Positions 1-64,000 of a stretch of DNA of 64,000 bases are shown here, piece by piece. Position numbers and translations under genes: made by a program. Position 1 is the stretch's first letter. Each line of letters begins with the position of its first letter. The notes under the pieces are model-generated. The model saw only the letters and a list, made by a program, of their open reading frames with translations. It was not told the DNA's origin and made no database searches. The DNA comes from Membranipora membranacea (taxonomy: Eukaryota > Bryozoa > Gymnolaemata > Cheilostomatida > Membraniporidae), in assembly GCA_914767715.1 (NCBI GenBank), contig OU612066.1, positions 23,284,283 through 23,348,282 of the forward strand, read 5' to 3'.

Positions 1-501
1 AATGAGTAAATGTTAGGTAGAATTAGGCTAACTTTTCCTCTAACGAATAATTCACTCTTTTAGGGTACAATGTGCTGCCTGTCAGAAATTTATACCTTTG
101 TCTTGAAAAGTCTCTGTTGACACTCCTGTTGCAGTCTCTGTTCCTCTTGCCTCTTCTGGATTACCATCTACATCATAATGAAATTCAGTGAGTTGTTAAT
201 ATCTCAATTAGATACTATCTATGGTCTCTGCTTTTACATAATAAAAAGTCAGTATATGATATCACTGTGCATGATGTGAGGGTTTCTGATTTAACTGCAT
301 AAACAGAAAATGGCTATTGATTGCAACTGATTTCTGAGTTGGCAGCAGCTTTGATAGTGTCATTTATTAACAGTGCGATATTCCATTGGTCATAGACAAT
401 CAAACAGTTTGTTCAGAATGAGTGTAAGTTTTGATTTAATTCAGCTATATCGGTACTACCAGCACTGCTATATAATTATTTTATGTTGAAACCTGTTTTA
501 G
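1..501. other. no recognisable feature, upstream flank
   Basis: I see no convincing exon or repeat in this stretch. It lies immediately upstream of the first supported exon of the Mutator-like gene and may hold its introns or earlier exons outside the window. Confidence 0.4.
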
Positions 502-2324
502 AATCTGAAGAAGTCATTGCTGAAAATCCAGGCTGAAAAAGGTGTCAAGAAAGTGCTAACTGACAAGAGAGTTAATAGAATATGCGCGTCTGTTACATCT
601 GCCATTAAATTCAGACGGGAGCAGAGTAAGTTGAATATCAAGTTTAATGACAATTCAAGACTCTAAGTGAAAAGATATCACCACAATTTTATTGCCTGGT
701 TCTTCCCAATATTTTGGTAGACTAAATACCCTATAAATCATCCTTGTCATGACACCTGAGGCTGTTTTGTTCTTTGCAGTGACAACCAAGAGCCAGGTGA
801 TGAATGTACTTTTATATAGATTCATTTTATTTTTAGGCATGAGTGATTCGACTATACGGGTGATCAAACATGACATCAAAAACAGCATTCAGCACGTACT
901 AGGCAATCACGAACAATGTTTGAAAGATTTCTGTCGTGGTGACAATGGTGACGATGTTGGGATACTCCCTAGCACTATTCTACTAAAGATCAAGGTAAAG
1001 ATTTCTACATTCACATTGGTCTATCACTCAGCAATGTCACACATATATTCAAACTCTTGTTTCATACAGAAATTTGGACGTTTAAATTTTGATGAGATAA
1101 TAATTACGGTGATGATGATAAGACCAGTAAGCCAATTACATTGGTTTTTCAATAAAATTTTTCAGATCTTGAAATGAGCTATCACAATATATCTTTATCG
1201 CATATAGGTTGCACTTGAAAGGTTTGCTCAAAAACCAAAGAGCCTGCTAGCCGCGAAGACGTCAAACTTAGCTGAGAAGTTCATGAGGATAAGGAGCAAC
1301 TTGGATGGTAATAAAGCTGTACACCGCGGCCAGAAGGGGGCATGGTCCCACAGATGCCATGCAGCTGTCCTAAAATACAACTTCAGGCCTCAGTGGTATG
1401 TGCATAGCATGGGAGAAGCTCTACAAGAATATTCTTCCCACAAGCACCAGATGCTACTTCAGGTAAGCCCTTTTAACCAATATGACAATCAGTTGACATT
1501 TAGCCTTATATGGGGCTTCCCGCTTATTTTACTGAAAATTGAAGATTGAGTGTTTTAAAATTGAAGAAAAGATTAAGTCAGTTTAAATGAAAAATCAATA
1601 GAAGATTTCCTTATTTCAACAGAGAGAGTGATTTCAAGTAGACAGGGATTCAGTCCAACAATTTGAAGCTATCTACTCAGGTTTGGTGTGCACATAACTC
1701 CATACAACATCAAAGTGTTACAGGTATCTGATTATGGATCACAAGGTCCCGGGTTCGAGCCCTGCCGGGTGCTTTGTTTGATTGCTTGTTTGTTTTCTCT
1801 GAAGAAGTTGAAGACAGCTTCGTGTGCAGGGAGCCCCTTGTATTTATTTCAAATTGAATGACAGTCATTTTGGAATATACAAAATAATCTTGCAGGGTTG
1901 TTTGGTCTTGATACTTCCATAATTGTTTCCCCACAACTTGATTTTAACATCAAATTTTAGATCCATAACTGACAGTCTGCACAGACAGAACAGGAATTCA
2001 TCCAGCCATGAGTATAAGGGAAGGAGAAAACTAGCCAAGTATGGGCATGAGGAGGACAAAGAGTTAGGTGTGTTTCACAATTTTCAAGGTTTAGTCAGGT
2101 AGTTCCATTCACTAAACTATGAGGGAAATCGTGTATGTGTGTTGAATTGTGGAACATACCGGAAATCAATCAAACCCTGCAATAACCATCAAAAGAAAAC
2201 GGAGCATTTTGTTTATTATTCACAAGAAAATTTTTTGTCTGTTTTGTAGCTTTACACTATGGTCCCAACTCGCTACAGCTTGAAGAAGACCTCAGCGAAA
2301 CATTACTGATATGTGCCGGGAGAC
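502..2324 (+). CDS. Mutator-like transposase-related protein, internal five-exon segment
   Basis: Five exons with consensus splice sites and consistent phases: 502-625, 837-994, 1208-1462, 1989-2067 and 2250-2324. Joined they read about 230 residues without a stop. Exon 2 carries the segment HVLGNHEQCLKDFC. Exon 3 carries TSNLAEKFMRIRSNLDGNK, then a stretch ending RPQW. Exon 5 carries HYGPNS. From memory of the family, an aspartate/histidine/cysteine pattern of this kind (HVxGxH..C...FC, then SNLAE...fdGgK, then YGP) is typical of the uncharacterised Mutator-like transposase domain proteins abundant in invertebrate genomes, often followed by a YqaJ-type nuclease domain. Both ends are missing: exon 1 opens at an acceptor and exon 5 closes at a donor (GTAAGT). 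I found no following exon. It may be a domesticated or decaying transposase; no terminal repeats were seen. The family call rests on recall, not a search. Confidence 0.65.
1700..1775 (+). repeat. tRNA-like SINE remnant in intron
   Basis: This intronic stretch contains GGTTCGAGCCC, a good Pol III B box, at about 1752-1762, flanked by a CCGGG/CCCGG-type stem. No clear A box or cloverleaf can be drawn, so it is best read as a tRNA-derived SINE fragment rather than a tRNA gene. Confidence 0.35.
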
Positions 2325-3319
2325 GTAAGTTAATATGGCTGATTCGGACAGCACAGCATCACAGACCAGTGTGATTGGCATGCGCCGATTGGAACTATAG
2401 GCTCATTTGCTGCGAGAAAACATATCTAAAACTTTCATTTGGTAATAACTCTGTTATTTGATTGAAATGCATCATACTTCGGGTAAGTACTGCTAATACA
2501 AGTTAATCTAAAACAAGTTATTGTACACCACTTATCATCTTATTTCAGAAAGGTGACCCATCAGGACTGGTGAAATCTATACTTTACTCTAATTTCTAAG
2601 TTTGATGCCTATAGATAGAATAGATGTTGAATGAGTTGATCTGGGAATAGCAATGAGGGTTTGTCTATGCTATGACATGTTGGGGGAAGGGGGTAGAGCT
2701 AGACTTGAGCTTCTTTGGGATGTTGGCTGTCCTTCAAACCTCTTTAATTTGATGATGATTATTTTTCTACACTGTTTCAACATGTAAATAAATATAATAT
2801 TCAGCTTCATCATAACATATTTAGCACCTATGATCTCAGCTGCATGTTAACATCAATTGACTTGCTTCTAAAACGTATTTTTGTCCTTTTTGATTGAGTT
2901 ACAGAATGGCAAAATACAAATAATACTCCTAAAAACCGGATCTAAGCTATCAGTTACTTTACTGATGATTGATAGGTCAAAATAACAATAGGTTGTCTTA
3001 TTATTCACCAAAAAAATATGAATATATTTGTTATGTACACTGCTGAGCATTGAGGAGAAATGAGAGTGTTATTCATTGCTGCCTGTCAGAACGTTGCGTC
3101 TTACTCATCGTCTTAGCAACCCCATAGCAACAACCCCTGTGCAGGACCGGCAAAACCAGACTCTGGAATTTCCAGGTTTTCGGACCTAAATTTTGTCAAC
3201 CCTATAACTACCCAGGAATGAAATTTCAGAATCCTATTTTTTTTCTGCATTATCTCTGATGTGCACAGAACAAGAATATATCTAAGGTATTTTAACTTCT
3301 TTGTCGGTCTTTGACATTA
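2325..3319. other. no recognisable feature
   Basis: Low-complexity AT-rich sequence with only short random ORFs. No exon chain, repeat match within the window or RNA gene is visible. Confidence 0.4.
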
Positions 3320-4480
3320 CCTTAAACAATAGAAGTTTTTTATCGGCCTTGAAAGACTTCATCCTGTTTGACTAAAAACTAAAGTCTAAAGTGGTCTGAT
3401 ATCCTGGTCCTACCAATGAACTAAACCTCCAGGAAGAACAACTGCAGTCACATGACCAATTGAGGTGTGTGCAGTTGGTTCAGAGTTGTCTTCTCAAAAA
3501 CACACTAAATTGGAAACATAACTCCATGATAGCCCAAGTTCTTATGTAGCAATTAGGGGTGGGTTACACTGAATACACTGACTCACTAGAAAATAACCGC
3601 AATTCTGTGAATATGCTTAGTGATGAGGCTTGATGGCCATGGTGTTGACACCAAATATTCTCATAACTGATGGTTTATTTCACTAAACTGAGACATGGGG
3701 TTGTAGAGAAGATGCTTAGTGACAGTTGAGGTGCTATCCTTATCAGATATACAATGCTTACACCTCAGAAATGATGCAGTGAAATGTCATTGAAATATTA
3801 ATTTTTCACTCCATAAATGCTGGAATCTCTATGCAGAACCCATAATTGATCAATCTAAAAACATGGGGTTGTGGGCTACATTGCAGAGAACATATACCTT
3901 GCAGGTAAATACATTGAACATTCACATCTTGCTTGTAAAATGATGAAAAACCCATGAAAATCAGCATATACAAACAAATTATGCAAAGGAATGTGTCATC
4001 TGACTCTAAATCATGGAATGTTGGACAGGCAGTTGAAGGTATGAGTCCTGTTATCCCTCATAACCATGTTTCATCATAAACAATTACTCCTAATGATTGC
4101 AATTCAATTTTTTACTGATCACTCTCTAATTTCAAGTGACCATTATTTATGCATGCACATCATTTTTCAATTTTTCGGAATAAGCGAATCAGCAGCCAGC
4201 TTAACTATGAGTTGTTCTTCCTGGAGGTTTAGTTCATTGGTCCTACCATGCGATATACTAAATGATATGTTGTTGAAACTGACTGGTTTTGGTCCTGCTT
4301 TGTATACTGTCTTTTCTTTTTGGATTTTTGACAATGCTCAAATATTCAAATGGCCTCCCTTTAATAACAGTGAAATACTCCTCTTTGCGCTTCAGACTGC
4401 CTTGCTGGTCAACAAAGTCAATAATGCAGAGCAGGCCGATGCTGATAGCTTGCCAATGTCAATTACCAATTGCAGCGCAT
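3320..4480. repeat. diverged copy of the CRP-flank block, interrupted by a MITE
   Basis: Sequence at 3325-3414 and 4239-4450 matches 20610-20900 and 37075-37370 in the same orientation, with scattered substitutions. It is a third, older copy of the segment that flanks the minus-strand CRP genes. It is split by the element at 3415-4238. Confidence 0.75.
3415..4238. mobile_element. MULE-like MITE with 9-bp target duplication
   Basis: The 824-bp element has perfect 29-bp terminal inverted repeats starting AATGAACTAAACC at the left and ending GGTTTAGTTCATT at the right. It is flanked by a perfect 9-bp duplication GGTCCTACC (3406-3414 and 4239-4247). The empty site is present once at 20689-20697 and, with one change, near 37154. 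A 9-bp duplication is characteristic of Mutator-like elements. No transposase ORF is present, so it is non-autonomous. Confidence 0.85.
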
Positions 4481-4790
4481 TTATAGACTTGCACTGAAGC
4501 AATATTCCAATAGTGCCTGCTACTATTGCCTTTTGGAACTGTTCAGAGGTATAAAATAAAAGAAAATATATAGCAGTTCATTTAGAAAGGGTGAGACTGA
4601 TGACATTCTTGGGCAGATGATTTTAAAATCATCAATTTTATAATTTACTCCTGAGAAGTAAAAAATCAGCGATCAGTGTTGACTGGAAAGCTGGACACAA
4701 AGTTGAAAGTTAATCAAATACCTAGTCCATACACAACTCCATCTTCATTCTCTGTTTTATACTCATTATCCTGATCTAATCAAATCATAC

Positions 4791-4802
4791 ACACACACAC
4801 CT
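4791..4802. repeat. short (AC)n microsatellite
   Basis: A run of six AC units lies about 40 bp upstream of the point where homology to the CRP signal exon begins. It marks the breakpoint of CRP1. Confidence 0.6.
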
Positions 4803-4842
4803 GTACAGCATTTGCTATTCAATAGCGGGACTTTTTTTAGAA

Positions 4843-5427
4843 GCTGTGATTGCAACAGTTCTGATGGCAGTTGGTATGTATTATCACTTATTTGTAGATG
4901 ATTTCTAACAGTGTGCCAGTCAAAAAAATGCTGTTATGTTGCGGGTAGCTTGTTGATTTCTAGAATCAATTTATCAACTTCCAAATTCTCATTGGAGAAA
5001 AAATATAATCCAATGTATTGATCTTTGGCTTTAACAGTATCAGCACCATCTATCCATCCAGTAAAAACAGAAGCTTTGGCTGGACCTTGAGAGGGTCGCA
5101 AGGTACCCTGAATCCCAACACTGAAGGTGTATGTGTGCATCGCTGCCAAAACTGAATCTGGTACTAATCGACCGTTGGCATTAGACAAAACTTGCTGTTC
5201 AGAGAGAGTATTAAACAGATGAATATGTCTTTCAGTGAAATCTGCAGAGATAACCTGCCAAGGTTGCAACACCCAACAAAGTACCGGACCTGACTGGAGT
5301 AAGACTGGTTGTGAAGCAAAAGAGTGTGAGAACGCCTGCAGAAAAGTTGGATGGACAGGAGGAAATTGCAATAGTGATTGCTGCTGTTGCTTTAAATAGT
5401 CACCATATATCCTTGCTCAATAATAAA
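4843..5427 (+). CDS. CRP1: divergent ten-cysteine peptide gene, signal exon disrupted
   Basis: The mature-peptide exon 5236-5399 follows acceptor TCTTTCAG and reads KSAEITCQGCNTQQSTG, then the cysteine-rich part with CEAKECENACRKVGW, GGNC and a terminal CCCCFK before TAG. All ten cysteines align with CRP7. AATAAA lies at 5422-5427. The upstream exon keeps only its 3' part, coding VIATVLMAV, and ends at 4873 before GTATGT. The original ATG and first nine or so codons are replaced by unrelated sequence after an AC microsatellite. The only in-frame Met in the retained part is internal (4864-4866), too short to leave a proper signal. No TATA box equivalent to the other copies is seen. The copy may use another upstream exon after the run of T at 4832-4838, or be a pseudogene with an undamaged last exon. 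Confidence 0.65.
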
Positions 5428-5559
5428 ATTAATCTTGATAATGCTGAAAGACAAAAAATGGAAAAAAGATATATTGAAATTTTTTGCAAACTATGAAATC
5501 AGTTACTTCAGTTCGCCCAGATAATTAATTTTGTGAATGAAGTGACTTACAGTTTTTTA

Positions 5560-5742
5560 CGAGGATATCAAGCACTAGATGAAAAAATAGCAAAGCAATT
5601 ACAATTTGATATGTTTTGAATTTTCATTTTCAGCTAGTCAGCTATCTTCCATGCCATCGGATATGGGGTCAGTATCAACTGACCTACACAGTCAAAGTAA
5701 CACCCAGCAGCATGAACAATGCCAGGAAGTGCTTTAGCTGGA
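5560..5742 (+). other. exon-like conserved segment after CRP genes
   Basis: A pyrimidine-rich acceptor (CATTTTCAG) at about 5632 is followed by an open + frame SQLSSMPSDMGSVSTDLH and onward to TAG at about 5740, rich in Ser, Gln and Asn. The same acceptor and first codons recur downstream of CRP4 (about 29860) and CRP9 (about 58960), where the frame closes sooner. It may be a remnant exon of a neighbouring gene copied with the block. The opposite strand also has a 102-codon ORF with no recognisable family. Confidence 0.25.
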
Positions 5743-5940
5743 GATAACCCTTTCTGAGACACAGCCTCCAACATCAATCTTATCTTTCGTCTGAACAAAA
5801 TTGATAGCTTTTCTAGAACATAATTTTCTGAAAGTACTTTTTGAACTTTTGTATTTAAAGTTTTGCAAAGTTTATTATGACTGGCTTTACAACATAAGCG
5901 ACCTTCACTCAGCCTATCTGTTTTAGCGGACCCAATTATC

Positions 5941-5976
5941 ATTATTATTGTTATTATTATTATTATTATTATTATT
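5941..5976. repeat. (ATT)n microsatellite
   Basis: About a dozen ATT/TTA units with one interruption (TTG). It abuts a LINE fragment on the right. Confidence 0.85.
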
Positions 5977-5984
5977 CATATTAC

Positions 5985-6130
5985 TGGTAACGTTTTATAG
6001 ATCGCGAATTCTATCAGTGATCTCGCACGTAGCACCAAGTTGGTACCCATACTTATCGAAAGGGGACAAGGAGATTCTTGGAAGACTACAGAAGGCATGC
6101 CTCAGGGTTAATTTGCCATGGTCTAAGTAG
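5985..6130 (+). mobile_element. LINE-D: C-terminal reverse-transcriptase fragment
   Basis: The + frame reads VTFYRSRILSVISHV, then APSWYPYLSKGDKE and LQKACLRVNLP before a stop. This matches the usual C-terminal end of CR1/L2-type LINE proteins (Y-R-S..I...APxWxPYL..D...L...Q..CLR). It is a short 5'-truncated piece with no catalytic motifs. Confidence 0.65.
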
Positions 6131-7680
6131 TTTAATTAAAGCCTTATAATCGCTATTTTATCATAAAAAAAGTAGCAGGAGAATTCAATACAGTTTTCAA
6201 ACAGAACAAATCGAAAAACTCAGCTCTGTTATTTGTCCGATTTTTGCGTTGGCCTTGTGAATTGTCATTATATCTTGTGGAGATACAGACGGAGTAACTT
6301 TTGCTAAACATGGACACCCATGTCCCCAGTCTGGCACAGATATAAAACTCCACAGTCTCTCTGTATTGATATCAGCCAAAGTGTGAGTTCTCTTATATGC
6401 TGGATGGTAAAGAAAATAAGGCATCAATACTTAATAGGGCGCTGGACTTTCAAAGCTACCTGATTACCAGTTACACTTTAAATTTGCATAAAGCTTGCAA
6501 GCCTTATTGTCCACTTAGGGTAAGTTTAGCAACATTAACAGCGCGCTCACCCCTTACCTAAATATCTGAAAAATCTTCATCACCAGAGAAACGCTTGGCG
6601 CATATATTCTAACTGTTGACGTTATATAAATAAATGAGATCAAGATATCATTTATTTGATCTCTGTTGCTGAACGCTGTTGCTGTGAAAAGAGTATGAAG
6701 ATAACAAGACAGCTATCCTGACCATCTCACAGACAAGCAGGGTACGATAAACATGATATATACTTTTGAGCTGACATTGCTGTCATAGCAGGCTACTAAA
6801 CTGTTCATGCAGCGTGATGTCTCTGACCTCTCCATCCCCCTCCCCCTGATGAAGCAGGAAGAACAGGCAACCTGTTACTCTCACGAAATGATGATACAAC
6901 ACTTCGTAATTTCACCTTAACTATGGATACATGTTCTCAGAATAGGCATTGTCAGTATCAGTGTAAATAAACTATAAATATAGTAACTAAAAACTGCAAT
7001 TTACAATAATGATTCGGTATTAAAGATCTCCTAGCAGGGTTCCATACAAGGCAAATCAGCAACACCATGTCGTGTGCGAGAGTCTTTTACATACCTGGTC
7101 AAATTTGCATTGCATTTGAACAAATAGGGGCCCCTTGGCAACTTCTCAAATACACCCATATCTCAGAGCCGCCTCAAAAACATGTCTCAATTGATGAAGG
7201 CTTTTGATGATACGTGTTGTTTCCTCATGATTATATATACCGTTATTACTGAGTTCCTATTGGCTAATAACTAAGCATAAGTCATGTGACAGGCCGAGTT
7301 CGAGTCAGCTTGAAACAGAGCTACTGAATATATTTATTGCTGAGCCGTTGTAAACTATTGAATTCATTTATACAAAGAATATACAAAGTACCGCAGTCAT
7401 AACATTAACACTTATTACATGATAACCCCCGTTCCCTGAGATACAACAACTGTTATCGGCAAAGTTGCTGTTCTAGGCTCCCATATTGGATCTCAAGATC
7501 ATTTTACATCGAAGTGGATATTGCCATAGGATTTGGATTTGGATATTCTAATAGCCATCATATATAACACTTTGGAGCTGCCCCACCACACAAATAAAGG
7601 CAACTCAAATTATTACATGTAGTTGGAATATAAGTTTTTTATCATAATATAGTTTTGATTTCACACGTAGTCATATAAAT
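6131..7680. other. no recognisable gene
   Basis: Only short random ORFs are present. I found no splice chain, no internal repeat and no match to other parts of the window. Confidence 0.4.
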
Positions 7681-7750
7681 TCAGTTGCGTAGTGGTTAAG
7701 GTCCTGAACTGCTGATCTCAACATCGCTGCGTCAACCTGGGTCCAGGCCA
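7681..7750 (+). repeat. tRNA-like fragment
   Basis: GCGTAGTGGTTAAGG resembles a Pol III A box, and GGGTCCAGGCC about 45 bp later sits where a B box would be but departs from GGTTCGANNCC. Probably an old SINE head. Confidence 0.25.
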
Positions 7751-7939
7751 TGTTTTGACCAGCTGGTAGAAAGACTTAATTAGTAATTGGTAGTGCAAAT
7801 GAAATGACTGACTAGGCCTGTGTAAGCTCAAACCCAGCAAGCTTAATCCCGACACGACCACCCGTTCCAGCCTTACCTCCAGCTTGTCTTAAGGTCTTTA
7901 TATTCTGCAGTTTGAATAAGGTCAATGGGGCTCTAACTG

Positions 7940-8870
7940 GTCAGTGTTTGATATTATTCCGACAGACTTTGTATTTTTTCACGCTGCCGTATGACATGTG
8001 TTTTTAGTGCAAAAGTCAGCCTCGTTAAATGGGATGCTGACAGAGAAAGGATAACTGCAGAGCCAAACGGATTTCATATTTGAAACGAGCGAGAGTTGCT
8101 TCTGCTTTTGAGGTAAGTGTGAAGCAAATCTATTTTTCAATCCGAGCGAAAAAAAGCATGATACCCACCCTTGGTATATTTTTGAATTTTTTAAGTCAGC
8201 GTTATTACCCCTCCAGCTTGTCTCAGGATCTTTATATTCTGCAGTTTGAATAAGGTCAATGGGGGCTCTAACTGGTCAGAGCTTGATATGATTCCGACAG
8301 ACTTTGTATTCATTCACGCTTCCGTATGACAGGTTTTTTTAGTGCAAAAGTAAGCCTCGTAAACTGGGACACTGACAGAGAAGGGATAACTGCAGAGCCA
8401 AACGGATTTCAAATTTGAAACGAGCGAGAGTTGCTCCTGCTTTTGAGGTAAGTTTGAAGGAAATCTATTTATTAATCTGAGCGAAAAAAAAACATGGTAC
8501 TCACCCTTGGTATATTTTTGAACTGTTTAAGTCAGCGTTTTTACCCCTCCAGCTTGTCTCAGGATCTTTATAATCTGCAGTTTGAATAAGGTCAATGAAG
8601 GCTCTAACTGGTCAGAGTTTCATATGATTCCGACAGACTTTGTATTTTTTCACGCTGCCGTATGACATGTTTTTTTAGTGCAAAAGTCAGCCTCGTTAAA
8701 TGGGACACTGACAGAGGACAAATAACTGCAGAGCCAAACGGATTTCATATTTGAAACGAGCAAGAGTTGCTTCTGCTTTTGAGGTAAATTTGAAGCAAAT
8801 CTATTTTTTAACCCGAGCGAAAAAAAAGCATGATACCCACCCTTGGTGTATTTTTGAATGAGGTACAAAT
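7940..8870. repeat. 335-bp tandem satellite, about 2.7 units (module 1 left edge)
   Basis: The anchor GACAGACTTTGTATT occurs at 7961, 8296 and 8632, giving a period of 335-336 bp. Each unit holds GCAAAAGT, the string AACTGCAGAGCCAAACGG, GCGAGAGTTGCT and a donor-like GAGGTAAGT. The same unit returns at 30046-30640 and 59146-59495, the edges of the two duplicated modules. Confidence 0.85.
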
Positions 8871-9786
8871 ACTCATTCAGGTAAGTTGATCAATCCTATG
8901 TCATTTGTATTATGACTGAAATTTATGATATCTGTGATCTGAGTGTTCATTATGACATCTATGAAAATTGGGAAAGCTGCGATATTGCCTTGTGTCCTGA
9001 ATATTTTCTTTCATAATTACCTGACTGCTTGATTTGACCTCATACATTTTTGTTGAGCTGACTGACACGTAACAGTACTTAACATGATCAGCATACACTG
9101 TCATAGTTCTGTAGAGGCTTATGACAGGAAGAGAATTTTCAAGTAAACACCTTTTCTATCAAAAGCATGAATATCATCCTATACCACTCTCATTGGCGAA
9201 CCAGAAAATTTGCTCCATTCATCATTCAAATAATTCGCTGTGATTGCTGCAGACTTTGCATAAATGGCAGGCATACTTTCAAATAGTTTGTTATTGTGTA
9301 AAGAATGTATGCCCGACTACCTTTGATATCTCATACAAACCAACAGTACCCAAATTATCCTTTGTAACAACCCCACAATATCCTGGTACCAACCCCACAA
9401 CATCCTGAGTATCATGCCGACACTATCCTACGCATCAGGTCCACACTATCCTGTGAATAAAGACCTTTTTTCTCTCTTATAATGTAACATATTATAAGGG
9501 AAAAAAATATGGGGCGCTTCACGCATTTGTAGCCGAAAGTGACGATCAACGCCACTGTATATGTTGTTTGGCAGACAGGGTACTTGCCATAGTATTAGAT
9601 GTTGTTAAATCTGGTGCTGAATTGACGAACAAATGAACACCATCACCAGGAAATTGTTAGCATTTCCACAATGGACGACATAGGTTAGTGATAGGGAGGT
9701 GGGAGGGAAATTGACAGACTTATTCTCTTTCAAGACCAGCGTGGTGACCGGATGTAGATTGAAAGAAAGAATATGTGAGTAGCTGT

Positions 9787-9910
9787 GAACAGTAGTTCTA
9801 AGAAAGCCTATCATTGGCTGAGAACAGTTGTTCTAAGAAAGCCTATCATTGGCTGAGAACAGTAGTTCTAAGAAAGCCTATCATTGGCTGAGAACAGTAG
9901 TTCTAAGTTT
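9787..9910. repeat. 35-bp minisatellite, about 3.5 units
   Basis: The unit GAACAGTAGTTCTAAGAAAG plus CCTATCATTGGCTGA repeats with almost no variation (one A to T). Each unit carries an inverted CCAAT (ATTGG). Confidence 0.9.
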
Positions 9911-10069
9911 TCCTTACCAATAAGTTGTCCTTAGTTGGTTGAGGGAGCGCAACTTTGTATTCAGTTGACCTGGATTATTTGTCATGTCTTGGGACTGATT
10001 GCCAAGACAAGGGAGGTGTTATAAGGGCAGAAAAAAATCTTTTTTGTACCAAAAACTTTATTTTTCCAG

Positions 10070-10490
10070 TAAACACCATTCCTATCAAAAAGCAACAATA
10101 TTACCCATGCTACTCTCATTGTCAGGCCAGAAATTCAAATTCAATCTTATATAAATATTGCTGTTTGTTATTAAATCTCCATCACAATTGACAGTAAATT
10201 GACAGCACCATACCCATGTAATTGACCTCATTTTGAACAAGTGGAGATGTAACATTTTCTAGTCCATCAAATGTTTATGTTTGTGTGTAAATTACTTCCT
10301 GACGGTGAATTTTAGAATTATCTGTCATCCATTATAACTTGTAGTAAAAATGGATGACAGATAAATCTCAAATGAATGACAGTTAATTCTATGCTGTCAA
10401 TTTACTGTCAATTGTGATGGAGATTTAATTACAAACGGCAAGATTTATAAGAATGTATTTGAATTTCTGGCCTGACATTGAGAGTGGCCC
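10070..10490. mobile_element. nested foldback element
   Basis: Arms 10112-10205 and 10394-10487 are inverted copies at roughly 85-90% identity, sharing GTCAGGCCAGAAATTCAAAT and ATTAAATCTCCATCACAATT. The loop contains a smaller hairpin (CTGTCATCCATT / AATGGATGACAG). The left flank AGTAAACACC resembles the arms of the enclosing element, so the two are related. Confidence 0.75.
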
Positions 10491-11639
10491 GCTGGCTGTA
10501 GCGCAACCAAGTCAACTCTCTGACTTGTGTATAGTTGTACTATTCCCAATGTGGTGAATTTGAGTAGTGACGATAGCAACTTTTAGCAGATGAGTTTCTG
10601 GAAAGCAAACCTCCCTGCACCGGTTTGGCTAAGAGTAAAAGCATGAAAATGATGGGGGCGAACATTGCTGCACTGAAACAATGAAAAGTTGCAGCCTCCC
10701 TGGTTGCACAACAGCGTAAACACACCAAATATGTCAAAACACCGAATCTGACAAAATGCACTGAGGAATCGATGAAATTGATTGAGATGCTCATCAACAC
10801 ACAGGGGTGGCTTCATGCTGCTAAGCTGGCCATGAGGAGGTCGTACCAGAGCAGGTCTCGAAACAGCGCTTGACTAATGGTTTCTAGCTGAAGACCTGTG
10901 TGTTGTGCATTGGTACGCTCGCCACTGTATGTTGTATCTCCCATCTGAAGGGTGTGGGGTTTATACACAGGATAGTGTGGGCCTGATGCGTAGGATAGTG
11001 TGGGCATGATACACAGGATGTTGTTGGGTTGGTACCAGGATATTGTGGGGTTGGTATGAAGGTTATTGTGGGTACTGTGGGTTTGTATGAGTTATCAAAG
11101 GTAGTCGGGCATACATTCTTTACACAATAACAAATTATTTGAAAAGTACGTCTGCCATTTACGCAAAGTCTGCAATCGCAAGTCGCAATCGCAGCAAATT
11201 ATTTGAACGATGAAAGGAGAATATTTTCTGCCCTGACACTGACAATGAGAGGATGGTATTCATGGTTTTGATACAAAAGGTGTTTAGCCGAAAATTTTCT
11301 TCCTGACACTTACAGTAATGTTATGTACAAGTATGAAGTAATCTCAGTATATTAAACATCGTTTATCATCAGAGAAGGTAAAACACCGGTCAAGACTACA
11401 CAGTCTATAACCTGTGAGTGGGGAAGATGTAAATGTAAATGTGTTCTCAGTAGTATCCTAGCAACTGTTGCTTGGAGTCTGCTAAGTTAGGTGCTCAACC
11501 TCTGTCTAGGTTGCTAGTAGTGGCATTCCAATCTCTCTTTAGCAGGTTATGAGTTAAAAAAAAGTATTGAAGAATAGTAAGATCGAATAATAGTGTTGCA
11601 GTTAGGGAGCTGATAAGCCGAAGAAGTAACGGTTGGGAA

Positions 11640-14600
11640 AATAAGAAATATATGATATAATGCTAAAGATACAAATATATGAGCTACTGTATCATTTCCC
11701 TGTTTACTCAAAAGTCAGAAGAGTTTTAGCTGATTTATCTTTAAGTGTAAATTGGTGAAGTAAGTTTAATTGGGCTGATTTTCCAAAATTTGTTCAGTAT
11801 GAGTGTTTAATAATAGTGCAGTTGCTTCTCAGACAACGCTGATGGTTTCGGGACTTTTGAACTAGATTAAGAATATGCTTAGAAGCTTTGTTTTTTGCAA
11901 CTTTTTTGTGTGTGAAATTATGAAATAGGTATTGTCTCCTACTTAGTAGTGTGGGTAAATTTCAAAGCAATCTACCAGTTGTGACAGAAAATTTCCTGGT
12001 GATAATTCTGATCGCTCTATTTTGAACATTCTCAATTGTTCCAGTGACCTTTTGTGAAGTATCTAGGTAAATTGCTGAGCAATATTCTAATATTGGTCGG
12101 ACAATGCTTTTGTAATTTTTAAGGGATTCTTCAACATTCATGTATTTTTTAAGTTTAGAAATAAGATTAGTTTGTTTGCTCTGGTTGCAACATCAGTAGC
12201 ATGGGTATGAAATGCGAGGCCTGTCTCGAGAGCAACTCCCAGAACATTGATTAAGAGCTGTGATTTAATTTTTTGTGTTTTGAAAACTCAAGTGGTAATA
12301 ATCTTTTAGATTCCTGTTTGAGAAAATACAAAATTGTGTTTTCTGAACGTTGAGTTTTAGGAGATGACTGTTATACCAATGAGATGCACCTTCCAATAAA
12401 GTATTGGATTTTTCTAGAACCTCTGGTATACTTGTTGCCTCACAGAATAACAAAGTGTTGTCTGCTTAAGCAAATGAGTTTCAAAAGACATTAACAATCC
12501 ATTGATAGCAAGGTTGAACAGAATGGGGCCGAGAATGGAGCCTTGTGGGACTCCGCATTTGATTGGTAGTGAATTTGATTTTGACTCTCTGACTTTCATG
12601 ATTTGGGATCTGCTGGTGAGGTATGATTCTAGGAGCATTACTGAGGAGGGTGAGAATTGCCTTTTGCCTAGGGTGTGCAAGAGAAGTATGTGGTTAACAG
12701 TGTCAAAGGCTTTTCGGACGTCTAGGGATATGGCTCCAAAGAAGCAGGGAGCAGTCTGATCCAGTTTTGTTTTCTATTCTCGTAGCACAGAAAGCAGCAT
12801 TTGTTCAGTAGAGTGATTTGTCTGAAGCCAAATTGTTTGTCAGAGAACAGATTGTGTTTTTCAGTGAACAGCATCATCTGGTTCTTCATATCAGATTCGA
12901 ATATTTTGGATAATATTGGGAGAGAGGAAATCGGCCGATAGTTTGATGGGTCATTTTTATCACCTTTCTTGAAAATTGGTGTCATGACGGCAGATTTTAG
13001 GCAATTGGGTATCATAATTATCAACAATTATTTTGTAAATCATTGCTTGGCATACGGCTTAATCCTCCTCGTTTGTTCGGTTTAAGTGATTTGATTAGTA
13101 GTGCTACAGTTTTACTGGTTATGGGAGTGAATGAGAAGGTTGGTTGGTTGACTACTGCTTGATTCATGTTTTTTTTATATCAAATTCTGATTGCCCATCC
13201 GCCTTGACAAATAATTCATTAAGCTAGCTAGCTATGTCCATTCCATCATTGTATGTACTGTTTTTATAAACTATTTGCTCGATTGTTGTCTCAGATTTTC
13301 CTTTCTAAGTCATTGATCTTAAACATGAATGGAAACTTTTATCGCTTTCTGAGAGGGATTTACTTATATAGTTTTTCTTTTCCTCTCTTATTTGATTAGT
13401 TCCTGAATTTTTTGTATTGATCTATTTGGGCATCAGGTGGAGAGTGAACAGATTTGAAAACCTGTTTATAGTATTTGTTTCTGAGGGTGATAAAATGTAG
13501 TTTTTCTGGTGTTAGCCATTTGTTTTTCTTGCAACGCACTCGATTTGTTATTTCAGGTGCATGCTTGTCATCCATACTGATGATTAATTGATCTAATTTC
13601 TCTGTCCGTTCATGAATGGATAGGTTGGGATCTGATGCGATTTGCCGGAGTGGAAGATGAGAGCAGTCATTGTAAAAGTCCATAGAGTTTTAAACAGCAA
13701 TCGTTTTGCCTTTACAGGTTTGATTCTACCAATTTGAAGTAATGTGGGGTAGTGATCAAAAATAGTTCTGTCACATGTCAATATCTTATAGGCGTTCACT
13801 AATAAATCACAATTAACATAATTATGGTCTAACAAACTTTCATTGCCAGGTTACTGGTGAAAGATGTACCTACAACTACTTGCTGAAGGCCAGCAGAAGT
13901 AAGGCACTGGTGAATGTGCTGTTTTTCCCTGGAGTTTGAATTCCAGTTGATGTTGAAGTCACCCAGTAAAATTACCTTTTTTCCAATAAATTGTTTTTGA
14001 TGTAAAATATCGCTCAGCAGCGTAATAAAATTTCGCTTATCAGAGTCTGGCGGAAGGTAAAATGAGGCCACTATAAGAGGATCACTGTTTTGATGCATTT
14101 TTATATTAACCCAGACTGAGTCACACAGTTGTCTAACTTTTTTTTGTGGTTGTGAAAGTTCTGTGAAGTTAAAATTGGATTTTTTATAAATTGCTGCTCC
14201 ACCGCCTCTGGTTGTTGTGGCCGATTTTCTGTCACATCTGAGGAGATTAAAACCTAATAAGCTGACCATTTGGTCAGGTAATTCTGGTTTGAGCCAGGTT
14301 TCTGAAACAGAGAAAATATCAGTGCAATTTGCTAAATTTAGACTTTCATAATAGTGAATATTTTTATAAAGGGACTTAAAGACTTTGTTTGAGGCTGCTC
14401 ATTTGTATCACATCTTATTCTCCATATATTATTCTATCATGTGAGTGATTTTCAGCTTTAGAATCCAAATATTGAGGAAGTTATGGCCTTTCAAACTTCC
14501 AAGGTGACGGCAATTTATTGGCAGTAAGAATCAGCCGGCAATCCATAGGGTACGTCACAACCATCATACTTATTACGATACACTAATGAATATGTTGATG

Positions 14601-15850
14601 ATCAAAATGTTCAGATATGTAACGGTCTCGAACCCAGATCCAAATGGCTTTGCAGGCAACGCGCTAACACTCAGCTATATTGTCTACTGGCTAACCTAGT
14701 TGGTCCAAGTGGGGTGATGGTAGCGTCATTGCCTGTAGGTATGTGGACCCGGGTTCGATTCTCACCCAGGTCTTAATTTTGATCATTATCTTATCTGTGT
14801 GATTATTAGTGTATTAACTAATAACTCATAATAAGTATGACCATAGACAAAACACATGTCTATGGTTGTGACGTACCCCAGGGGAAACATCAGCTTATTC
14901 CCAATGCCGATTGAAGGCAATCACCCGGGAAGTTTGAGAGGCCATAACTTCCTCGATATTTGGATTCTAAAGCTGAAAATCGCTCACATGATAGAATAAA
15001 ATATGGAGAATAAGATGTGATACAAAAGAGCAGCCTCAAACAAAGTCTTTAACGTTGTGATGGAGAATGTGTATAGATGTGTCCTTAGATCTACTCTTTG
15101 TTGCTAGAGATGATATATTATCCCATAATTTGTTATGAAGTCTGAGGTTGAAGTCATATAGGGTTTGATGTTGAGGTCTGTCAGGTAGCTGTAGATTGAG
15201 ATTAGCCATCATTTTTTATTAGGCGTTCCACTCGCAGTATAAGGTTGATTGAATCTAGAGAAATGCTATTTTTAATTGCATGCTCTAATTGTTCGTTTGT
15301 TTCGAATGTTATTTTTACTGTATGTAATGGCTTGCCTTCTTTGGATTTGAGTCGATAAATTGACACAGTTGTTCCACATGATTTTTTCAACTTCCTTTTT
15401 AAGTTGATCATCGAGGATGTAATTTGGGACATCTTTCAAAGTGGCGGTGTTGTAGCTCGGTGTTATTGATTTCCTAGCGGTGCTGCCTCCTAGGTGGGTA
15501 GGTTTCCAGTTTTTTATTATAATATTGACCTGTTTCTCATCTGAGAGCTTGACAATGTATTTTGGGTCGGGGAAGTTGGCTTATAACGGTTAATGATCTT
15601 GATTAGTATTGGTTGGTTGGAGGTTGATGCAACGGCAGCTCTGACATTATCATGGTTGACTTGGGAAAAGTCTTTGGTTGTGCTGTGGATAATTATGCAT
15701 TTTTGGGAATTGAATACTGGGTCGGTTGGTCTGGGAGTACGCCTGGTGGGTTGTGGTTGCAGGTGGTTGGTTATTTCTGGTTCATTTTGTTTGACTTGTA
15801 TTGGTTGTTGGCGCTATATTCCTACCACGAGGGAAACAGGTTAATCGGGA
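11640..15850 (-). mobile_element. LINE-A copy 1: decayed non-LTR retrotransposon
   Basis: Read on the minus strand. An ORF1-like part (about 15850-15200) has a Pro/Gln-rich stretch, then KEVEKSCGTTVSIYRLKSKE and ETNEQLEHAI. ORF2 starts with an endonuclease domain: GGGAAIY, GDFNINW (about 13960) and DHNYV (about 13830). The reverse transcriptase follows, with KKGDKNDPSNYRPISSLPI, then GVPQGSILGPILFN (about 12550-12510). The catalytic YADD is replaced by stop-ADN near 12470, and several frameshifts break ORF2. It ends in a thumb/C-terminal part (ENVQNRAIRIITR, about 12030). ORF order and motifs fit a Jockey/CR1-superclade LINE. It cannot be active. A TTAA foldback element sits in the endonuclease region. 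Confidence 0.85.
14380..15048. mobile_element. TTAA-flanked foldback MITE inserted in LINE-A
   Basis: The 669-bp element begins AGACTTTGTTTGAGGCTGCT and ends with the inverse. It is flanked by TTAA on both sides (14376-14379 and 15049-15052). The outer 120 bp of the arms differ at about five positions, and pairing continues inward through GGGTACGTCACAACCAT. Each arm carries a tRNA-like B box (GAACCCAGATCC inverted at about 14632; GGGTTCGATTCTCACC at about 14751). LINE-A copy 2 shows the empty site near 33035. TTAA duplication is typical of piggyBac-type transposition, but the termini do not start with the usual CCY. Confidence 0.85.
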
Positions 15851-17849
15851 ATAACAATGATTAATAGAAAAAATAAATTGTGATTTGATAAGAAAAGTTG
15901 ATCATAAATATTCAGACTCAACACGGGATAGATTATCGACATTTTCTTGAAATGATAAGAAAGGATTTTATTGGTTGCTTTCATCAACGTATATCAAAAT
16001 TAAGTGACTGATGGGAGTTCATATAAAAATTGAATAATTGTTGGTATAAAACTATCATGGTATCTAGTTGCTCTAATTTTGGCACTGACAATAGATTTTC
16101 TACTACAACTATAACAAGATTGAATGATTCTAATCATTTAAAAAATTCTCAGCAGTTTTTACTACTCTGTGTTGGAAAATACACTCAATATTACAGTTAA
16201 AGCTGGCTCGTTTAAAAGCTAATCTCTATCTCCCTCTGTGCTAGAATAGAACCACAGTTCGGAGTTGTAAAGTAAAATAGGAAGTATGAGTAATTGAATA
16301 AAATAATTGCACTGTTTGTGGGATGGACCAAATGATTTTAATGCCACATGTTATTAATTATAATTAACTCTGTGTTTTTTTGCTGTCTGCGGAGGTCAAC
16401 AAGTTACCTATAATAGAATTCTTTTTGTTATCTGTACACTTCTAAGAAAACCTCTATAAATAAATATACAGAGTTTTTTACACCTAAAGAACTCATTTTT
16501 TCTTGAGCAATGTGACAAGGCTCAGTTATTCAATAACACAGTACTGTGTTATAACTGGTAAAATTTACTAGGTTTAATCTGGCCTTAGAGCCTCATACAT
16601 TGTAGTTATCTTATCTTACCTTAAGCATTATCCTGTACGAGTTTATGCAAATTTACTTATCTCGTCAGTTCGCGGGTTTTTCCTAACCCATTCATTCTAG
16701 ACAACTGAAGTGACAAGTCTTCTTTTCACAATTCCCACCCTCCCGCCCTAAAATACTACCTTATGTTACTATATTTCTCAGTGTGTGAAAGGTGACTTGG
16801 GTGCATGTGTGGTTGGTGCTAAGTTTTCCGCCTCTTCTAAAGTATCGAGGCCGAATTTCCTCCTATAAAGTTCTTGCCCTGCCCATGCTGTTCTCCAGCA
16901 ACTTACTGTACTTACTTAAATGTTTGTTTCAAACTTATTGGGGGTTAACCAGGAAATGGCGTATTAGTCGCCCCCCCCCCCCTCCTATAGGGGAACCCCC
17001 AGCTATCTTGTTAATCATTGAGGTAATAAAAAAATAAAGTTAAATCTATAAAAAACATAAAATCTTAATTTGATGAGAAGAGTGAACATATCTATAGTTG
17101 GAAGGAGTGATGCTTAGGACTCATTTTTCTGGCTTCATAGCCTTGCAAACTACATGAATTCAGAGATGCGGATAAATACTGATTAATGACTGGTTACCTC
17201 AATTTTCAAAATAGATCAATTGTTGTTTGTCAAGCCTTTAAAAAAAGACTGTACAAAAAGTAAGCTGCCAGGGCTTGTTATTTTTTGCTAAAATTAAATG
17301 GTTGGTAAAACGACTAATTATAGCATCAACCAAATAGTAAGGGGTTTTTACTCAAATGGCCACCATAACACGAGGGAAGCTACTAAACTATGTCAGTGTA
17401 ATCTTATACTAAAGATTACCGCTATTTTCAAAGAGAAAAGACTGTTTTATAGTCTTTAAATCTTCACACCCATTCATCTTCACTACTTTAATTTAAAGAG
17501 CAATTATTTAATTAGAAATTAATGCCTTATGATTGAAAACCACTTGTTATTGTTTCTCGAAGAGCCAGAGTTGAGCAAAATGAGTCTGACATAACATAGA
17601 ATAATATAATCCTTAATGTAACAAAATGATATTCTCAGCGGTCTGCTGTTTGTGATTTTCATCTTTTTGGGGTTCCTGTTAGCCCATTTCAACATTGGTC
17701 TCCATCCTGATCTCAAGTGAAATGATGCCAATTTGTTAGTCATTGTTACAAATACACCTCTTTTTATGCCCCATTGCGTTACATATAAATCATCTGCCTT
17801 GCTAGCTCCAAAAGCCTGCCTTCAAAAGCGATGAATTAAAAATGTAGCT
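15851..17849. other. no recognisable gene; poly-C tract
   Basis: AT-rich single-copy sequence. A run of 12 or so C lies at about 16971-16982. No exon chain or match elsewhere in the window is seen. This interval is missing from module 2, where LINE-A joins directly to the next block. Confidence 0.4.
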
Positions 17850-18715
17850 CACAACCTGTTTTTAATATCTCACAGCTGTCAAATCCGAGGCAGTGCCACT
17901 TTCTTAGCAGGCCTGGAAAGAGCACCAAGCGAGATTTCCCCCATTTTTCTCTGCACCTTTCCATTGCCAACATGATCCTCAATCAAAGGCTATATATACA
18001 TTATGTAAAAGATTTAAGATCGTTTTAATCTTCAGATTTCAACTTTAATTTAATTATCCACTACAATTGTTTGGTTTGGTCAGCTAGTTTTCGATAAAAC
18101 TTGTGATTACTTTTTGTAAGAGTAATGGTACAACAGGCCCATCATTGGTCAAATGGGGTGTTGTACCTAAATTGAACACAAAAAGTGGCAAAGGATCATC
18201 AATGGCCTAAGTTGGGTACCCTTGCATCGTGCAAAGCTCGATGGAAATCCGCTCATAACCTGACTAGACTATTGTCATCTTTACATCATTTCTTCTGCCA
18301 CTAAAACTCACCTTGTCCGACTTTACTGATCTCGGGTGGTGTTGATCATAATCATATGTGTCTTCAGCGACGGCTCTATTTTTATTAAGACATACAAAGA
18401 GAGAACATTTGAGCAGGGAGGATGGGATATCTCACCCTCCCTGATTTGAGTTAAATGTGGCTGTATATTTGGAAGTAACCTTTCCTTGTCTAGTGGGGAG
18501 GTAGCTCCCAATAATACACCATAGACAAAATATTGAGGTCACATTCATTTGAGTAATTGGTGCAGTTATTGCCAAGATGTGAATTCACCAGATTAAGGTA
18601 GAGACACGGGGCGAGTAAATGTTGACTTTATATACACCGTTGGAAAGCTATCGAGCTACTGATGTTTAATATTTCAACGAAAAATTGATCAGATGAACTT
18701 GCGTTGTTTTATCAA
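17850..18715. repeat. block Y, copy 1 (matches 33308-34125)
   Basis: Starts at CTCACAACCTGTTTTT and runs to GTTTTATCAAAGAAATG, with about 95% identity to module 2 by eye. A stretch reading GTTGPSLVKWGVVPKLNTKS in one + frame is common to both copies but lacks a matching exon structure, and a 62-codon minus ORF is also shared. I recognise no family. The last 120 bp (18596-18715) are one arm of the foldback element found complete in module 2. Confidence 0.7.
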
Positions 18716-18766
18716 AGAAATGAAATTAATAACATTATATTTTATTTTAGTTAGGGTAGCTAGTGA

Positions 18767-19565
18767 CTATTTATAGCAACAGCAGCAATCACTATTGCAA
18801 TTTCCTCCTGTCCATCCGACTTTTCTGCAGGCGTTCTCTTACTCTTTTGCTTCACAACCAGTCTTACTCCAGTCATTACCAGTACATGTCGGGGTGTCGC
18901 AACCTTGGCAGGTTATCTCTGCAGATTTCACTGTGGAAAGAGAATCAACTGTTTAATACTCTCTCTGAACAGCAAGTTTTATTTATAAGTAATATTTACA
19001 GTTCACAAAGAGGTGCACACACACACCCTCAGTGGTAGGGTTTAGGGCACCTTGCAACTCTCTAAAGAGCTAATCCAATCTCCTGGATTCTACTGGATGG
19101 ATAGATGGTGTTGACACTATTGAAGCCAGAGGTTAATAATATTATTTGCTCCAAAATATGGAGTTATTGGAAATTGATAAATAGACGCTAGAAGTTATCA
19201 AGCTAACCATAAAAAAACCTATTTTTAGTGGCACACTGTTAGAAATCATTTATAAATGAATAATAATACTTATCAACTGCCATCAGGACTGTTGACGTCA
19301 CCATGATGAACATAAGTCTTGTAAGATTAGCCATAATTTTGAAATAAAGAGGTCTTGTTTGTACCCTGGAATAAAAAATACAGGCTTTATGATTTGTTCG
19401 TTTTGAGATGTGTTAATATACAAGTATGAGTAGCCAATCAGTATGAGACCTACTAATAAAGAAATATAGTTTGTTACAGTTGCAACATCATAATACTGCT
19501 CAAAATATCTAAAGCTAAAGAGTTACATTACTTACTTAGAGCAGAGGTGTCCACGGAATAAGTTC
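18767..19565 (-). pseudogene. CRP2: pseudogene of the ten-cysteine peptide family
   Basis: Minus strand. Signal exon 19365-19274 keeps ATG (19334-19332) and MANLTRLMFIMV, but its donor GTAAGT has become ATAAGT. Mature exon 18930-18767 reads as in CRP1 (AEITCQGC, EAKE) until TAA at 18841-18839 takes the place of the fourth family cysteine. Downstream codons remain readable to the ancestral TAG. It also has an extra cysteine in the first loop (TPTCTGND). The non-coding exon is partly present (about 19536-19565), and the promoter has been replaced by LINE-B. Both lesions are shared with CRP5, so they predate the module duplication. Confidence 0.85.
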
Positions 19566-20489
19566 TCACAAATTCTCACAAGGTGCCACCATCAAATACG
19601 CAGATGATACGACTACCTTCTATCCGCTGAAGAAATCAACTACTGAGACCACTAGCTGCACTCGATCAGAAGTCTACTTTGTACCTCCTTAAGTCGGACA
19701 ACAACTGATCAGAGAGTGCAGTGATTGGGCTAATCGGAATAAGATGATGTCCAACAAACCAAGTCGCTCAATGTGTCCCTCAGAAAATCTCTAAACATGA
19801 ACTCTGAACTCGTTTTGAACACCAACCAGAGCGTCACTATGTACAAAATTACTAGGCGTGACACTTGATAGCCACCTTACATTCAGCGAACATGTGTCCG
19901 AGGTACGAAAGGCTGCAAACCGTAAAATCCACGGATTGTTAGTCCTGAAACAATCTGGGGTTAACACAGAAACACCTGTGATGATGTACAGAGCCCAATA
20001 CTGCCAACAATAACCTACTCAGCTCCAGCTTGGTTTCCTTTCTTAGCAGACTATCTCAGGAACGAGCTGGAAAAGATCCAGAAACTAGCACTGCAAATAA
20101 TTTTCAATGACCGTGAACATTATATCGATAGACTCAACTCTGCTAAGTTAACACCACTTTGCGATTTACTCCATGACGTATGCTCAACCTATGCGCTGAG
20201 AATCGTCAATAATCCAGAACATCTGCTGAGAAACCGCCTAAATAACAAAACCAACGTAAGACCACAGAGATCTGTAAGAAAGTGTCAAACTGATGTATAT
20301 ATAAAACGGTCACGAACTGTGAAATGTAGCAAGGCAATCCTAAAAAACAAAGACTATCTAGCCTAACAAGTTTAAATTGTTTCTGTTTTTACAATTTATT
20401 ATTTATTATTTTCTCTCCAAGGGGGCTTTTTATCTCGATGTAAACATCTTTGGACAAAGAGTATAAATTAAACAAACAAACTAACAAAC
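19566..20489 (+). mobile_element. LINE-B: 3' reverse-transcriptase fragment
   Basis: The + strand encodes a degraded RT with TIKYADDTTTFYPL near 19590, then KLLGVTLDSHLTFSEHVSEV near 19850 and RKIHGLLVLKQSGVNTE near 19925. Frameshifts and stops are frequent. It ends in a tail of AAAC-type repeats (20469-20489). The insertion replaced the promoter of CRP2; the corresponding part of module 2 (36627-36947) is unrelated, non-LINE sequence. Confidence 0.8.
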
Positions 20490-21806
20490 AATTGGCTATT
20501 GGAGCCAGGGTTAATTGATCTTCAAATCACACAAGTGTTGAGCGATATCACACAGGATATAAATATCTTTATGTGCATCAAAAAGTCATATCTTCTACCA
20601 CACCCTTAAACAATGAAATTTTTTATCGGCCTTGAAAGACTTCATCCTGTTTGACTAAAAACTAAAGTCTAAAGTGGTCTGATATCCTGGTCCTACCATG
20701 CGATATACTAAATGATATATTGTTGTAACTGACTGGTTTTGGTCCTGCTTTATATACTGTCTTTTCTTTTTGGATTTTTGACAATGCTCAAATATTCAAA
20801 TGGCCTCCCTGTCATAACAGTGAAATACTTCTCTATGCGCTTCAGACTGCCATGCTGGTCAATAAAGTCAATAAGGCAGACCAGGCCGAAGCTGATAGAA
20901 TGCATTGATTTAAATTTATTTGTTAACAAACTCAAAGCCTTTGAACAACATACAAGATTAGACTTTAGTTGCTGACTTGGAATAGATATTGCCGCCTCAT
21001 CAGTTTAAATTGAAATAAAGTATAACGATTAATATTACTAGAGGGCCAGAGATACAACTTCCTCTGGCTTCGTAACAAAAGACTTGGCTGTTGGACAATA
21101 TCTTCAAATAAGTCAAAGCTATAGAGATTATACTGACAAATAATACTTAATTTGAGTAAACTGGTCTTTCAAATTTCTTATTGCATCAAAAAAGATGTTC
21201 AGAAGGAAAAATGTCCATTCCAAAACACTAGTCAATCAAATGCAAGCACAACAAGGGGCATCCTTGCCTGCAGGATTATGGATGAAGCCCTCATGGGAAG
21301 GCAGTGAGCAGCATGTGATTGGTTTCATTTTACTTATAAAGAAGACTCTTTGAAGACGAGGCCTGAGCGTCTGTTTAGCTTGTTGATTTTCCAAGTCTTT
21401 TTGAATGCTTAGTGGACATAAGTTATGAATCCGATTGATGACTCAGATTGACAGGTGTCAAACTTAGATTGAGCAACTTCAAATGGTCTTTTGGCTATGT
21501 GACTACTGCCTGTATGACCATCAATTTCTGAATGTAAGTGTTTGCAAATGAACTGTGTCAGGTTTTTAAAAAGTACTGAATGACAAATTTTGAATAAAGT
21601 TGAGTACTCTTGCAGCAGCAGATAATGCAAACACAAAAGATAATAATAATGCATATTCATTCAGAAGATAATATTTTTTGTAAAAATCAAAGGGTGTTAA
21701 AATCTACAGATGATTTTTCACAAAAAATAAAGATCAATTTACTACATTGATGCTTAATGTAGTCAAAACAAGGATCATTTATGTTTTCAGCATTATCAAG
21801 ATTAAT

Positions 21807-22760
21807 TTTATTTTTGAGCGAGGATATATGGTGACTATTTATAGCAACAGCAGCAATCACTATTGCAATTTCCTCCTGTCCATCCAACACTTTTGCAGGC
21901 GGTTTCACACGATTTTCCTTCACAACCAGTCTTACTCCAGTCAGCTCCGGTACTTTTTGGGGCGTTGCAACCTTGGCAGGTTGTCTCTGCAGATTTCACT
22001 GAAAAATATATTCAACTGTTTAATACTCTCTCTGAACAGCAAGTTTTGACTAATGCCAAAGGTCGATTAGTACCAGAATCAGTTTTGGCAGCGATGCACA
22101 CATACACCTTCAGTGTTGTGATTCAGGGTACCTTGCGACCATCTCAAGGTCAAGCCAAAACTTCTGTTTTTACTGGATGGATAGATGGTGCTGATACTGT
22201 TAAAGCCAAAGATCATTACATTGCGTTATATTTTTCTTCAATGAGTATTTGGAAGTTGATAAATTGATGCTAGAAATCAACAAGCTACCCATACCATAAG
22301 AACATTTTTTGACTGGCACACTGTTAGAAATCCTCTTCAATTAAGTGATAGTACTTACCAACTGCCATCAGAACAGTTGCAATCACCATGATGAACATAA
22401 GTCTTGTAAGATTAGCCATATTAATGAAATGAAGGGGTCTAGTTTGTACTCTGTATCAATAAATACAAGCCTTACATTTTTTTCCCTGAGAAGTTGATTT
22501 ACAACAAGTATGAGTTGCTAAACAGTACTAGACCTAATAATAGAGGAATTTTCTCCAACTTATGATAAATAACTGATCGGTAAAAATATTATTGTCACTG
22601 AAATTTACTTTTTTCTTACCAAATTTATAACAATTGCAACATTTTAATGCTACACATAATTTAGAGCTTAAGAGCTACATTGCTTACTTACTATTTGAGA
22701 GCAGATGTGTCAACGGAATAAGCTGTAATGACTTACTCCTACACAGTTGTAGCTTTTATA
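21807..22760 (-). CDS. CRP3: intact ten-cysteine secreted peptide gene
   Basis: Minus strand. TATA box 22760-22755; non-coding exon about 22730-22692 before GTAAGTAAG; signal exon 22450-22359 with ATG at 22419-22417 and MANLTRLMFIMV, ending in donor GTAAGT; mature exon 21998-21835 ending in TAG, with AATAAA at 21812-21807. CDS is 61+164 nt, or 74 residues. The mature peptide differs from CRP7 at two positions (Thr to Ala after CQGCN, and CKNVGW to CKSVGW). All ten cysteines are kept. An antisense 134-codon ORF covers the mature exon and most of the intron and hides the gene from simple ORF calling. Confidence 0.85.
22755..22760 (-). promoter_or_regulatory. TATA box of CRP3
   Basis: TATAAAAG on the minus strand, about 30 bp before the inferred start. 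A CTGATAA-type GATA-factor site seen just upstream of the other copies' TATA box is changed here (TTACTGAGAA). Confidence 0.75.
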
Positions 22761-22879
22761 GGAGCACTGGGTTACTGAGAACAATGTATATAGATAAAAC
22801 TTTAAAATAAAATTTAAATAGAAGTTATATTTTTAATTTTTCTCTCATGGATTAGATTTTAGGATTGGATAATATCTTG

Positions 22880-22940
22880 TTCGTACATCCTGTTCGTATA
22901 TCCTGTTCGTATATCCTGTTCGTATATCCTGTTCATACAT
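22880..22940 (-). repeat. 13-bp promoter minisatellite of CRP3, about 5 units
   Basis: Units of GAACAGGATATAC on the minus strand, 120-180 bp upstream of the TATA box. Confidence 0.9.
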
Positions 22941-23615
22941 TTTTACATCATAAATTCGTGCCACCTGTCATGCGCTGATGCAAAGCAATAAAATCTCCTT
23001 ATGCCATCTTATATCTCAGTATAAAGCAATTGACTGCTTCTTCCATGACACTGATAGAGTTCACATATATTTGGACACAATTTCTATTTAATTTACTTTG
23101 TCTGTAATAGGAATTACTATTTTTGTGATTCCACTGGGCTCTTGACTTTTGCAATAACTGGTGTTTTCCCGAACTGTGGGTTCTTTGATGAAGTTTAATT
23201 GTTTTTTAGCTAAAATTATGATAGAAAATGATGTGTTCAAAGGAATTCATCATATTCGTAGGTCAGAAGGGAATAGTGAAGTACTTGCGCAGCGTGTCCG
23301 TTCTGGTGATGGCGGATGTATCAACTACCTAAAAGACGCAAAAAAGAATATATTTTAGTGAATTTGACAAAGCTAAAAAAGCAGTTCTCTTCTTTGATGC
23401 TATCATAAGTCCTGGTGTAAATCATTTAATTTAAGTCACAGTGTCGCTATCATATTGTTTGGCATTGTTTTGAAGTTCTCAGTCTAATTTAACGTGCGTC
23501 AGCAACCTTTGACATTCACTAAGTTCCCATTCATTGTGTTCACATCGACTCGAGGAGCTATGGAATCATGGCAAAAGCATTGGTTCAATTTAGTTGTGTA
23601 TTGGTTTGTGTTCCT

Positions 23616-23690
23616 TCCTTCAATTAGGGCAGACCACAGTGGATAGCATCAAAGACTGGTTCAATTCCCGACTGCGGTAGACCTTTTTGA
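23616..23690 (+). repeat. tRNA-like SINE fragment (also at 40540-40605)
   Basis: GGTTCAATTCCCGAC fits a B box. A full cloverleaf cannot be drawn. The copy in module 2 is part of the duplicated block. Confidence 0.35.
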
Positions 23691-23918
23691 ATTTTTTTTG
23701 AGCATCCCATTTCAGATGGTGAGGGATTCACTTCATTTTGAGTTCCAATCAATACATGGGAACTTTGTGATTGCCTTTGAACACAGCTGAAGCTTTAAGA
23801 TTTACTGGGTCAAAAACATTCTTTGCACCTTGCCTAAGAGGTCATCTTCCATTAATTTAATAAAGGGTTGTTGCTGACAGAGACCAACATAGACCCTTGC
23901 CACCCTCTGTGTCCGACG

Positions 23919-23937
23919 CCCCCCCCCCCCCCCCCCT
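23919..23937. repeat. poly-C tract
   Basis: About 18 consecutive C; the module 2 counterpart at about 40830 is shorter. Length is unreliable in sequencing. Confidence 0.8.
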
Positions 23938-24499
23938 TCTAAATTGTAATCAACAAAGAGATCTGAGTCATGGAAAAAAAAGAGAGGAGTCGTCAGTGAT
24001 TCCAGAGAGTCAGAATTATATTGAATTACAAAGATTAAGAAACAAAAATTAATATCCTTGTTTTCATAATTAGACACAGCGTACTTAAAGTGTTTGTAAA
24101 GGATCAGGTTTTTTGGTGTCATTCTAGAGATCTCAGTTTAGTTAAGAACATTATTCTATGTTCAAAAGCAGCCTGTGGCCCAGTTAAGACTTCTTTGCCC
24201 TCAAAGTTGGGATGAGAAGGTACTAAAAATGTACTATCTTTTTCCTGTTGAGTTTTGATCACTTGTTGAAAATAGTACCTTTTTAGTACCTCAGATTATA
24301 ATGGGAATATACAGTACTTTGTAACTAAGGCGTATTGTTATGACACAGTGGTTTTGATATTCTGCATGTGATATCAAAACACACAGAACTTATCTATTGA
24401 ATAAATGAGTGAATACAAGGCATTATTTATCTGTCCCATGGGAGTCAGCTGGTAAAATGGGATAGTGTATGACATTTCATAATTCAATGACAAAGCTAA

Positions 24500-24790
24500 T
24501 GATCTAAATCGATCATGGCAAAAAATTACAGCTCTAGCTAAATGTTGAAGGTCGTGGTTCGAATCCCACTGAGGTCTACTGACTGCTGGGGTTTGGTTGG
24601 GCCCCCAGGTGTGCTCCGACCTGCCTGCAAACTGGGAGCAAATAGGCGCAGATATTGCAGCCTAGCCCCTAAGGAATTTAGTATTTCGCCGCCCATGCTT
24701 CGGGATGTGGCGTGTGATATGTCATCTGATTTTAATCAACCTTTTTTTAATCAACCGCTAAGTATTTCAAGGTTTTGTTTAGATTAATGA
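24500..24790 (+). repeat. tRNA-derived SINE-like repeat (also at 41410-41700)
   Basis: GGTTCGAATCC at 24556-24566 is a perfect B box, followed by a GC-rich body and a T-rich end. The module 2 copy has GTGGGTTCGAATCCCAC, a complete T-arm stem; module 1 lost one G. I see no strong A box. Confidence 0.5.
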
Positions 24791-26164
24791 GATTGTGGCT
24801 ATGCCATTCCATTCAAACTCCGTCTCCAGCCCGCATGAAAACCAGTGATATGCTTCAATTATTAGCTTCATGAATAGCGGCTTTCAATAGAATTTCAATG
24901 GAAGATACAGAATTTACACAGGTATATTGTGTGTTTTTCTTGAAAATATGATTTCCAAATTGCACAGAAATCTAAAATAAATTCTTTGTGAATCTCGACA
25001 TTTCAGGCATTAGGATGATGTTTAAATCCAGAGCATGCAATGATTAATACTGAGTGATTTGAGGTTATGACAATCTTTTCAACAATTTTTGCAAATATTC
25101 TGATGTTTCAACACTCAAGGTTTTTTTGGATAAACTGTGTTGTTTACATTGTTTAAATACTAGAATTTCAAGTCGCAAAGTAAATTCAACTCAATAAAAT
25201 TGTCATCTAGTTGTTTCGGACTTGAGGGTGATGTTAAATGTAAATGAATTTGACTGCCTCCTAAAGAGGAGTGTTAATAATCGTGTTAGCAGTGGGATAC
25301 CTGGAGAAACTTTCTATTTTTTCATTAGATCTTGTCCATCTGTGTGCATCACAGATACTCAGCACATCTTATCATAGACTATCAATATTACTGACTGAGT
25401 GCAACAGGTCTTATGAGAGCACATGTCAATGCACACAACAGTCACTTAGGAAATTAATTTGTCGAGTTTTTGAGTTATTTTGTCAGTATGGATCCGAATT
25501 GGGAGGCTATTGTTGGGCAAATTGCAAGATTTGGTACAAACTATAAAGCATTGCATGGACCATTTTTGGGTGAATCTGAAATAAGCAAGGCTTTGTCAGC
25601 AGGAAGAATCAATTGCTCCATTATAATCTTATTTTAACAAAGCAAGCAAGCACATCGGTCTGAAATGAAAATCACTCATTTTCATGCTCGAAAAACAGCA
25701 GACAGGGAATGCGTCAAAGTCATAGTCGTTGATTGTAATGTACAGTGGTTTTTCTAATCTTGTCTTCAACATGGGCTCATAACAGATATAAAGGTTGTTT
25801 GGATTAGTGGTCTCAACTCATCAAGTAGTGTGTATACAAATTATAGAACTTTCTTTTGAACTTTTATGTCATCAGACAGACTTGTGAGTGCCTTTGTCAT
25901 TTATTTGCAAAAGTTGTTATCTAACCACAATAGTCACTAATATTACAGTATATCCCAATTAACAGGCTCATCACAAATCGCCTGGACTAGTTGGGCGGTG
26001 CATGAGTAGGCAACTCAATGTTGTTAACTTATAACCCCCAAACCTACCAGACCAAATAACCCTCATGACTGATTTCATATGCAAATGCATGTGTGATAGC
26101 TGTCTTAATCTGATTTCAAGCTCAAAAATGATACCAAGAAACCTGTTCCTTTACAAACACAGTA
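24791..26164. other. block X right part, no gene seen
   Basis: Shared with 41700-43070. It holds only short ORFs (for example 25271-25546) with no recognisable family and no exon chain. Confidence 0.4.
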
Positions 26165-26319
26165 ATGGAACGATACTCAAGTAAGCAGGACAAACCTTGC
26201 ATAAAAAGATGTATTTCTATGATGAAGATCTGCAGCAGGGCTGTACCTATGACTTATAAAGTGGTGGGGCAAGTGTTGTGTTGGTACTATTAAGTTGCAA
26301 TGAGGGTGCAACAGGGGCT

Positions 26320-26338
26320 CGGGAGGGGGGGGGGGGGC
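26320..26338. repeat. poly-G tract in purine-rich patch
   Basis: A long G run inside the patch between CAGGGGCTCGGGA and GGCAACAGGAGC. Counterparts lie at about 44290, 49845 and 55390 with shorter runs. Such a patch could form a G-quadruplex. Confidence 0.7.
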
Positions 26339-27016
26339 AACAGGAGCGCAGGAAGGCCTGCAGGAAGGTTTGTTAATGTAGAGATAAATATTCTCAACTG
26401 CTGGTAAAATGGGAGACAATCTGGAACATGTGAGCCCAAATGTTATAAGGAATGTAACATGACTCATTACTCTGTCACACTCAAACTCGCTATCAGGAAA
26501 AAGCACACGACAGAGGATGTAAAACTTGTCTGGTGTTGATTTGTGTGCATTAAGTACTTCGTTGAATGCTTTATATGTGTCAAAACTGTTATGTAAACAA
26601 AAAATGATACAATATAGTTATCGGTATATTTCATGAGAATATTCTTTATGACTATGAATGATTATATTGTATGTATTATATGTATGTTATGTTATATTTT
26701 TCAGAGTGACTTCCCTTGATCACCGCTGTAAATCTGCATTTGCTAATCTTATTTGGTTGCCAAAATCTTGCCTCATATTTCTTAAGAAAAGTGAATCCAA
26801 AAATAGTAATTCCTATTACATACAAAATAAATTAAAATCAAATTGTGTCCAAATATATGTCAACTCTATCAAATGCAATGAAATTTGGTGTCAGGGACGA
26901 AGTGTCATGGAAGAAGCAGTCAATTGCTTTATACTGAGATATAAGATGGCATAAGGAGATTTGATTGCTTTGCATCAGCGCATGGCAGGTGGCACGAATG
27001 TACGATGTACAAATGT

Positions 27017-27070
27017 ATGAACAGGATATACGAACAGGATATACGAACATGATGTATGAACAGGATATTA
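27017..27070 (+). repeat. 13-bp promoter minisatellite of CRP4, about 4 units
   Basis: Units GAACAGGATATAC, GAACATGATGTAT and GAACAGGATATTA precede the CRP4 TATA box by about 135 bp. Confidence 0.9.
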
Positions 27071-27204
27071 TCCGATCCTAAAATCTCATCCATGAGAGAA
27101 AAATTAAAAATATAACTTCTATTTCAATCTTTGTAACCTTATTTAATCTAAAGTTTTAATGTAAGTTTTATCTATATACATTGTTATCAGTAACCCAGTG
27201 CTCC

Positions 27205-28149
27205 TATAAAAGCTACAACTGTGCAGGAGTAAGTCATTACAGCTTATTCCGTGGACACATCTGCTCTAAAATAGTAAGTAAGCATTGTAGCTCTTTAGCT
27301 CTAAATTATGTGTAGCATTAAGATGTTGCAATTATTATAAATTTAGTAAGAAAAAAGTAATTTTCAGTGACAATAATATTCTTACCGATCGGTTGTTTAT
27401 CATAAGTTGGAGAAAATTCCTCTATTATTAGGTCTAGTACTGTTTAGCAACTCATACTTCAACTTCTCAGGGAAGAAAATGTAAGGCTTGTATTTATTAT
27501 TACAGAGTACAAACAAGACCCCTTCATTTCATTAATATGGCTAATCTTACAAAACTTATGTTCATCATGGTGATTGCAACAGTTCTGATGGCAGTTGGTA
27601 AGTACTATCACTTATTTGTAGAGGATTTCTAACAGTGTGCCAGTCAAAAAATGTTGTTATGGTATGGGTAGCTTGTTGATTTCTAGCGTCAATTTATCAA
27701 CTTCCAAATACTCATTGAAGAAAAATATAACGCAATGTAATGATCTTTGGCTTTAACAGTATCAGCACCATCTATCCATCCAGTAAAAACAGAAGTTTTG
27801 GCTTGACCTTGAGATGGTCGCAAGGTACCCTGAATCACAACACTGAAGGTGTATGTGTGCATCGCTGCCAAAACTGATTCTGGTACTAATCGACCTTTGG
27901 CATTAGTCAAAACTTGCTGTTCAGAGAGAGTATTAAACAGTTGAATATGTTTTTCAGTGAAATCTGCAGAGACAACCTGCCAAGGTTGCAACACCCCAAA
28001 AAGTACCTGAGCTGACTGGAGTAAGACTGGTTGTGAAGGAAAATCGTGTGAAACCGCCTGCAAAAGTGTTGGATGGACAGGAGGAAATTGCAATAGTGAT
28101 TGCTGCTGTTGCTATAAATAGTCACCATATATCCTCGCTCAAAAATAAA
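27205..28149 (+). pseudogene. CRP4: ten-cysteine peptide gene with premature TGA
   Basis: TATA box 27205-27210; non-coding exon about 27235-27273; signal exon 27506-27597 with ATG at 27537; mature exon 27958-28121; AATAAA 28144-28149. All splice sites are intact. In the mature exon a GGA codon has become TGA at 28008-28010, after CQGCNTPKST, removing eight of the ten cysteines. The codons after it are otherwise as in CRP3 (CKSVGW). The signal peptide has Lys at residue 6 in place of Arg. The single change could be a real nonsense allele or a base-call error. Confidence 0.8.
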
Positions 28150-28907
28150 ATTAATCTTGATAATGCTGAAAACATAAATGATCCTTGTTTTGACTACATT
28201 AAGCATCAATGTAGTAAATTGATCTTTATTTTTTGTGAAAAATCATCTGTAGATTTTAACACCCTTTGATTTTTACAAAAAATACTATCTTCTGAATAAA
28301 TATGCATTATTATTATCTTTTGTGTTTGCATTATCTGCTGCTGCAAGAGTACTCAACTTTATTCAAAATTTGTCATTCAGTACTTTTTGAAAACCTGACA
28401 CAGTTCATTTGCAAACACTTACATTCAGAAATTGATGGTCATACAGGCAGTAGTCACATAGCCAAAAGACCATTTGAAGTTGCTCAATCTAAGTTTGACA
28501 CCTGTCAATCTGAGTCATCAATCGGATTCATAACTTATGTCCACTAAGCATTCCAAAAGACTTGGGAAAACAACAAGCTAAAAAGACGCTCAGGCCTCGT
28601 CTTCAAAGAGTCTTCTTTATAAGTAAAATGAAACCAATCACATGCTGCTCACTGCCTTCCTATGAGGGCTTCATCCATAATCCTGCAGGCAAGGATGCCC
28701 CTTGTTGTGCTTGCATTTGATTGACTAGTGTTTTGGAATGGACATTTTTCCCTCTGAACATCATTTTGATACAACAAGAAATTTGAAAGACCAGGTTACT
28801 CAGATAAAGTATTACTTGTCAGTATAATCTCTATAGCTTTGACTTATTGGAAGATATTGTCCAACAGCCAAGTCTTTTGTTACGAAGCCAGAGGAAGTTG
28901 TATATCT

Positions 28908-30045
28908 GGCCCTATAGTAATATTAATCGTTATACTTTATTTCAATTTAAACTGATGAGGCGGCAATATCTATTCCAAGTCAGCAACTAAAGTCTAATCA
29001 TGTATGTTGGTTAAAGGCTTTGAGTTTGTTAACAAATAAATTTGAATTAATGCATTCTTATCATGGTAGTAAATTGTTTATAGAGATCTCTATTAATTGC
29101 CTATGGATGTATGTGAATTATTTAGGATATATAATTATGTCAAGACGTATTCATTATATTGCCCTACCAAATATTATATAAAACTCTCTGCCCTTTTTGA
29201 TGTCGTATTTTTCTACATGGAGGAGCTCTGTTCATGTGGTTTCTATAATTTCTTCACCAATCACAAATTGTAAGGATTAAAATTAATTTTGTTATTTGAG
29301 TACTATGTTAATTATAATGGAATATGGTATTTGACTGGTTGCTTATTCTGACAACGAATTTAATTTCATGTATGAACTGGCTTTATCGCATTAGAGATGT
29401 TACAACGTTTTTGATGGCTGAGCTAATTTGATTGCTAGAAACTTCAAAACAGGCTTTTATTATTCTTATAGATATATTACATCCTATTCTTTGGTTGAAA
29501 ATAATAATTGATGAGCCCGAAGTGGCTTTTACTGTCACGTCATGATGCGTGTGGTTTTTTAAAATTTGATGATATAATGCGAAAATTTGAGCAACGATTT
29601 GAGACAGATCGAATTATTAAGAGCCAATTGTTTTGCTATTTCCACTGGAGTGCTGCTTAAATGACATGCAAATCAATCTTCAGCAGTATAACAAATGTAT
29701 CAAGATCTGCACTGACCATCAAAGGTAGATACATTTGGAGTCATTTTTACATAACGTCAAACATGCTGTCAAAAGTTTTTTACTAGGTATGATATCAAGC
29801 ACTAGATGATAAAATAGCACGGCAATTACAATTTTATATGTTTGAATTTTCCTTTTCAGCTAGTCAGCTATCTTCCATTCCAACAGATATTAACTCGGCA
29901 TCATGATGATGATTATTGTGTGTGATAGATGTTGGATGAAATATATTCATGGATAAGGGGAGCATATCCGGCCCTGAGCAAGCATATGGCAATTTATGTA
30001 TGATTCCTGGAAACAATAATTCATTTCAATGCCAGCATATCGGAC
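28908..30045. other. 3' flank of CRP4, no gene seen
   Basis: Homologous to 58000-59146. It contains a stretch (about 29430-29790) related to the foldback arm at 34160-34500, and the exon-like acceptor segment near 29860. No coding exon chain is supported. Confidence 0.4.
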
Positions 30046-30644
30046 ATGTTTTTTTAGTGCAAAAGTGATTTCATATTTGAAACGAGCGAGAGTTGCTCCT
30101 GCTTCTGAGGTAAGTTTGAAGCAAATCTATTTTTTAATCCGAGCGAAAAAAAAGCATGATACCCACCTTTGGTATATTTTTGAATTTTTTAAGTCAGCGT
30201 TATTACCCCTCCAGATTGTCTCAGGATCTTTATATTTTGCAGTTTGAATAAGGTCAATGGGGGCTCTAACTGGTCAGTGTTTCATATTATTCCGACAGAC
30301 TTTGTATTTTTTCACACTGCCGTATGACATGTTTTTTAGTGCAAAAGTCAGCCTCGTTAAATCGGACGCCGACAGAGAAAGGATAACTGCAGAGCCAAAC
30401 GGATTTCATATTTGAAACAAGCGAGAGTTGCTTCTGCTTCTGAGGTAAGTTTGAAGCAAATATAATGTTTAATCGGAGCGAAAAAAAAGCATGATACCCC
30501 CTTGGTATATTTTTGAATTTTTTAACTCAGCGTTATTACCCCTCCAGCTTGTCTCAGGATCTTTATATTCTGCAGTTTGAATAAGGTCAATGGGGGCTCT
30601 AACTGGTCAGTGTTTGATATTATACTGACAGACTTTGTATTTTG
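30046..30644. repeat. 335-bp satellite, about 1.8 units (module boundary)
   Basis: Anchor GACAGACTTTGTATT-type sites at 30294 and 30627 give a 333-bp period. The array is cut at about 30645 by LINE-A copy 2. Confidence 0.85.
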
Positions 30645-33306
30645 TGTTAAATTATGAAATAAGTATTGTCCCCTACTTAGTAGTGTGGGTAAATTTCAAA
30701 GCAATCTACCAGCTGTGACAGAAAATTTCCTGGTGAGCAGATACAATAATTCTGATCGCTCTTTTTTGAATTTTCTCAATTGTTCCATTGGCCTTTTGTG
30801 TAGTATCTAGGTAAATTGCTGAGCAATACTCTAATATTGGTCGGACAATGCTTTTCTAAGTTTTAAGGGATTCTTCAACATTCATGCATTTTTTAAGTTT
30901 AGAAATAAGATAGACTAGTTTGTTTGCTCTAGTTGCAACATCAGTAGCATGGGTATGAAATGCGAGGCCTGTCTCGAGAGAAACTCCCAGAACATTGATT
31001 GAGAGCTGTGATCCAATTTGGAGATGACTGTTATTCCACTGAGATGCACCTTCCAATAAAGTATTGGATTTTTCTAGAACCTCTGGTATACTTTTTACCT
31101 CACTGAATAACAAAGTGTTGTCTGCTTAAGCAAATGAGTTTTCAAAAGACATTAACAATCCATTGATAGCAAGGTTGAAGAGAATGGGGCCGAGAATGGA
31201 GCCTTGTGGGACTCCTGATTTGATTGGTAGTGAATTTGATTTTGACTCTCTGACTTTTATGATTTGGATCTGCTGGTTAGGTATGATTCTAGGAGCATTA
31301 CTGAGGAGGGAGCGAATTGCCTTTTGCCTAGGGTGTGCAAAAGAAGTTTTTGGTTAACAGTGTCAGAGGCATTTCGGATATGGCTCCAATGTAGCAGGGA
31401 GCAGTCTGATCCACTTTTGTTTTCCATTCTTGTAGCACAGAAAGCAGCATTTGTTCAGTAGAGTGACTTTGTCTGAAGCCAAATTGTTTGTCAGAGAACA
31501 GATTGTGTTTTTCAGTGAACAGCGTCATCTGGTTCTTCATATCAGATTCGAATATTTTGGATAATATTGGGAGGGAGGAAATCGGCCGATAGTTTGATGG
31601 GTCATTTTTATCAACTTTCTTAAAAATTGGTGTCATGACGGCAGAATTTAGGCGATCGGGGAATACTGAGGTATCATAATTATCAACAATTATTTTGTAA
31701 ATCATTGCTTGGCATACCGCTTAATCCTCATCGTTTGTTCGGTTTAAGTGATTTGATTAGTAGTGTTACAGTTTCACTGGTTATGGGAGTGAATGAGAAG
31801 GTTGGTTGGTTGACTACTGCTTGATTCATGTGTTTTTTTGGATCAAATTCTGATTGCTCACCGGCCTTGACAAATAATTCATTAAGCTAGCTAGCTATGT
31901 CTATTCCATCATTGTATGTAGTGTTTTTATAAACTATTTGCTCGATTGTTGTCTCAGATTTTCCTTTCTAAGTCATTGATTTTAAACATGAATGGAAACT
32001 TTTATCGCTTTCTGAGAGGGATTTACTTATATAGTTTTTCTTTGCCTCTCTTATTTGATTAGTTACACAGTTCCTGAATTTTTCTTATTGATCTATTTGG
32101 GCATCAGGTGGAGAGTGAACAGATTTGAAAACCTGTTTATAGTATTTGTTTCTGAGGGTGATAAAATGTAGTATTCCTGGTGATAGCCATTTGTTTTTCT
32201 TGCAACGCACTTAATTTGTTTTTTCAGGTGCATGCTTATCATCTATACTGCTGATTAATTGATCTAATTTCTCTGTCCGTTAATGAATGGATAGGTTGGG
32301 ATCTGATGCGATTTGCCGGAGTTGAAGATGAGAGCAGTCATTGTAAAAGTCCATAGAGTTTTAATCAGCAATCGTTTTGCCTTTAAAGGTTTGATTCTAC
32401 CAATTTGAAGGAATGTGGAGTAGTGATCAAAAATAGATCTGTCACATGTCAATATCTTACAGGCGTTCACTAATAAATCACAATTAACATAATTATGGTC
32501 TTACAAACTTTCGTTGCCAGGTTACTGGTGAAAGATGTACCTACAACTACTTGCTGAAGGCCAGCAGAAGTAAGGCACTGGTGAATGTGCTGTTTTTTCC
32601 TGGAGTTTGAATTCCAGTTGATGTTGAAGTCAAACCCAGTAAAATTACCTTTTATCCAATAAATTGTTTTTTTTCGCTCAGCAGTGTAATAAAATTGTGC
32701 TTATCAGAGTCTGGCGGAAGGTAAAATGAGGCCACTATAAGAGGATCACTGTTTTGATGCATTTTTATATTAACCCAGACTGAGTCATACAATTGTCTAA
32801 TTTTTTTTGTTGTTGTGAAAGTTTTGTGAAGTTAAATTTGGAATTTACATAAATTGCTGCTCCACCACCTCTGGTTTTTGTGGCCGATTTTCTGTCACAT
32901 CTGAGGAGATTGAATCCTAATAAGCTGATCATTTGGTCAGGTAATTCTGGTTTGAGCCAGGTTTCTGAAACAGAGAAAATATCAGTGCAATTTGCTAAAT
33001 TGAGACTTTCATAATAGTGAATTTTTTTATAAAGGGACTTAATGTTGGTTTGATGTTGAGGTCTGTCAGGTAGCTGTAGATTGAGATTACCCATAATTTT
33101 TTTATTAGGCGTTCCACTCGCAGTATAAGGTTGATTGAATCTAGAGAAATGCTATTTTTAATTGCATGCTCTAATTGTTCGTTTGTTTCGAATGTTATTT
33201 TTACTGTATGTAATGGCTTGCCTTCTTTGGATTTGAGTCGATAAATTGACACAGTTGTTCCACATGATTTTTCAACTTCCTTTTTAAGTTGATCATCGAG
33301 GATCGA
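30645..33306 (-). mobile_element. LINE-A copy 2, truncated at both ends
   Basis: Matches 11909-15430 without the TTAA element. Reading on the minus strand, ORF1 (VSIYRLKSKEGKPLHTVKI) runs into ORF2 with MGNLNLQLPDRPQ, SVSETWL, GGGAAIY, then the RT with SNYRPISSLPI. It shares the stop-ADN change in place of YADD with copy 1 (about 31120), so the copies arose by duplication of an already dead element. It has further frameshifts of its own. Confidence 0.85.
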
Positions 33307-33307
33307 G

Positions 33308-34125
33308 GAGCTCACAACCTGTTTTTGATATCTCACAGCTGTCAAATCCGAGGCAGTGCCACTTTTTTAGCAGGCCTGGAAATAGCACCAAGCGAGATTT
33401 CCCCCATTTCTCTCTGCATATTTCCATGGCCAATATGATCCTCAATCAAAGGCTATATATACATTATGTAAAAGATTTAAGATCGTTTTAATCTTCAGAT
33501 TTCAACTTTAATTTAGCTAAACACTACAATTGTTTGGTTTGGTCAGCTAGTTTTCGATGAAACTTGAAATTACTTTTTGTAAGAGTAGTGGTACAACAGG
33601 CCCATCATTGGTCAAATGGGGTGTTGTACCTAAATTGAACACAAAAAGTGGCAAAGGATCATCAATCATTGTCATTGTCATTTACATCATTTCCTCTGCC
33701 ACTGAAACTCACCTTGTCAGAATTTACTGGTCTTGGGTGGTGTTGATCATAATCATATGTGTCTTCAGCGACGGCTCTATTTTTATTAAGACATACAAAG
33801 AGAGAACATTTGAGCAGGGAGGATGGGATATCTCACCCTCCCTGATTTGAGTTAAATGTGGCTGTATATTTGGAAGTAACCTTTCCTTGTCTAGTGGGGA
33901 GGTAGCTCCCAATAATACACCAAAGACAAAATATTGAGGTCACATTCTTTTGAGTAATGGGTGAGGTTATTGCCAAGATGTGATCTCACCAGATAAAGGT
34001 AGAGACACGGGGCGAGTAAATGTTGACTTTATATACACCGTTGGAAAGCTATCGAGCTACTGATGTTTAATATTTCAACGAAAAATTGATTAGATGATGT
34101 TGCGTTGTTTTATCAAAGAAATGAG
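33308..34125. repeat. block Y, copy 2
   Basis: Counterpart of 17850-18715. It abuts LINE-A directly with GAGGATCGAGGAG at the junction; in module 1 some 2.4 kb lies between the two. A + ORF 33557-33850 arises here by small differences from copy 1 and is probably fortuitous. Confidence 0.7.
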
Positions 34126-35105
34126 GCAAAAAAGGCTGTTTTTAACAAAATGGCTGGCACAGCCAAATTGAGTGCTAGAAATTTCAAAACAGGAGATATA
34201 GCTCATCATATTTGTAGGTCTAAAATATTATATTATGAGCTTAAAGTGACTTTTTACGTCACGTCATAACGTACCTGACTTTTTAAATTTGATGACAAAA
34301 TGCAAAATTTAAACCAATTATCTAGGGCAGCTAATGATGTTGTAGCCAAAACCATTCTAGTTTCATCTAGAGTGTTCTATAAATGACAAACACACAAAAT
34401 TTTAGCATTATGGGTAATGTATCAAGATAAGGACTGACCCTCAAAAGTAGATACATTTTGTGTAATTTTTAAATGAAGCCAAATATGCTGTCAAAAGCAC
34501 CATTACTGAGGTAACAAAATATTTGTTTGGAAGTTCTCACATACGAAACCGCTTTGTTTAAGCATAATACATATAAGATATGCCAGCACAATTTGGCAGT
34601 GCTTTTCAGTTTTCCTCGAATTGGGCACCACAGAATGCCCTTAAAAACCCCTCTTAATTTGGCTGTTTTGGGTGTTCTACAGTGCGCTATTCGAGGAAAA
34701 CTGATACGCAGTGCCAAAGTCTGTTGGCATTTCCTGTATGTACCATGCTTAATCAAAGCGGCTTCGTATGTGAGAAATCCAAAAAAAAATCGTGTGGCAA
34801 CAATAATGGTCATTTCAACGCTATGTTTGATGTTCTGTAAAATTAACACAAAACCTATATACCTTTTAATAGCCATGCTGATCTTGATACAGAAGAATAA
34901 ATATTACCCGCTTAGAAGTTTCAATCAATCAAATTGTCTCGGCCATCCACTTTTCTAAATACAATTGTTTGGCCTCATTTCCTCGATAAATAACGCAACG
35001 TCATCCAATGAAATTTTTGGTGTAATATTGAGCATCAGTAGCTCCGCAGCTTTCCAACGATGTATAGAAAGTCTATATTTGCTGAACCCCGTGTCTCTAC
35101 CTTAA
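33995..35105. mobile_element. 1.1-kb foldback element, complete only in module 2
   Basis: Left end AAGGTAGAGACACGGGG is mirrored at the right by CCCCGTGTCTCTACCTT. The outer about 130 bp and the central part around 34520-34780 (TCACATACGAA.CCGCTTTG mirrored by CAAAGCGGCTTCGTATGTGA) are complementary, with the axis near 34655. Overlapping ORFs on both strands (34469-34876 and 34527-34958) resemble each other because of this symmetry and are not genes. Module 1 keeps only one arm. Confidence 0.75.
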
Positions 35106-35784
35106 ATGCTGCTTAAATTGATCAAATGAGAGAAAGCCAGCTCACGTTAATTTATTGAAGAACTTGAGCAGGGAGAAATCAGGAAAATGTGTGAGAGATG
35201 AAAATCCTACATTAAAATGGTCTAACATTTTTTTTTACACCTCATGACCTGGGAATTATGCATGGCCAAGTGAACCTTAGTAGCTTATTAGGTTGCGGGA
35301 GTGCTGTCTCAGGTTGTAGCTAATCGATCTTCCTGTGCAAGCTCTGCTAGAAGTTCCCACAATATGATTGATGAAACCATATTGCAATAGAGGTGAGGGG
35401 TATTTGATTGTTTTCTTTCTACTGAAAAGAAGGCCATTCGAAGACTAGGCCTGAACCATGACTTTGACTTGTTGATACGTCAAGACAAACAGTGAATATG
35501 TGAACCTGATTGACAACTCAGATTGTCAGGCCTCAATCTTGGATGAAGAAACCTGATTACTACGTAGTGCTTATGAATGACAATGTTTAAATAAAGTTGA
35601 GTTATTCAGCGGCAGCAGCAGATAATGCGAACATGAAAGATAGTAATACTGTACATTTATTCAGTAGATGGATGTTTTTGTTAAAAAGAAATTCAGGTTT
35701 ACAATATTTTTACGCAAAATGTTAAGACTTATTATGACATTGATGGTAAATGTTGTCAAAATAATCATAATTTCTATTTTCAGT
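35106..35784. other. diverged 3' flank of the CRP5 pseudogene
   Basis: Homologous at lower identity to the 3' flanks of the working genes (for example 21340-21800), including GATTGACAACTCAGATTGTCAGG and a run of CAGCAG before ATAATG. Absent from module 1. No gene. Confidence 0.5.
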
Positions 35785-35826
35785 ATTAATAACATTATAT
35801 CATATTTTAGCTAGGGTAGCTAGTGA

Positions 35827-36656
35827 CTATTTATAGCAACAGCAGCACTATTGCAATTTCCTCCTGTCCATCCGACTTTTCTGCAGGCGTTCTCTTACTC
35901 TTTTGCTTCACAACCAGTCTTACTCCAGTCATTACCAGTACATGTCGGGGTGTCGCAACCTTGGCAGGTTATCTCTGCAGATTTCACTGTGGAAAGAGAA
36001 TCAACTGTTTAATACTCTCTCTGAACAGCAAGTTATATTTATAAGTAACAGTTACAGTTCACAAAGAGGTGCACACACACACCCTCAGTGGTAGGGTTTA
36101 GGGCACCTTGCAACTCTCTAAAGAGCTTATCCAATCTCCCGGATTCTACTGGATGGATAGATGGTGTTGACACTATTGAAGCCAGAGGTTAATAATATTA
36201 TTTGCTCCAAAATATGGAGTAATTGGAAATTGATAAACAGACGCTAGAAGTTATAAAGCTAACCATAAAAAAACCTATTTTGAGTGGCACACTGTTAGAA
36301 ATCATTTATAAATGAATTATAATACTTATCAACTGCCATCAGAACTGTTGCAGTCACCATGATGAACATAAGTCTTGTAAGATTAGGCATAATTTTGAAA
36401 TAAAGAGGTCTTGTATGTAACCTGGAATAAAAAATACAGGCTTTATTATTTGTTCGTTTTGAGATGTGCTAATATACAAGTATGAGTAGCCAATCCGTAT
36501 GAGACCTACTAATAAAGAAATATAGTTTGTTACAGTTGCACCATCATAATACTGCTTAAAATATCTAAAGCTAAAGAGTTACATTGCTTACTTAGAGCAG
36601 AGGTGTCCACTGAATAAGTTGCGATGAGTTACCCCTGCACCGTTTTTGCATTTATA
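35827..36656 (-). pseudogene. CRP5: pseudogene, module 2 counterpart of CRP2
   Basis: Minus strand. A TATA box (TATAAATG, 36656-36651) and a non-coding exon (about 36626-36592) remain. Signal exon 36421-36330 has ATG at 36390-36388 and Ala2 changed to Pro; its donor is ATAAGT, as in CRP2. Mature exon 35986-35827 has the same TAA (35897-35895) as CRP2 and also a private 4-bp deletion in the codons for the C-C-C-C block. It may still be transcribed because the promoter survives, but it cannot make the peptide. Confidence 0.85.
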
Positions 36657-36947
36657 GGCGCGCCAACAGTCGGCTAACAACATAGATGACTGACCCATTA
36701 AATGGTTTCCCCCACGCTAGTGTCAAGTGTATTCCTTCATTCAGGAAAATACTCAATCACCATGGCTTCACAAATGACAAAATAATCTAAAGGAATGTTG
36801 ATGGATAGCATTTGTGGAAATCACAAAAGGCTGTTATTACTACTTATCTCAATGGCTTATTGTCTTAAAAGCACAATAGTTAATAGTAAGTCAGGAAGTG
36901 CTGTACCATTAATGGGGTAATGTTGAGGCTGAAAGTCATTATTGGCC
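36627..36947. other. unique segment replaced by LINE-B in module 1
   Basis: Holds the upstream part of the CRP5 promoter and no further recognisable feature. Confidence 0.4.
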
Positions 36948-38271
36948 GGATAACAATTGGCTATTGGAACCAGGGTTAATTGATCTTCAAATCACACAAG
37001 TGTTGAGCGATATCACACAGGATATAAATATCTTTGTGTGCATCAAAAAGTCATATCTTCTACCACACCCTTAAACAATAAAATTTTTTATCGGCCTTGA
37101 AAGACTTCATCCTGTTTGACTAAAAACTAAAGTCTAAAGTGGTCTGATATCCTGGCCCTACCATGCGATATACTAAATGATATATTGTTGTAACTGACTG
37201 GTTTTGGTCCTGCTTTATATACTGTCTTTTCTTTTTGGTTTTTTGACGATGCTCAAATATTCAAGTGGCCTCCCTGTCATAACAGTGCAATACTTCTCTA
37301 TGCGCTTCAGACTGCCATGCTGGTCAATAAAGTCAATAAGGCAAACCAGGCCGAAGCTGATAGAATGCATTGATTTAAATTTATTTGTTAACAAACTCAA
37401 AGCCTCTAAACAACATACATGATTAGACTTTAGTTGCTGACTTGGAATAGATAATGCCGCGTCATCAGTTTTAATTAAAATAAAGTATAACAATTAATAT
37501 TACTAGAGGGCCAGAGATACAACTTCCTCTGGCTGCGTAACAAAAGACTTGGCTGTTGGACAATATCTTCAAATAAGTCAAAGCTATAGAGATTATTCTG
37601 ACAAATAATACTTAATTTGAGTAAACTGGTCTTTCAAATTTCTTATTGCATCAAAAAAGATGTTCAGAAGGAAAAATGTCCATTCCAAAACACTAGTCAA
37701 TCAAATGCAAGCACAACAAGGGGCATCCTTGCCTGTAGGATTATGGATGAAGCCCTCATGGGAAGGCAGTGAGCAGCATGTGATTGGTTTCATTTTACTT
37801 ATAAAGAAGACTCTTTGAAGACGAGGCCTGAGCGTCTTTTTAGCTTGTTGATTTTCCAAGTCTTTTTGAATGCTTAGTGGACATACGATATGAATCCGAT
37901 TGATGACTCAGATTGACAGGTGTCAAACTTAGAATGAGCAACTTCAAATGGTCTTTTGGCTATGTGACTACTGCCTGTATGACCATCAATTTCTGAATGT
38001 AAGTGTTTGCAAATGAACTGTGTCAGGTTTTTAAAAAGTACTGAATGACAATTTTTCAATAAAGTTGAGTACTCTTGCAGCAGCAGATAATGCAAACACA
38101 ATAGATAATAATAATGCACATTTATTCAGAAGATAGTATTTTATGTAAAAATCTAAGGGTGTTAAAATCTACAGATGATTTTTCACAAAAAATAAAGATC
38201 AATTTACTACATTGATGGTTAATGTAGTCAAAACAAGGATCATTTATGTTTTCAGCATTATCAAGATTAAT

Positions 38272-39225
38272 TTTATTTTTGAGCGAGGATATATGGTGAC
38301 TATTTATAGCAACAGCAGCAATCACTATTGCAATTTCCTCCTGTCCATCCAACATTTTTGCAGGCGGTTTCACACGATTTTCCTTCACAACCAGTCTTAC
38401 TCCAGTCAGCTCCGGTACTTTTTGGGGTGTTGCAACCTTGGCAGGTTGTCTCTGCAGATTTCACTGAAAAATATATTCAACTGTTTAATACTCTCTCTGA
38501 ACAGCAAGTTTTGACTAATGCCAAAGGTCGATTAGTACCAAAATTAGTTTTGGCAGCGATGCACACATACACCTTCAGTGTTGTGATTCAGGGTACCTTG
38601 CGACCATCTCAAGGTCAAGCCAAAACTTCTGTTTTTACTGGATGGATAGATGGTGCTGATACTGTTAAAGCCAAAGATCAATACATTGGGTTATATTTTC
38701 CTTCAATGAGTATTTGGAAGTTGATAAATTGACGCTAGAAATCAACAAGCTACCCATACCATAAAAACATTTTTTGACTGGCACACTGTTAGAAATCCTC
38801 TACAAATAAGTGATAGTACTTACCAACTGCCATCAGAACTGTTGCAATCACCATGATGAACATAAGTCTTGTAAGATTAGCCATATTAATGATATGAAGG
38901 GGTCTTGTTTGTACTCTGTAATAATAAATACAAGCCTTACATTTTTTTCCCTGAGAAGTTGATTTACAGCAAGTATGAGTTGCTAAACAGTACTAGACCT
39001 AATAATAGAGGAATTTTCTCCAACTTATGATAAATAACCGATTGCTAAAAATATTATTGTCACTGAAATTTTCTTTTTTCTTACTAAATTTATAACAATT
39101 GCAACACTTTAATGCTACACATAATTTAGAGCTAAAGAGCTACATTGCTTACTTACTATTTGAGAGCAGATGTGTCAACGGAATAAGCTGTAATGACTTA
39201 CTCCTACACAGTTGTAGCTTTTATA
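38272..39225 (-). CDS. CRP6: intact ten-cysteine secreted peptide gene
   Basis: Minus strand. TATA box 39225-39220; non-coding exon about 39195-39157; signal exon 38915-38824 with ATG at 38884-38882; mature exon 38463-38300 ending in TAG; AATAAA 38277-38272. The 74-residue product has the same mature peptide as CRP7 (NTPKSTGADWSK loop, CKNVGW). Splice sites are all consensus. It lies head to head with CRP7, with about 6 kb between their promoters. Confidence 0.87.
39220..39225 (-). promoter_or_regulatory. TATA box of CRP6
   Basis: TATAAAAG on the minus strand, identical in context to CRP3. Confidence 0.75.
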
Positions 39226-39344
39226 GGAGCACTGGGTTACTGAGAACAATGTATATAGATAAAACTTTAAAATAAAATTTAAATAGAAGTTATATTTTTA
39301 ATTTTTCTCTCATGGATTAGATTTTAGGATTGGATAATATCTTG

Positions 39345-39418
39345 TTCGTACATCCTGTTAGTATATCCTGTTCGTATATCCTGTTCGTATATCCTGTTCG
39401 TATATCCTGTTCATACAT
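39345..39418 (-). repeat. 13-bp promoter minisatellite of CRP6, about 6 units
   Basis: One more unit than its CRP3 counterpart, with a single TTAGTA variant unit. Confidence 0.9.
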
Positions 39419-39993
39419 ATTTACATCATAAATTCGTGCCACCTGTCATACGCTGATGCAAAGCAATAAAATCTCCTTATGCCATCTTATATCTCAGTAT
39501 AAAGCAATTGACTGCTTCTTCCATGACACTTTGTCCCTGATAGAGTTCACATATATTTGGACACAATTTCTATATAATTTATTTTGTCTGTAATAGGAAT
39601 TACTATTTTTGTGATTCCACTGGGCTCTTGACTTTTGCAATAACTGGTGTTTTCCCGAACTGTGGGTTCTTTGATGAAGTTTAATTGTTTTTTAGCTAAA
39701 ATTATGATAGAAAATGATGTGTTCAAAGAAATTCATCATATTCGTAGGTCAGAAGGGAATAGTGAAGTACTTGCGCAGCGTGTCCGTTCTGGTGATGGCG
39801 GATGTATCAACTACCTAAAAGACGCAAAAAAAGAATATATTTTAGTGAATTTGACAAAGCTAAAAAAGCACTTCTCTTCTTTGATGCTATCATAAGTCCT
39901 GTTGTAAATCATTTAATTTAATTCACAGTGTCGCTATCATATTGTTTGGTATTGTTTTGAAGTTCTCAGTCTAATTTGACGTGCGTCAGCAAC

Positions 39994-40410
39994 CAGTGGT
40001 GTATATTAGCACTCACGGCCCACGAATTTCCGTGAGTGGCTGAATAGCTCAGTGTGTAGAGCGTCTGCTTTATAATCACTGTTAATCAGATGGTTGTGGG
40101 TTCGAATCCCATCAAGGTCAGTTTTTTTTCAAATGGGTGCTTTATAACTGGAGCATTTTTACCGTAATCTTCTACTGCTATTGAGTTGTTTTCTGAAAGT
40201 ACCCAACAGCTCAGTAAGCTATTGAAATACCTCTCTGCTTGCACTATTTTGCTACCGATATGCAAAAAATTCCGTGGTGGGAGGGCGCTTAAGCGCCCCT
40301 CCCACACCCTCCCCGCCACGCCTACGGCGTGTGGATCGGGCTGCGCCCGATCATTATGCTCATCTCTAAAAAAAGTCAGTGAGTGAAAATTTTTAGAATA
40401 TACGCCCCTG
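39994..40410. mobile_element. hAT-like non-autonomous element with tRNA-like core
   Basis: Ends CAGTGGTGTATATT and AATATACGCCCCTG form an imperfect 14-bp inverted repeat of hAT type (CAGNGG start). The 8-bp flanks TCAGCAAC (39986-39993) and TCAGACAC (40411-40418) are an imperfect target duplication. Module 1 shows the empty site TCAGCAACCTTTGAC near 23490. Inside, 40040-40120 has an A-box-like TAGCTCAGTGTGTAGAGCG and the B box GGTTCGAATCC, then a T run, as in a tRNA-derived SINE. A GC-rich palindrome follows at about 40270-40350. Confidence 0.8.
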
Positions 40411-40829
40411 TCAGACACCTTTGACATTCACTAAGTTCCCATTCATTGTGTTCACATCGACTCGAGGAGCTATGGAATCATGGCAAAAGCATTGGTTCAA
40501 TTTAGTTGTGTATTGGTTTGTGTTCCTTCCTTCAATTAGGGCAGACCACAGTGGATAGCATCAAAGACTGGTTCAATTCCCGACTGCGGTAGACCTTTTC
40601 GAATTTTTTTTAAACATCCCATTTCAGATGGTGAGGGATTCACTTCATTTTGAGTTCCAATCAATACATGGGAACTTTGTGATTGCCTTTGAACACAGCT
40701 GAAGCTTTAAGATTTACTGGGTCAAAACATTCTTTGCACCTTGCCTAAGAGGTCATCTTCCATTAATTTAATAAAGGGTTGTTGCTGACAGAGACCAACA
40801 TAGACCCTTGCCACCCTCTGTGTCCGACG

Positions 40830-40843
40830 CCCCCCCCCCCCCC
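40830..40843. repeat. poly-C tract
   Basis: Shorter counterpart of the tract at 23919. Confidence 0.75.
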
Positions 40844-43070
40844 TTCTAAATTGTAATCAACAAAGAGATCTGAGTCATGGAAATAAAAGAGAGGGAGTCT
40901 TCAGTGATTCCAGAGAGTCAGAATTATATTGAATTACAAAGATTAAGAAACAAAAAGTAATATCCTTGTTTTCATAATTAGACACAGCGTACTTAAAGTG
41001 TTTGTAAAGGATCAGGTTTTTTGGTATCATTCTAGAGATCTCAGTTTAGTTTAGAACATCATTCTATGTTCAAAAGCAGCCTGTGGCCCAGTTAAGACTT
41101 CTTTGCCCTCAAAGTTGGGATGAGATGGTACTAAAAAGGTACTATTTTTTTCCTGTTGAGTTTTGATCACTTGTTGAAAATAGTACCTTTTTAGTACCTC
41201 AGATTATAATGGGAATATACAGTACTTTGTAACTAAGGCGTATTGTTATTACACAGTGGTTTTGATATTCTGCATGTGATATCAAAACACACAGAACTTA
41301 TCTATTGAATAAATGAGTGAATACAAGGCATTATTTATCTGTCCCATGGGAGTCAGCTGGTAAAATGGGATAGTGTATGACATTTCATAATTCAATGACA
41401 AAGCTAATGATCTAAATCGATCATGGCAAAAAATTACAGCTCTAGCTAAATGTTGAAGGTCGTGGGTTCGAATCCCACTGAGGTCTACTGACTGCTGGGG
41501 TTTGGTTGGACCCCCAGGTGTGCTCCGACCTGCCTGCAAACTGGGAGCAAATAGGCGCAGATATTGCAGCCTAGCCCCTAAGGCATTTAGTATTTCGCCG
41601 CCCATGCTTCGGGATGTGGCGTGTGATATGTCATCTGATTTTAATCAACCTTTTTTTAATCAACCGCTAAGTATTTCAAGGTTTTGTTTACATTAATGAG
41701 ATTGTGGCTAGCCATTCCATTCAAACTCCGTCTCCAGCCCGCATGAAAACCAGTGATATGCTTCAATTATTAGCTTCATGAATAGCGGCTTCAATAGAAT
41801 TTCAATGGAAGATACAAAATTTACACAGGTAGATTGTGTGTTTTTCTTGAAAATATGTATTTCCAAATTGCACAGAAATCTAAAATAAATTCTTTGTAAA
41901 TCTCGACATTTCAGGCATTAGGATGATGTTGAAATCCAGAGCATGCAATGATTAATACTGAGTGATTTGAGGTTTTGACAATCTTTTCAACAGTTCTTGC
42001 AAATATTCTGATGTTTAAACACTCAAGGTTTATTTGGATAAACTGTGTTGTTTACATTGTTTAAAAACTAGAAATTACAAGTCACAAAGTAAATTCAACT
42101 CAATAAGATTGTCATCTAGTTGTTTCGGACTTGAGGGTGATGTTAAATGTAAATGAATTTGACTGCCTCCTAAAGAGGAGTATTGATAATCGTGTTAGCA
42201 GTGGGATACCTGGAGAAACTTTCTATTTTTTCATTAGATCTTGTCCATCTGTGTGCATCACAGATACTCAGCACATCTTATCATAGACTATCAATATTAC
42301 TGACTGAGTGCAACAGGTCTTATGAGAGCACATGTCAATGCACACAACAGTCACTTAGGAAATTAATTTGTCGAGTTTTTGAGTTATTTTGTCAGTATGG
42401 ATCTGATTTGGGAGGCTATTGTTGGGTAAATTGCAAGATTTGGTACAAACTATAAAGCATTGCATGGACCATTTTTGGGTGAATCTGAAATAAGCAAGGC
42501 TTTGTCAGCAGGAAGAATCAATTGCTCCAGTATAATCTTATTTTAACAGAGCAAACAAGCACATCGGTCTGAAATGAAACTCACTCATTTTCATGCTTGA
42601 AAAACAGCAGACAGGGAATGCGTCAAAGTCATAGTCGTTGATTGTAATGTACAGTGGTTTTTCTAATCTTGTCTTCAACACGGGCTCATAACAGATAAAA
42701 AGGTTGTTTTGATTAGTGGTCTCAACTCATCAAGTAGTGTGTATACAAATTATAGAACCTTCTTTTGAACTTTTATGTCATCAGACAGACTTGTGAGTGC
42801 CTTTGTCATTTATTTGCAAAAGTTGTTATCTAACCACAATAGTCACTAATACTACAGTATATCCCAAATAACAGGCTCATCACAAATCGCCTGGACTAGT
42901 TGGGCGGTGCATGAGTAGGCAACTCAATGTTGTTAACTTATAACCCCCAAACCTACCAGACCAAATAACCCTCATGACTGATTTTATATGCAAATGCATG
43001 TGTGATAGCTGTCTTAATCTGATTTCAAGCTCAAAAATGATACCAAGAAACCTGTTCCTTTACAAACACT

Positions 43071-44126
43071 TTAATAAGTAAAGCTAGTTATTATTGTTAT
43101 TTTGTGAAAATCATATTTTGTTTATTATGGAGAGAATAATGAATGCTTGCCAAACTTGTAAAACTATGGGAACCCACAACTGTCTGGCAAAATAAGGAAT
43201 TGAAACACGTCACACCATCACAATGTGTCTTTCCAAATTCTTCTATAGCAATACATCACTAACCACTACCCATGGCAAATAGTTGCATACAGAGCAAGCC
43301 AGTTTACCCAATACAGGTCCTGAAAGTGTCACTTACTTTATAGACCAGGATGCCTCATATGCTATATGTGATGTTTACTTTTGGGACTTCTCATCTGCAT
43401 TTAACACAATTCAATAGCAAACATCTTAAGGGTTCTACGGTTCTAGACTGCCATGTCATAAACTTGTCACTGAATTTTCTTGTTAGTAGAACCAAAAGAA
43501 AAATCTGTCTAAAAGTGAAGTCATATATGGGGTTGTTTTCTCACGATTAGGAGTAAATTTCATGTAAACTTTCGTTCGATTCGGATTCTTATAATTTGTG
43601 GAACGTTGTATGTTAACAATGCACGTAACCAGATAGTATAACTTTTCACAAAATGCTATTTGAGTGGCTGCCTGTTTTGATTGAAAAGTCAAGGTCATAT
43701 CTATGCAAACACAACTTTGGTAAAAAGATGGAGTGGATGATCAATATGTAGAGTTTCTCATTCAATTTTGGACCTGGAGTAAGAGGGGAAGGGATACAGT
43801 GAATTATGAGTATCAAATTGAAACAATTATTAGGAGATGGTTGAGGCATACATAGAAGCTGAATCACTGGACGGTTGGTATAAATAACGAGTAACAGCTT
43901 CTCCTTGGTATAAACCTTTTTACTTCATATCACTGTTAGGCCTAGGGTTCGTATTGGCGCAGGAGGATTGCGCTCATACAATTTTCGGAGATGAGAATCA
44001 TGTGTTGCAGGTTGACATTAGTACGAAATTAAATTTGCAAGAATAAATAGAAATTTGCATGAGAACGTGTGACCTTACCTTAAATCAATCACCACAAATA
44101 CTGGGCCCCTTCTTTATCTAAATGCA
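43071..44126. other. 1.06-kb segment absent from module 1
   Basis: Present in units A, B and C, but missing in module 1 between CTTTACAAACAC and AGTAATGGAACG (26164). Short ORFs only; no terminal repeats or target duplication are obvious, so a deletion in module 1 is as likely as an insertion. Confidence 0.6.
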
Positions 44127-44979
44127 GTAATGGAACGATACTCAAGTAAGCAGGACAAACCTTGCATAACAAGATGTATTTCTATGATGAAGATCTGCAG
44201 CAGGGCTGTACCTATGACTTATGAAGTGGTGGGGCAAGTGTTGTATTGGTACTATTATGTTGCAATGAGGGTGCAACAGGGGCTCGGGAGGGGGGGGGGG
44301 CAACAGGAGCGCAGGAAGGCCTGCAGGAAGGTTTGTTACTATAGAGATAAATATTCTCAACTGCTGGTAAAATGGGAGACAATCTGGAACATGTGAGCCC
44401 AAATGTTATAAGGAATGTAACATGACTCATTACTCTGTCACACTCAAACTCGCTATCAGGAAAAAGCACACGACAGACGATGTGAAACTTGTCTGGTGTT
44501 GATTTGTGCGCATTAAGTACTTCGTTGAATGTTTTATATGTGTCAAAACTGTTATGTAAACAAAAAATAATACAATATAGTTATCGGTATATTTCATGAG
44601 AATATTCTTTATGACTATGAATGATTATATTGTATGTATTATATGTATGTTATGTTATATTTTTCAGAGTGACTTTCCTTGATCACCACTGTAAAACTGC
44701 ATTTGCTAATCTTATTTGGTTGCCAAAATCTTGCCTCATATTTCTTAAGAAAAGTGAATCCAAAAATATTAATTCCTATTACAAACAAAATAAATTAAAA
44801 TGAAATTGTGTCCAAATATATGTGAACTTTATCAAATGCAATGAAATTTGGTGTCAGGGACGAAGTGTCATGGAAGAAGCAGTCAATTGCTTTATACTGA
44901 GATATAAGATGGCATAAGGAGATTTCATTGCTTTGCATCAGCGCATGGCAGGTGGCACGAATGTACGATGTACAAATGT

Positions 44980-45047
44980 ATGAACAGGATATACGAAGAG
45001 GATATACGAACAGGATATACGAACAGGATGTACGAACAGGATATTAT
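44980..45047 (+). repeat. 13-bp promoter minisatellite of CRP7, about 5 units
   Basis: Units GAACAGGATATAC with one 12-bp variant (GAAGAGGATATAC type), ending GGATATTATCC about 130 bp upstream of the TATA box. Confidence 0.9.
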
Positions 45048-45180
45048 CCGATCCTAATATCTCATCCATGAGAGAAAAATTAAAAATAAAACTTCTATTT
45101 TAATCTTTGTAACCTTATCTAATCTAAAGTTTTAATGTAAGTTAAATCTATATACATTGTTATCAGTAACCCAGTGCTCC

Positions 45181-45186
45181 TATAAA
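45181..45186 (+). promoter_or_regulatory. TATA box of CRP7
   Basis: TATAAAAG, with an initiator-like TCATTAC about 30 bp downstream (start near 45212). GTTATCAG, a GATA-factor type site, lies 15-25 bp upstream. Confidence 0.75.
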
Positions 45187-46130
45187 AGCTACAACTGTGC
45201 AGGAGTAAGTCATTACAGCTTATTCCGTGGAGACATCTGCTCTCAAATAGTAAGTAAGCATTGTGGCTCTTTAGCTCTAAATTATGTGTAGCATTAAGAT
45301 GTTGCAATTATTATAAATTTAGTAAGAAAAAAGTAAATTTCAGTGACAATAATATTCTTACCATCGGTTGTTTATCATAAGTTGGAGAAAATTCCTCTAT
45401 TATTAGGTCTAGTACTGTTTAGCAACTCATACTTGTTGTTAATCAACTTCTCAGGGAAGAAAATGTAAGGCTTGTATTTATTATTACAGAGTACAAACAA
45501 GACCCCTTCATTTCATTAATATGGCTAATCTTACAAGACTTATGTTCATCATGGTGATTGCAACAGTTCTGATGGCAGTTGGTAAGTACTATCACTTATT
45601 TGTAGAGGATTTCTAACAGTGTGCCAGTCAAAAAATGATGTTATGGTATGGGTAGCTTGTTGATTTCTAGCGTCAATTTATCAACTTCCAAATACTCATT
45701 GAAGGAAAATATAACGCAATGTATTGATCTTTGGCTTTAACAGTATCAGCACCTATCCATCCAGTAAAAATAGAAGTTTTGGCTTGACCTTGAGATGGTC
45801 GCAAGGTACCCTGAATCACAACACTGAAGGTGTATGTGTGCATCGCTGCCAAAACTGATTCTGGTACTAATCGACCTTTGGCATTAGTCAAAACTTGCTG
45901 TTCAGAGAGAGTATTAAACAGTTGAATATGTTTTTCAGTGAAATCTGCAGAGACAACCTGCCAAGGTTGCAACACCCCAAAAAGTACCGGAGCTGACTGG
46001 AGTAAGACTGGTTGTGAAGGAAAATCGTGTGAAACCGCCTGCAAAAATGTTGGATGGACAGGAGGAAATTGCAATAGTGATTGCTGCTGTTGCTATAAAT
46101 AGTCACCATATATCCTCGCTCAAAAATAAA
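45181..46130 (+). CDS. CRP7: intact ten-cysteine secreted peptide gene (type copy)
   Basis: Exons: non-coding about 45212-45249; 5' UTR plus signal 45490-45581 (ATG 45521-45523); mature 45939-46102 (TAG 46100-46102); AATAAA 46125-46130. Introns are GT-AG and phase 1 joins exactly, giving 74 residues. Residues 1-20 are hydrophobic after MANLTR; cleavage after Ser23 or Ala24 (VKSA/ETTC) is likely. The mature part of about 50 residues has cysteines spaced C-x2-C-x14-C-x4-C-x3-C-x9-C-x3-C-C-C-C. C-x3-C, then GGNC (a gamma-core-like G-x-C), then C-x-C within the CCCC block fit the cysteine-stabilised alpha-beta plan of defensins and short toxins. Secretion is well supported; antimicrobial, venom or signalling function is open. 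It is head to head with CRP6. Confidence 0.9.
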
Positions 46131-47577
46131 ATTAATCTTGATAATGCTGAAAACATAAATGATCCTTGTTTGACTACATTAAGCATCAATGTAGTAAATT
46201 GATCTTTATTTTTTGTGAAAAATCATCTGTAGATTTTAACACCCTTTGATTTTTACAAAAAATACTATCTTCTGAATAAATATGCATTATTATTATCTTT
46301 TGTGTTTGCATTATCTGCTGCTGCAAGAGTACTCAACTTTATTCAAAATTTGTCATTCTTTTTTTTTTAAAAACCTGACACAGTTCATTTGCAAACACTT
46401 ACATTCAGAAATTGATGGTCATACAGGCAGTAGTCACATAGCCAAAAGACCATTTGAAGTTGCTCAATCTAAGTTTGACACCTGTCAATCTGAGTCATCA
46501 ATCGGATTCATAACTTATGTCCACTAAGCATTCCAAAAGACTTGGGAAATCAACAAGCTAAAAAGACGCTCAGGCCTCGTCTTCAAAGAGTCTTCTTTAT
46601 AAGTAAAATGAAACCAATCACATGCTGCTCACTGCCTTCCCATGAGGGCTTCATCCATAATCCTGCAGGCAAGGATGCCCCTTGTTGTGCTTGCAATTGA
46701 TTGACTAGTGTTTTGGAATGGACATTTTTCCCTCTGAACATCTTTTTTGATACAACAAGAAATTTGAAAGACCAGTTTACTCAAATTAAGTATTACTTGT
46801 CAGTATAATCTCTATAGCTTTGACTTATTTGAAGATATTGTCCAACAGCCAAGTCTTTTGTTACGAAGCCAGAGGAAGTGTATCTCTGGCCCTATAGTAA
46901 TATTAATCGTTATACTTTATTTCAATTTAAACTGATGAGGCGGCAATATCTATTCCAAGTCAGCAACTAAAGTCTAATCATGTATGTTGGTTAAAGGCTT
47001 TGAGTTTGTTATCAAATAAATTTAAATTAATGCATTCTTATCATGGTAGTAAATTGTTTATAGAGATCTCTATTAATTGCCTATGGATGTATGTGAATTA
47101 TTTAGGATATATAATTATGTCAAGACATATTCATTATATTGCCCTACCAAATATTATATAAAACTCTCTGCCCTTTTTGATGTCGTAGTATTCTACATAG
47201 AGGAGCTGTGTTCATGTCAACAGCTGGTTTCTATAATTTCTTCACCAATCACAAATTGTAAGGATTAAAATTAATTTTGTTATTTGAGTACTATGGTAAT
47301 TATAATGGAATATGGTATTTGACTGGTTGCTTATTCTGACAACGAATTTAATTTCATGTATGATCTGGCTTTATAACATAAGAGATGTTACAACGTTTTT
47401 GATGGCTGAGCTAATTTGATTGCTAAAACAGGCTTTTATTATTCTTATAGATATATTACATCCTATTCTTTGGTTGAAAATAATATTTGATGAGCCCGAA
47501 GTGGCTTTTACTGTCACGTCATGATGCGTGTGGTTTTTAAAATTTGATGATATAATGCGAAAATTTGAGCAACGATT

Positions 47578-48209
47578 TATATATATATATATATATACTT
47601 TATTCTGTCTCTGCCGTTATGGTTAAGAAATATTGGTTTTGTAGAGCTAAAAAGTTACTAGTGATATAAAAGTCTGCACATTATAAAATATTATCTTTTG
47701 AAGAAAACGGAGTTTAAAAATTTCACACATTGTGCTCTAAAACATTGTCTCCGTAGCTCTATCTTACATTTGATATTACAGTAGCGCCCTGATGGGAGTG
47801 TAGCTACGGCGAATATTGGCTCATTGTCTGTTGCATACATACGAAGACAACGGTTCTTAAAAACTCTGGTAAAAACCTCGCACAGAGATGGGACTTCACA
47901 GTCAGCTAACGGTTGATATAACATCATTAATGGAGTTGCGACATGTTTTGGATATATGGCCAAATAATGTACATAGATGATAAATAAAAACACATTCAAT
48001 GAAAGTATAGTAACATCGCATTCTGATTGGTTTAGAAATACCAAGAGAGCACAACTTCTTCATAATAAACAGGCGCTTACGAGCTTTCTTGATTACTGCC
48101 TCAGAATGTGCCTTAAAGCTCAACTTGTGGTCAACAGTGGTACCTAAATATACAAATGACTCGACCTGCTCAACTACTGTGCCATTGATTACCAGGGGAT
48201 CACATGCAC
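47578..48209 (-). mobile_element. LINE-C fragment at tandem junction A/B
   Basis: A (TA)n tract at 47578-47597 is the 3' tail of a minus-strand LINE. Reading on the minus strand from 48209: DPLVINGTVVEQVESFVYLG, then VDHKLSFKAHSEAVIKKARK and RLFIMKKLCSLGISKP, the usual post-catalytic region of a CR1/L2-like RT. 5' truncated at 48209, exactly where unit B starts. Confidence 0.85.
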
Positions 48210-50534
48210 TTTTTCTAATCTTGTCTTCAACACGGGCTCATAACAGATAAAAAGGTTGTTTTGATTAGTGGTCTCAACTCATCAAGTAGTGTGTATACAA
48301 ATTATAGAACCTTCTTTTGAACTTTTATGTCATCAGACAGACTTGTGAGTGCCTTTGTCATTTATTTGCAAAAGTTGTTATCTAACCACAATAGTCACTA
48401 ATACTACAGTATATCCCAAATAACAGGCTCATCACAAATCGCCTGGACTAGTTGGGCGGTGCATGAGTAGGCAACTCAATGTTGTTAACTTATAACCCCC
48501 AAACCTACCAGACCAAATAACCCTCATGACTGATTTTATATGCAAATGCATGTGTGATAGCTGTCTTAATCTGATTTCAAGCTCAAAAATGATACCAAGA
48601 AACCTGTTCCTTTACAAACACTTTAATAAGTAAAGCTAGTTATTATTGTTATTTTGTGAAAATCATATTTTGTTTATTATGGAGAGAATAATGAATGCTT
48701 GCCAAACTTGTAAAACTATGGGAACCCACAACTGTCTGGCAAAATAAGGAATTGAAACACGTCACACCATCACAATGTGTCTTTCCAAATTCTTCTATAG
48801 CAATACATCACTAACCACTACCCATGGCAAATAGTTGCATACAGAGCAAGCCAGTTTACCCAATACAGGTCCTGAAAGTGTCACTTACTTTATAGACCAG
48901 GATGCCTCATATGCTATATGTGATGTTTACTTTTGGGACTTCTCATCTGCATTTAACACAATTCAATAGCAAACATCTTAAGGGTTCTACGGTTCTAGAC
49001 TGCCATGTCATAAACTTGTCACTGAATTTTCTTGTTAGTAGAACCAAAAGAAAAATCTGTCTAAAAGTGAAGTCATATATGGGGTTGTTTTCTCACGATT
49101 AGGAGTAAATTTCATGTAAACTTTCGTTCGATTCGGATTCTTATAATTTGTGGAACGTTGTATGTTAACAATGCACGTAACCAGATAGTATAACTTTTCA
49201 CAAAATGCTATTTGAGTGGCTGCCTGTTTTGATTGAAAAGTCAAGGTCATATCTATGCAAACACAACTTTGGTAAAAAGATGGAGTGGATGATCAATATG
49301 TAGAGTTTCTCATTCAATTTTGGACCTGGAGTAAGAGGGGAAGGGATACAGTGAATTATGAGTATCAAATTGAAACAATTATTAGGAGATGGTTGAGGCA
49401 TACATAGAAGCTGAATCACTGGACGGTTGGTATAAATAACGAGTAACAGCTTCTCCTTGGTATAAACCTTTTTACTTCATATCACTGTTAGGCCTAGGGT
49501 TCGTATTGGCGCAGGAGGATTGCGCTCATACAATTTTCGGAGATGAGAATCATGTGTTGCAGGTTGACATTAGTACGAAATTAAATTTGCAAGAATAAAT
49601 AGAAATTTGCATGAGAACGTGTGACCTTACCTTAAATCAATCACCACAAATACTGGGCCCCTTCTTTATCTAAATGCAGTAATGGAACGATACTCAAGTA
49701 AGCAGGACAAACCTTGCATAACAAGATGTATTTCTATGATGAAGATCTGCAGCAGGGCTGTACCTATGACTTATGAAGTGGTGGGGGCAAGTGTTGTATT
49801 GGTACTATTATGTTGCAATGAGGGTGCAACAGGGGCTCGGGAGGGGGGGGGGGCAACAGGAGCGCAGGAAGGCCTGCAGGAAGGTTTGTTACTATAGAGA
49901 TAAATATTCTCAACTGCTGGTAAAATGGGAGACAATCTGGAACATGTGAGCCCAAATGTTATAAGGAATGTAACATGACTCATTACTCTGTCACACTCAA
50001 ACTCGCTATCAGGAAAAAGCACACGACAGACGATGTGAAACTTGTCTGGTTGTTGATTTGTGCGCATTAAGTACTTCGTTGAATGTTTTATATGTGTCAA
50101 AACTGTTATGTAAACAAAAAATAATACAATATAGTTATCGGTATATTTCATGAGAATATTCTTTATGACTATGAATGATTATATTGTATGTATTATATGT
50201 ATGTTATGTTATATTTTTCAGAGTGACTTTCCTTGATCACCACTGTAAAACTGCATTTGCTAATCTTATTTGGTTGCCAAAATCTTGCCCTCATATTTCT
50301 TAAGAAAAGTGAATCCAAAAATATTAATTCCTATTACAAACAAAATAAATTAAAATGAAATTGTGTCCAAATATATGTGAACTTTATCAAATGCAATGAA
50401 ATTTGGTGTCAGGGACGAAGTGTCATGGAAGAAGCAGTCAATTGCTTTATACTGAGATATAAGATGGCATAAGGAGATTTCATTGCTTTGCATCAGCGCA
50501 TGGCAGGTGGCACGAATGTACGATGTACAAATGT

Positions 50535-50602
50535 ATGAACAGGATATACGAAGAGGATATACGAACAGGATATACGAACAGGATGTACGAACAGGATATT
50601 AT
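50535..50602 (+). repeat. 13-bp promoter minisatellite of CRP8, about 5 units
   Basis: Same unit sequence and number as CRP7. Confidence 0.9.
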
Positions 50603-50735
50603 CCGATCCTAATATCTCATCCATGAGAGAAAAATTAAAAATAAAACTTCTATTTTAATCTTTGTAACCTTATCTAATCTAAAGTTTTAATGTAAGTTAA
50701 ATCTATATACATTGTTATCAGTAACCCAGTGCTCC

Positions 50736-51685
50736 TATAAAAGCTACAACTGTGCAGGAGTAAGTCATTACAGCTTATTCCGTGGAGACATCTGCTCTCA
50801 AATAGTAAGTAAGCATTGTGGCTCTTTAGCTCTAAATTATGTGTAGCATTAAGATGTTGCAATTATTATAAATTTAGTAAGAAAAAAGTAAATTTCAGTG
50901 ACAATAATATTCTTACCATCGGTTGTTTATCATAAGTTGGAGAAAATTCCTCTATTATTAGGTCTAGTACTGTTTAGCAACTCATACTTGTTGTTAATCA
51001 ACTTCTCAGGGAAGAAAATGTAAGGCTTGTATTTATTATTACAGAGTACAAACAAGACCCCTTCATTTCATTAATATGGCTAATCTTACAAGACTTATGT
51101 TCATCATGGTGATTGCAACAGTTCTGATGGCAGTTGGTAAGTACTATCACTTATTTGTAGAGGATTTCTAACAGTGTGCCAGTCAAAAAATGATGTTATG
51201 GTATGGGTAGCTTGTTGATTTCTAGCGTCAATTTATCAACTTCCAAATACTCATTGAAGGAAAATATAACGCAATGTATTGATCTTTGGCTTTAACAGTA
51301 TCAGCACCTATCCATCCAGTAAAAATAGAAGTTTTGGCTTGACCTTGAGATGGTCGCAAGGTACCCTGAATCACAACACTGAAGGTGTATGTGTGCATCG
51401 CTGCCAAAACTGATTCTGGTACTAATCGACCTTTGGCATTAGTCAAAACTTGCTGTTCAGAGAGAGTATTAAACAGTTGAATATGTTTTTCAGTGAAATC
51501 TGCAGAGACAACCTGCCAAGGTTGCAACACCCCAAAAAGTACCGGAGCTGACTGGAGTAAGACTGGTTGTGAAGGAAAATCGTGTGAAACCGCCTGCAAA
51601 AATGTTGGATGGACAGGAGGAAATTGCAATAGTGATTGCTGCTGTTGCTATAAATAGTCACCATATATCCTCGCTCAAAAATAAA
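50736..51685 (+). CDS. CRP8: intact ten-cysteine secreted peptide gene
   Basis: TATA 50736-50741; exons about 50767-50804, 51045-51136 (ATG 51076-51078) and 51494-51657 (TAG at the end); AATAAA 51680-51685. Precursor and introns appear identical to CRP7, as expected from the tandem duplication. If the duplication is real it simply doubles dosage of one peptide. Confidence 0.87.
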
Positions 51686-53132
51686 ATTAATCTTGATAAT
51701 GCTGAAAACATAAATGATCCTTGTTTGACTACATTAAGCATCAATGTAGTAAATTGATCTTTATTTTTTGTGAAAAATCATCTGTAGATTTTAACACCCT
51801 TTGATTTTTACAAAAAATACTATCTTCTGAATAAATATGCATTATTATTATCTTTTGTGTTTGCATTATCTGCTGCTGCAAGAGTACTCAACTTTATTCA
51901 AAATTTGTCATTCTTTTTTTTTTAAAAACCTGACACAGTTCATTTGCAAACACTTACATTCAGAAATTGATGGTCATACAGGCAGTAGTCACATAGCCAA
52001 AAGACCATTTGAAGTTGCTCAATCTAAGTTTGACACCTGTCAATCTGAGTCATCAATCGGATTCATAACTTATGTCCACTAAGCATTCCAAAAGACTTGG
52101 GAAATCAACAAGCTAAAAAGACGCTCAGGCCTCGTCTTCAAAGAGTCTTCTTTATAAGTAAAATGAAACCAATCACATGCTGCTCACTGCCTTCCCATGA
52201 GGGCTTCATCCATAATCCTGCAGGCAAGGATGCCCCTTGTTGTGCTTGCAATTGATTGACTAGTGTTTTGGAATGGACATTTTTCCCTCTGAACATCTTT
52301 TTTGATACAACAAGAAATTTGAAAGACCAGTTTACTCAAATTAAGTATTACTTGTCAGTATAATCTCTATAGCTTTGACTTATTTGAAGATATTGTCCAA
52401 CAGCCAAGTCTTTTGTTACGAAGCCAGAGGAAGTGTATCTCTGGCCCTATAGTAATATTAATCGTTATACTTTATTTCAATTTAAACTGATGAGGCGGCA
52501 ATATCTATTCCAAGTCAGCAACTAAAGTCTAATCATGTATGTTGGTTAAAGGCTTTGAGTTTGTTATCAAATAAATTTAAATTAATGCATTCTTATCATG
52601 GTAGTAAATTGTTTATAGAGATCTCTATTAATTGCCTATGGATGTATGTGAATTATTTAGGATATATAATTATGTCAAGACATATTCATTATATTGCCCT
52701 ACCAAATATTATATAAAACTCTCTGCCCTTTTTGATGTCGTAGTATTCTACATAGAGGAGCTGTGTTCATGTCAACAGCTGGTTTCTATAATTTCTTCAC
52801 CAATCACAAATTGTAAGGATTAAAATTAATTTTGTTATTTGAGTACTATGGTAATTATAATGGAATATGGTATTTGACTGGTTGCTTATTCTGACAACGA
52901 ATTTAATTTCATGTATGATCTGGCTTTATAACATAAGAGATGTTACAACGTTTTTGATGGCTGAGCTAATTTGATTGCTAAAACAGGCTTTTATTATTCT
53001 TATAGATATATTACATCCTATTCTTTGGTTGAAAATAATATTTGATGAGCCCGAAGTGGCTTTTACTGTCACGTCATGATGCGTGTGGTTTTTAAAATTT
53101 GATGATATAATGCGAAAATTTGAGCAACGATT

Positions 53133-53764
53133 TATATATATATATATATATACTTTATTCTGTCTCTGCCGTTATGGTTAAGAAATATTGGTTTTGTAGA
53201 GCTAAAAAGTTACTAGTGATATAAAAGTCTGCACATTATAAAATATTATCTTTTGAAGAAAACGGAGTTTAAAAATTTCACACATTGTGCTCTAAAACAT
53301 TGTCTCCGTAGCTCTATCTTACATTTGATATTACAGTAGCGCCCTGATGGGAGTGTAGCTACGGCGAATATTGGCTCATTGTCTGTTGCATACATACGAA
53401 GACAACGGTTCTTAAAAACTCTGGTAAAAACCTCGCACAGAGATGGGACTTCACAGTCAGCTAACGGTTGATATAACATCATTAATGGAGTTGCGACATG
53501 TTTTGGATATATGGCCAAATAATGTACATAGATGATAAATAAAAACACATTCAATGAAAGTATAGTAACATCGCATTCTGATTGGTTTAGAAATACCAAG
53601 AGAGCACAACTTCTTCATAATAAACAGGCGCTTACGAGCTTTCTTGATTACTGCCTCAGAATGTGCCTTAAAGCTCAACTTGTGGTCAACAGTGGTACCT
53701 AAATATACAAATGACTCGACCTGCTCAACTACTGTGCCATTGATTACCAGGGGATCACATGCAC
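53133..53764 (-). mobile_element. LINE-C fragment at tandem junction B/C
   Basis: Copy of 47578-48209 with the same (TA)n tail and the same 5' truncation point. Confidence 0.85.
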
Positions 53765-56076
53765 TTTTTCTAATCTTGTCTTCAACACGGGCTCATAACA
53801 GATATAAAGGTTGTTTTGATTAGTGGTCTCAACTCATCAAGTAGTGTGTATACAAATTATAAAACTTTCTTTTGAACTTTTATGTCATCAGACAGACTTG
53901 TGAGTGCCTTTGTCATTTATTTGCAAAAGTTGTTATCTAACCACAATAGTCACTAATATTACAGTATATCCCAAATAACAGGCTCATCACAAATCGCCTG
54001 GACTAGTTGGGCGGTGCATGAGTAGGCAACTCAATGTTGTTAACTTATAACCCCCAAACCTACCAGTCCAAATAACCCTGATTACTGATTTTATATGCAA
54101 ATGCATGTGTGATAGCTGTCTTAATCTGATTTCAAGCTCAAAAATGATACCAAGAAACCTGTTCCTTTACAGACACTTTAATAATTAAAGCTAGTTATTA
54201 TTGTTATTTTGTGAAAATCATATTTTGTTTATTATGGAGAGAATAATGAATGCTTGCCAAACTTGTAAAACTATGGGAACCCACAACTGTCTGGCAAAAT
54301 AAGGAATTGAAACACGTCACACCATCACAGTGTGTCTTTCCAAATTGTTCTATAGCAATACATCACTAACCACTACCCATGGCAAATAGTTGCATACAGA
54401 GCAAGCCAGTTTACCCAATACAGGTCCTGAAAGTGTCACTTACTTTATAGACCAGAATGCCTCATATGCTATATGTGATGTTTACTTTTGGGACTTCTCA
54501 TCTGCATTTAACACAATTCAATAGCAAACATCTTAAGGGTTCTAGGGTTCTAGACTGCCATGTCATAAACTTGTCACTGAATTTTCTTGTTAGTAGAACC
54601 AAAAGAAAAATCTGTCTAAAAGTGAAGTCATATATGGGGTTGTTTTCTCACGATTAGGAGTGAATTTCACGTAAACTTTCGTTCGGATTGGGATTCCCAC
54701 AATTTGTGGAACGTTGTATGTTAACAATGCACGTAACCAGATAGTACAAATTTTCACAAAATGCTATCTGAGTGGCTGCCTGTTTTGATGGAAAAGTCAA
54801 GGTCATATCTATGCAAACACAACTTTGGTAAAAAGATGGAGTGGATGATCAATATGTAGAGTTTCTCATTAAATTTTGGACCTGGAGTAAGAGGGGAAGG
54901 GATACAGTGAATTATGAGTATCAAATTGAAACAATTATTAGGAGATGGTTGAGGCATACATAGAAGCTGAATCACTGGACGGTTGGTATAAACAACGAGT
55001 AACAGCTTCTCCTTGGTATAAACCTTTTTATTTAATATCACTGTTAGGCCTAGGGTTCATATTTGCGCAGGAGGATTGCGCTCATACAATTTTCGGAGAT
55101 GAGAATCATGTGTTGCAGGTTGACATCAGTACGAAATTAAATTTGCAAGAATAAGTAGAAATTTGCATGAGAACGTGTGACCTTACCTTAAATCAATCAC
55201 CACAAATACTGGGCCCCTTCTTTATCTAAATGCAGTAATGGAACGATACTCAAGTAAGCAGGACAAACATTGCATAAAAAGATGTATTTCTATGATGAAG
55301 ATCTGCAGCAGGGCTGTACCTATGACTTGTGGTGGGGCAAGTGTTGTGTTGGTACTATTATGTTGCAATGAGGGTGCAACAGGGGCTTGGGGGGGGCAAC
55401 AGGAGGGCAGGAAGGCCTGCAGGAATGTTTGTTACTGTAGAGATAAATATTCTCAATTGCTGGTAAAATGGAAGACAATCTGGAACATGTGAGCCCAAAT
55501 GTTATAAGGAATGTAACATGACTCATTACTCTGTCACACTCAAACTCGCTATCAGGAAAAAGCACACGACAGAGGATGTAAAACTTGTCTGGTGTTGACT
55601 TGTGTGCATAAAGTACTTCGTTGAATGCTTTATATGTGTCAAAACTGTTATGCAAACAAAAAATAATACAATATAGTTATCGGTATATTTCATGAGAATA
55701 TTCTTTATGACTATGAATGATTATATTGTATGTATTATACGTATGTTATGTTATATTTTTCAGAGTGACTTCCCTTGATCACCACTGTAAAACTGCATTT
55801 GCTAACCTTATTTGGTTAACCAAAATCTTGCCTCATATTTCTTAAGAAAAGTGAATCCAAAAATAGTAATTCCGATTACAAACAAAATAAATTAAAATGA
55901 AATTGTGTCCAAATATATGTGAACTCTATCAAATGCAATGAAATTTGGTGTCAGGGACGAAGTGTCATGGAAGAAGCAGTCAATTGCTTTATACTGAGAT
56001 ATAAGATGGCATAAGGAGATTCGATTGCTTTGCATCAGCGCATGGCAGGTGGCACGAATGTACGATGTACAAATGT

Positions 56077-56130
56077 ATGAACAGGATATACAAACAGGAT
56101 ATACGAACAGGATGAACGAACAGGATATTA
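56077..56130 (+). repeat. 13-bp promoter minisatellite of CRP9, about 4 units
   Basis: Includes variant units CAAACAGGATATA and GATGAAC. Confidence 0.9.
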
Positions 56131-56264
56131 TCCGATCCTAAAATCTTATCCATGAGAGAAAAATTAAAAATATAACTTCTATTTTAATTTTTGTAACCTT
56201 ATTAAATCTAAAGTTTTAATGTAAGTTTTATCTATATGCATTGTTATCAGTAACCCAGTGCTCC

Positions 56265-57218
56265 TATAAAAGCTACAACTGTGCAGGAGTAAGTCATTAC
56301 AGGTTATTCCGTGGACACATCTGCTCTCAAATAGTAAGTAAGCATTGTAGCTCTTTGGCTCTAAATTATGTGTAGCATTAAGATGTTGCAATTATTATCA
56401 ATTTAGTAAGAAAAAAGTAAATTTCAGTGACAATAATATTCTTACCGATCGGTTGTTTATCATAAGTTGGAGAAAATTCCTTTATTATTAGGTCTAGTAC
56501 TGTTTAGCAACTCATACTTGTTGTTAATCAACTTCTCAGGGAAGAAAATGTAAGGCTTGTATTTCTTATTACAGAGTACAAACAAGACCCCTTCATTTCA
56601 TTAATATGGCTAATCTTACAAGACTTATGTTCATCATGGTGATTGCAACAGTTCTGATGGCAGTTGGTAAGTACTATCACTTATTTGTAGAGGATTTCTA
56701 ACAGTGTGCCAGTCAAAAAATGTTGTTATGGTATGGGTAGCTTGTTGATTTCTAGCGTCAATTTATCAACTTCCAAATAATCATTGAAGAAAAATATAAC
56801 CCAATGTATTGATCTTTGGCTTTAACAGTATCAGCACTATCTATCCATCCAGTAAAGACAGAAGGTTTGTCTTGACCTTGAGATGGTCGCAAGGTACCCT
56901 GAATCACAACACCGAAGGTGTATGTGTGCATCGCTGCCAAAACTGATTCTGGTACTAATCGACCTTTGGCATTAGTCAAAACTTGCTGTTCAGAGAGAGT
57001 ATTAAACAGTTGAATATGTTTTTCAGTGAAATCTGCAGAGACAACCTGCCAAGGTTGCAACACCCCAAAAAGTACCGGAGCTGACTGGAGTAAGACTGGT
57101 TGTGAAGGAAAATCATGTGAAACCGCCTGCAAAAATGTTGGATGGACAGGAGGAAATTGCAATAGTGATTGCTGCTGTTGCTATAAATAGTCACCATATA
57201 TCCTCGCTCAAAAATAAA
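56265..57218 (+). CDS. CRP9: intact ten-cysteine secreted peptide gene
   Basis: TATA 56265-56270; exons about 56296-56333, 56575-56666 (ATG 56606-56608) and 57027-57190 (TAG); AATAAA 57213-57218. The mature peptide is identical to CRP7, with one silent change in the Ser codon of GKSC (TCA for TCG). The intron has several substitutions relative to CRP7, so the protein has been kept while non-coding sites moved. Confidence 0.87.
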
Positions 57219-58379
57219 ATTAATCTTGATAATGCTGAAAACATAAATGATCCTTGTTTTGACTACATTAACCATCAATGTAGTAAATTGATCTTTATTT
57301 TTTGTGAAAAATCATCTGTAGATTTTAACACCCTTTGATTATTACAAAAAATACTATCTTCTGAATAAATGTGCATTATTATTATCTTTTGTGTTTGCAT
57401 TATCTGCTGCTGCAAGAGTACTCAACTTTATTCAAAACTTGCCATTCAGTACTTTTTAAAAACCTGACACAGTTCATTTGCAAACACTTACATTCAGAAA
57501 TTGATGGTCATACAGGCAGTAGTCACATAGCCAAAAGACCATTTGAAGTTGCTCAATCTAAGTTTGACACCTGTCAACCTGAGTCATCAATCGAATTCAT
57601 AACGTATGTCCACTAAGCATTCAAAAAGACTTAGAAACCAACAAGCTAAAAAGACGCTCAGGCCTCGTCTTCAAAGAATCTTCTTTATAAGTACAATGAA
57701 ACCAATCACATGCTGCTCACTGCCTTCCCATGAGGGCTTCATCCATAATCCTGCAGGCAAGGAAGCCCCTTGTTGTGCTTGCATTTGATTGACTAGTGTT
57801 TTGAAATGGACATTTTTCCTTCTGAACATCTTTTTTGATGCAATAAGAAATTTGAAAGACCAGCTTACTCAAATTAAGTATTATTTGTCAGTATAATCTC
57901 TATAGCTTTGACTTATTTGAAGATATTGTCCAACAGCCAAGTCTTTTGTTACGAAGCCAGAGGAAGTTGTATCTCTGGCCCTCTAGTAATATTAATCGTT
58001 ATAATTTATTTCAATTTAAACTGATGAGGCGGCAATATCTATTCCAAGTCTGCAACTAAAGTCTAATCATGTATGTTGGTTAAAGGCTTTGAGTTTGTTA
58101 ACAAATAAATTTAAATTAATGCATTCTTATCATGGTAGTAAATTGTTTATAGAGATCTCTATTAATTGCCTATGGATGTATGTGAGTTATTTAGGATATA
58201 TAATTATGTCAAGACATATTCATTATATTGCCCTACCAAATATTATATAAAACTCTCTGCCCTTTTTGATGTCGTATTATTCTACATGGAGGAGCTGTGT
58301 TCATGTCAACAGCTGGTTTCTATAATTTCTTCACCAATCACAAATTGTAAGGATTAAAATTAATTTTGTTATTTGTGTA

Positions 58380-59145
58380 CTATGTTAATTATAATGGAAT
58401 ATGGTATTTGACTGGTTGCTTATTCTGACAACGAATTTAATTTCATGTATGAACTGGCTTTATCGCATAAGAGATGTTACAACGTTTTTGATGGCTGAGC
58501 TAATTTGATTGCTAGAAACTTCAAAACAGGCTTTTTTTATTCTTATAGATATATTACATCCTATTCTTTGGTTGAAAATAATATTTGATGAGCCCGAAGT
58601 GGCTTTTACTGTTACGTCATGATGCGTGTGGATTTTAAAATTTGATGATATAATGCGAAAATTTGAGCAACGATTTGAGACAGATCGAATTATTAAGAGC
58701 CAATTGTTTTGCTATTTCCACTGGAGTGCTGCTTAAATGACATACAAATCAATCTTCAGCCGTATAACAAATGTATCAAGATCTGCACTGACCATCAAAG
58801 GTAGATACATTTGGAGTCATTTTTACATAACATCAAACATGCTGTCAAAAGTATTGTGATTGAAATGACTTACAGTTTTCTACTAGGTATGATATCAAGC
58901 ACTAGATGATAAAATAGCACGGCAATTACAATTTCATATGTTTGAATTTTCCTTTTCAGCTAGTCAGCTATCTTCCATTCCATCAGATATTAACTCGGCA
59001 TCATGATGATGGTTATTGTGTGTGATAGATGTTGGATGAAATATATTCATGGATAGGGGAGCATATCCGGCTTTGAGCAAGCATATGGCAATTTATGTAT
59101 GATTCCTGGAAACAATAATTCATTTCAATGCCAGCATATCGGACA
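58380..59145. other. 3' flank of CRP9, no gene seen
   Basis: Homologous to 29300-30045. It contains the exon-like acceptor segment near 58960 and no supported coding exon. Confidence 0.4.
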
Positions 59146-59495
59146 TGTTTTTTTAGTGCAAAAGTGATCCTCGTTAAAACGGACGCTGACAGAGAAAGGA
59201 TAACTGCAGAGCCAAACGGATTTCATATTTGAAACGAGCGAGAGTTGCTTCTGCTTCTGAGGTAAGTTTGAAGCAAGTCTATTTTTTAATCCTAGCGAAA
59301 AAAAAGCATGATACCAACCCTTGGCATATTTTTGAATTTTTTAAGTCAGCGTTATTACCCCTCCAGCTTGTCTCAGGATCTTTATATTCTGCAGTTTGAA
59401 TAAGGTCAATGGGGGCTCTAACTGGTCAGTGTTTCATATTATTCCGACAGACTTTGTATTTTTTCACGCTGTCGTATTACATGTTTTTTAGAATC
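59146..59495. repeat. 335-bp satellite, about one unit (module 2 right edge)
   Basis: Same unit as at 7940 and 30046, again directly after the shared CRP 3' flank (CCAGCATATCGGACATG). It breaks off at about 59490 into single-copy sequence. Confidence 0.85.
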
Positions 59496-61463
59496 CGGCT
59501 CCAAATGCAATGATCTCAGTGCCCTAACTTCATATCTAGATAGGGTGAAAGAAAGAGGGCTTACACGGTTTTCATCAGTAATAATACATCTTGTAAAAAA
59601 ATCCAAAACTAAGAATTGCGAAAAAAATTCATCCTCAGCCATTCATATTCGTTGAGCCGACCTCAGCTGTTTCAGGGGAAACAAATTTGGTCCATAGTCA
59701 ATATATTATATAATATGTGCCGAAATGTGAGTTGCTGGCAGTCAATGTAACATTGTGTATACCCTAAGAGAGTTAAGTATTTGCAGCAGGGAAAATTCAC
59801 AAATAGCTACATTTAAAGCAAGCTAACATTTGCTCTCATTTCTTCATATAGACTCCCACCTCCGCTAGAGGAGTAATTTACTGCAAATCATCTTTAGACA
59901 ACTATCCTGAATATTATGTAATATCAAGTTTATCGTCCTATTGTATTTAGAGTGATATATGAATATCTCAAAAAACTCAATATTCACACCGGTGTATATA
60001 TATATAATATGTGGTTTAAGATCAGAAGATGATTTGATGGTATTCAGTAGCTAATAAATTATTGCTCCCCGCCAGAAATTGCCAGAAGATTAAACCGTGA
60101 GTTACTTCAATACCATTGGACCCCACTTTCAATGATGGGATTACTCTAGTGGAGTAATGTTAGTTCAATAGGAAAAGTTTGCATTTCGAGAAGATGTCTT
60201 GAAGTAATAAAATTATGGCTAGCCAACATTTTCTCAACTCCGTCACTTGACATTAACTTCAAGTGGGTGACCTCACGTTCAAAGTTTTAAGATACTTGAG
60301 TTTTAATGAGCTCATTGGATGGTTGTGACAGGGCTGTCACATCCAATTCTTGAGAAAGGCACCCAAGTGCCTTCGGAGTTCTCCTCTATTACAAAAATTA
60401 AGCGCAGACAACCATTGCAGTACGAACAGTCTGCTGAATAACAATAAAAAAAGCATGGCTGTAAATGCTGTTGGCAAATTCCCACATGATTATAATATTA
60501 CTTGTATGTCGATTAAAATATTTTCACTCCTGCAAATCCGGTTGCTCCAATCCTAGTAAAATCCAAGTAAAACGACGTTGTCTTGTGTTGATGGCTGGAG
60601 GGGGAGCAACTCCAAATATATGCAAATTAGATTAAAATTTTTCTTGAGGTAGAGAATGTTTTACTTTTTGTCACCATGCTCAGTAAATAACCTAACAAAG
60701 AGTCAAGTAGATGTCGAGCACATAGTGCTTGCTTTCCAATCTAGTCAATGCAATGTCACAGTGTGTGTTACGTCATTATCCCTATAGTTTTATCCAATTT
60801 TTCTGCATTTGGATTTGCTTCTGGTGTCACCAGTAAAATGGGAGGAACTTGAAATGTAGGCATTTATCACAGAACTTGTAATGGCTCTGGATCAAAGAAA
60901 GAAAGAAGAAATATGTCTTCATCCAACCAACTTAACATTATTGATGGCCAACCACCCAACCAACGCTACTCCATATTGAAAAGTTTCCCCACTCCTGATT
61001 GCTAAAATGAATTATTCTGAGCCATGATCTTTGCGTCATATTGTGTACTCTGATCTAAACTTCAACAGTGCCTCTGTTAGAAGGGAAGGGAGGGGATTAG
61101 GGGGGGGGGGGTTATTGTATGACACCTGAAGCTTTTGAACACACCATTGGAGTGAGCATTTGCTAATGTTGTTTCACCTTTGGCCTGACACTGAGCTTAT
61201 ATATATTATATCTGCTTTCGCTTTGCATACTTTTGTGATAGAATGGTACTTCAAAAAGTGCTGTTTTGATGTGGCTGCGTGGGCCTACATACATCTCAAT
61301 TCGGAGTTTAGTGGACAGTCATAGCTTCATCCTATTCTATAGACGGCATACAATAGATAGCTGTCAGGAGGTCATTTCTCACAGATATACTCATATATGG
61401 TGTCCAAACTCAACACATAATATTTTTTCTACAACAATCTTACTGTTGTTTTGACTTCACATC
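59496..61463. other. single-copy sequence, no gene seen
   Basis: Only short ORFs. A short TA microsatellite lies at about 59996-60004 and a run of G at about 61102-61112. No splice chain was convincing. Confidence 0.4.
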
Positions 61464-62128
61464 ATGAAATTTCTACATGCAAGATTTTTTTTTACAGTGT
61501 TACTATTTGGAGGAGTGAATGGGGACAGTGACTCAGAAGATATACGACAGAGCATCATACTCAGCAGATTTCTCACACCTTGTCACCCACCACCAATAAC
61601 TCCAGCTTCAAAGAAGCACACTCTGCTGATGCTCTCTTTGTTACACCAGGGACAAATACCCCCCCCCCCCCCCCCCCCACCCAAGGTATGTATGGGCTTG
61701 AATGATCATCAATGCTTATCTATCAATATTTTGGGAGTCACCAGCAAAATTATTATGTCAAACAATGTAATCCTCTGATTCATGATTGTTGCTACATCAC
61801 TTAAACGCGTATTATATATGGTTTTTTTTGGTGATGGGTTGCGGTAAATATCGAATATACCAAATATATCAAATTGAGGATACTTTAGCCAGCGACACGT
61901 TGACACCCTCCCCTGATTTAGCCACAATCTCTCTGAAAGTATGACACGGTGATTGATATACATTTTTCTTTTTTTCAGACTATAATTGAGACTCATGGTG
62001 GTATAGAGCGGACACCAGTCATGACACATCAAATGTGCACCATAAGCACCTCCTCCGATATAGTGAACTGTCACAAAAGTCACACTCTTATATCTGCGCA
62101 GCACTATGTTGTCACTGCACACTGTTGA
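61464..62128 (+). CDS. candidate two-exon secreted protein with polyproline stretch
   Basis: Exon 1 61464-61685 starts MKFLHARFFFTVLLFGGVNG, a good signal peptide, followed by an acidic DSDSED, a basic/hydrophobic middle, and a run of about eight prolines encoded by a poly-C tract. It ends AAG before donor GTATGT. Exon 2 61979-62128 follows a strong pyrimidine tract (TTTTTTTCAG) in the same phase and reads TIIETHGGIERTPVMTHQMC to LISAQHYVVTAHC, then TGA: 123 residues in all. The last part recalls the LISxxxVVTAAHC segment of trypsin-like proteases, but one Ala is missing and nothing of the rest of the domain follows, so I do not call it a protease. The poly-C length could shift the frame. No second copy lies in the window. 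Confidence 0.45.
61659..61678. repeat. poly-C tract (about 19 C)
   Basis: Lies inside the candidate exon 1 and encodes prolines. Length errors here would break the reading frame. Confidence 0.8.
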
Positions 62129-64000
62129 ATCGATAGATCAAAAAGTAGTGCCACATAAACTTTCCCCATATGATAATTGATAGGGATGGGCACATGCTCT
62201 CATTTCATCAGTTTCAAGCTGTTCAGTGTTCACATTTGTATTGATATATCAATTGACTTTAGGGCATTTCTTGCGCCTACTGGTATTTCCTTATCCTGTT
62301 GACAATCGCAATAGGCCTTCTGGGTTGTTGATTGTGAATGCCAATGTTTTGTGGGTTAACATATGCGAAGAATAACATCTACACTTTTTAGTATTTTCTA
62401 CTGATTCAATTTTTTTTGGACAGTTTATTGTTCTCACCTCGTCGATTATTCATAATTTTTCATTCCAATGCTTTGCATCCTATTCAGGTATCAGTGAACT
62501 TTAGTTCAATGCAGGTATTCCTACTGTGGATTAACATGTATATCAGTTATATTTAAGAGTACGATGAGTACGACTTGTTTTTTAAAATAAACAGTTTTCA
62601 ATTCATTTCAAAAACATGATCAAAAGGTTCATCACTCGGCAAATAGGCTGAGCACTAGGTTCATGTTGATGCACTGATCTTACATCTTGTCATATATCAT
62701 TAGATGATACATTTGGTTGTCGGTTGTCACTGAACTGTGTGGGTGAGGTTGGTGAGTGGGTCGGTCTACCTCTGTGTGTCCGAAACAAGAAGTGTCATTT
62801 GTATAGTGCACACATACATATTGAGGTTTGATCACAGAATTGTTTCTCGGGCATTGTGTTTAGCAATGGCAGGCAAATTTACAAGTCGGTTTATCCCTGT
62901 GTTAAGATTCTTATGGCTCATAGAGGGTTGCAGTTAGGTGGGAATCGGTGCTGCTAGTACACATTTTTTGGTTAGTGAGGTCCAAGACTACTTTAGGGTT
63001 AGTAGTTAGTACAAGGCAGCTTAATAATTTTTAGAAATTAGTACAACCAAATAGTACTTACCAATTGATAGAGGATTATAGTACGATGGCACTGCTTCCA
63101 TAAACTTTGCTAATATTGAACCCTCCTTGCTATAAACATCACCATGGTAGTATCATTGCTCATAAAGAGTTAGTTATTTTTTTATTTCTCATCTAAACAA
63201 AATTCCCTGTCCAGTGGTACAAATTATGGCTCTGTAAGACCTGTGTGAGAGTATTTGTGTTCAGATATATACAAAATAAGTCTATTTGTACACTTTTTTG
63301 TGTGTTTCAATACCTCATCAATCATTTCTGTTATTGCTGGGTGGTTAAGAGTTATATAGATAGATCAGGAATCTTGTTTAGAAGAAGTTTATATTTAAAC
63401 TTTCCTTCTACACCCTCTAGATTTTAAGATATATCAATTTGTACAACCCCCTATCATTTTTAGGAATTTCAACAAGAATAGCTAACCAGAGGGATTATAT
63501 AGATGACACACTAAGGGTTAATCTACGCTCCTTGGGATTTTTTAGCGTGGATGGCTTTCATTATCTGTTTCTTGGCTGAAGATGTTCTGGGCATGGATTG
63601 CAAGCTCAGAATTTTATGGAATGTGGGTAGAGAGAAGCAAGGGTAAATCAAACCAAGGAGTTACAGCTTCCCCTGTTACTTCTTGATCAAACAGACCTAT
63701 AGTTCAATGACACAATAGAACTCGTTTGTATGGAATGTCTGGTGGTCACTGTGAATTCTTAATATATCAATGCATGCGATAATATTAAGCTGATAGCTTT
63801 GAAAGATTATCTGCTACAAGGCTGTCCAGGCAATTATTTATCGCTCTAAATCTTAACTGATGTAATGGCCCTACAAGTCCCTAATCTGGCAACCCAGCCG
63901 CCTGTCTAAGCTACCGGTCTCATATATAACAGAATAAATACCAGTGTGGGTATTCCTTTGGCAGGAATTTGTTGAAATGATTGGAACAAGGAGTAAAAGA
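62129..64000. other. single-copy sequence, no gene seen
   Basis: AT-rich with short random ORFs only. No repeat shared with the rest of the window was noticed. Confidence 0.4.

Follow-up and report, generated by a model that had tools for sequence, protein, structure and literature searches.

What is encoded by nine related loci within positions 4843 to 57218 of the window, a 64,000-nucleotide stretch of chromosome 2 of Membranipora membranacea, the sea mat, a colonial marine bryozoan? The initial annotation of this DNA had proposed a hidden multi-copy family of three-exon genes for a secreted ten-cysteine peptide, and the sequence supports that proposal. Judging by the sequence and a structure model, the loci probably belong to a bryozoan family of secreted cysteine-stabilised alpha-beta (CS-alpha-beta, defensin-like) host-defence peptides, neutral to acidic and expanded in Membranipora.

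Nine loci of one gene family on chromosome 2

All nine loci were found in the span first given for them, but the claim that they share the same structure holds for only five intact copies (g3, g6, g7, g8, and g9), the other four (g1, g2, g4, and g5) being damaged (Table 1). The layout is a TATA box, a non-coding exon, a signal exon, a phase-1 intron, and a mature exon, and in the five intact copies the TATA, splice, and polyA signals are all present. For instance, the g7 junctions 45249/45490 and 45581/45939 obey the GT-AG rule, the second intron is in phase 1, and the coding part of exon 3 (45939-46102) measures 164 nt, which confirms the borders proposed for this gene. The g7 precursor has 74 residues, and the mature peptide, of about 50 residues, is encoded by one exon. 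The window genes and three C6 copies share a TATA box followed, about 30 nt on, by TCATT, and exon conservation exceeds intron conservation between g2 and g7 (p=1e-5). g8 is identical to g7 in all regions compared. The homology of g1 starts in the middle of exon 2, with no homologous TATA, exon 1, or ATG; g2 is also without the TATA region, and g4 is probably a pseudogene. The nine copies form three lineages, namely g1, g2 plus g5, and the remaining six, and sequence comparison indicates that they are not independent, having arisen through segmental duplication and 5.55-kb tandem duplication. Independent evidence comes from other chromosomes. In a separate Rfam scan, one tRNA-like match (40038-40120) was at the gathering threshold and two more fell below it.

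Table 1 Features of the peptide gene family (window positions)
Feature	Position	Strand	Details
g1, diverged 5'-truncated copy	4846..5457	+	mature exon 5238-5396; protein-level identity 81%
g2, pseudogene	18767..19365	-	core cysteine changed to stop; exon-2 donor GT to AT
g3, intact gene, two residue changes	21807..22760	-	TATA 22760; exon 2 22450-22359; exon 3 coding part 21998-21835
g4	27205..28149	+	promoter and splice sites kept; in-frame TGA 28008-28010 in mature exon
g5, pseudogene	35827..36656	-	stop and donor loss shared with g2; frameshift ahead of CCCC tail
g6, intact gene	38272..39225	-	TATA 39225; exon 2 38915-38824; exon 3 coding part 38463-38300
Tandem duplication array, 5.55-kb unit	42658..58676		holds g7, g8, g9; 98.4% identity over 10.5 kb
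g7, intact gene	45181..46130	+	TATA 45181; exon 1 to 45249; exon 2 45490-45581 (ATG 45521); exon 3 coding part 45939-46102; AATAAA 46125
g8, intact gene	50736..51685	+	exon 2 51045-51136; exon 3 coding part 51494-51657
g9, intact gene	56265..57218	+	exon 2 56575-56666; exon 3 coding part 57027-57190; AATAAA 57213

A conserved ten-cysteine array

The cysteine spacing reported at the outset, C-x2-C-x14-C-x4-C-x3-C-x9-C-x3-CCCC, has six stop-free occurrences in the window and none in 60 simulated windows. Seven of the ten cysteines never vary among 16 chosen copies, and each of the other three is present in 15. The classical C-x-C is masked by the CCCC tail; the standard core consists of cysteines 3, 4, 5, 6, 8, and 10, and the other four are extra to it. 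These six core cysteines, together with the C-x3-C, GXC, and C-x-C patterns, are found in the window copies and kept in 14 of the 16 aligned copies, those departing from the pattern being C9b and C9c. The GGNC loop and the tail are strongly conserved, and variation lies elsewhere in the peptide. Net charge ranges from +1 to -7 across 12 peptides, 11 of which are neutral to acidic and one of which is +1.

Genome-wide copies and coding constraint

Matches to the mature exon occur at 43 places on four chromosomes, and eight of these contain stops. Of 18 chosen pairs, the C6 and C9 pairs and those between chromosomes gave dN/dS of 0.06 to 0.31 wherever dS was finite; the cross-chromosome values alone were 0.22 to 0.31. 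No purifying signal was found within the C2 cluster in dN/dS or in change counts; eight C2 copies show a minimum of 26 amino-acid changes, none of them at a cysteine. In four of six comparisons the mature exon and the intron change at similar rates, with the signal exon nearly unchanged. Positive selection, suggested by pairwise dN > dS, was not significant when each change was counted once.

Part of this picture would suit a decaying, unexpressed cluster of duplicates: four of the nine window copies are damaged, stops occur among the genome matches, and the C2 cluster lacks a purifying signal. Such a fate appears very improbable, however, given five intact window copies with all their signals and the cross-chromosome dN/dS. 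Alternatively, the real gene might lie on the opposite strand, with the cysteine peptide as its shadow. A longer antisense ORF had been said to mask each locus; one of at least 139 aa indeed covers seven of the nine (139 to 160 aa), but stops break the frame in g2 and g5. Searching proteins with this ORF returned a single match, 90% identical and encoded on a 1.6-kb JGI contig, but this protein is most likely a product of the same family of DNA. Pfam gave no match to the ORF, pN/pS between g1 and g9 in its frame does not fall below that of another antisense frame, and it is the sense peptide that is conserved across chromosomes, so that there is next to no chance of the antisense ORF being the gene. 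On this sequence evidence the family members are real coding genes, in which a phase-1 intron separates the conserved signal exon from a single mature-peptide exon and coding constraint is seen between chromosomes.

Predicted CS-alpha-beta fold

The fold is most likely CS-alpha-beta (superfamily as defined in PMC5116183), as had been guessed, and both sequence matches to solved structures and an AlphaFold model support this. In separate searches, the solved-structure matches that are CS-alpha-beta peptides by name numbered 12 of 12, 14 of 14, and 19 of 20. With a 16-member profile they were 9 of 9, the best being the arthropod defensin 2ru0 (E=0.004). None of three scrambled controls matched any CS-alpha-beta peptide: of two cysteine-preserving shuffles, one matched nothing and the other a single ribosomal protein, and the reversed sequence also had no match. 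AlphaFold predicted, at moderate confidence, a beta-alpha-beta-beta arrangement (strand 5-8, helix 27-36, strands 41-45 and 48-52), and the predicted model aligned to 3e8y with an rmsd of 0.8 Å over 30 residues. The 50 structures listed in that alignment were defensins, scorpion toxins, or cystine-dense peptides, and a family absent from them (e.g., macins) is not thereby excluded. The C1 copy weakly matched the Pfam family Defensin-like PF24552 (15.9 bits against a curated cut-off of 27); it was the only one of 16 members to match at all, and none reached the cut-off.

Relation to known peptide families

The initial annotation recognised no named family with this spacing, but comparison does not support the view that the spacing belongs to no known class. 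The core, C-x4-C-x3-C-x9-C-x4-C-x-C, is identical in spacing to that of the short scorpion potassium-channel toxins (alpha-KTx) and aligns ungapped to cobatoxin (1pjv), a solved CS-alpha-beta peptide; the bryozoan peptides differ in their four extra cysteines and in the residue preceding the fourth core cysteine, which is basic in the toxins (Lys in cobatoxin) but Asn in all 16 aligned copies. Defensin genes of molluscs and arthropods are reported in PMC6435467 to have a phase-1 intron ahead of an unsplit mature exon, a layout that the predicted genes also have. The same paper gives the invertebrate defensin motif as CX4-15CX2HCX6-9GX1CX4-9CX1C, and the window copies fit its spacing. With the CS-alpha-beta (cis-) defensins known from molluscs and arthropods they share the C-x4-C-x3-C-x7-G-x-C-x4-C-x-C core, the GXC gamma-core, and this intron layout, but they differ in having ten cysteines, an N-terminal CxGC, and a consecutive CCCC, in lacking His before the third core cysteine (absent in 16 of 16 aligned copies), and in not being cationic (net positive in 1 of 12 peptides). 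The unusual part is the four extra cysteines.

Other cysteine-rich families were compared as well. Macins (theromacin and hydramacin) are likewise built on a CS-alpha-beta core, with eight to ten cysteines, and C7 of the ten-cysteine macin reference array, as given in PMC5116183, is present; however, the bryozoan extra cysteine lies inside C-x-C, no cysteine corresponding to C5 was found between C4 and C6, and none corresponding to C10 follows soon after C9, with only the C9b reading frame having one, ten residues on. Plant gamma-thionins and defensins (1gps, 5kk4) differ in their extra cysteines, and the bryozoan gene is an animal one. Big defensins are also secreted cysteine-rich host-defence peptides, but they are trans-defensins of another fold with a hydrophobic N-terminal domain, whereas in the predicted gene nothing but the signal exon comes before the cysteine domain. 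In a search of 5.8 billion proteins, neither the 74-residue precursor nor a three-copy mature alignment had enough words in common with any entry to yield a candidate; the mature peptide had no relative in viral and prokaryote contigs and no match in a near-identity search of plasmids. A retroelement reverse transcriptase had one 30%-identical match, in a mussel-symbiont record, and none in viral contigs.

Proposed mechanism and function

The peptide would be cut from its signal and would adopt a beta-alpha-beta-beta fold with three classical disulfides (cysteines 3-6, 4-8, and 5-10), and in the CCCC strand cysteines 7 and 9 would form two further disulfides with the CxGC strand at the N-terminus. 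After secretion into body fluid or at the body surface, the peptide may bind a specific microbial target; with its range of net charge, it is unlikely to act as a cationic peptide that lyses membranes in bulk. We consider it slightly better than an even chance that these peptides form a bryozoan-specific CS-alpha-beta class with five disulfides, its CxGC strand doubly clamped to the four-cysteine terminal strand, that is, a neutral-to-anionic, extra-stable defensin scaffold whose roughly forty copies, some of them damaged, are spread over four chromosomes.

Host defence, venom, and signalling had all been suggested as functions. Of these, venom looks unlikely. An ion-channel toxin-like peptide acting against predators or neighbours would account for the alpha-KTx core spacing, but the Lys of cobatoxin that has a role in channel block is replaced here by Asn, and bryozoans are not known to have a venom apparatus, which makes a toxin improbable. 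A smaller but real share of the probability goes to the same fold doing another job, as an extracellular signalling, enzyme-inhibiting, symbiont-control, or surface-chemistry peptide. The prevailing neutral to acidic charge and the strong conservation of the GGNC loop and tail, against a more variable remainder, are consistent with such a job; however, tandem expansion with pseudogenes, and a fast mature exon beside a near-constant signal exon, fit immune effectors better. Host defence is the role we prefer.

Bryozoan immunity is little known, and this family offers candidate bryozoan immune peptides. Their predicted fold differs from that of the bryozoan big defensin, which PMC7203481 reports in a transcriptome of Flustra foliacea. 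The family also illustrates how short three-exon genes can evade ORF-based reading, and it would show an unusual way to add disulfides to a very common scaffold.

Gene structure and integrity of the window copies

Judged from the sequence, the ten-cysteine peptide family consists of real genes, which ORF reading overlooks. All nine loci of the initial annotation (g1 to g9) were found in place, and the exact ten-cysteine pattern without a stop occurred six times in the window compared to zero times in 60 simulated windows. The exon borders of g7 were as annotated, with GT-AG sites at both introns and a second intron in phase 1. However, the common structure ascribed to all nine loci was intact in only five (g3, g6, g7, g8, and g9). 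The g1 copy starts in the middle of exon 2, g4 has a stop inside the mature exon (exon 3), and g2 and g5 both have a core cysteine replaced by a stop and have lost the donor, with an additional frameshift in g5. The window copies arose through segmental duplication as well as through a 5.55-kb tandem array.

The 5′ part of g1 is gone, but a pyrimidine-rich AG directly precedes the remaining signal codons, and this copy may thereby have gained another exon further upstream. In the g2 and g5 pseudogenes, exons are more conserved than introns despite the common lesions, as if the two had functioned as a separate subfamily before they died.

Coordinates of the genes and other elements (window positions unless a contig is named)
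Feature	Position	Remarks
g1	4780-4875	Stretch with the pyrimidine-rich AG; 5′ part of g1 gone
g2 pseudogene	18734-19564
g5 pseudogene	35785-36620
g7 exon 2	45490-45581	ATG at 45521
g7 exon 3, coding part	45939-46102
Insertion, ~415 bp	39995-40410	Probably a tRNA-derived SINE; tRNA-like head (Rfam tRNA, 37 bits); not in the paralogous segment near 23500
Non-LTR retrotransposon, two decayed copies	11900-14380; 30630-33040	~91-94% identity; endonuclease and reverse transcriptase remnants
Repeat, 336-bp unit	7876-8859; 30060-30643; 59142-59489	Almost three tandem copies at the first position; shorter stretches at the last two
L068 (contig 9 stretch)	C9:15357500-15364500	Two cysteine variants

Distribution across the genome

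The assembly of this cheilostome bryozoan, Membranipora membranacea tzMemMemb1.1, is described in PMC10290214. The genome searched spans 339 Mb in 18 contigs, and the window lies on contig 2 at 23284283-23348282. The mature exon had 43 matches in this genome. Of these, 23 are on contig 2, nine of them inside the window; contig 6 has 16, contig 9 has 3, and contig 1 has a single match. A second search added one more on contig 9; its hit on contig 7 was weak (E=0.18) and is left out of the family count. Stops were present in 8 of the 43, and in 2 more the match is confined to the second half of the peptide. The contig 6, 9, and 1 copies that aligned over most of their length showed 36 to 60% identity. 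Among 16 copies picked to span the diversity, several of them closely related and therefore not 16 independent tests, seven of the ten cysteines were invariant and three were kept in 15 of 16. This set includes C9b, where CSYC replaces CCCC, and C9c, where one core cysteine is Phe. It excludes near-duplicates and any copy carrying a stop or a frameshift. Also excluded are two full-length, stop-free copies with cysteine losses, L066 (CCCF) and L037 (two core cysteines).

A signal exon with a phase-1 GT donor was found for contig 6 copies L034, L035, and L036 (that of L035 again within the longer stretch L072). Among three contig 9 copies scanned, one had such an exon, as did the contig 1 copy. 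A crude scan found no signal exon for C9a, C9b, or L070, and most other contig 6 stretches covered end short of its position. The window genes and three contig 6 copies have in common CTATAAAAGC followed by TCATT ∼30 nt on; further TATA-like matches are also present in those contig 6 stretches. The gene structure is shown at the level of sequence.

Selection and the antisense ORF

Coding constraint is clear between chromosomes. Over 18 chosen copy pairs, dN/dS was 0.22 to 0.30 for contig 2 against contig 6, 0.06 to 0.30 within contig 6, and 0.21 to 0.31 for pairs with contig 9, several of which are at dS >1 and hence rough; dS was saturated against contig 1. Within contig 2, the ratio was 0.73 to 3.1 or undefined. 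There, the exons of g2 and g7 were more alike than their introns (227/256 versus 379/504; p=1e-5), but exon 3 (152/164) and intron 2 (333/357) of g1 and g7 were similarly conserved. Six comparisons were made within contig 2. In four, the mature exon diverged at about the intron rate (6 to 8.5% versus 6 to 7%), and in the other two it diverged more slowly (1.2% versus 2.5 to 2.8%); the signal exon had 0 or 1 change per 61 bases in all six. Positive selection among eight contig 2 copies was not significant (p=0.44; 26 amino-acid and 5 silent changes, each counted once). None of the 26 hit a cysteine, for which we calculate a chance of ∼0.002 if changes were random over nonsynonymous sites.

The longer antisense ORF said to mask each copy is open in seven of nine but broken in g2 and g5. 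It showed no selective signal of its own and no Pfam match, and is best read as a by-product. Its single relative was a 90%-identical protein on a JGI contig of 1607 bases; a JGI dataset probably contains DNA of the ten-cysteine gene family from the same or a related animal.

Fold and possible function

The sequence places the peptide in the cysteine-stabilised alpha-beta fold class. The proposal of a new peptide class does not stand for a class of its own but does for a new variant within the defensin kind of this fold, and the bryozoan family reads as defensin-like. The peptide would be secreted, would contain five disulfides, and may serve in host defence. The net charge of 12 peptides ranged from +1 to −7, and a specific target is therefore likelier than cationic membrane lysis. 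A channel blocker is spoken against: cobatoxin, a short scorpion potassium-channel toxin, has before its fourth core cysteine a Lys with a role in channel block, whereas all 16 aligned bryozoan copies have Asn there. As for the defensin-like peptide itself, L068 holds natural variants, a copy with CSYC for CCCC and one with Phe for a core cysteine, which could assist disulfide assignment.
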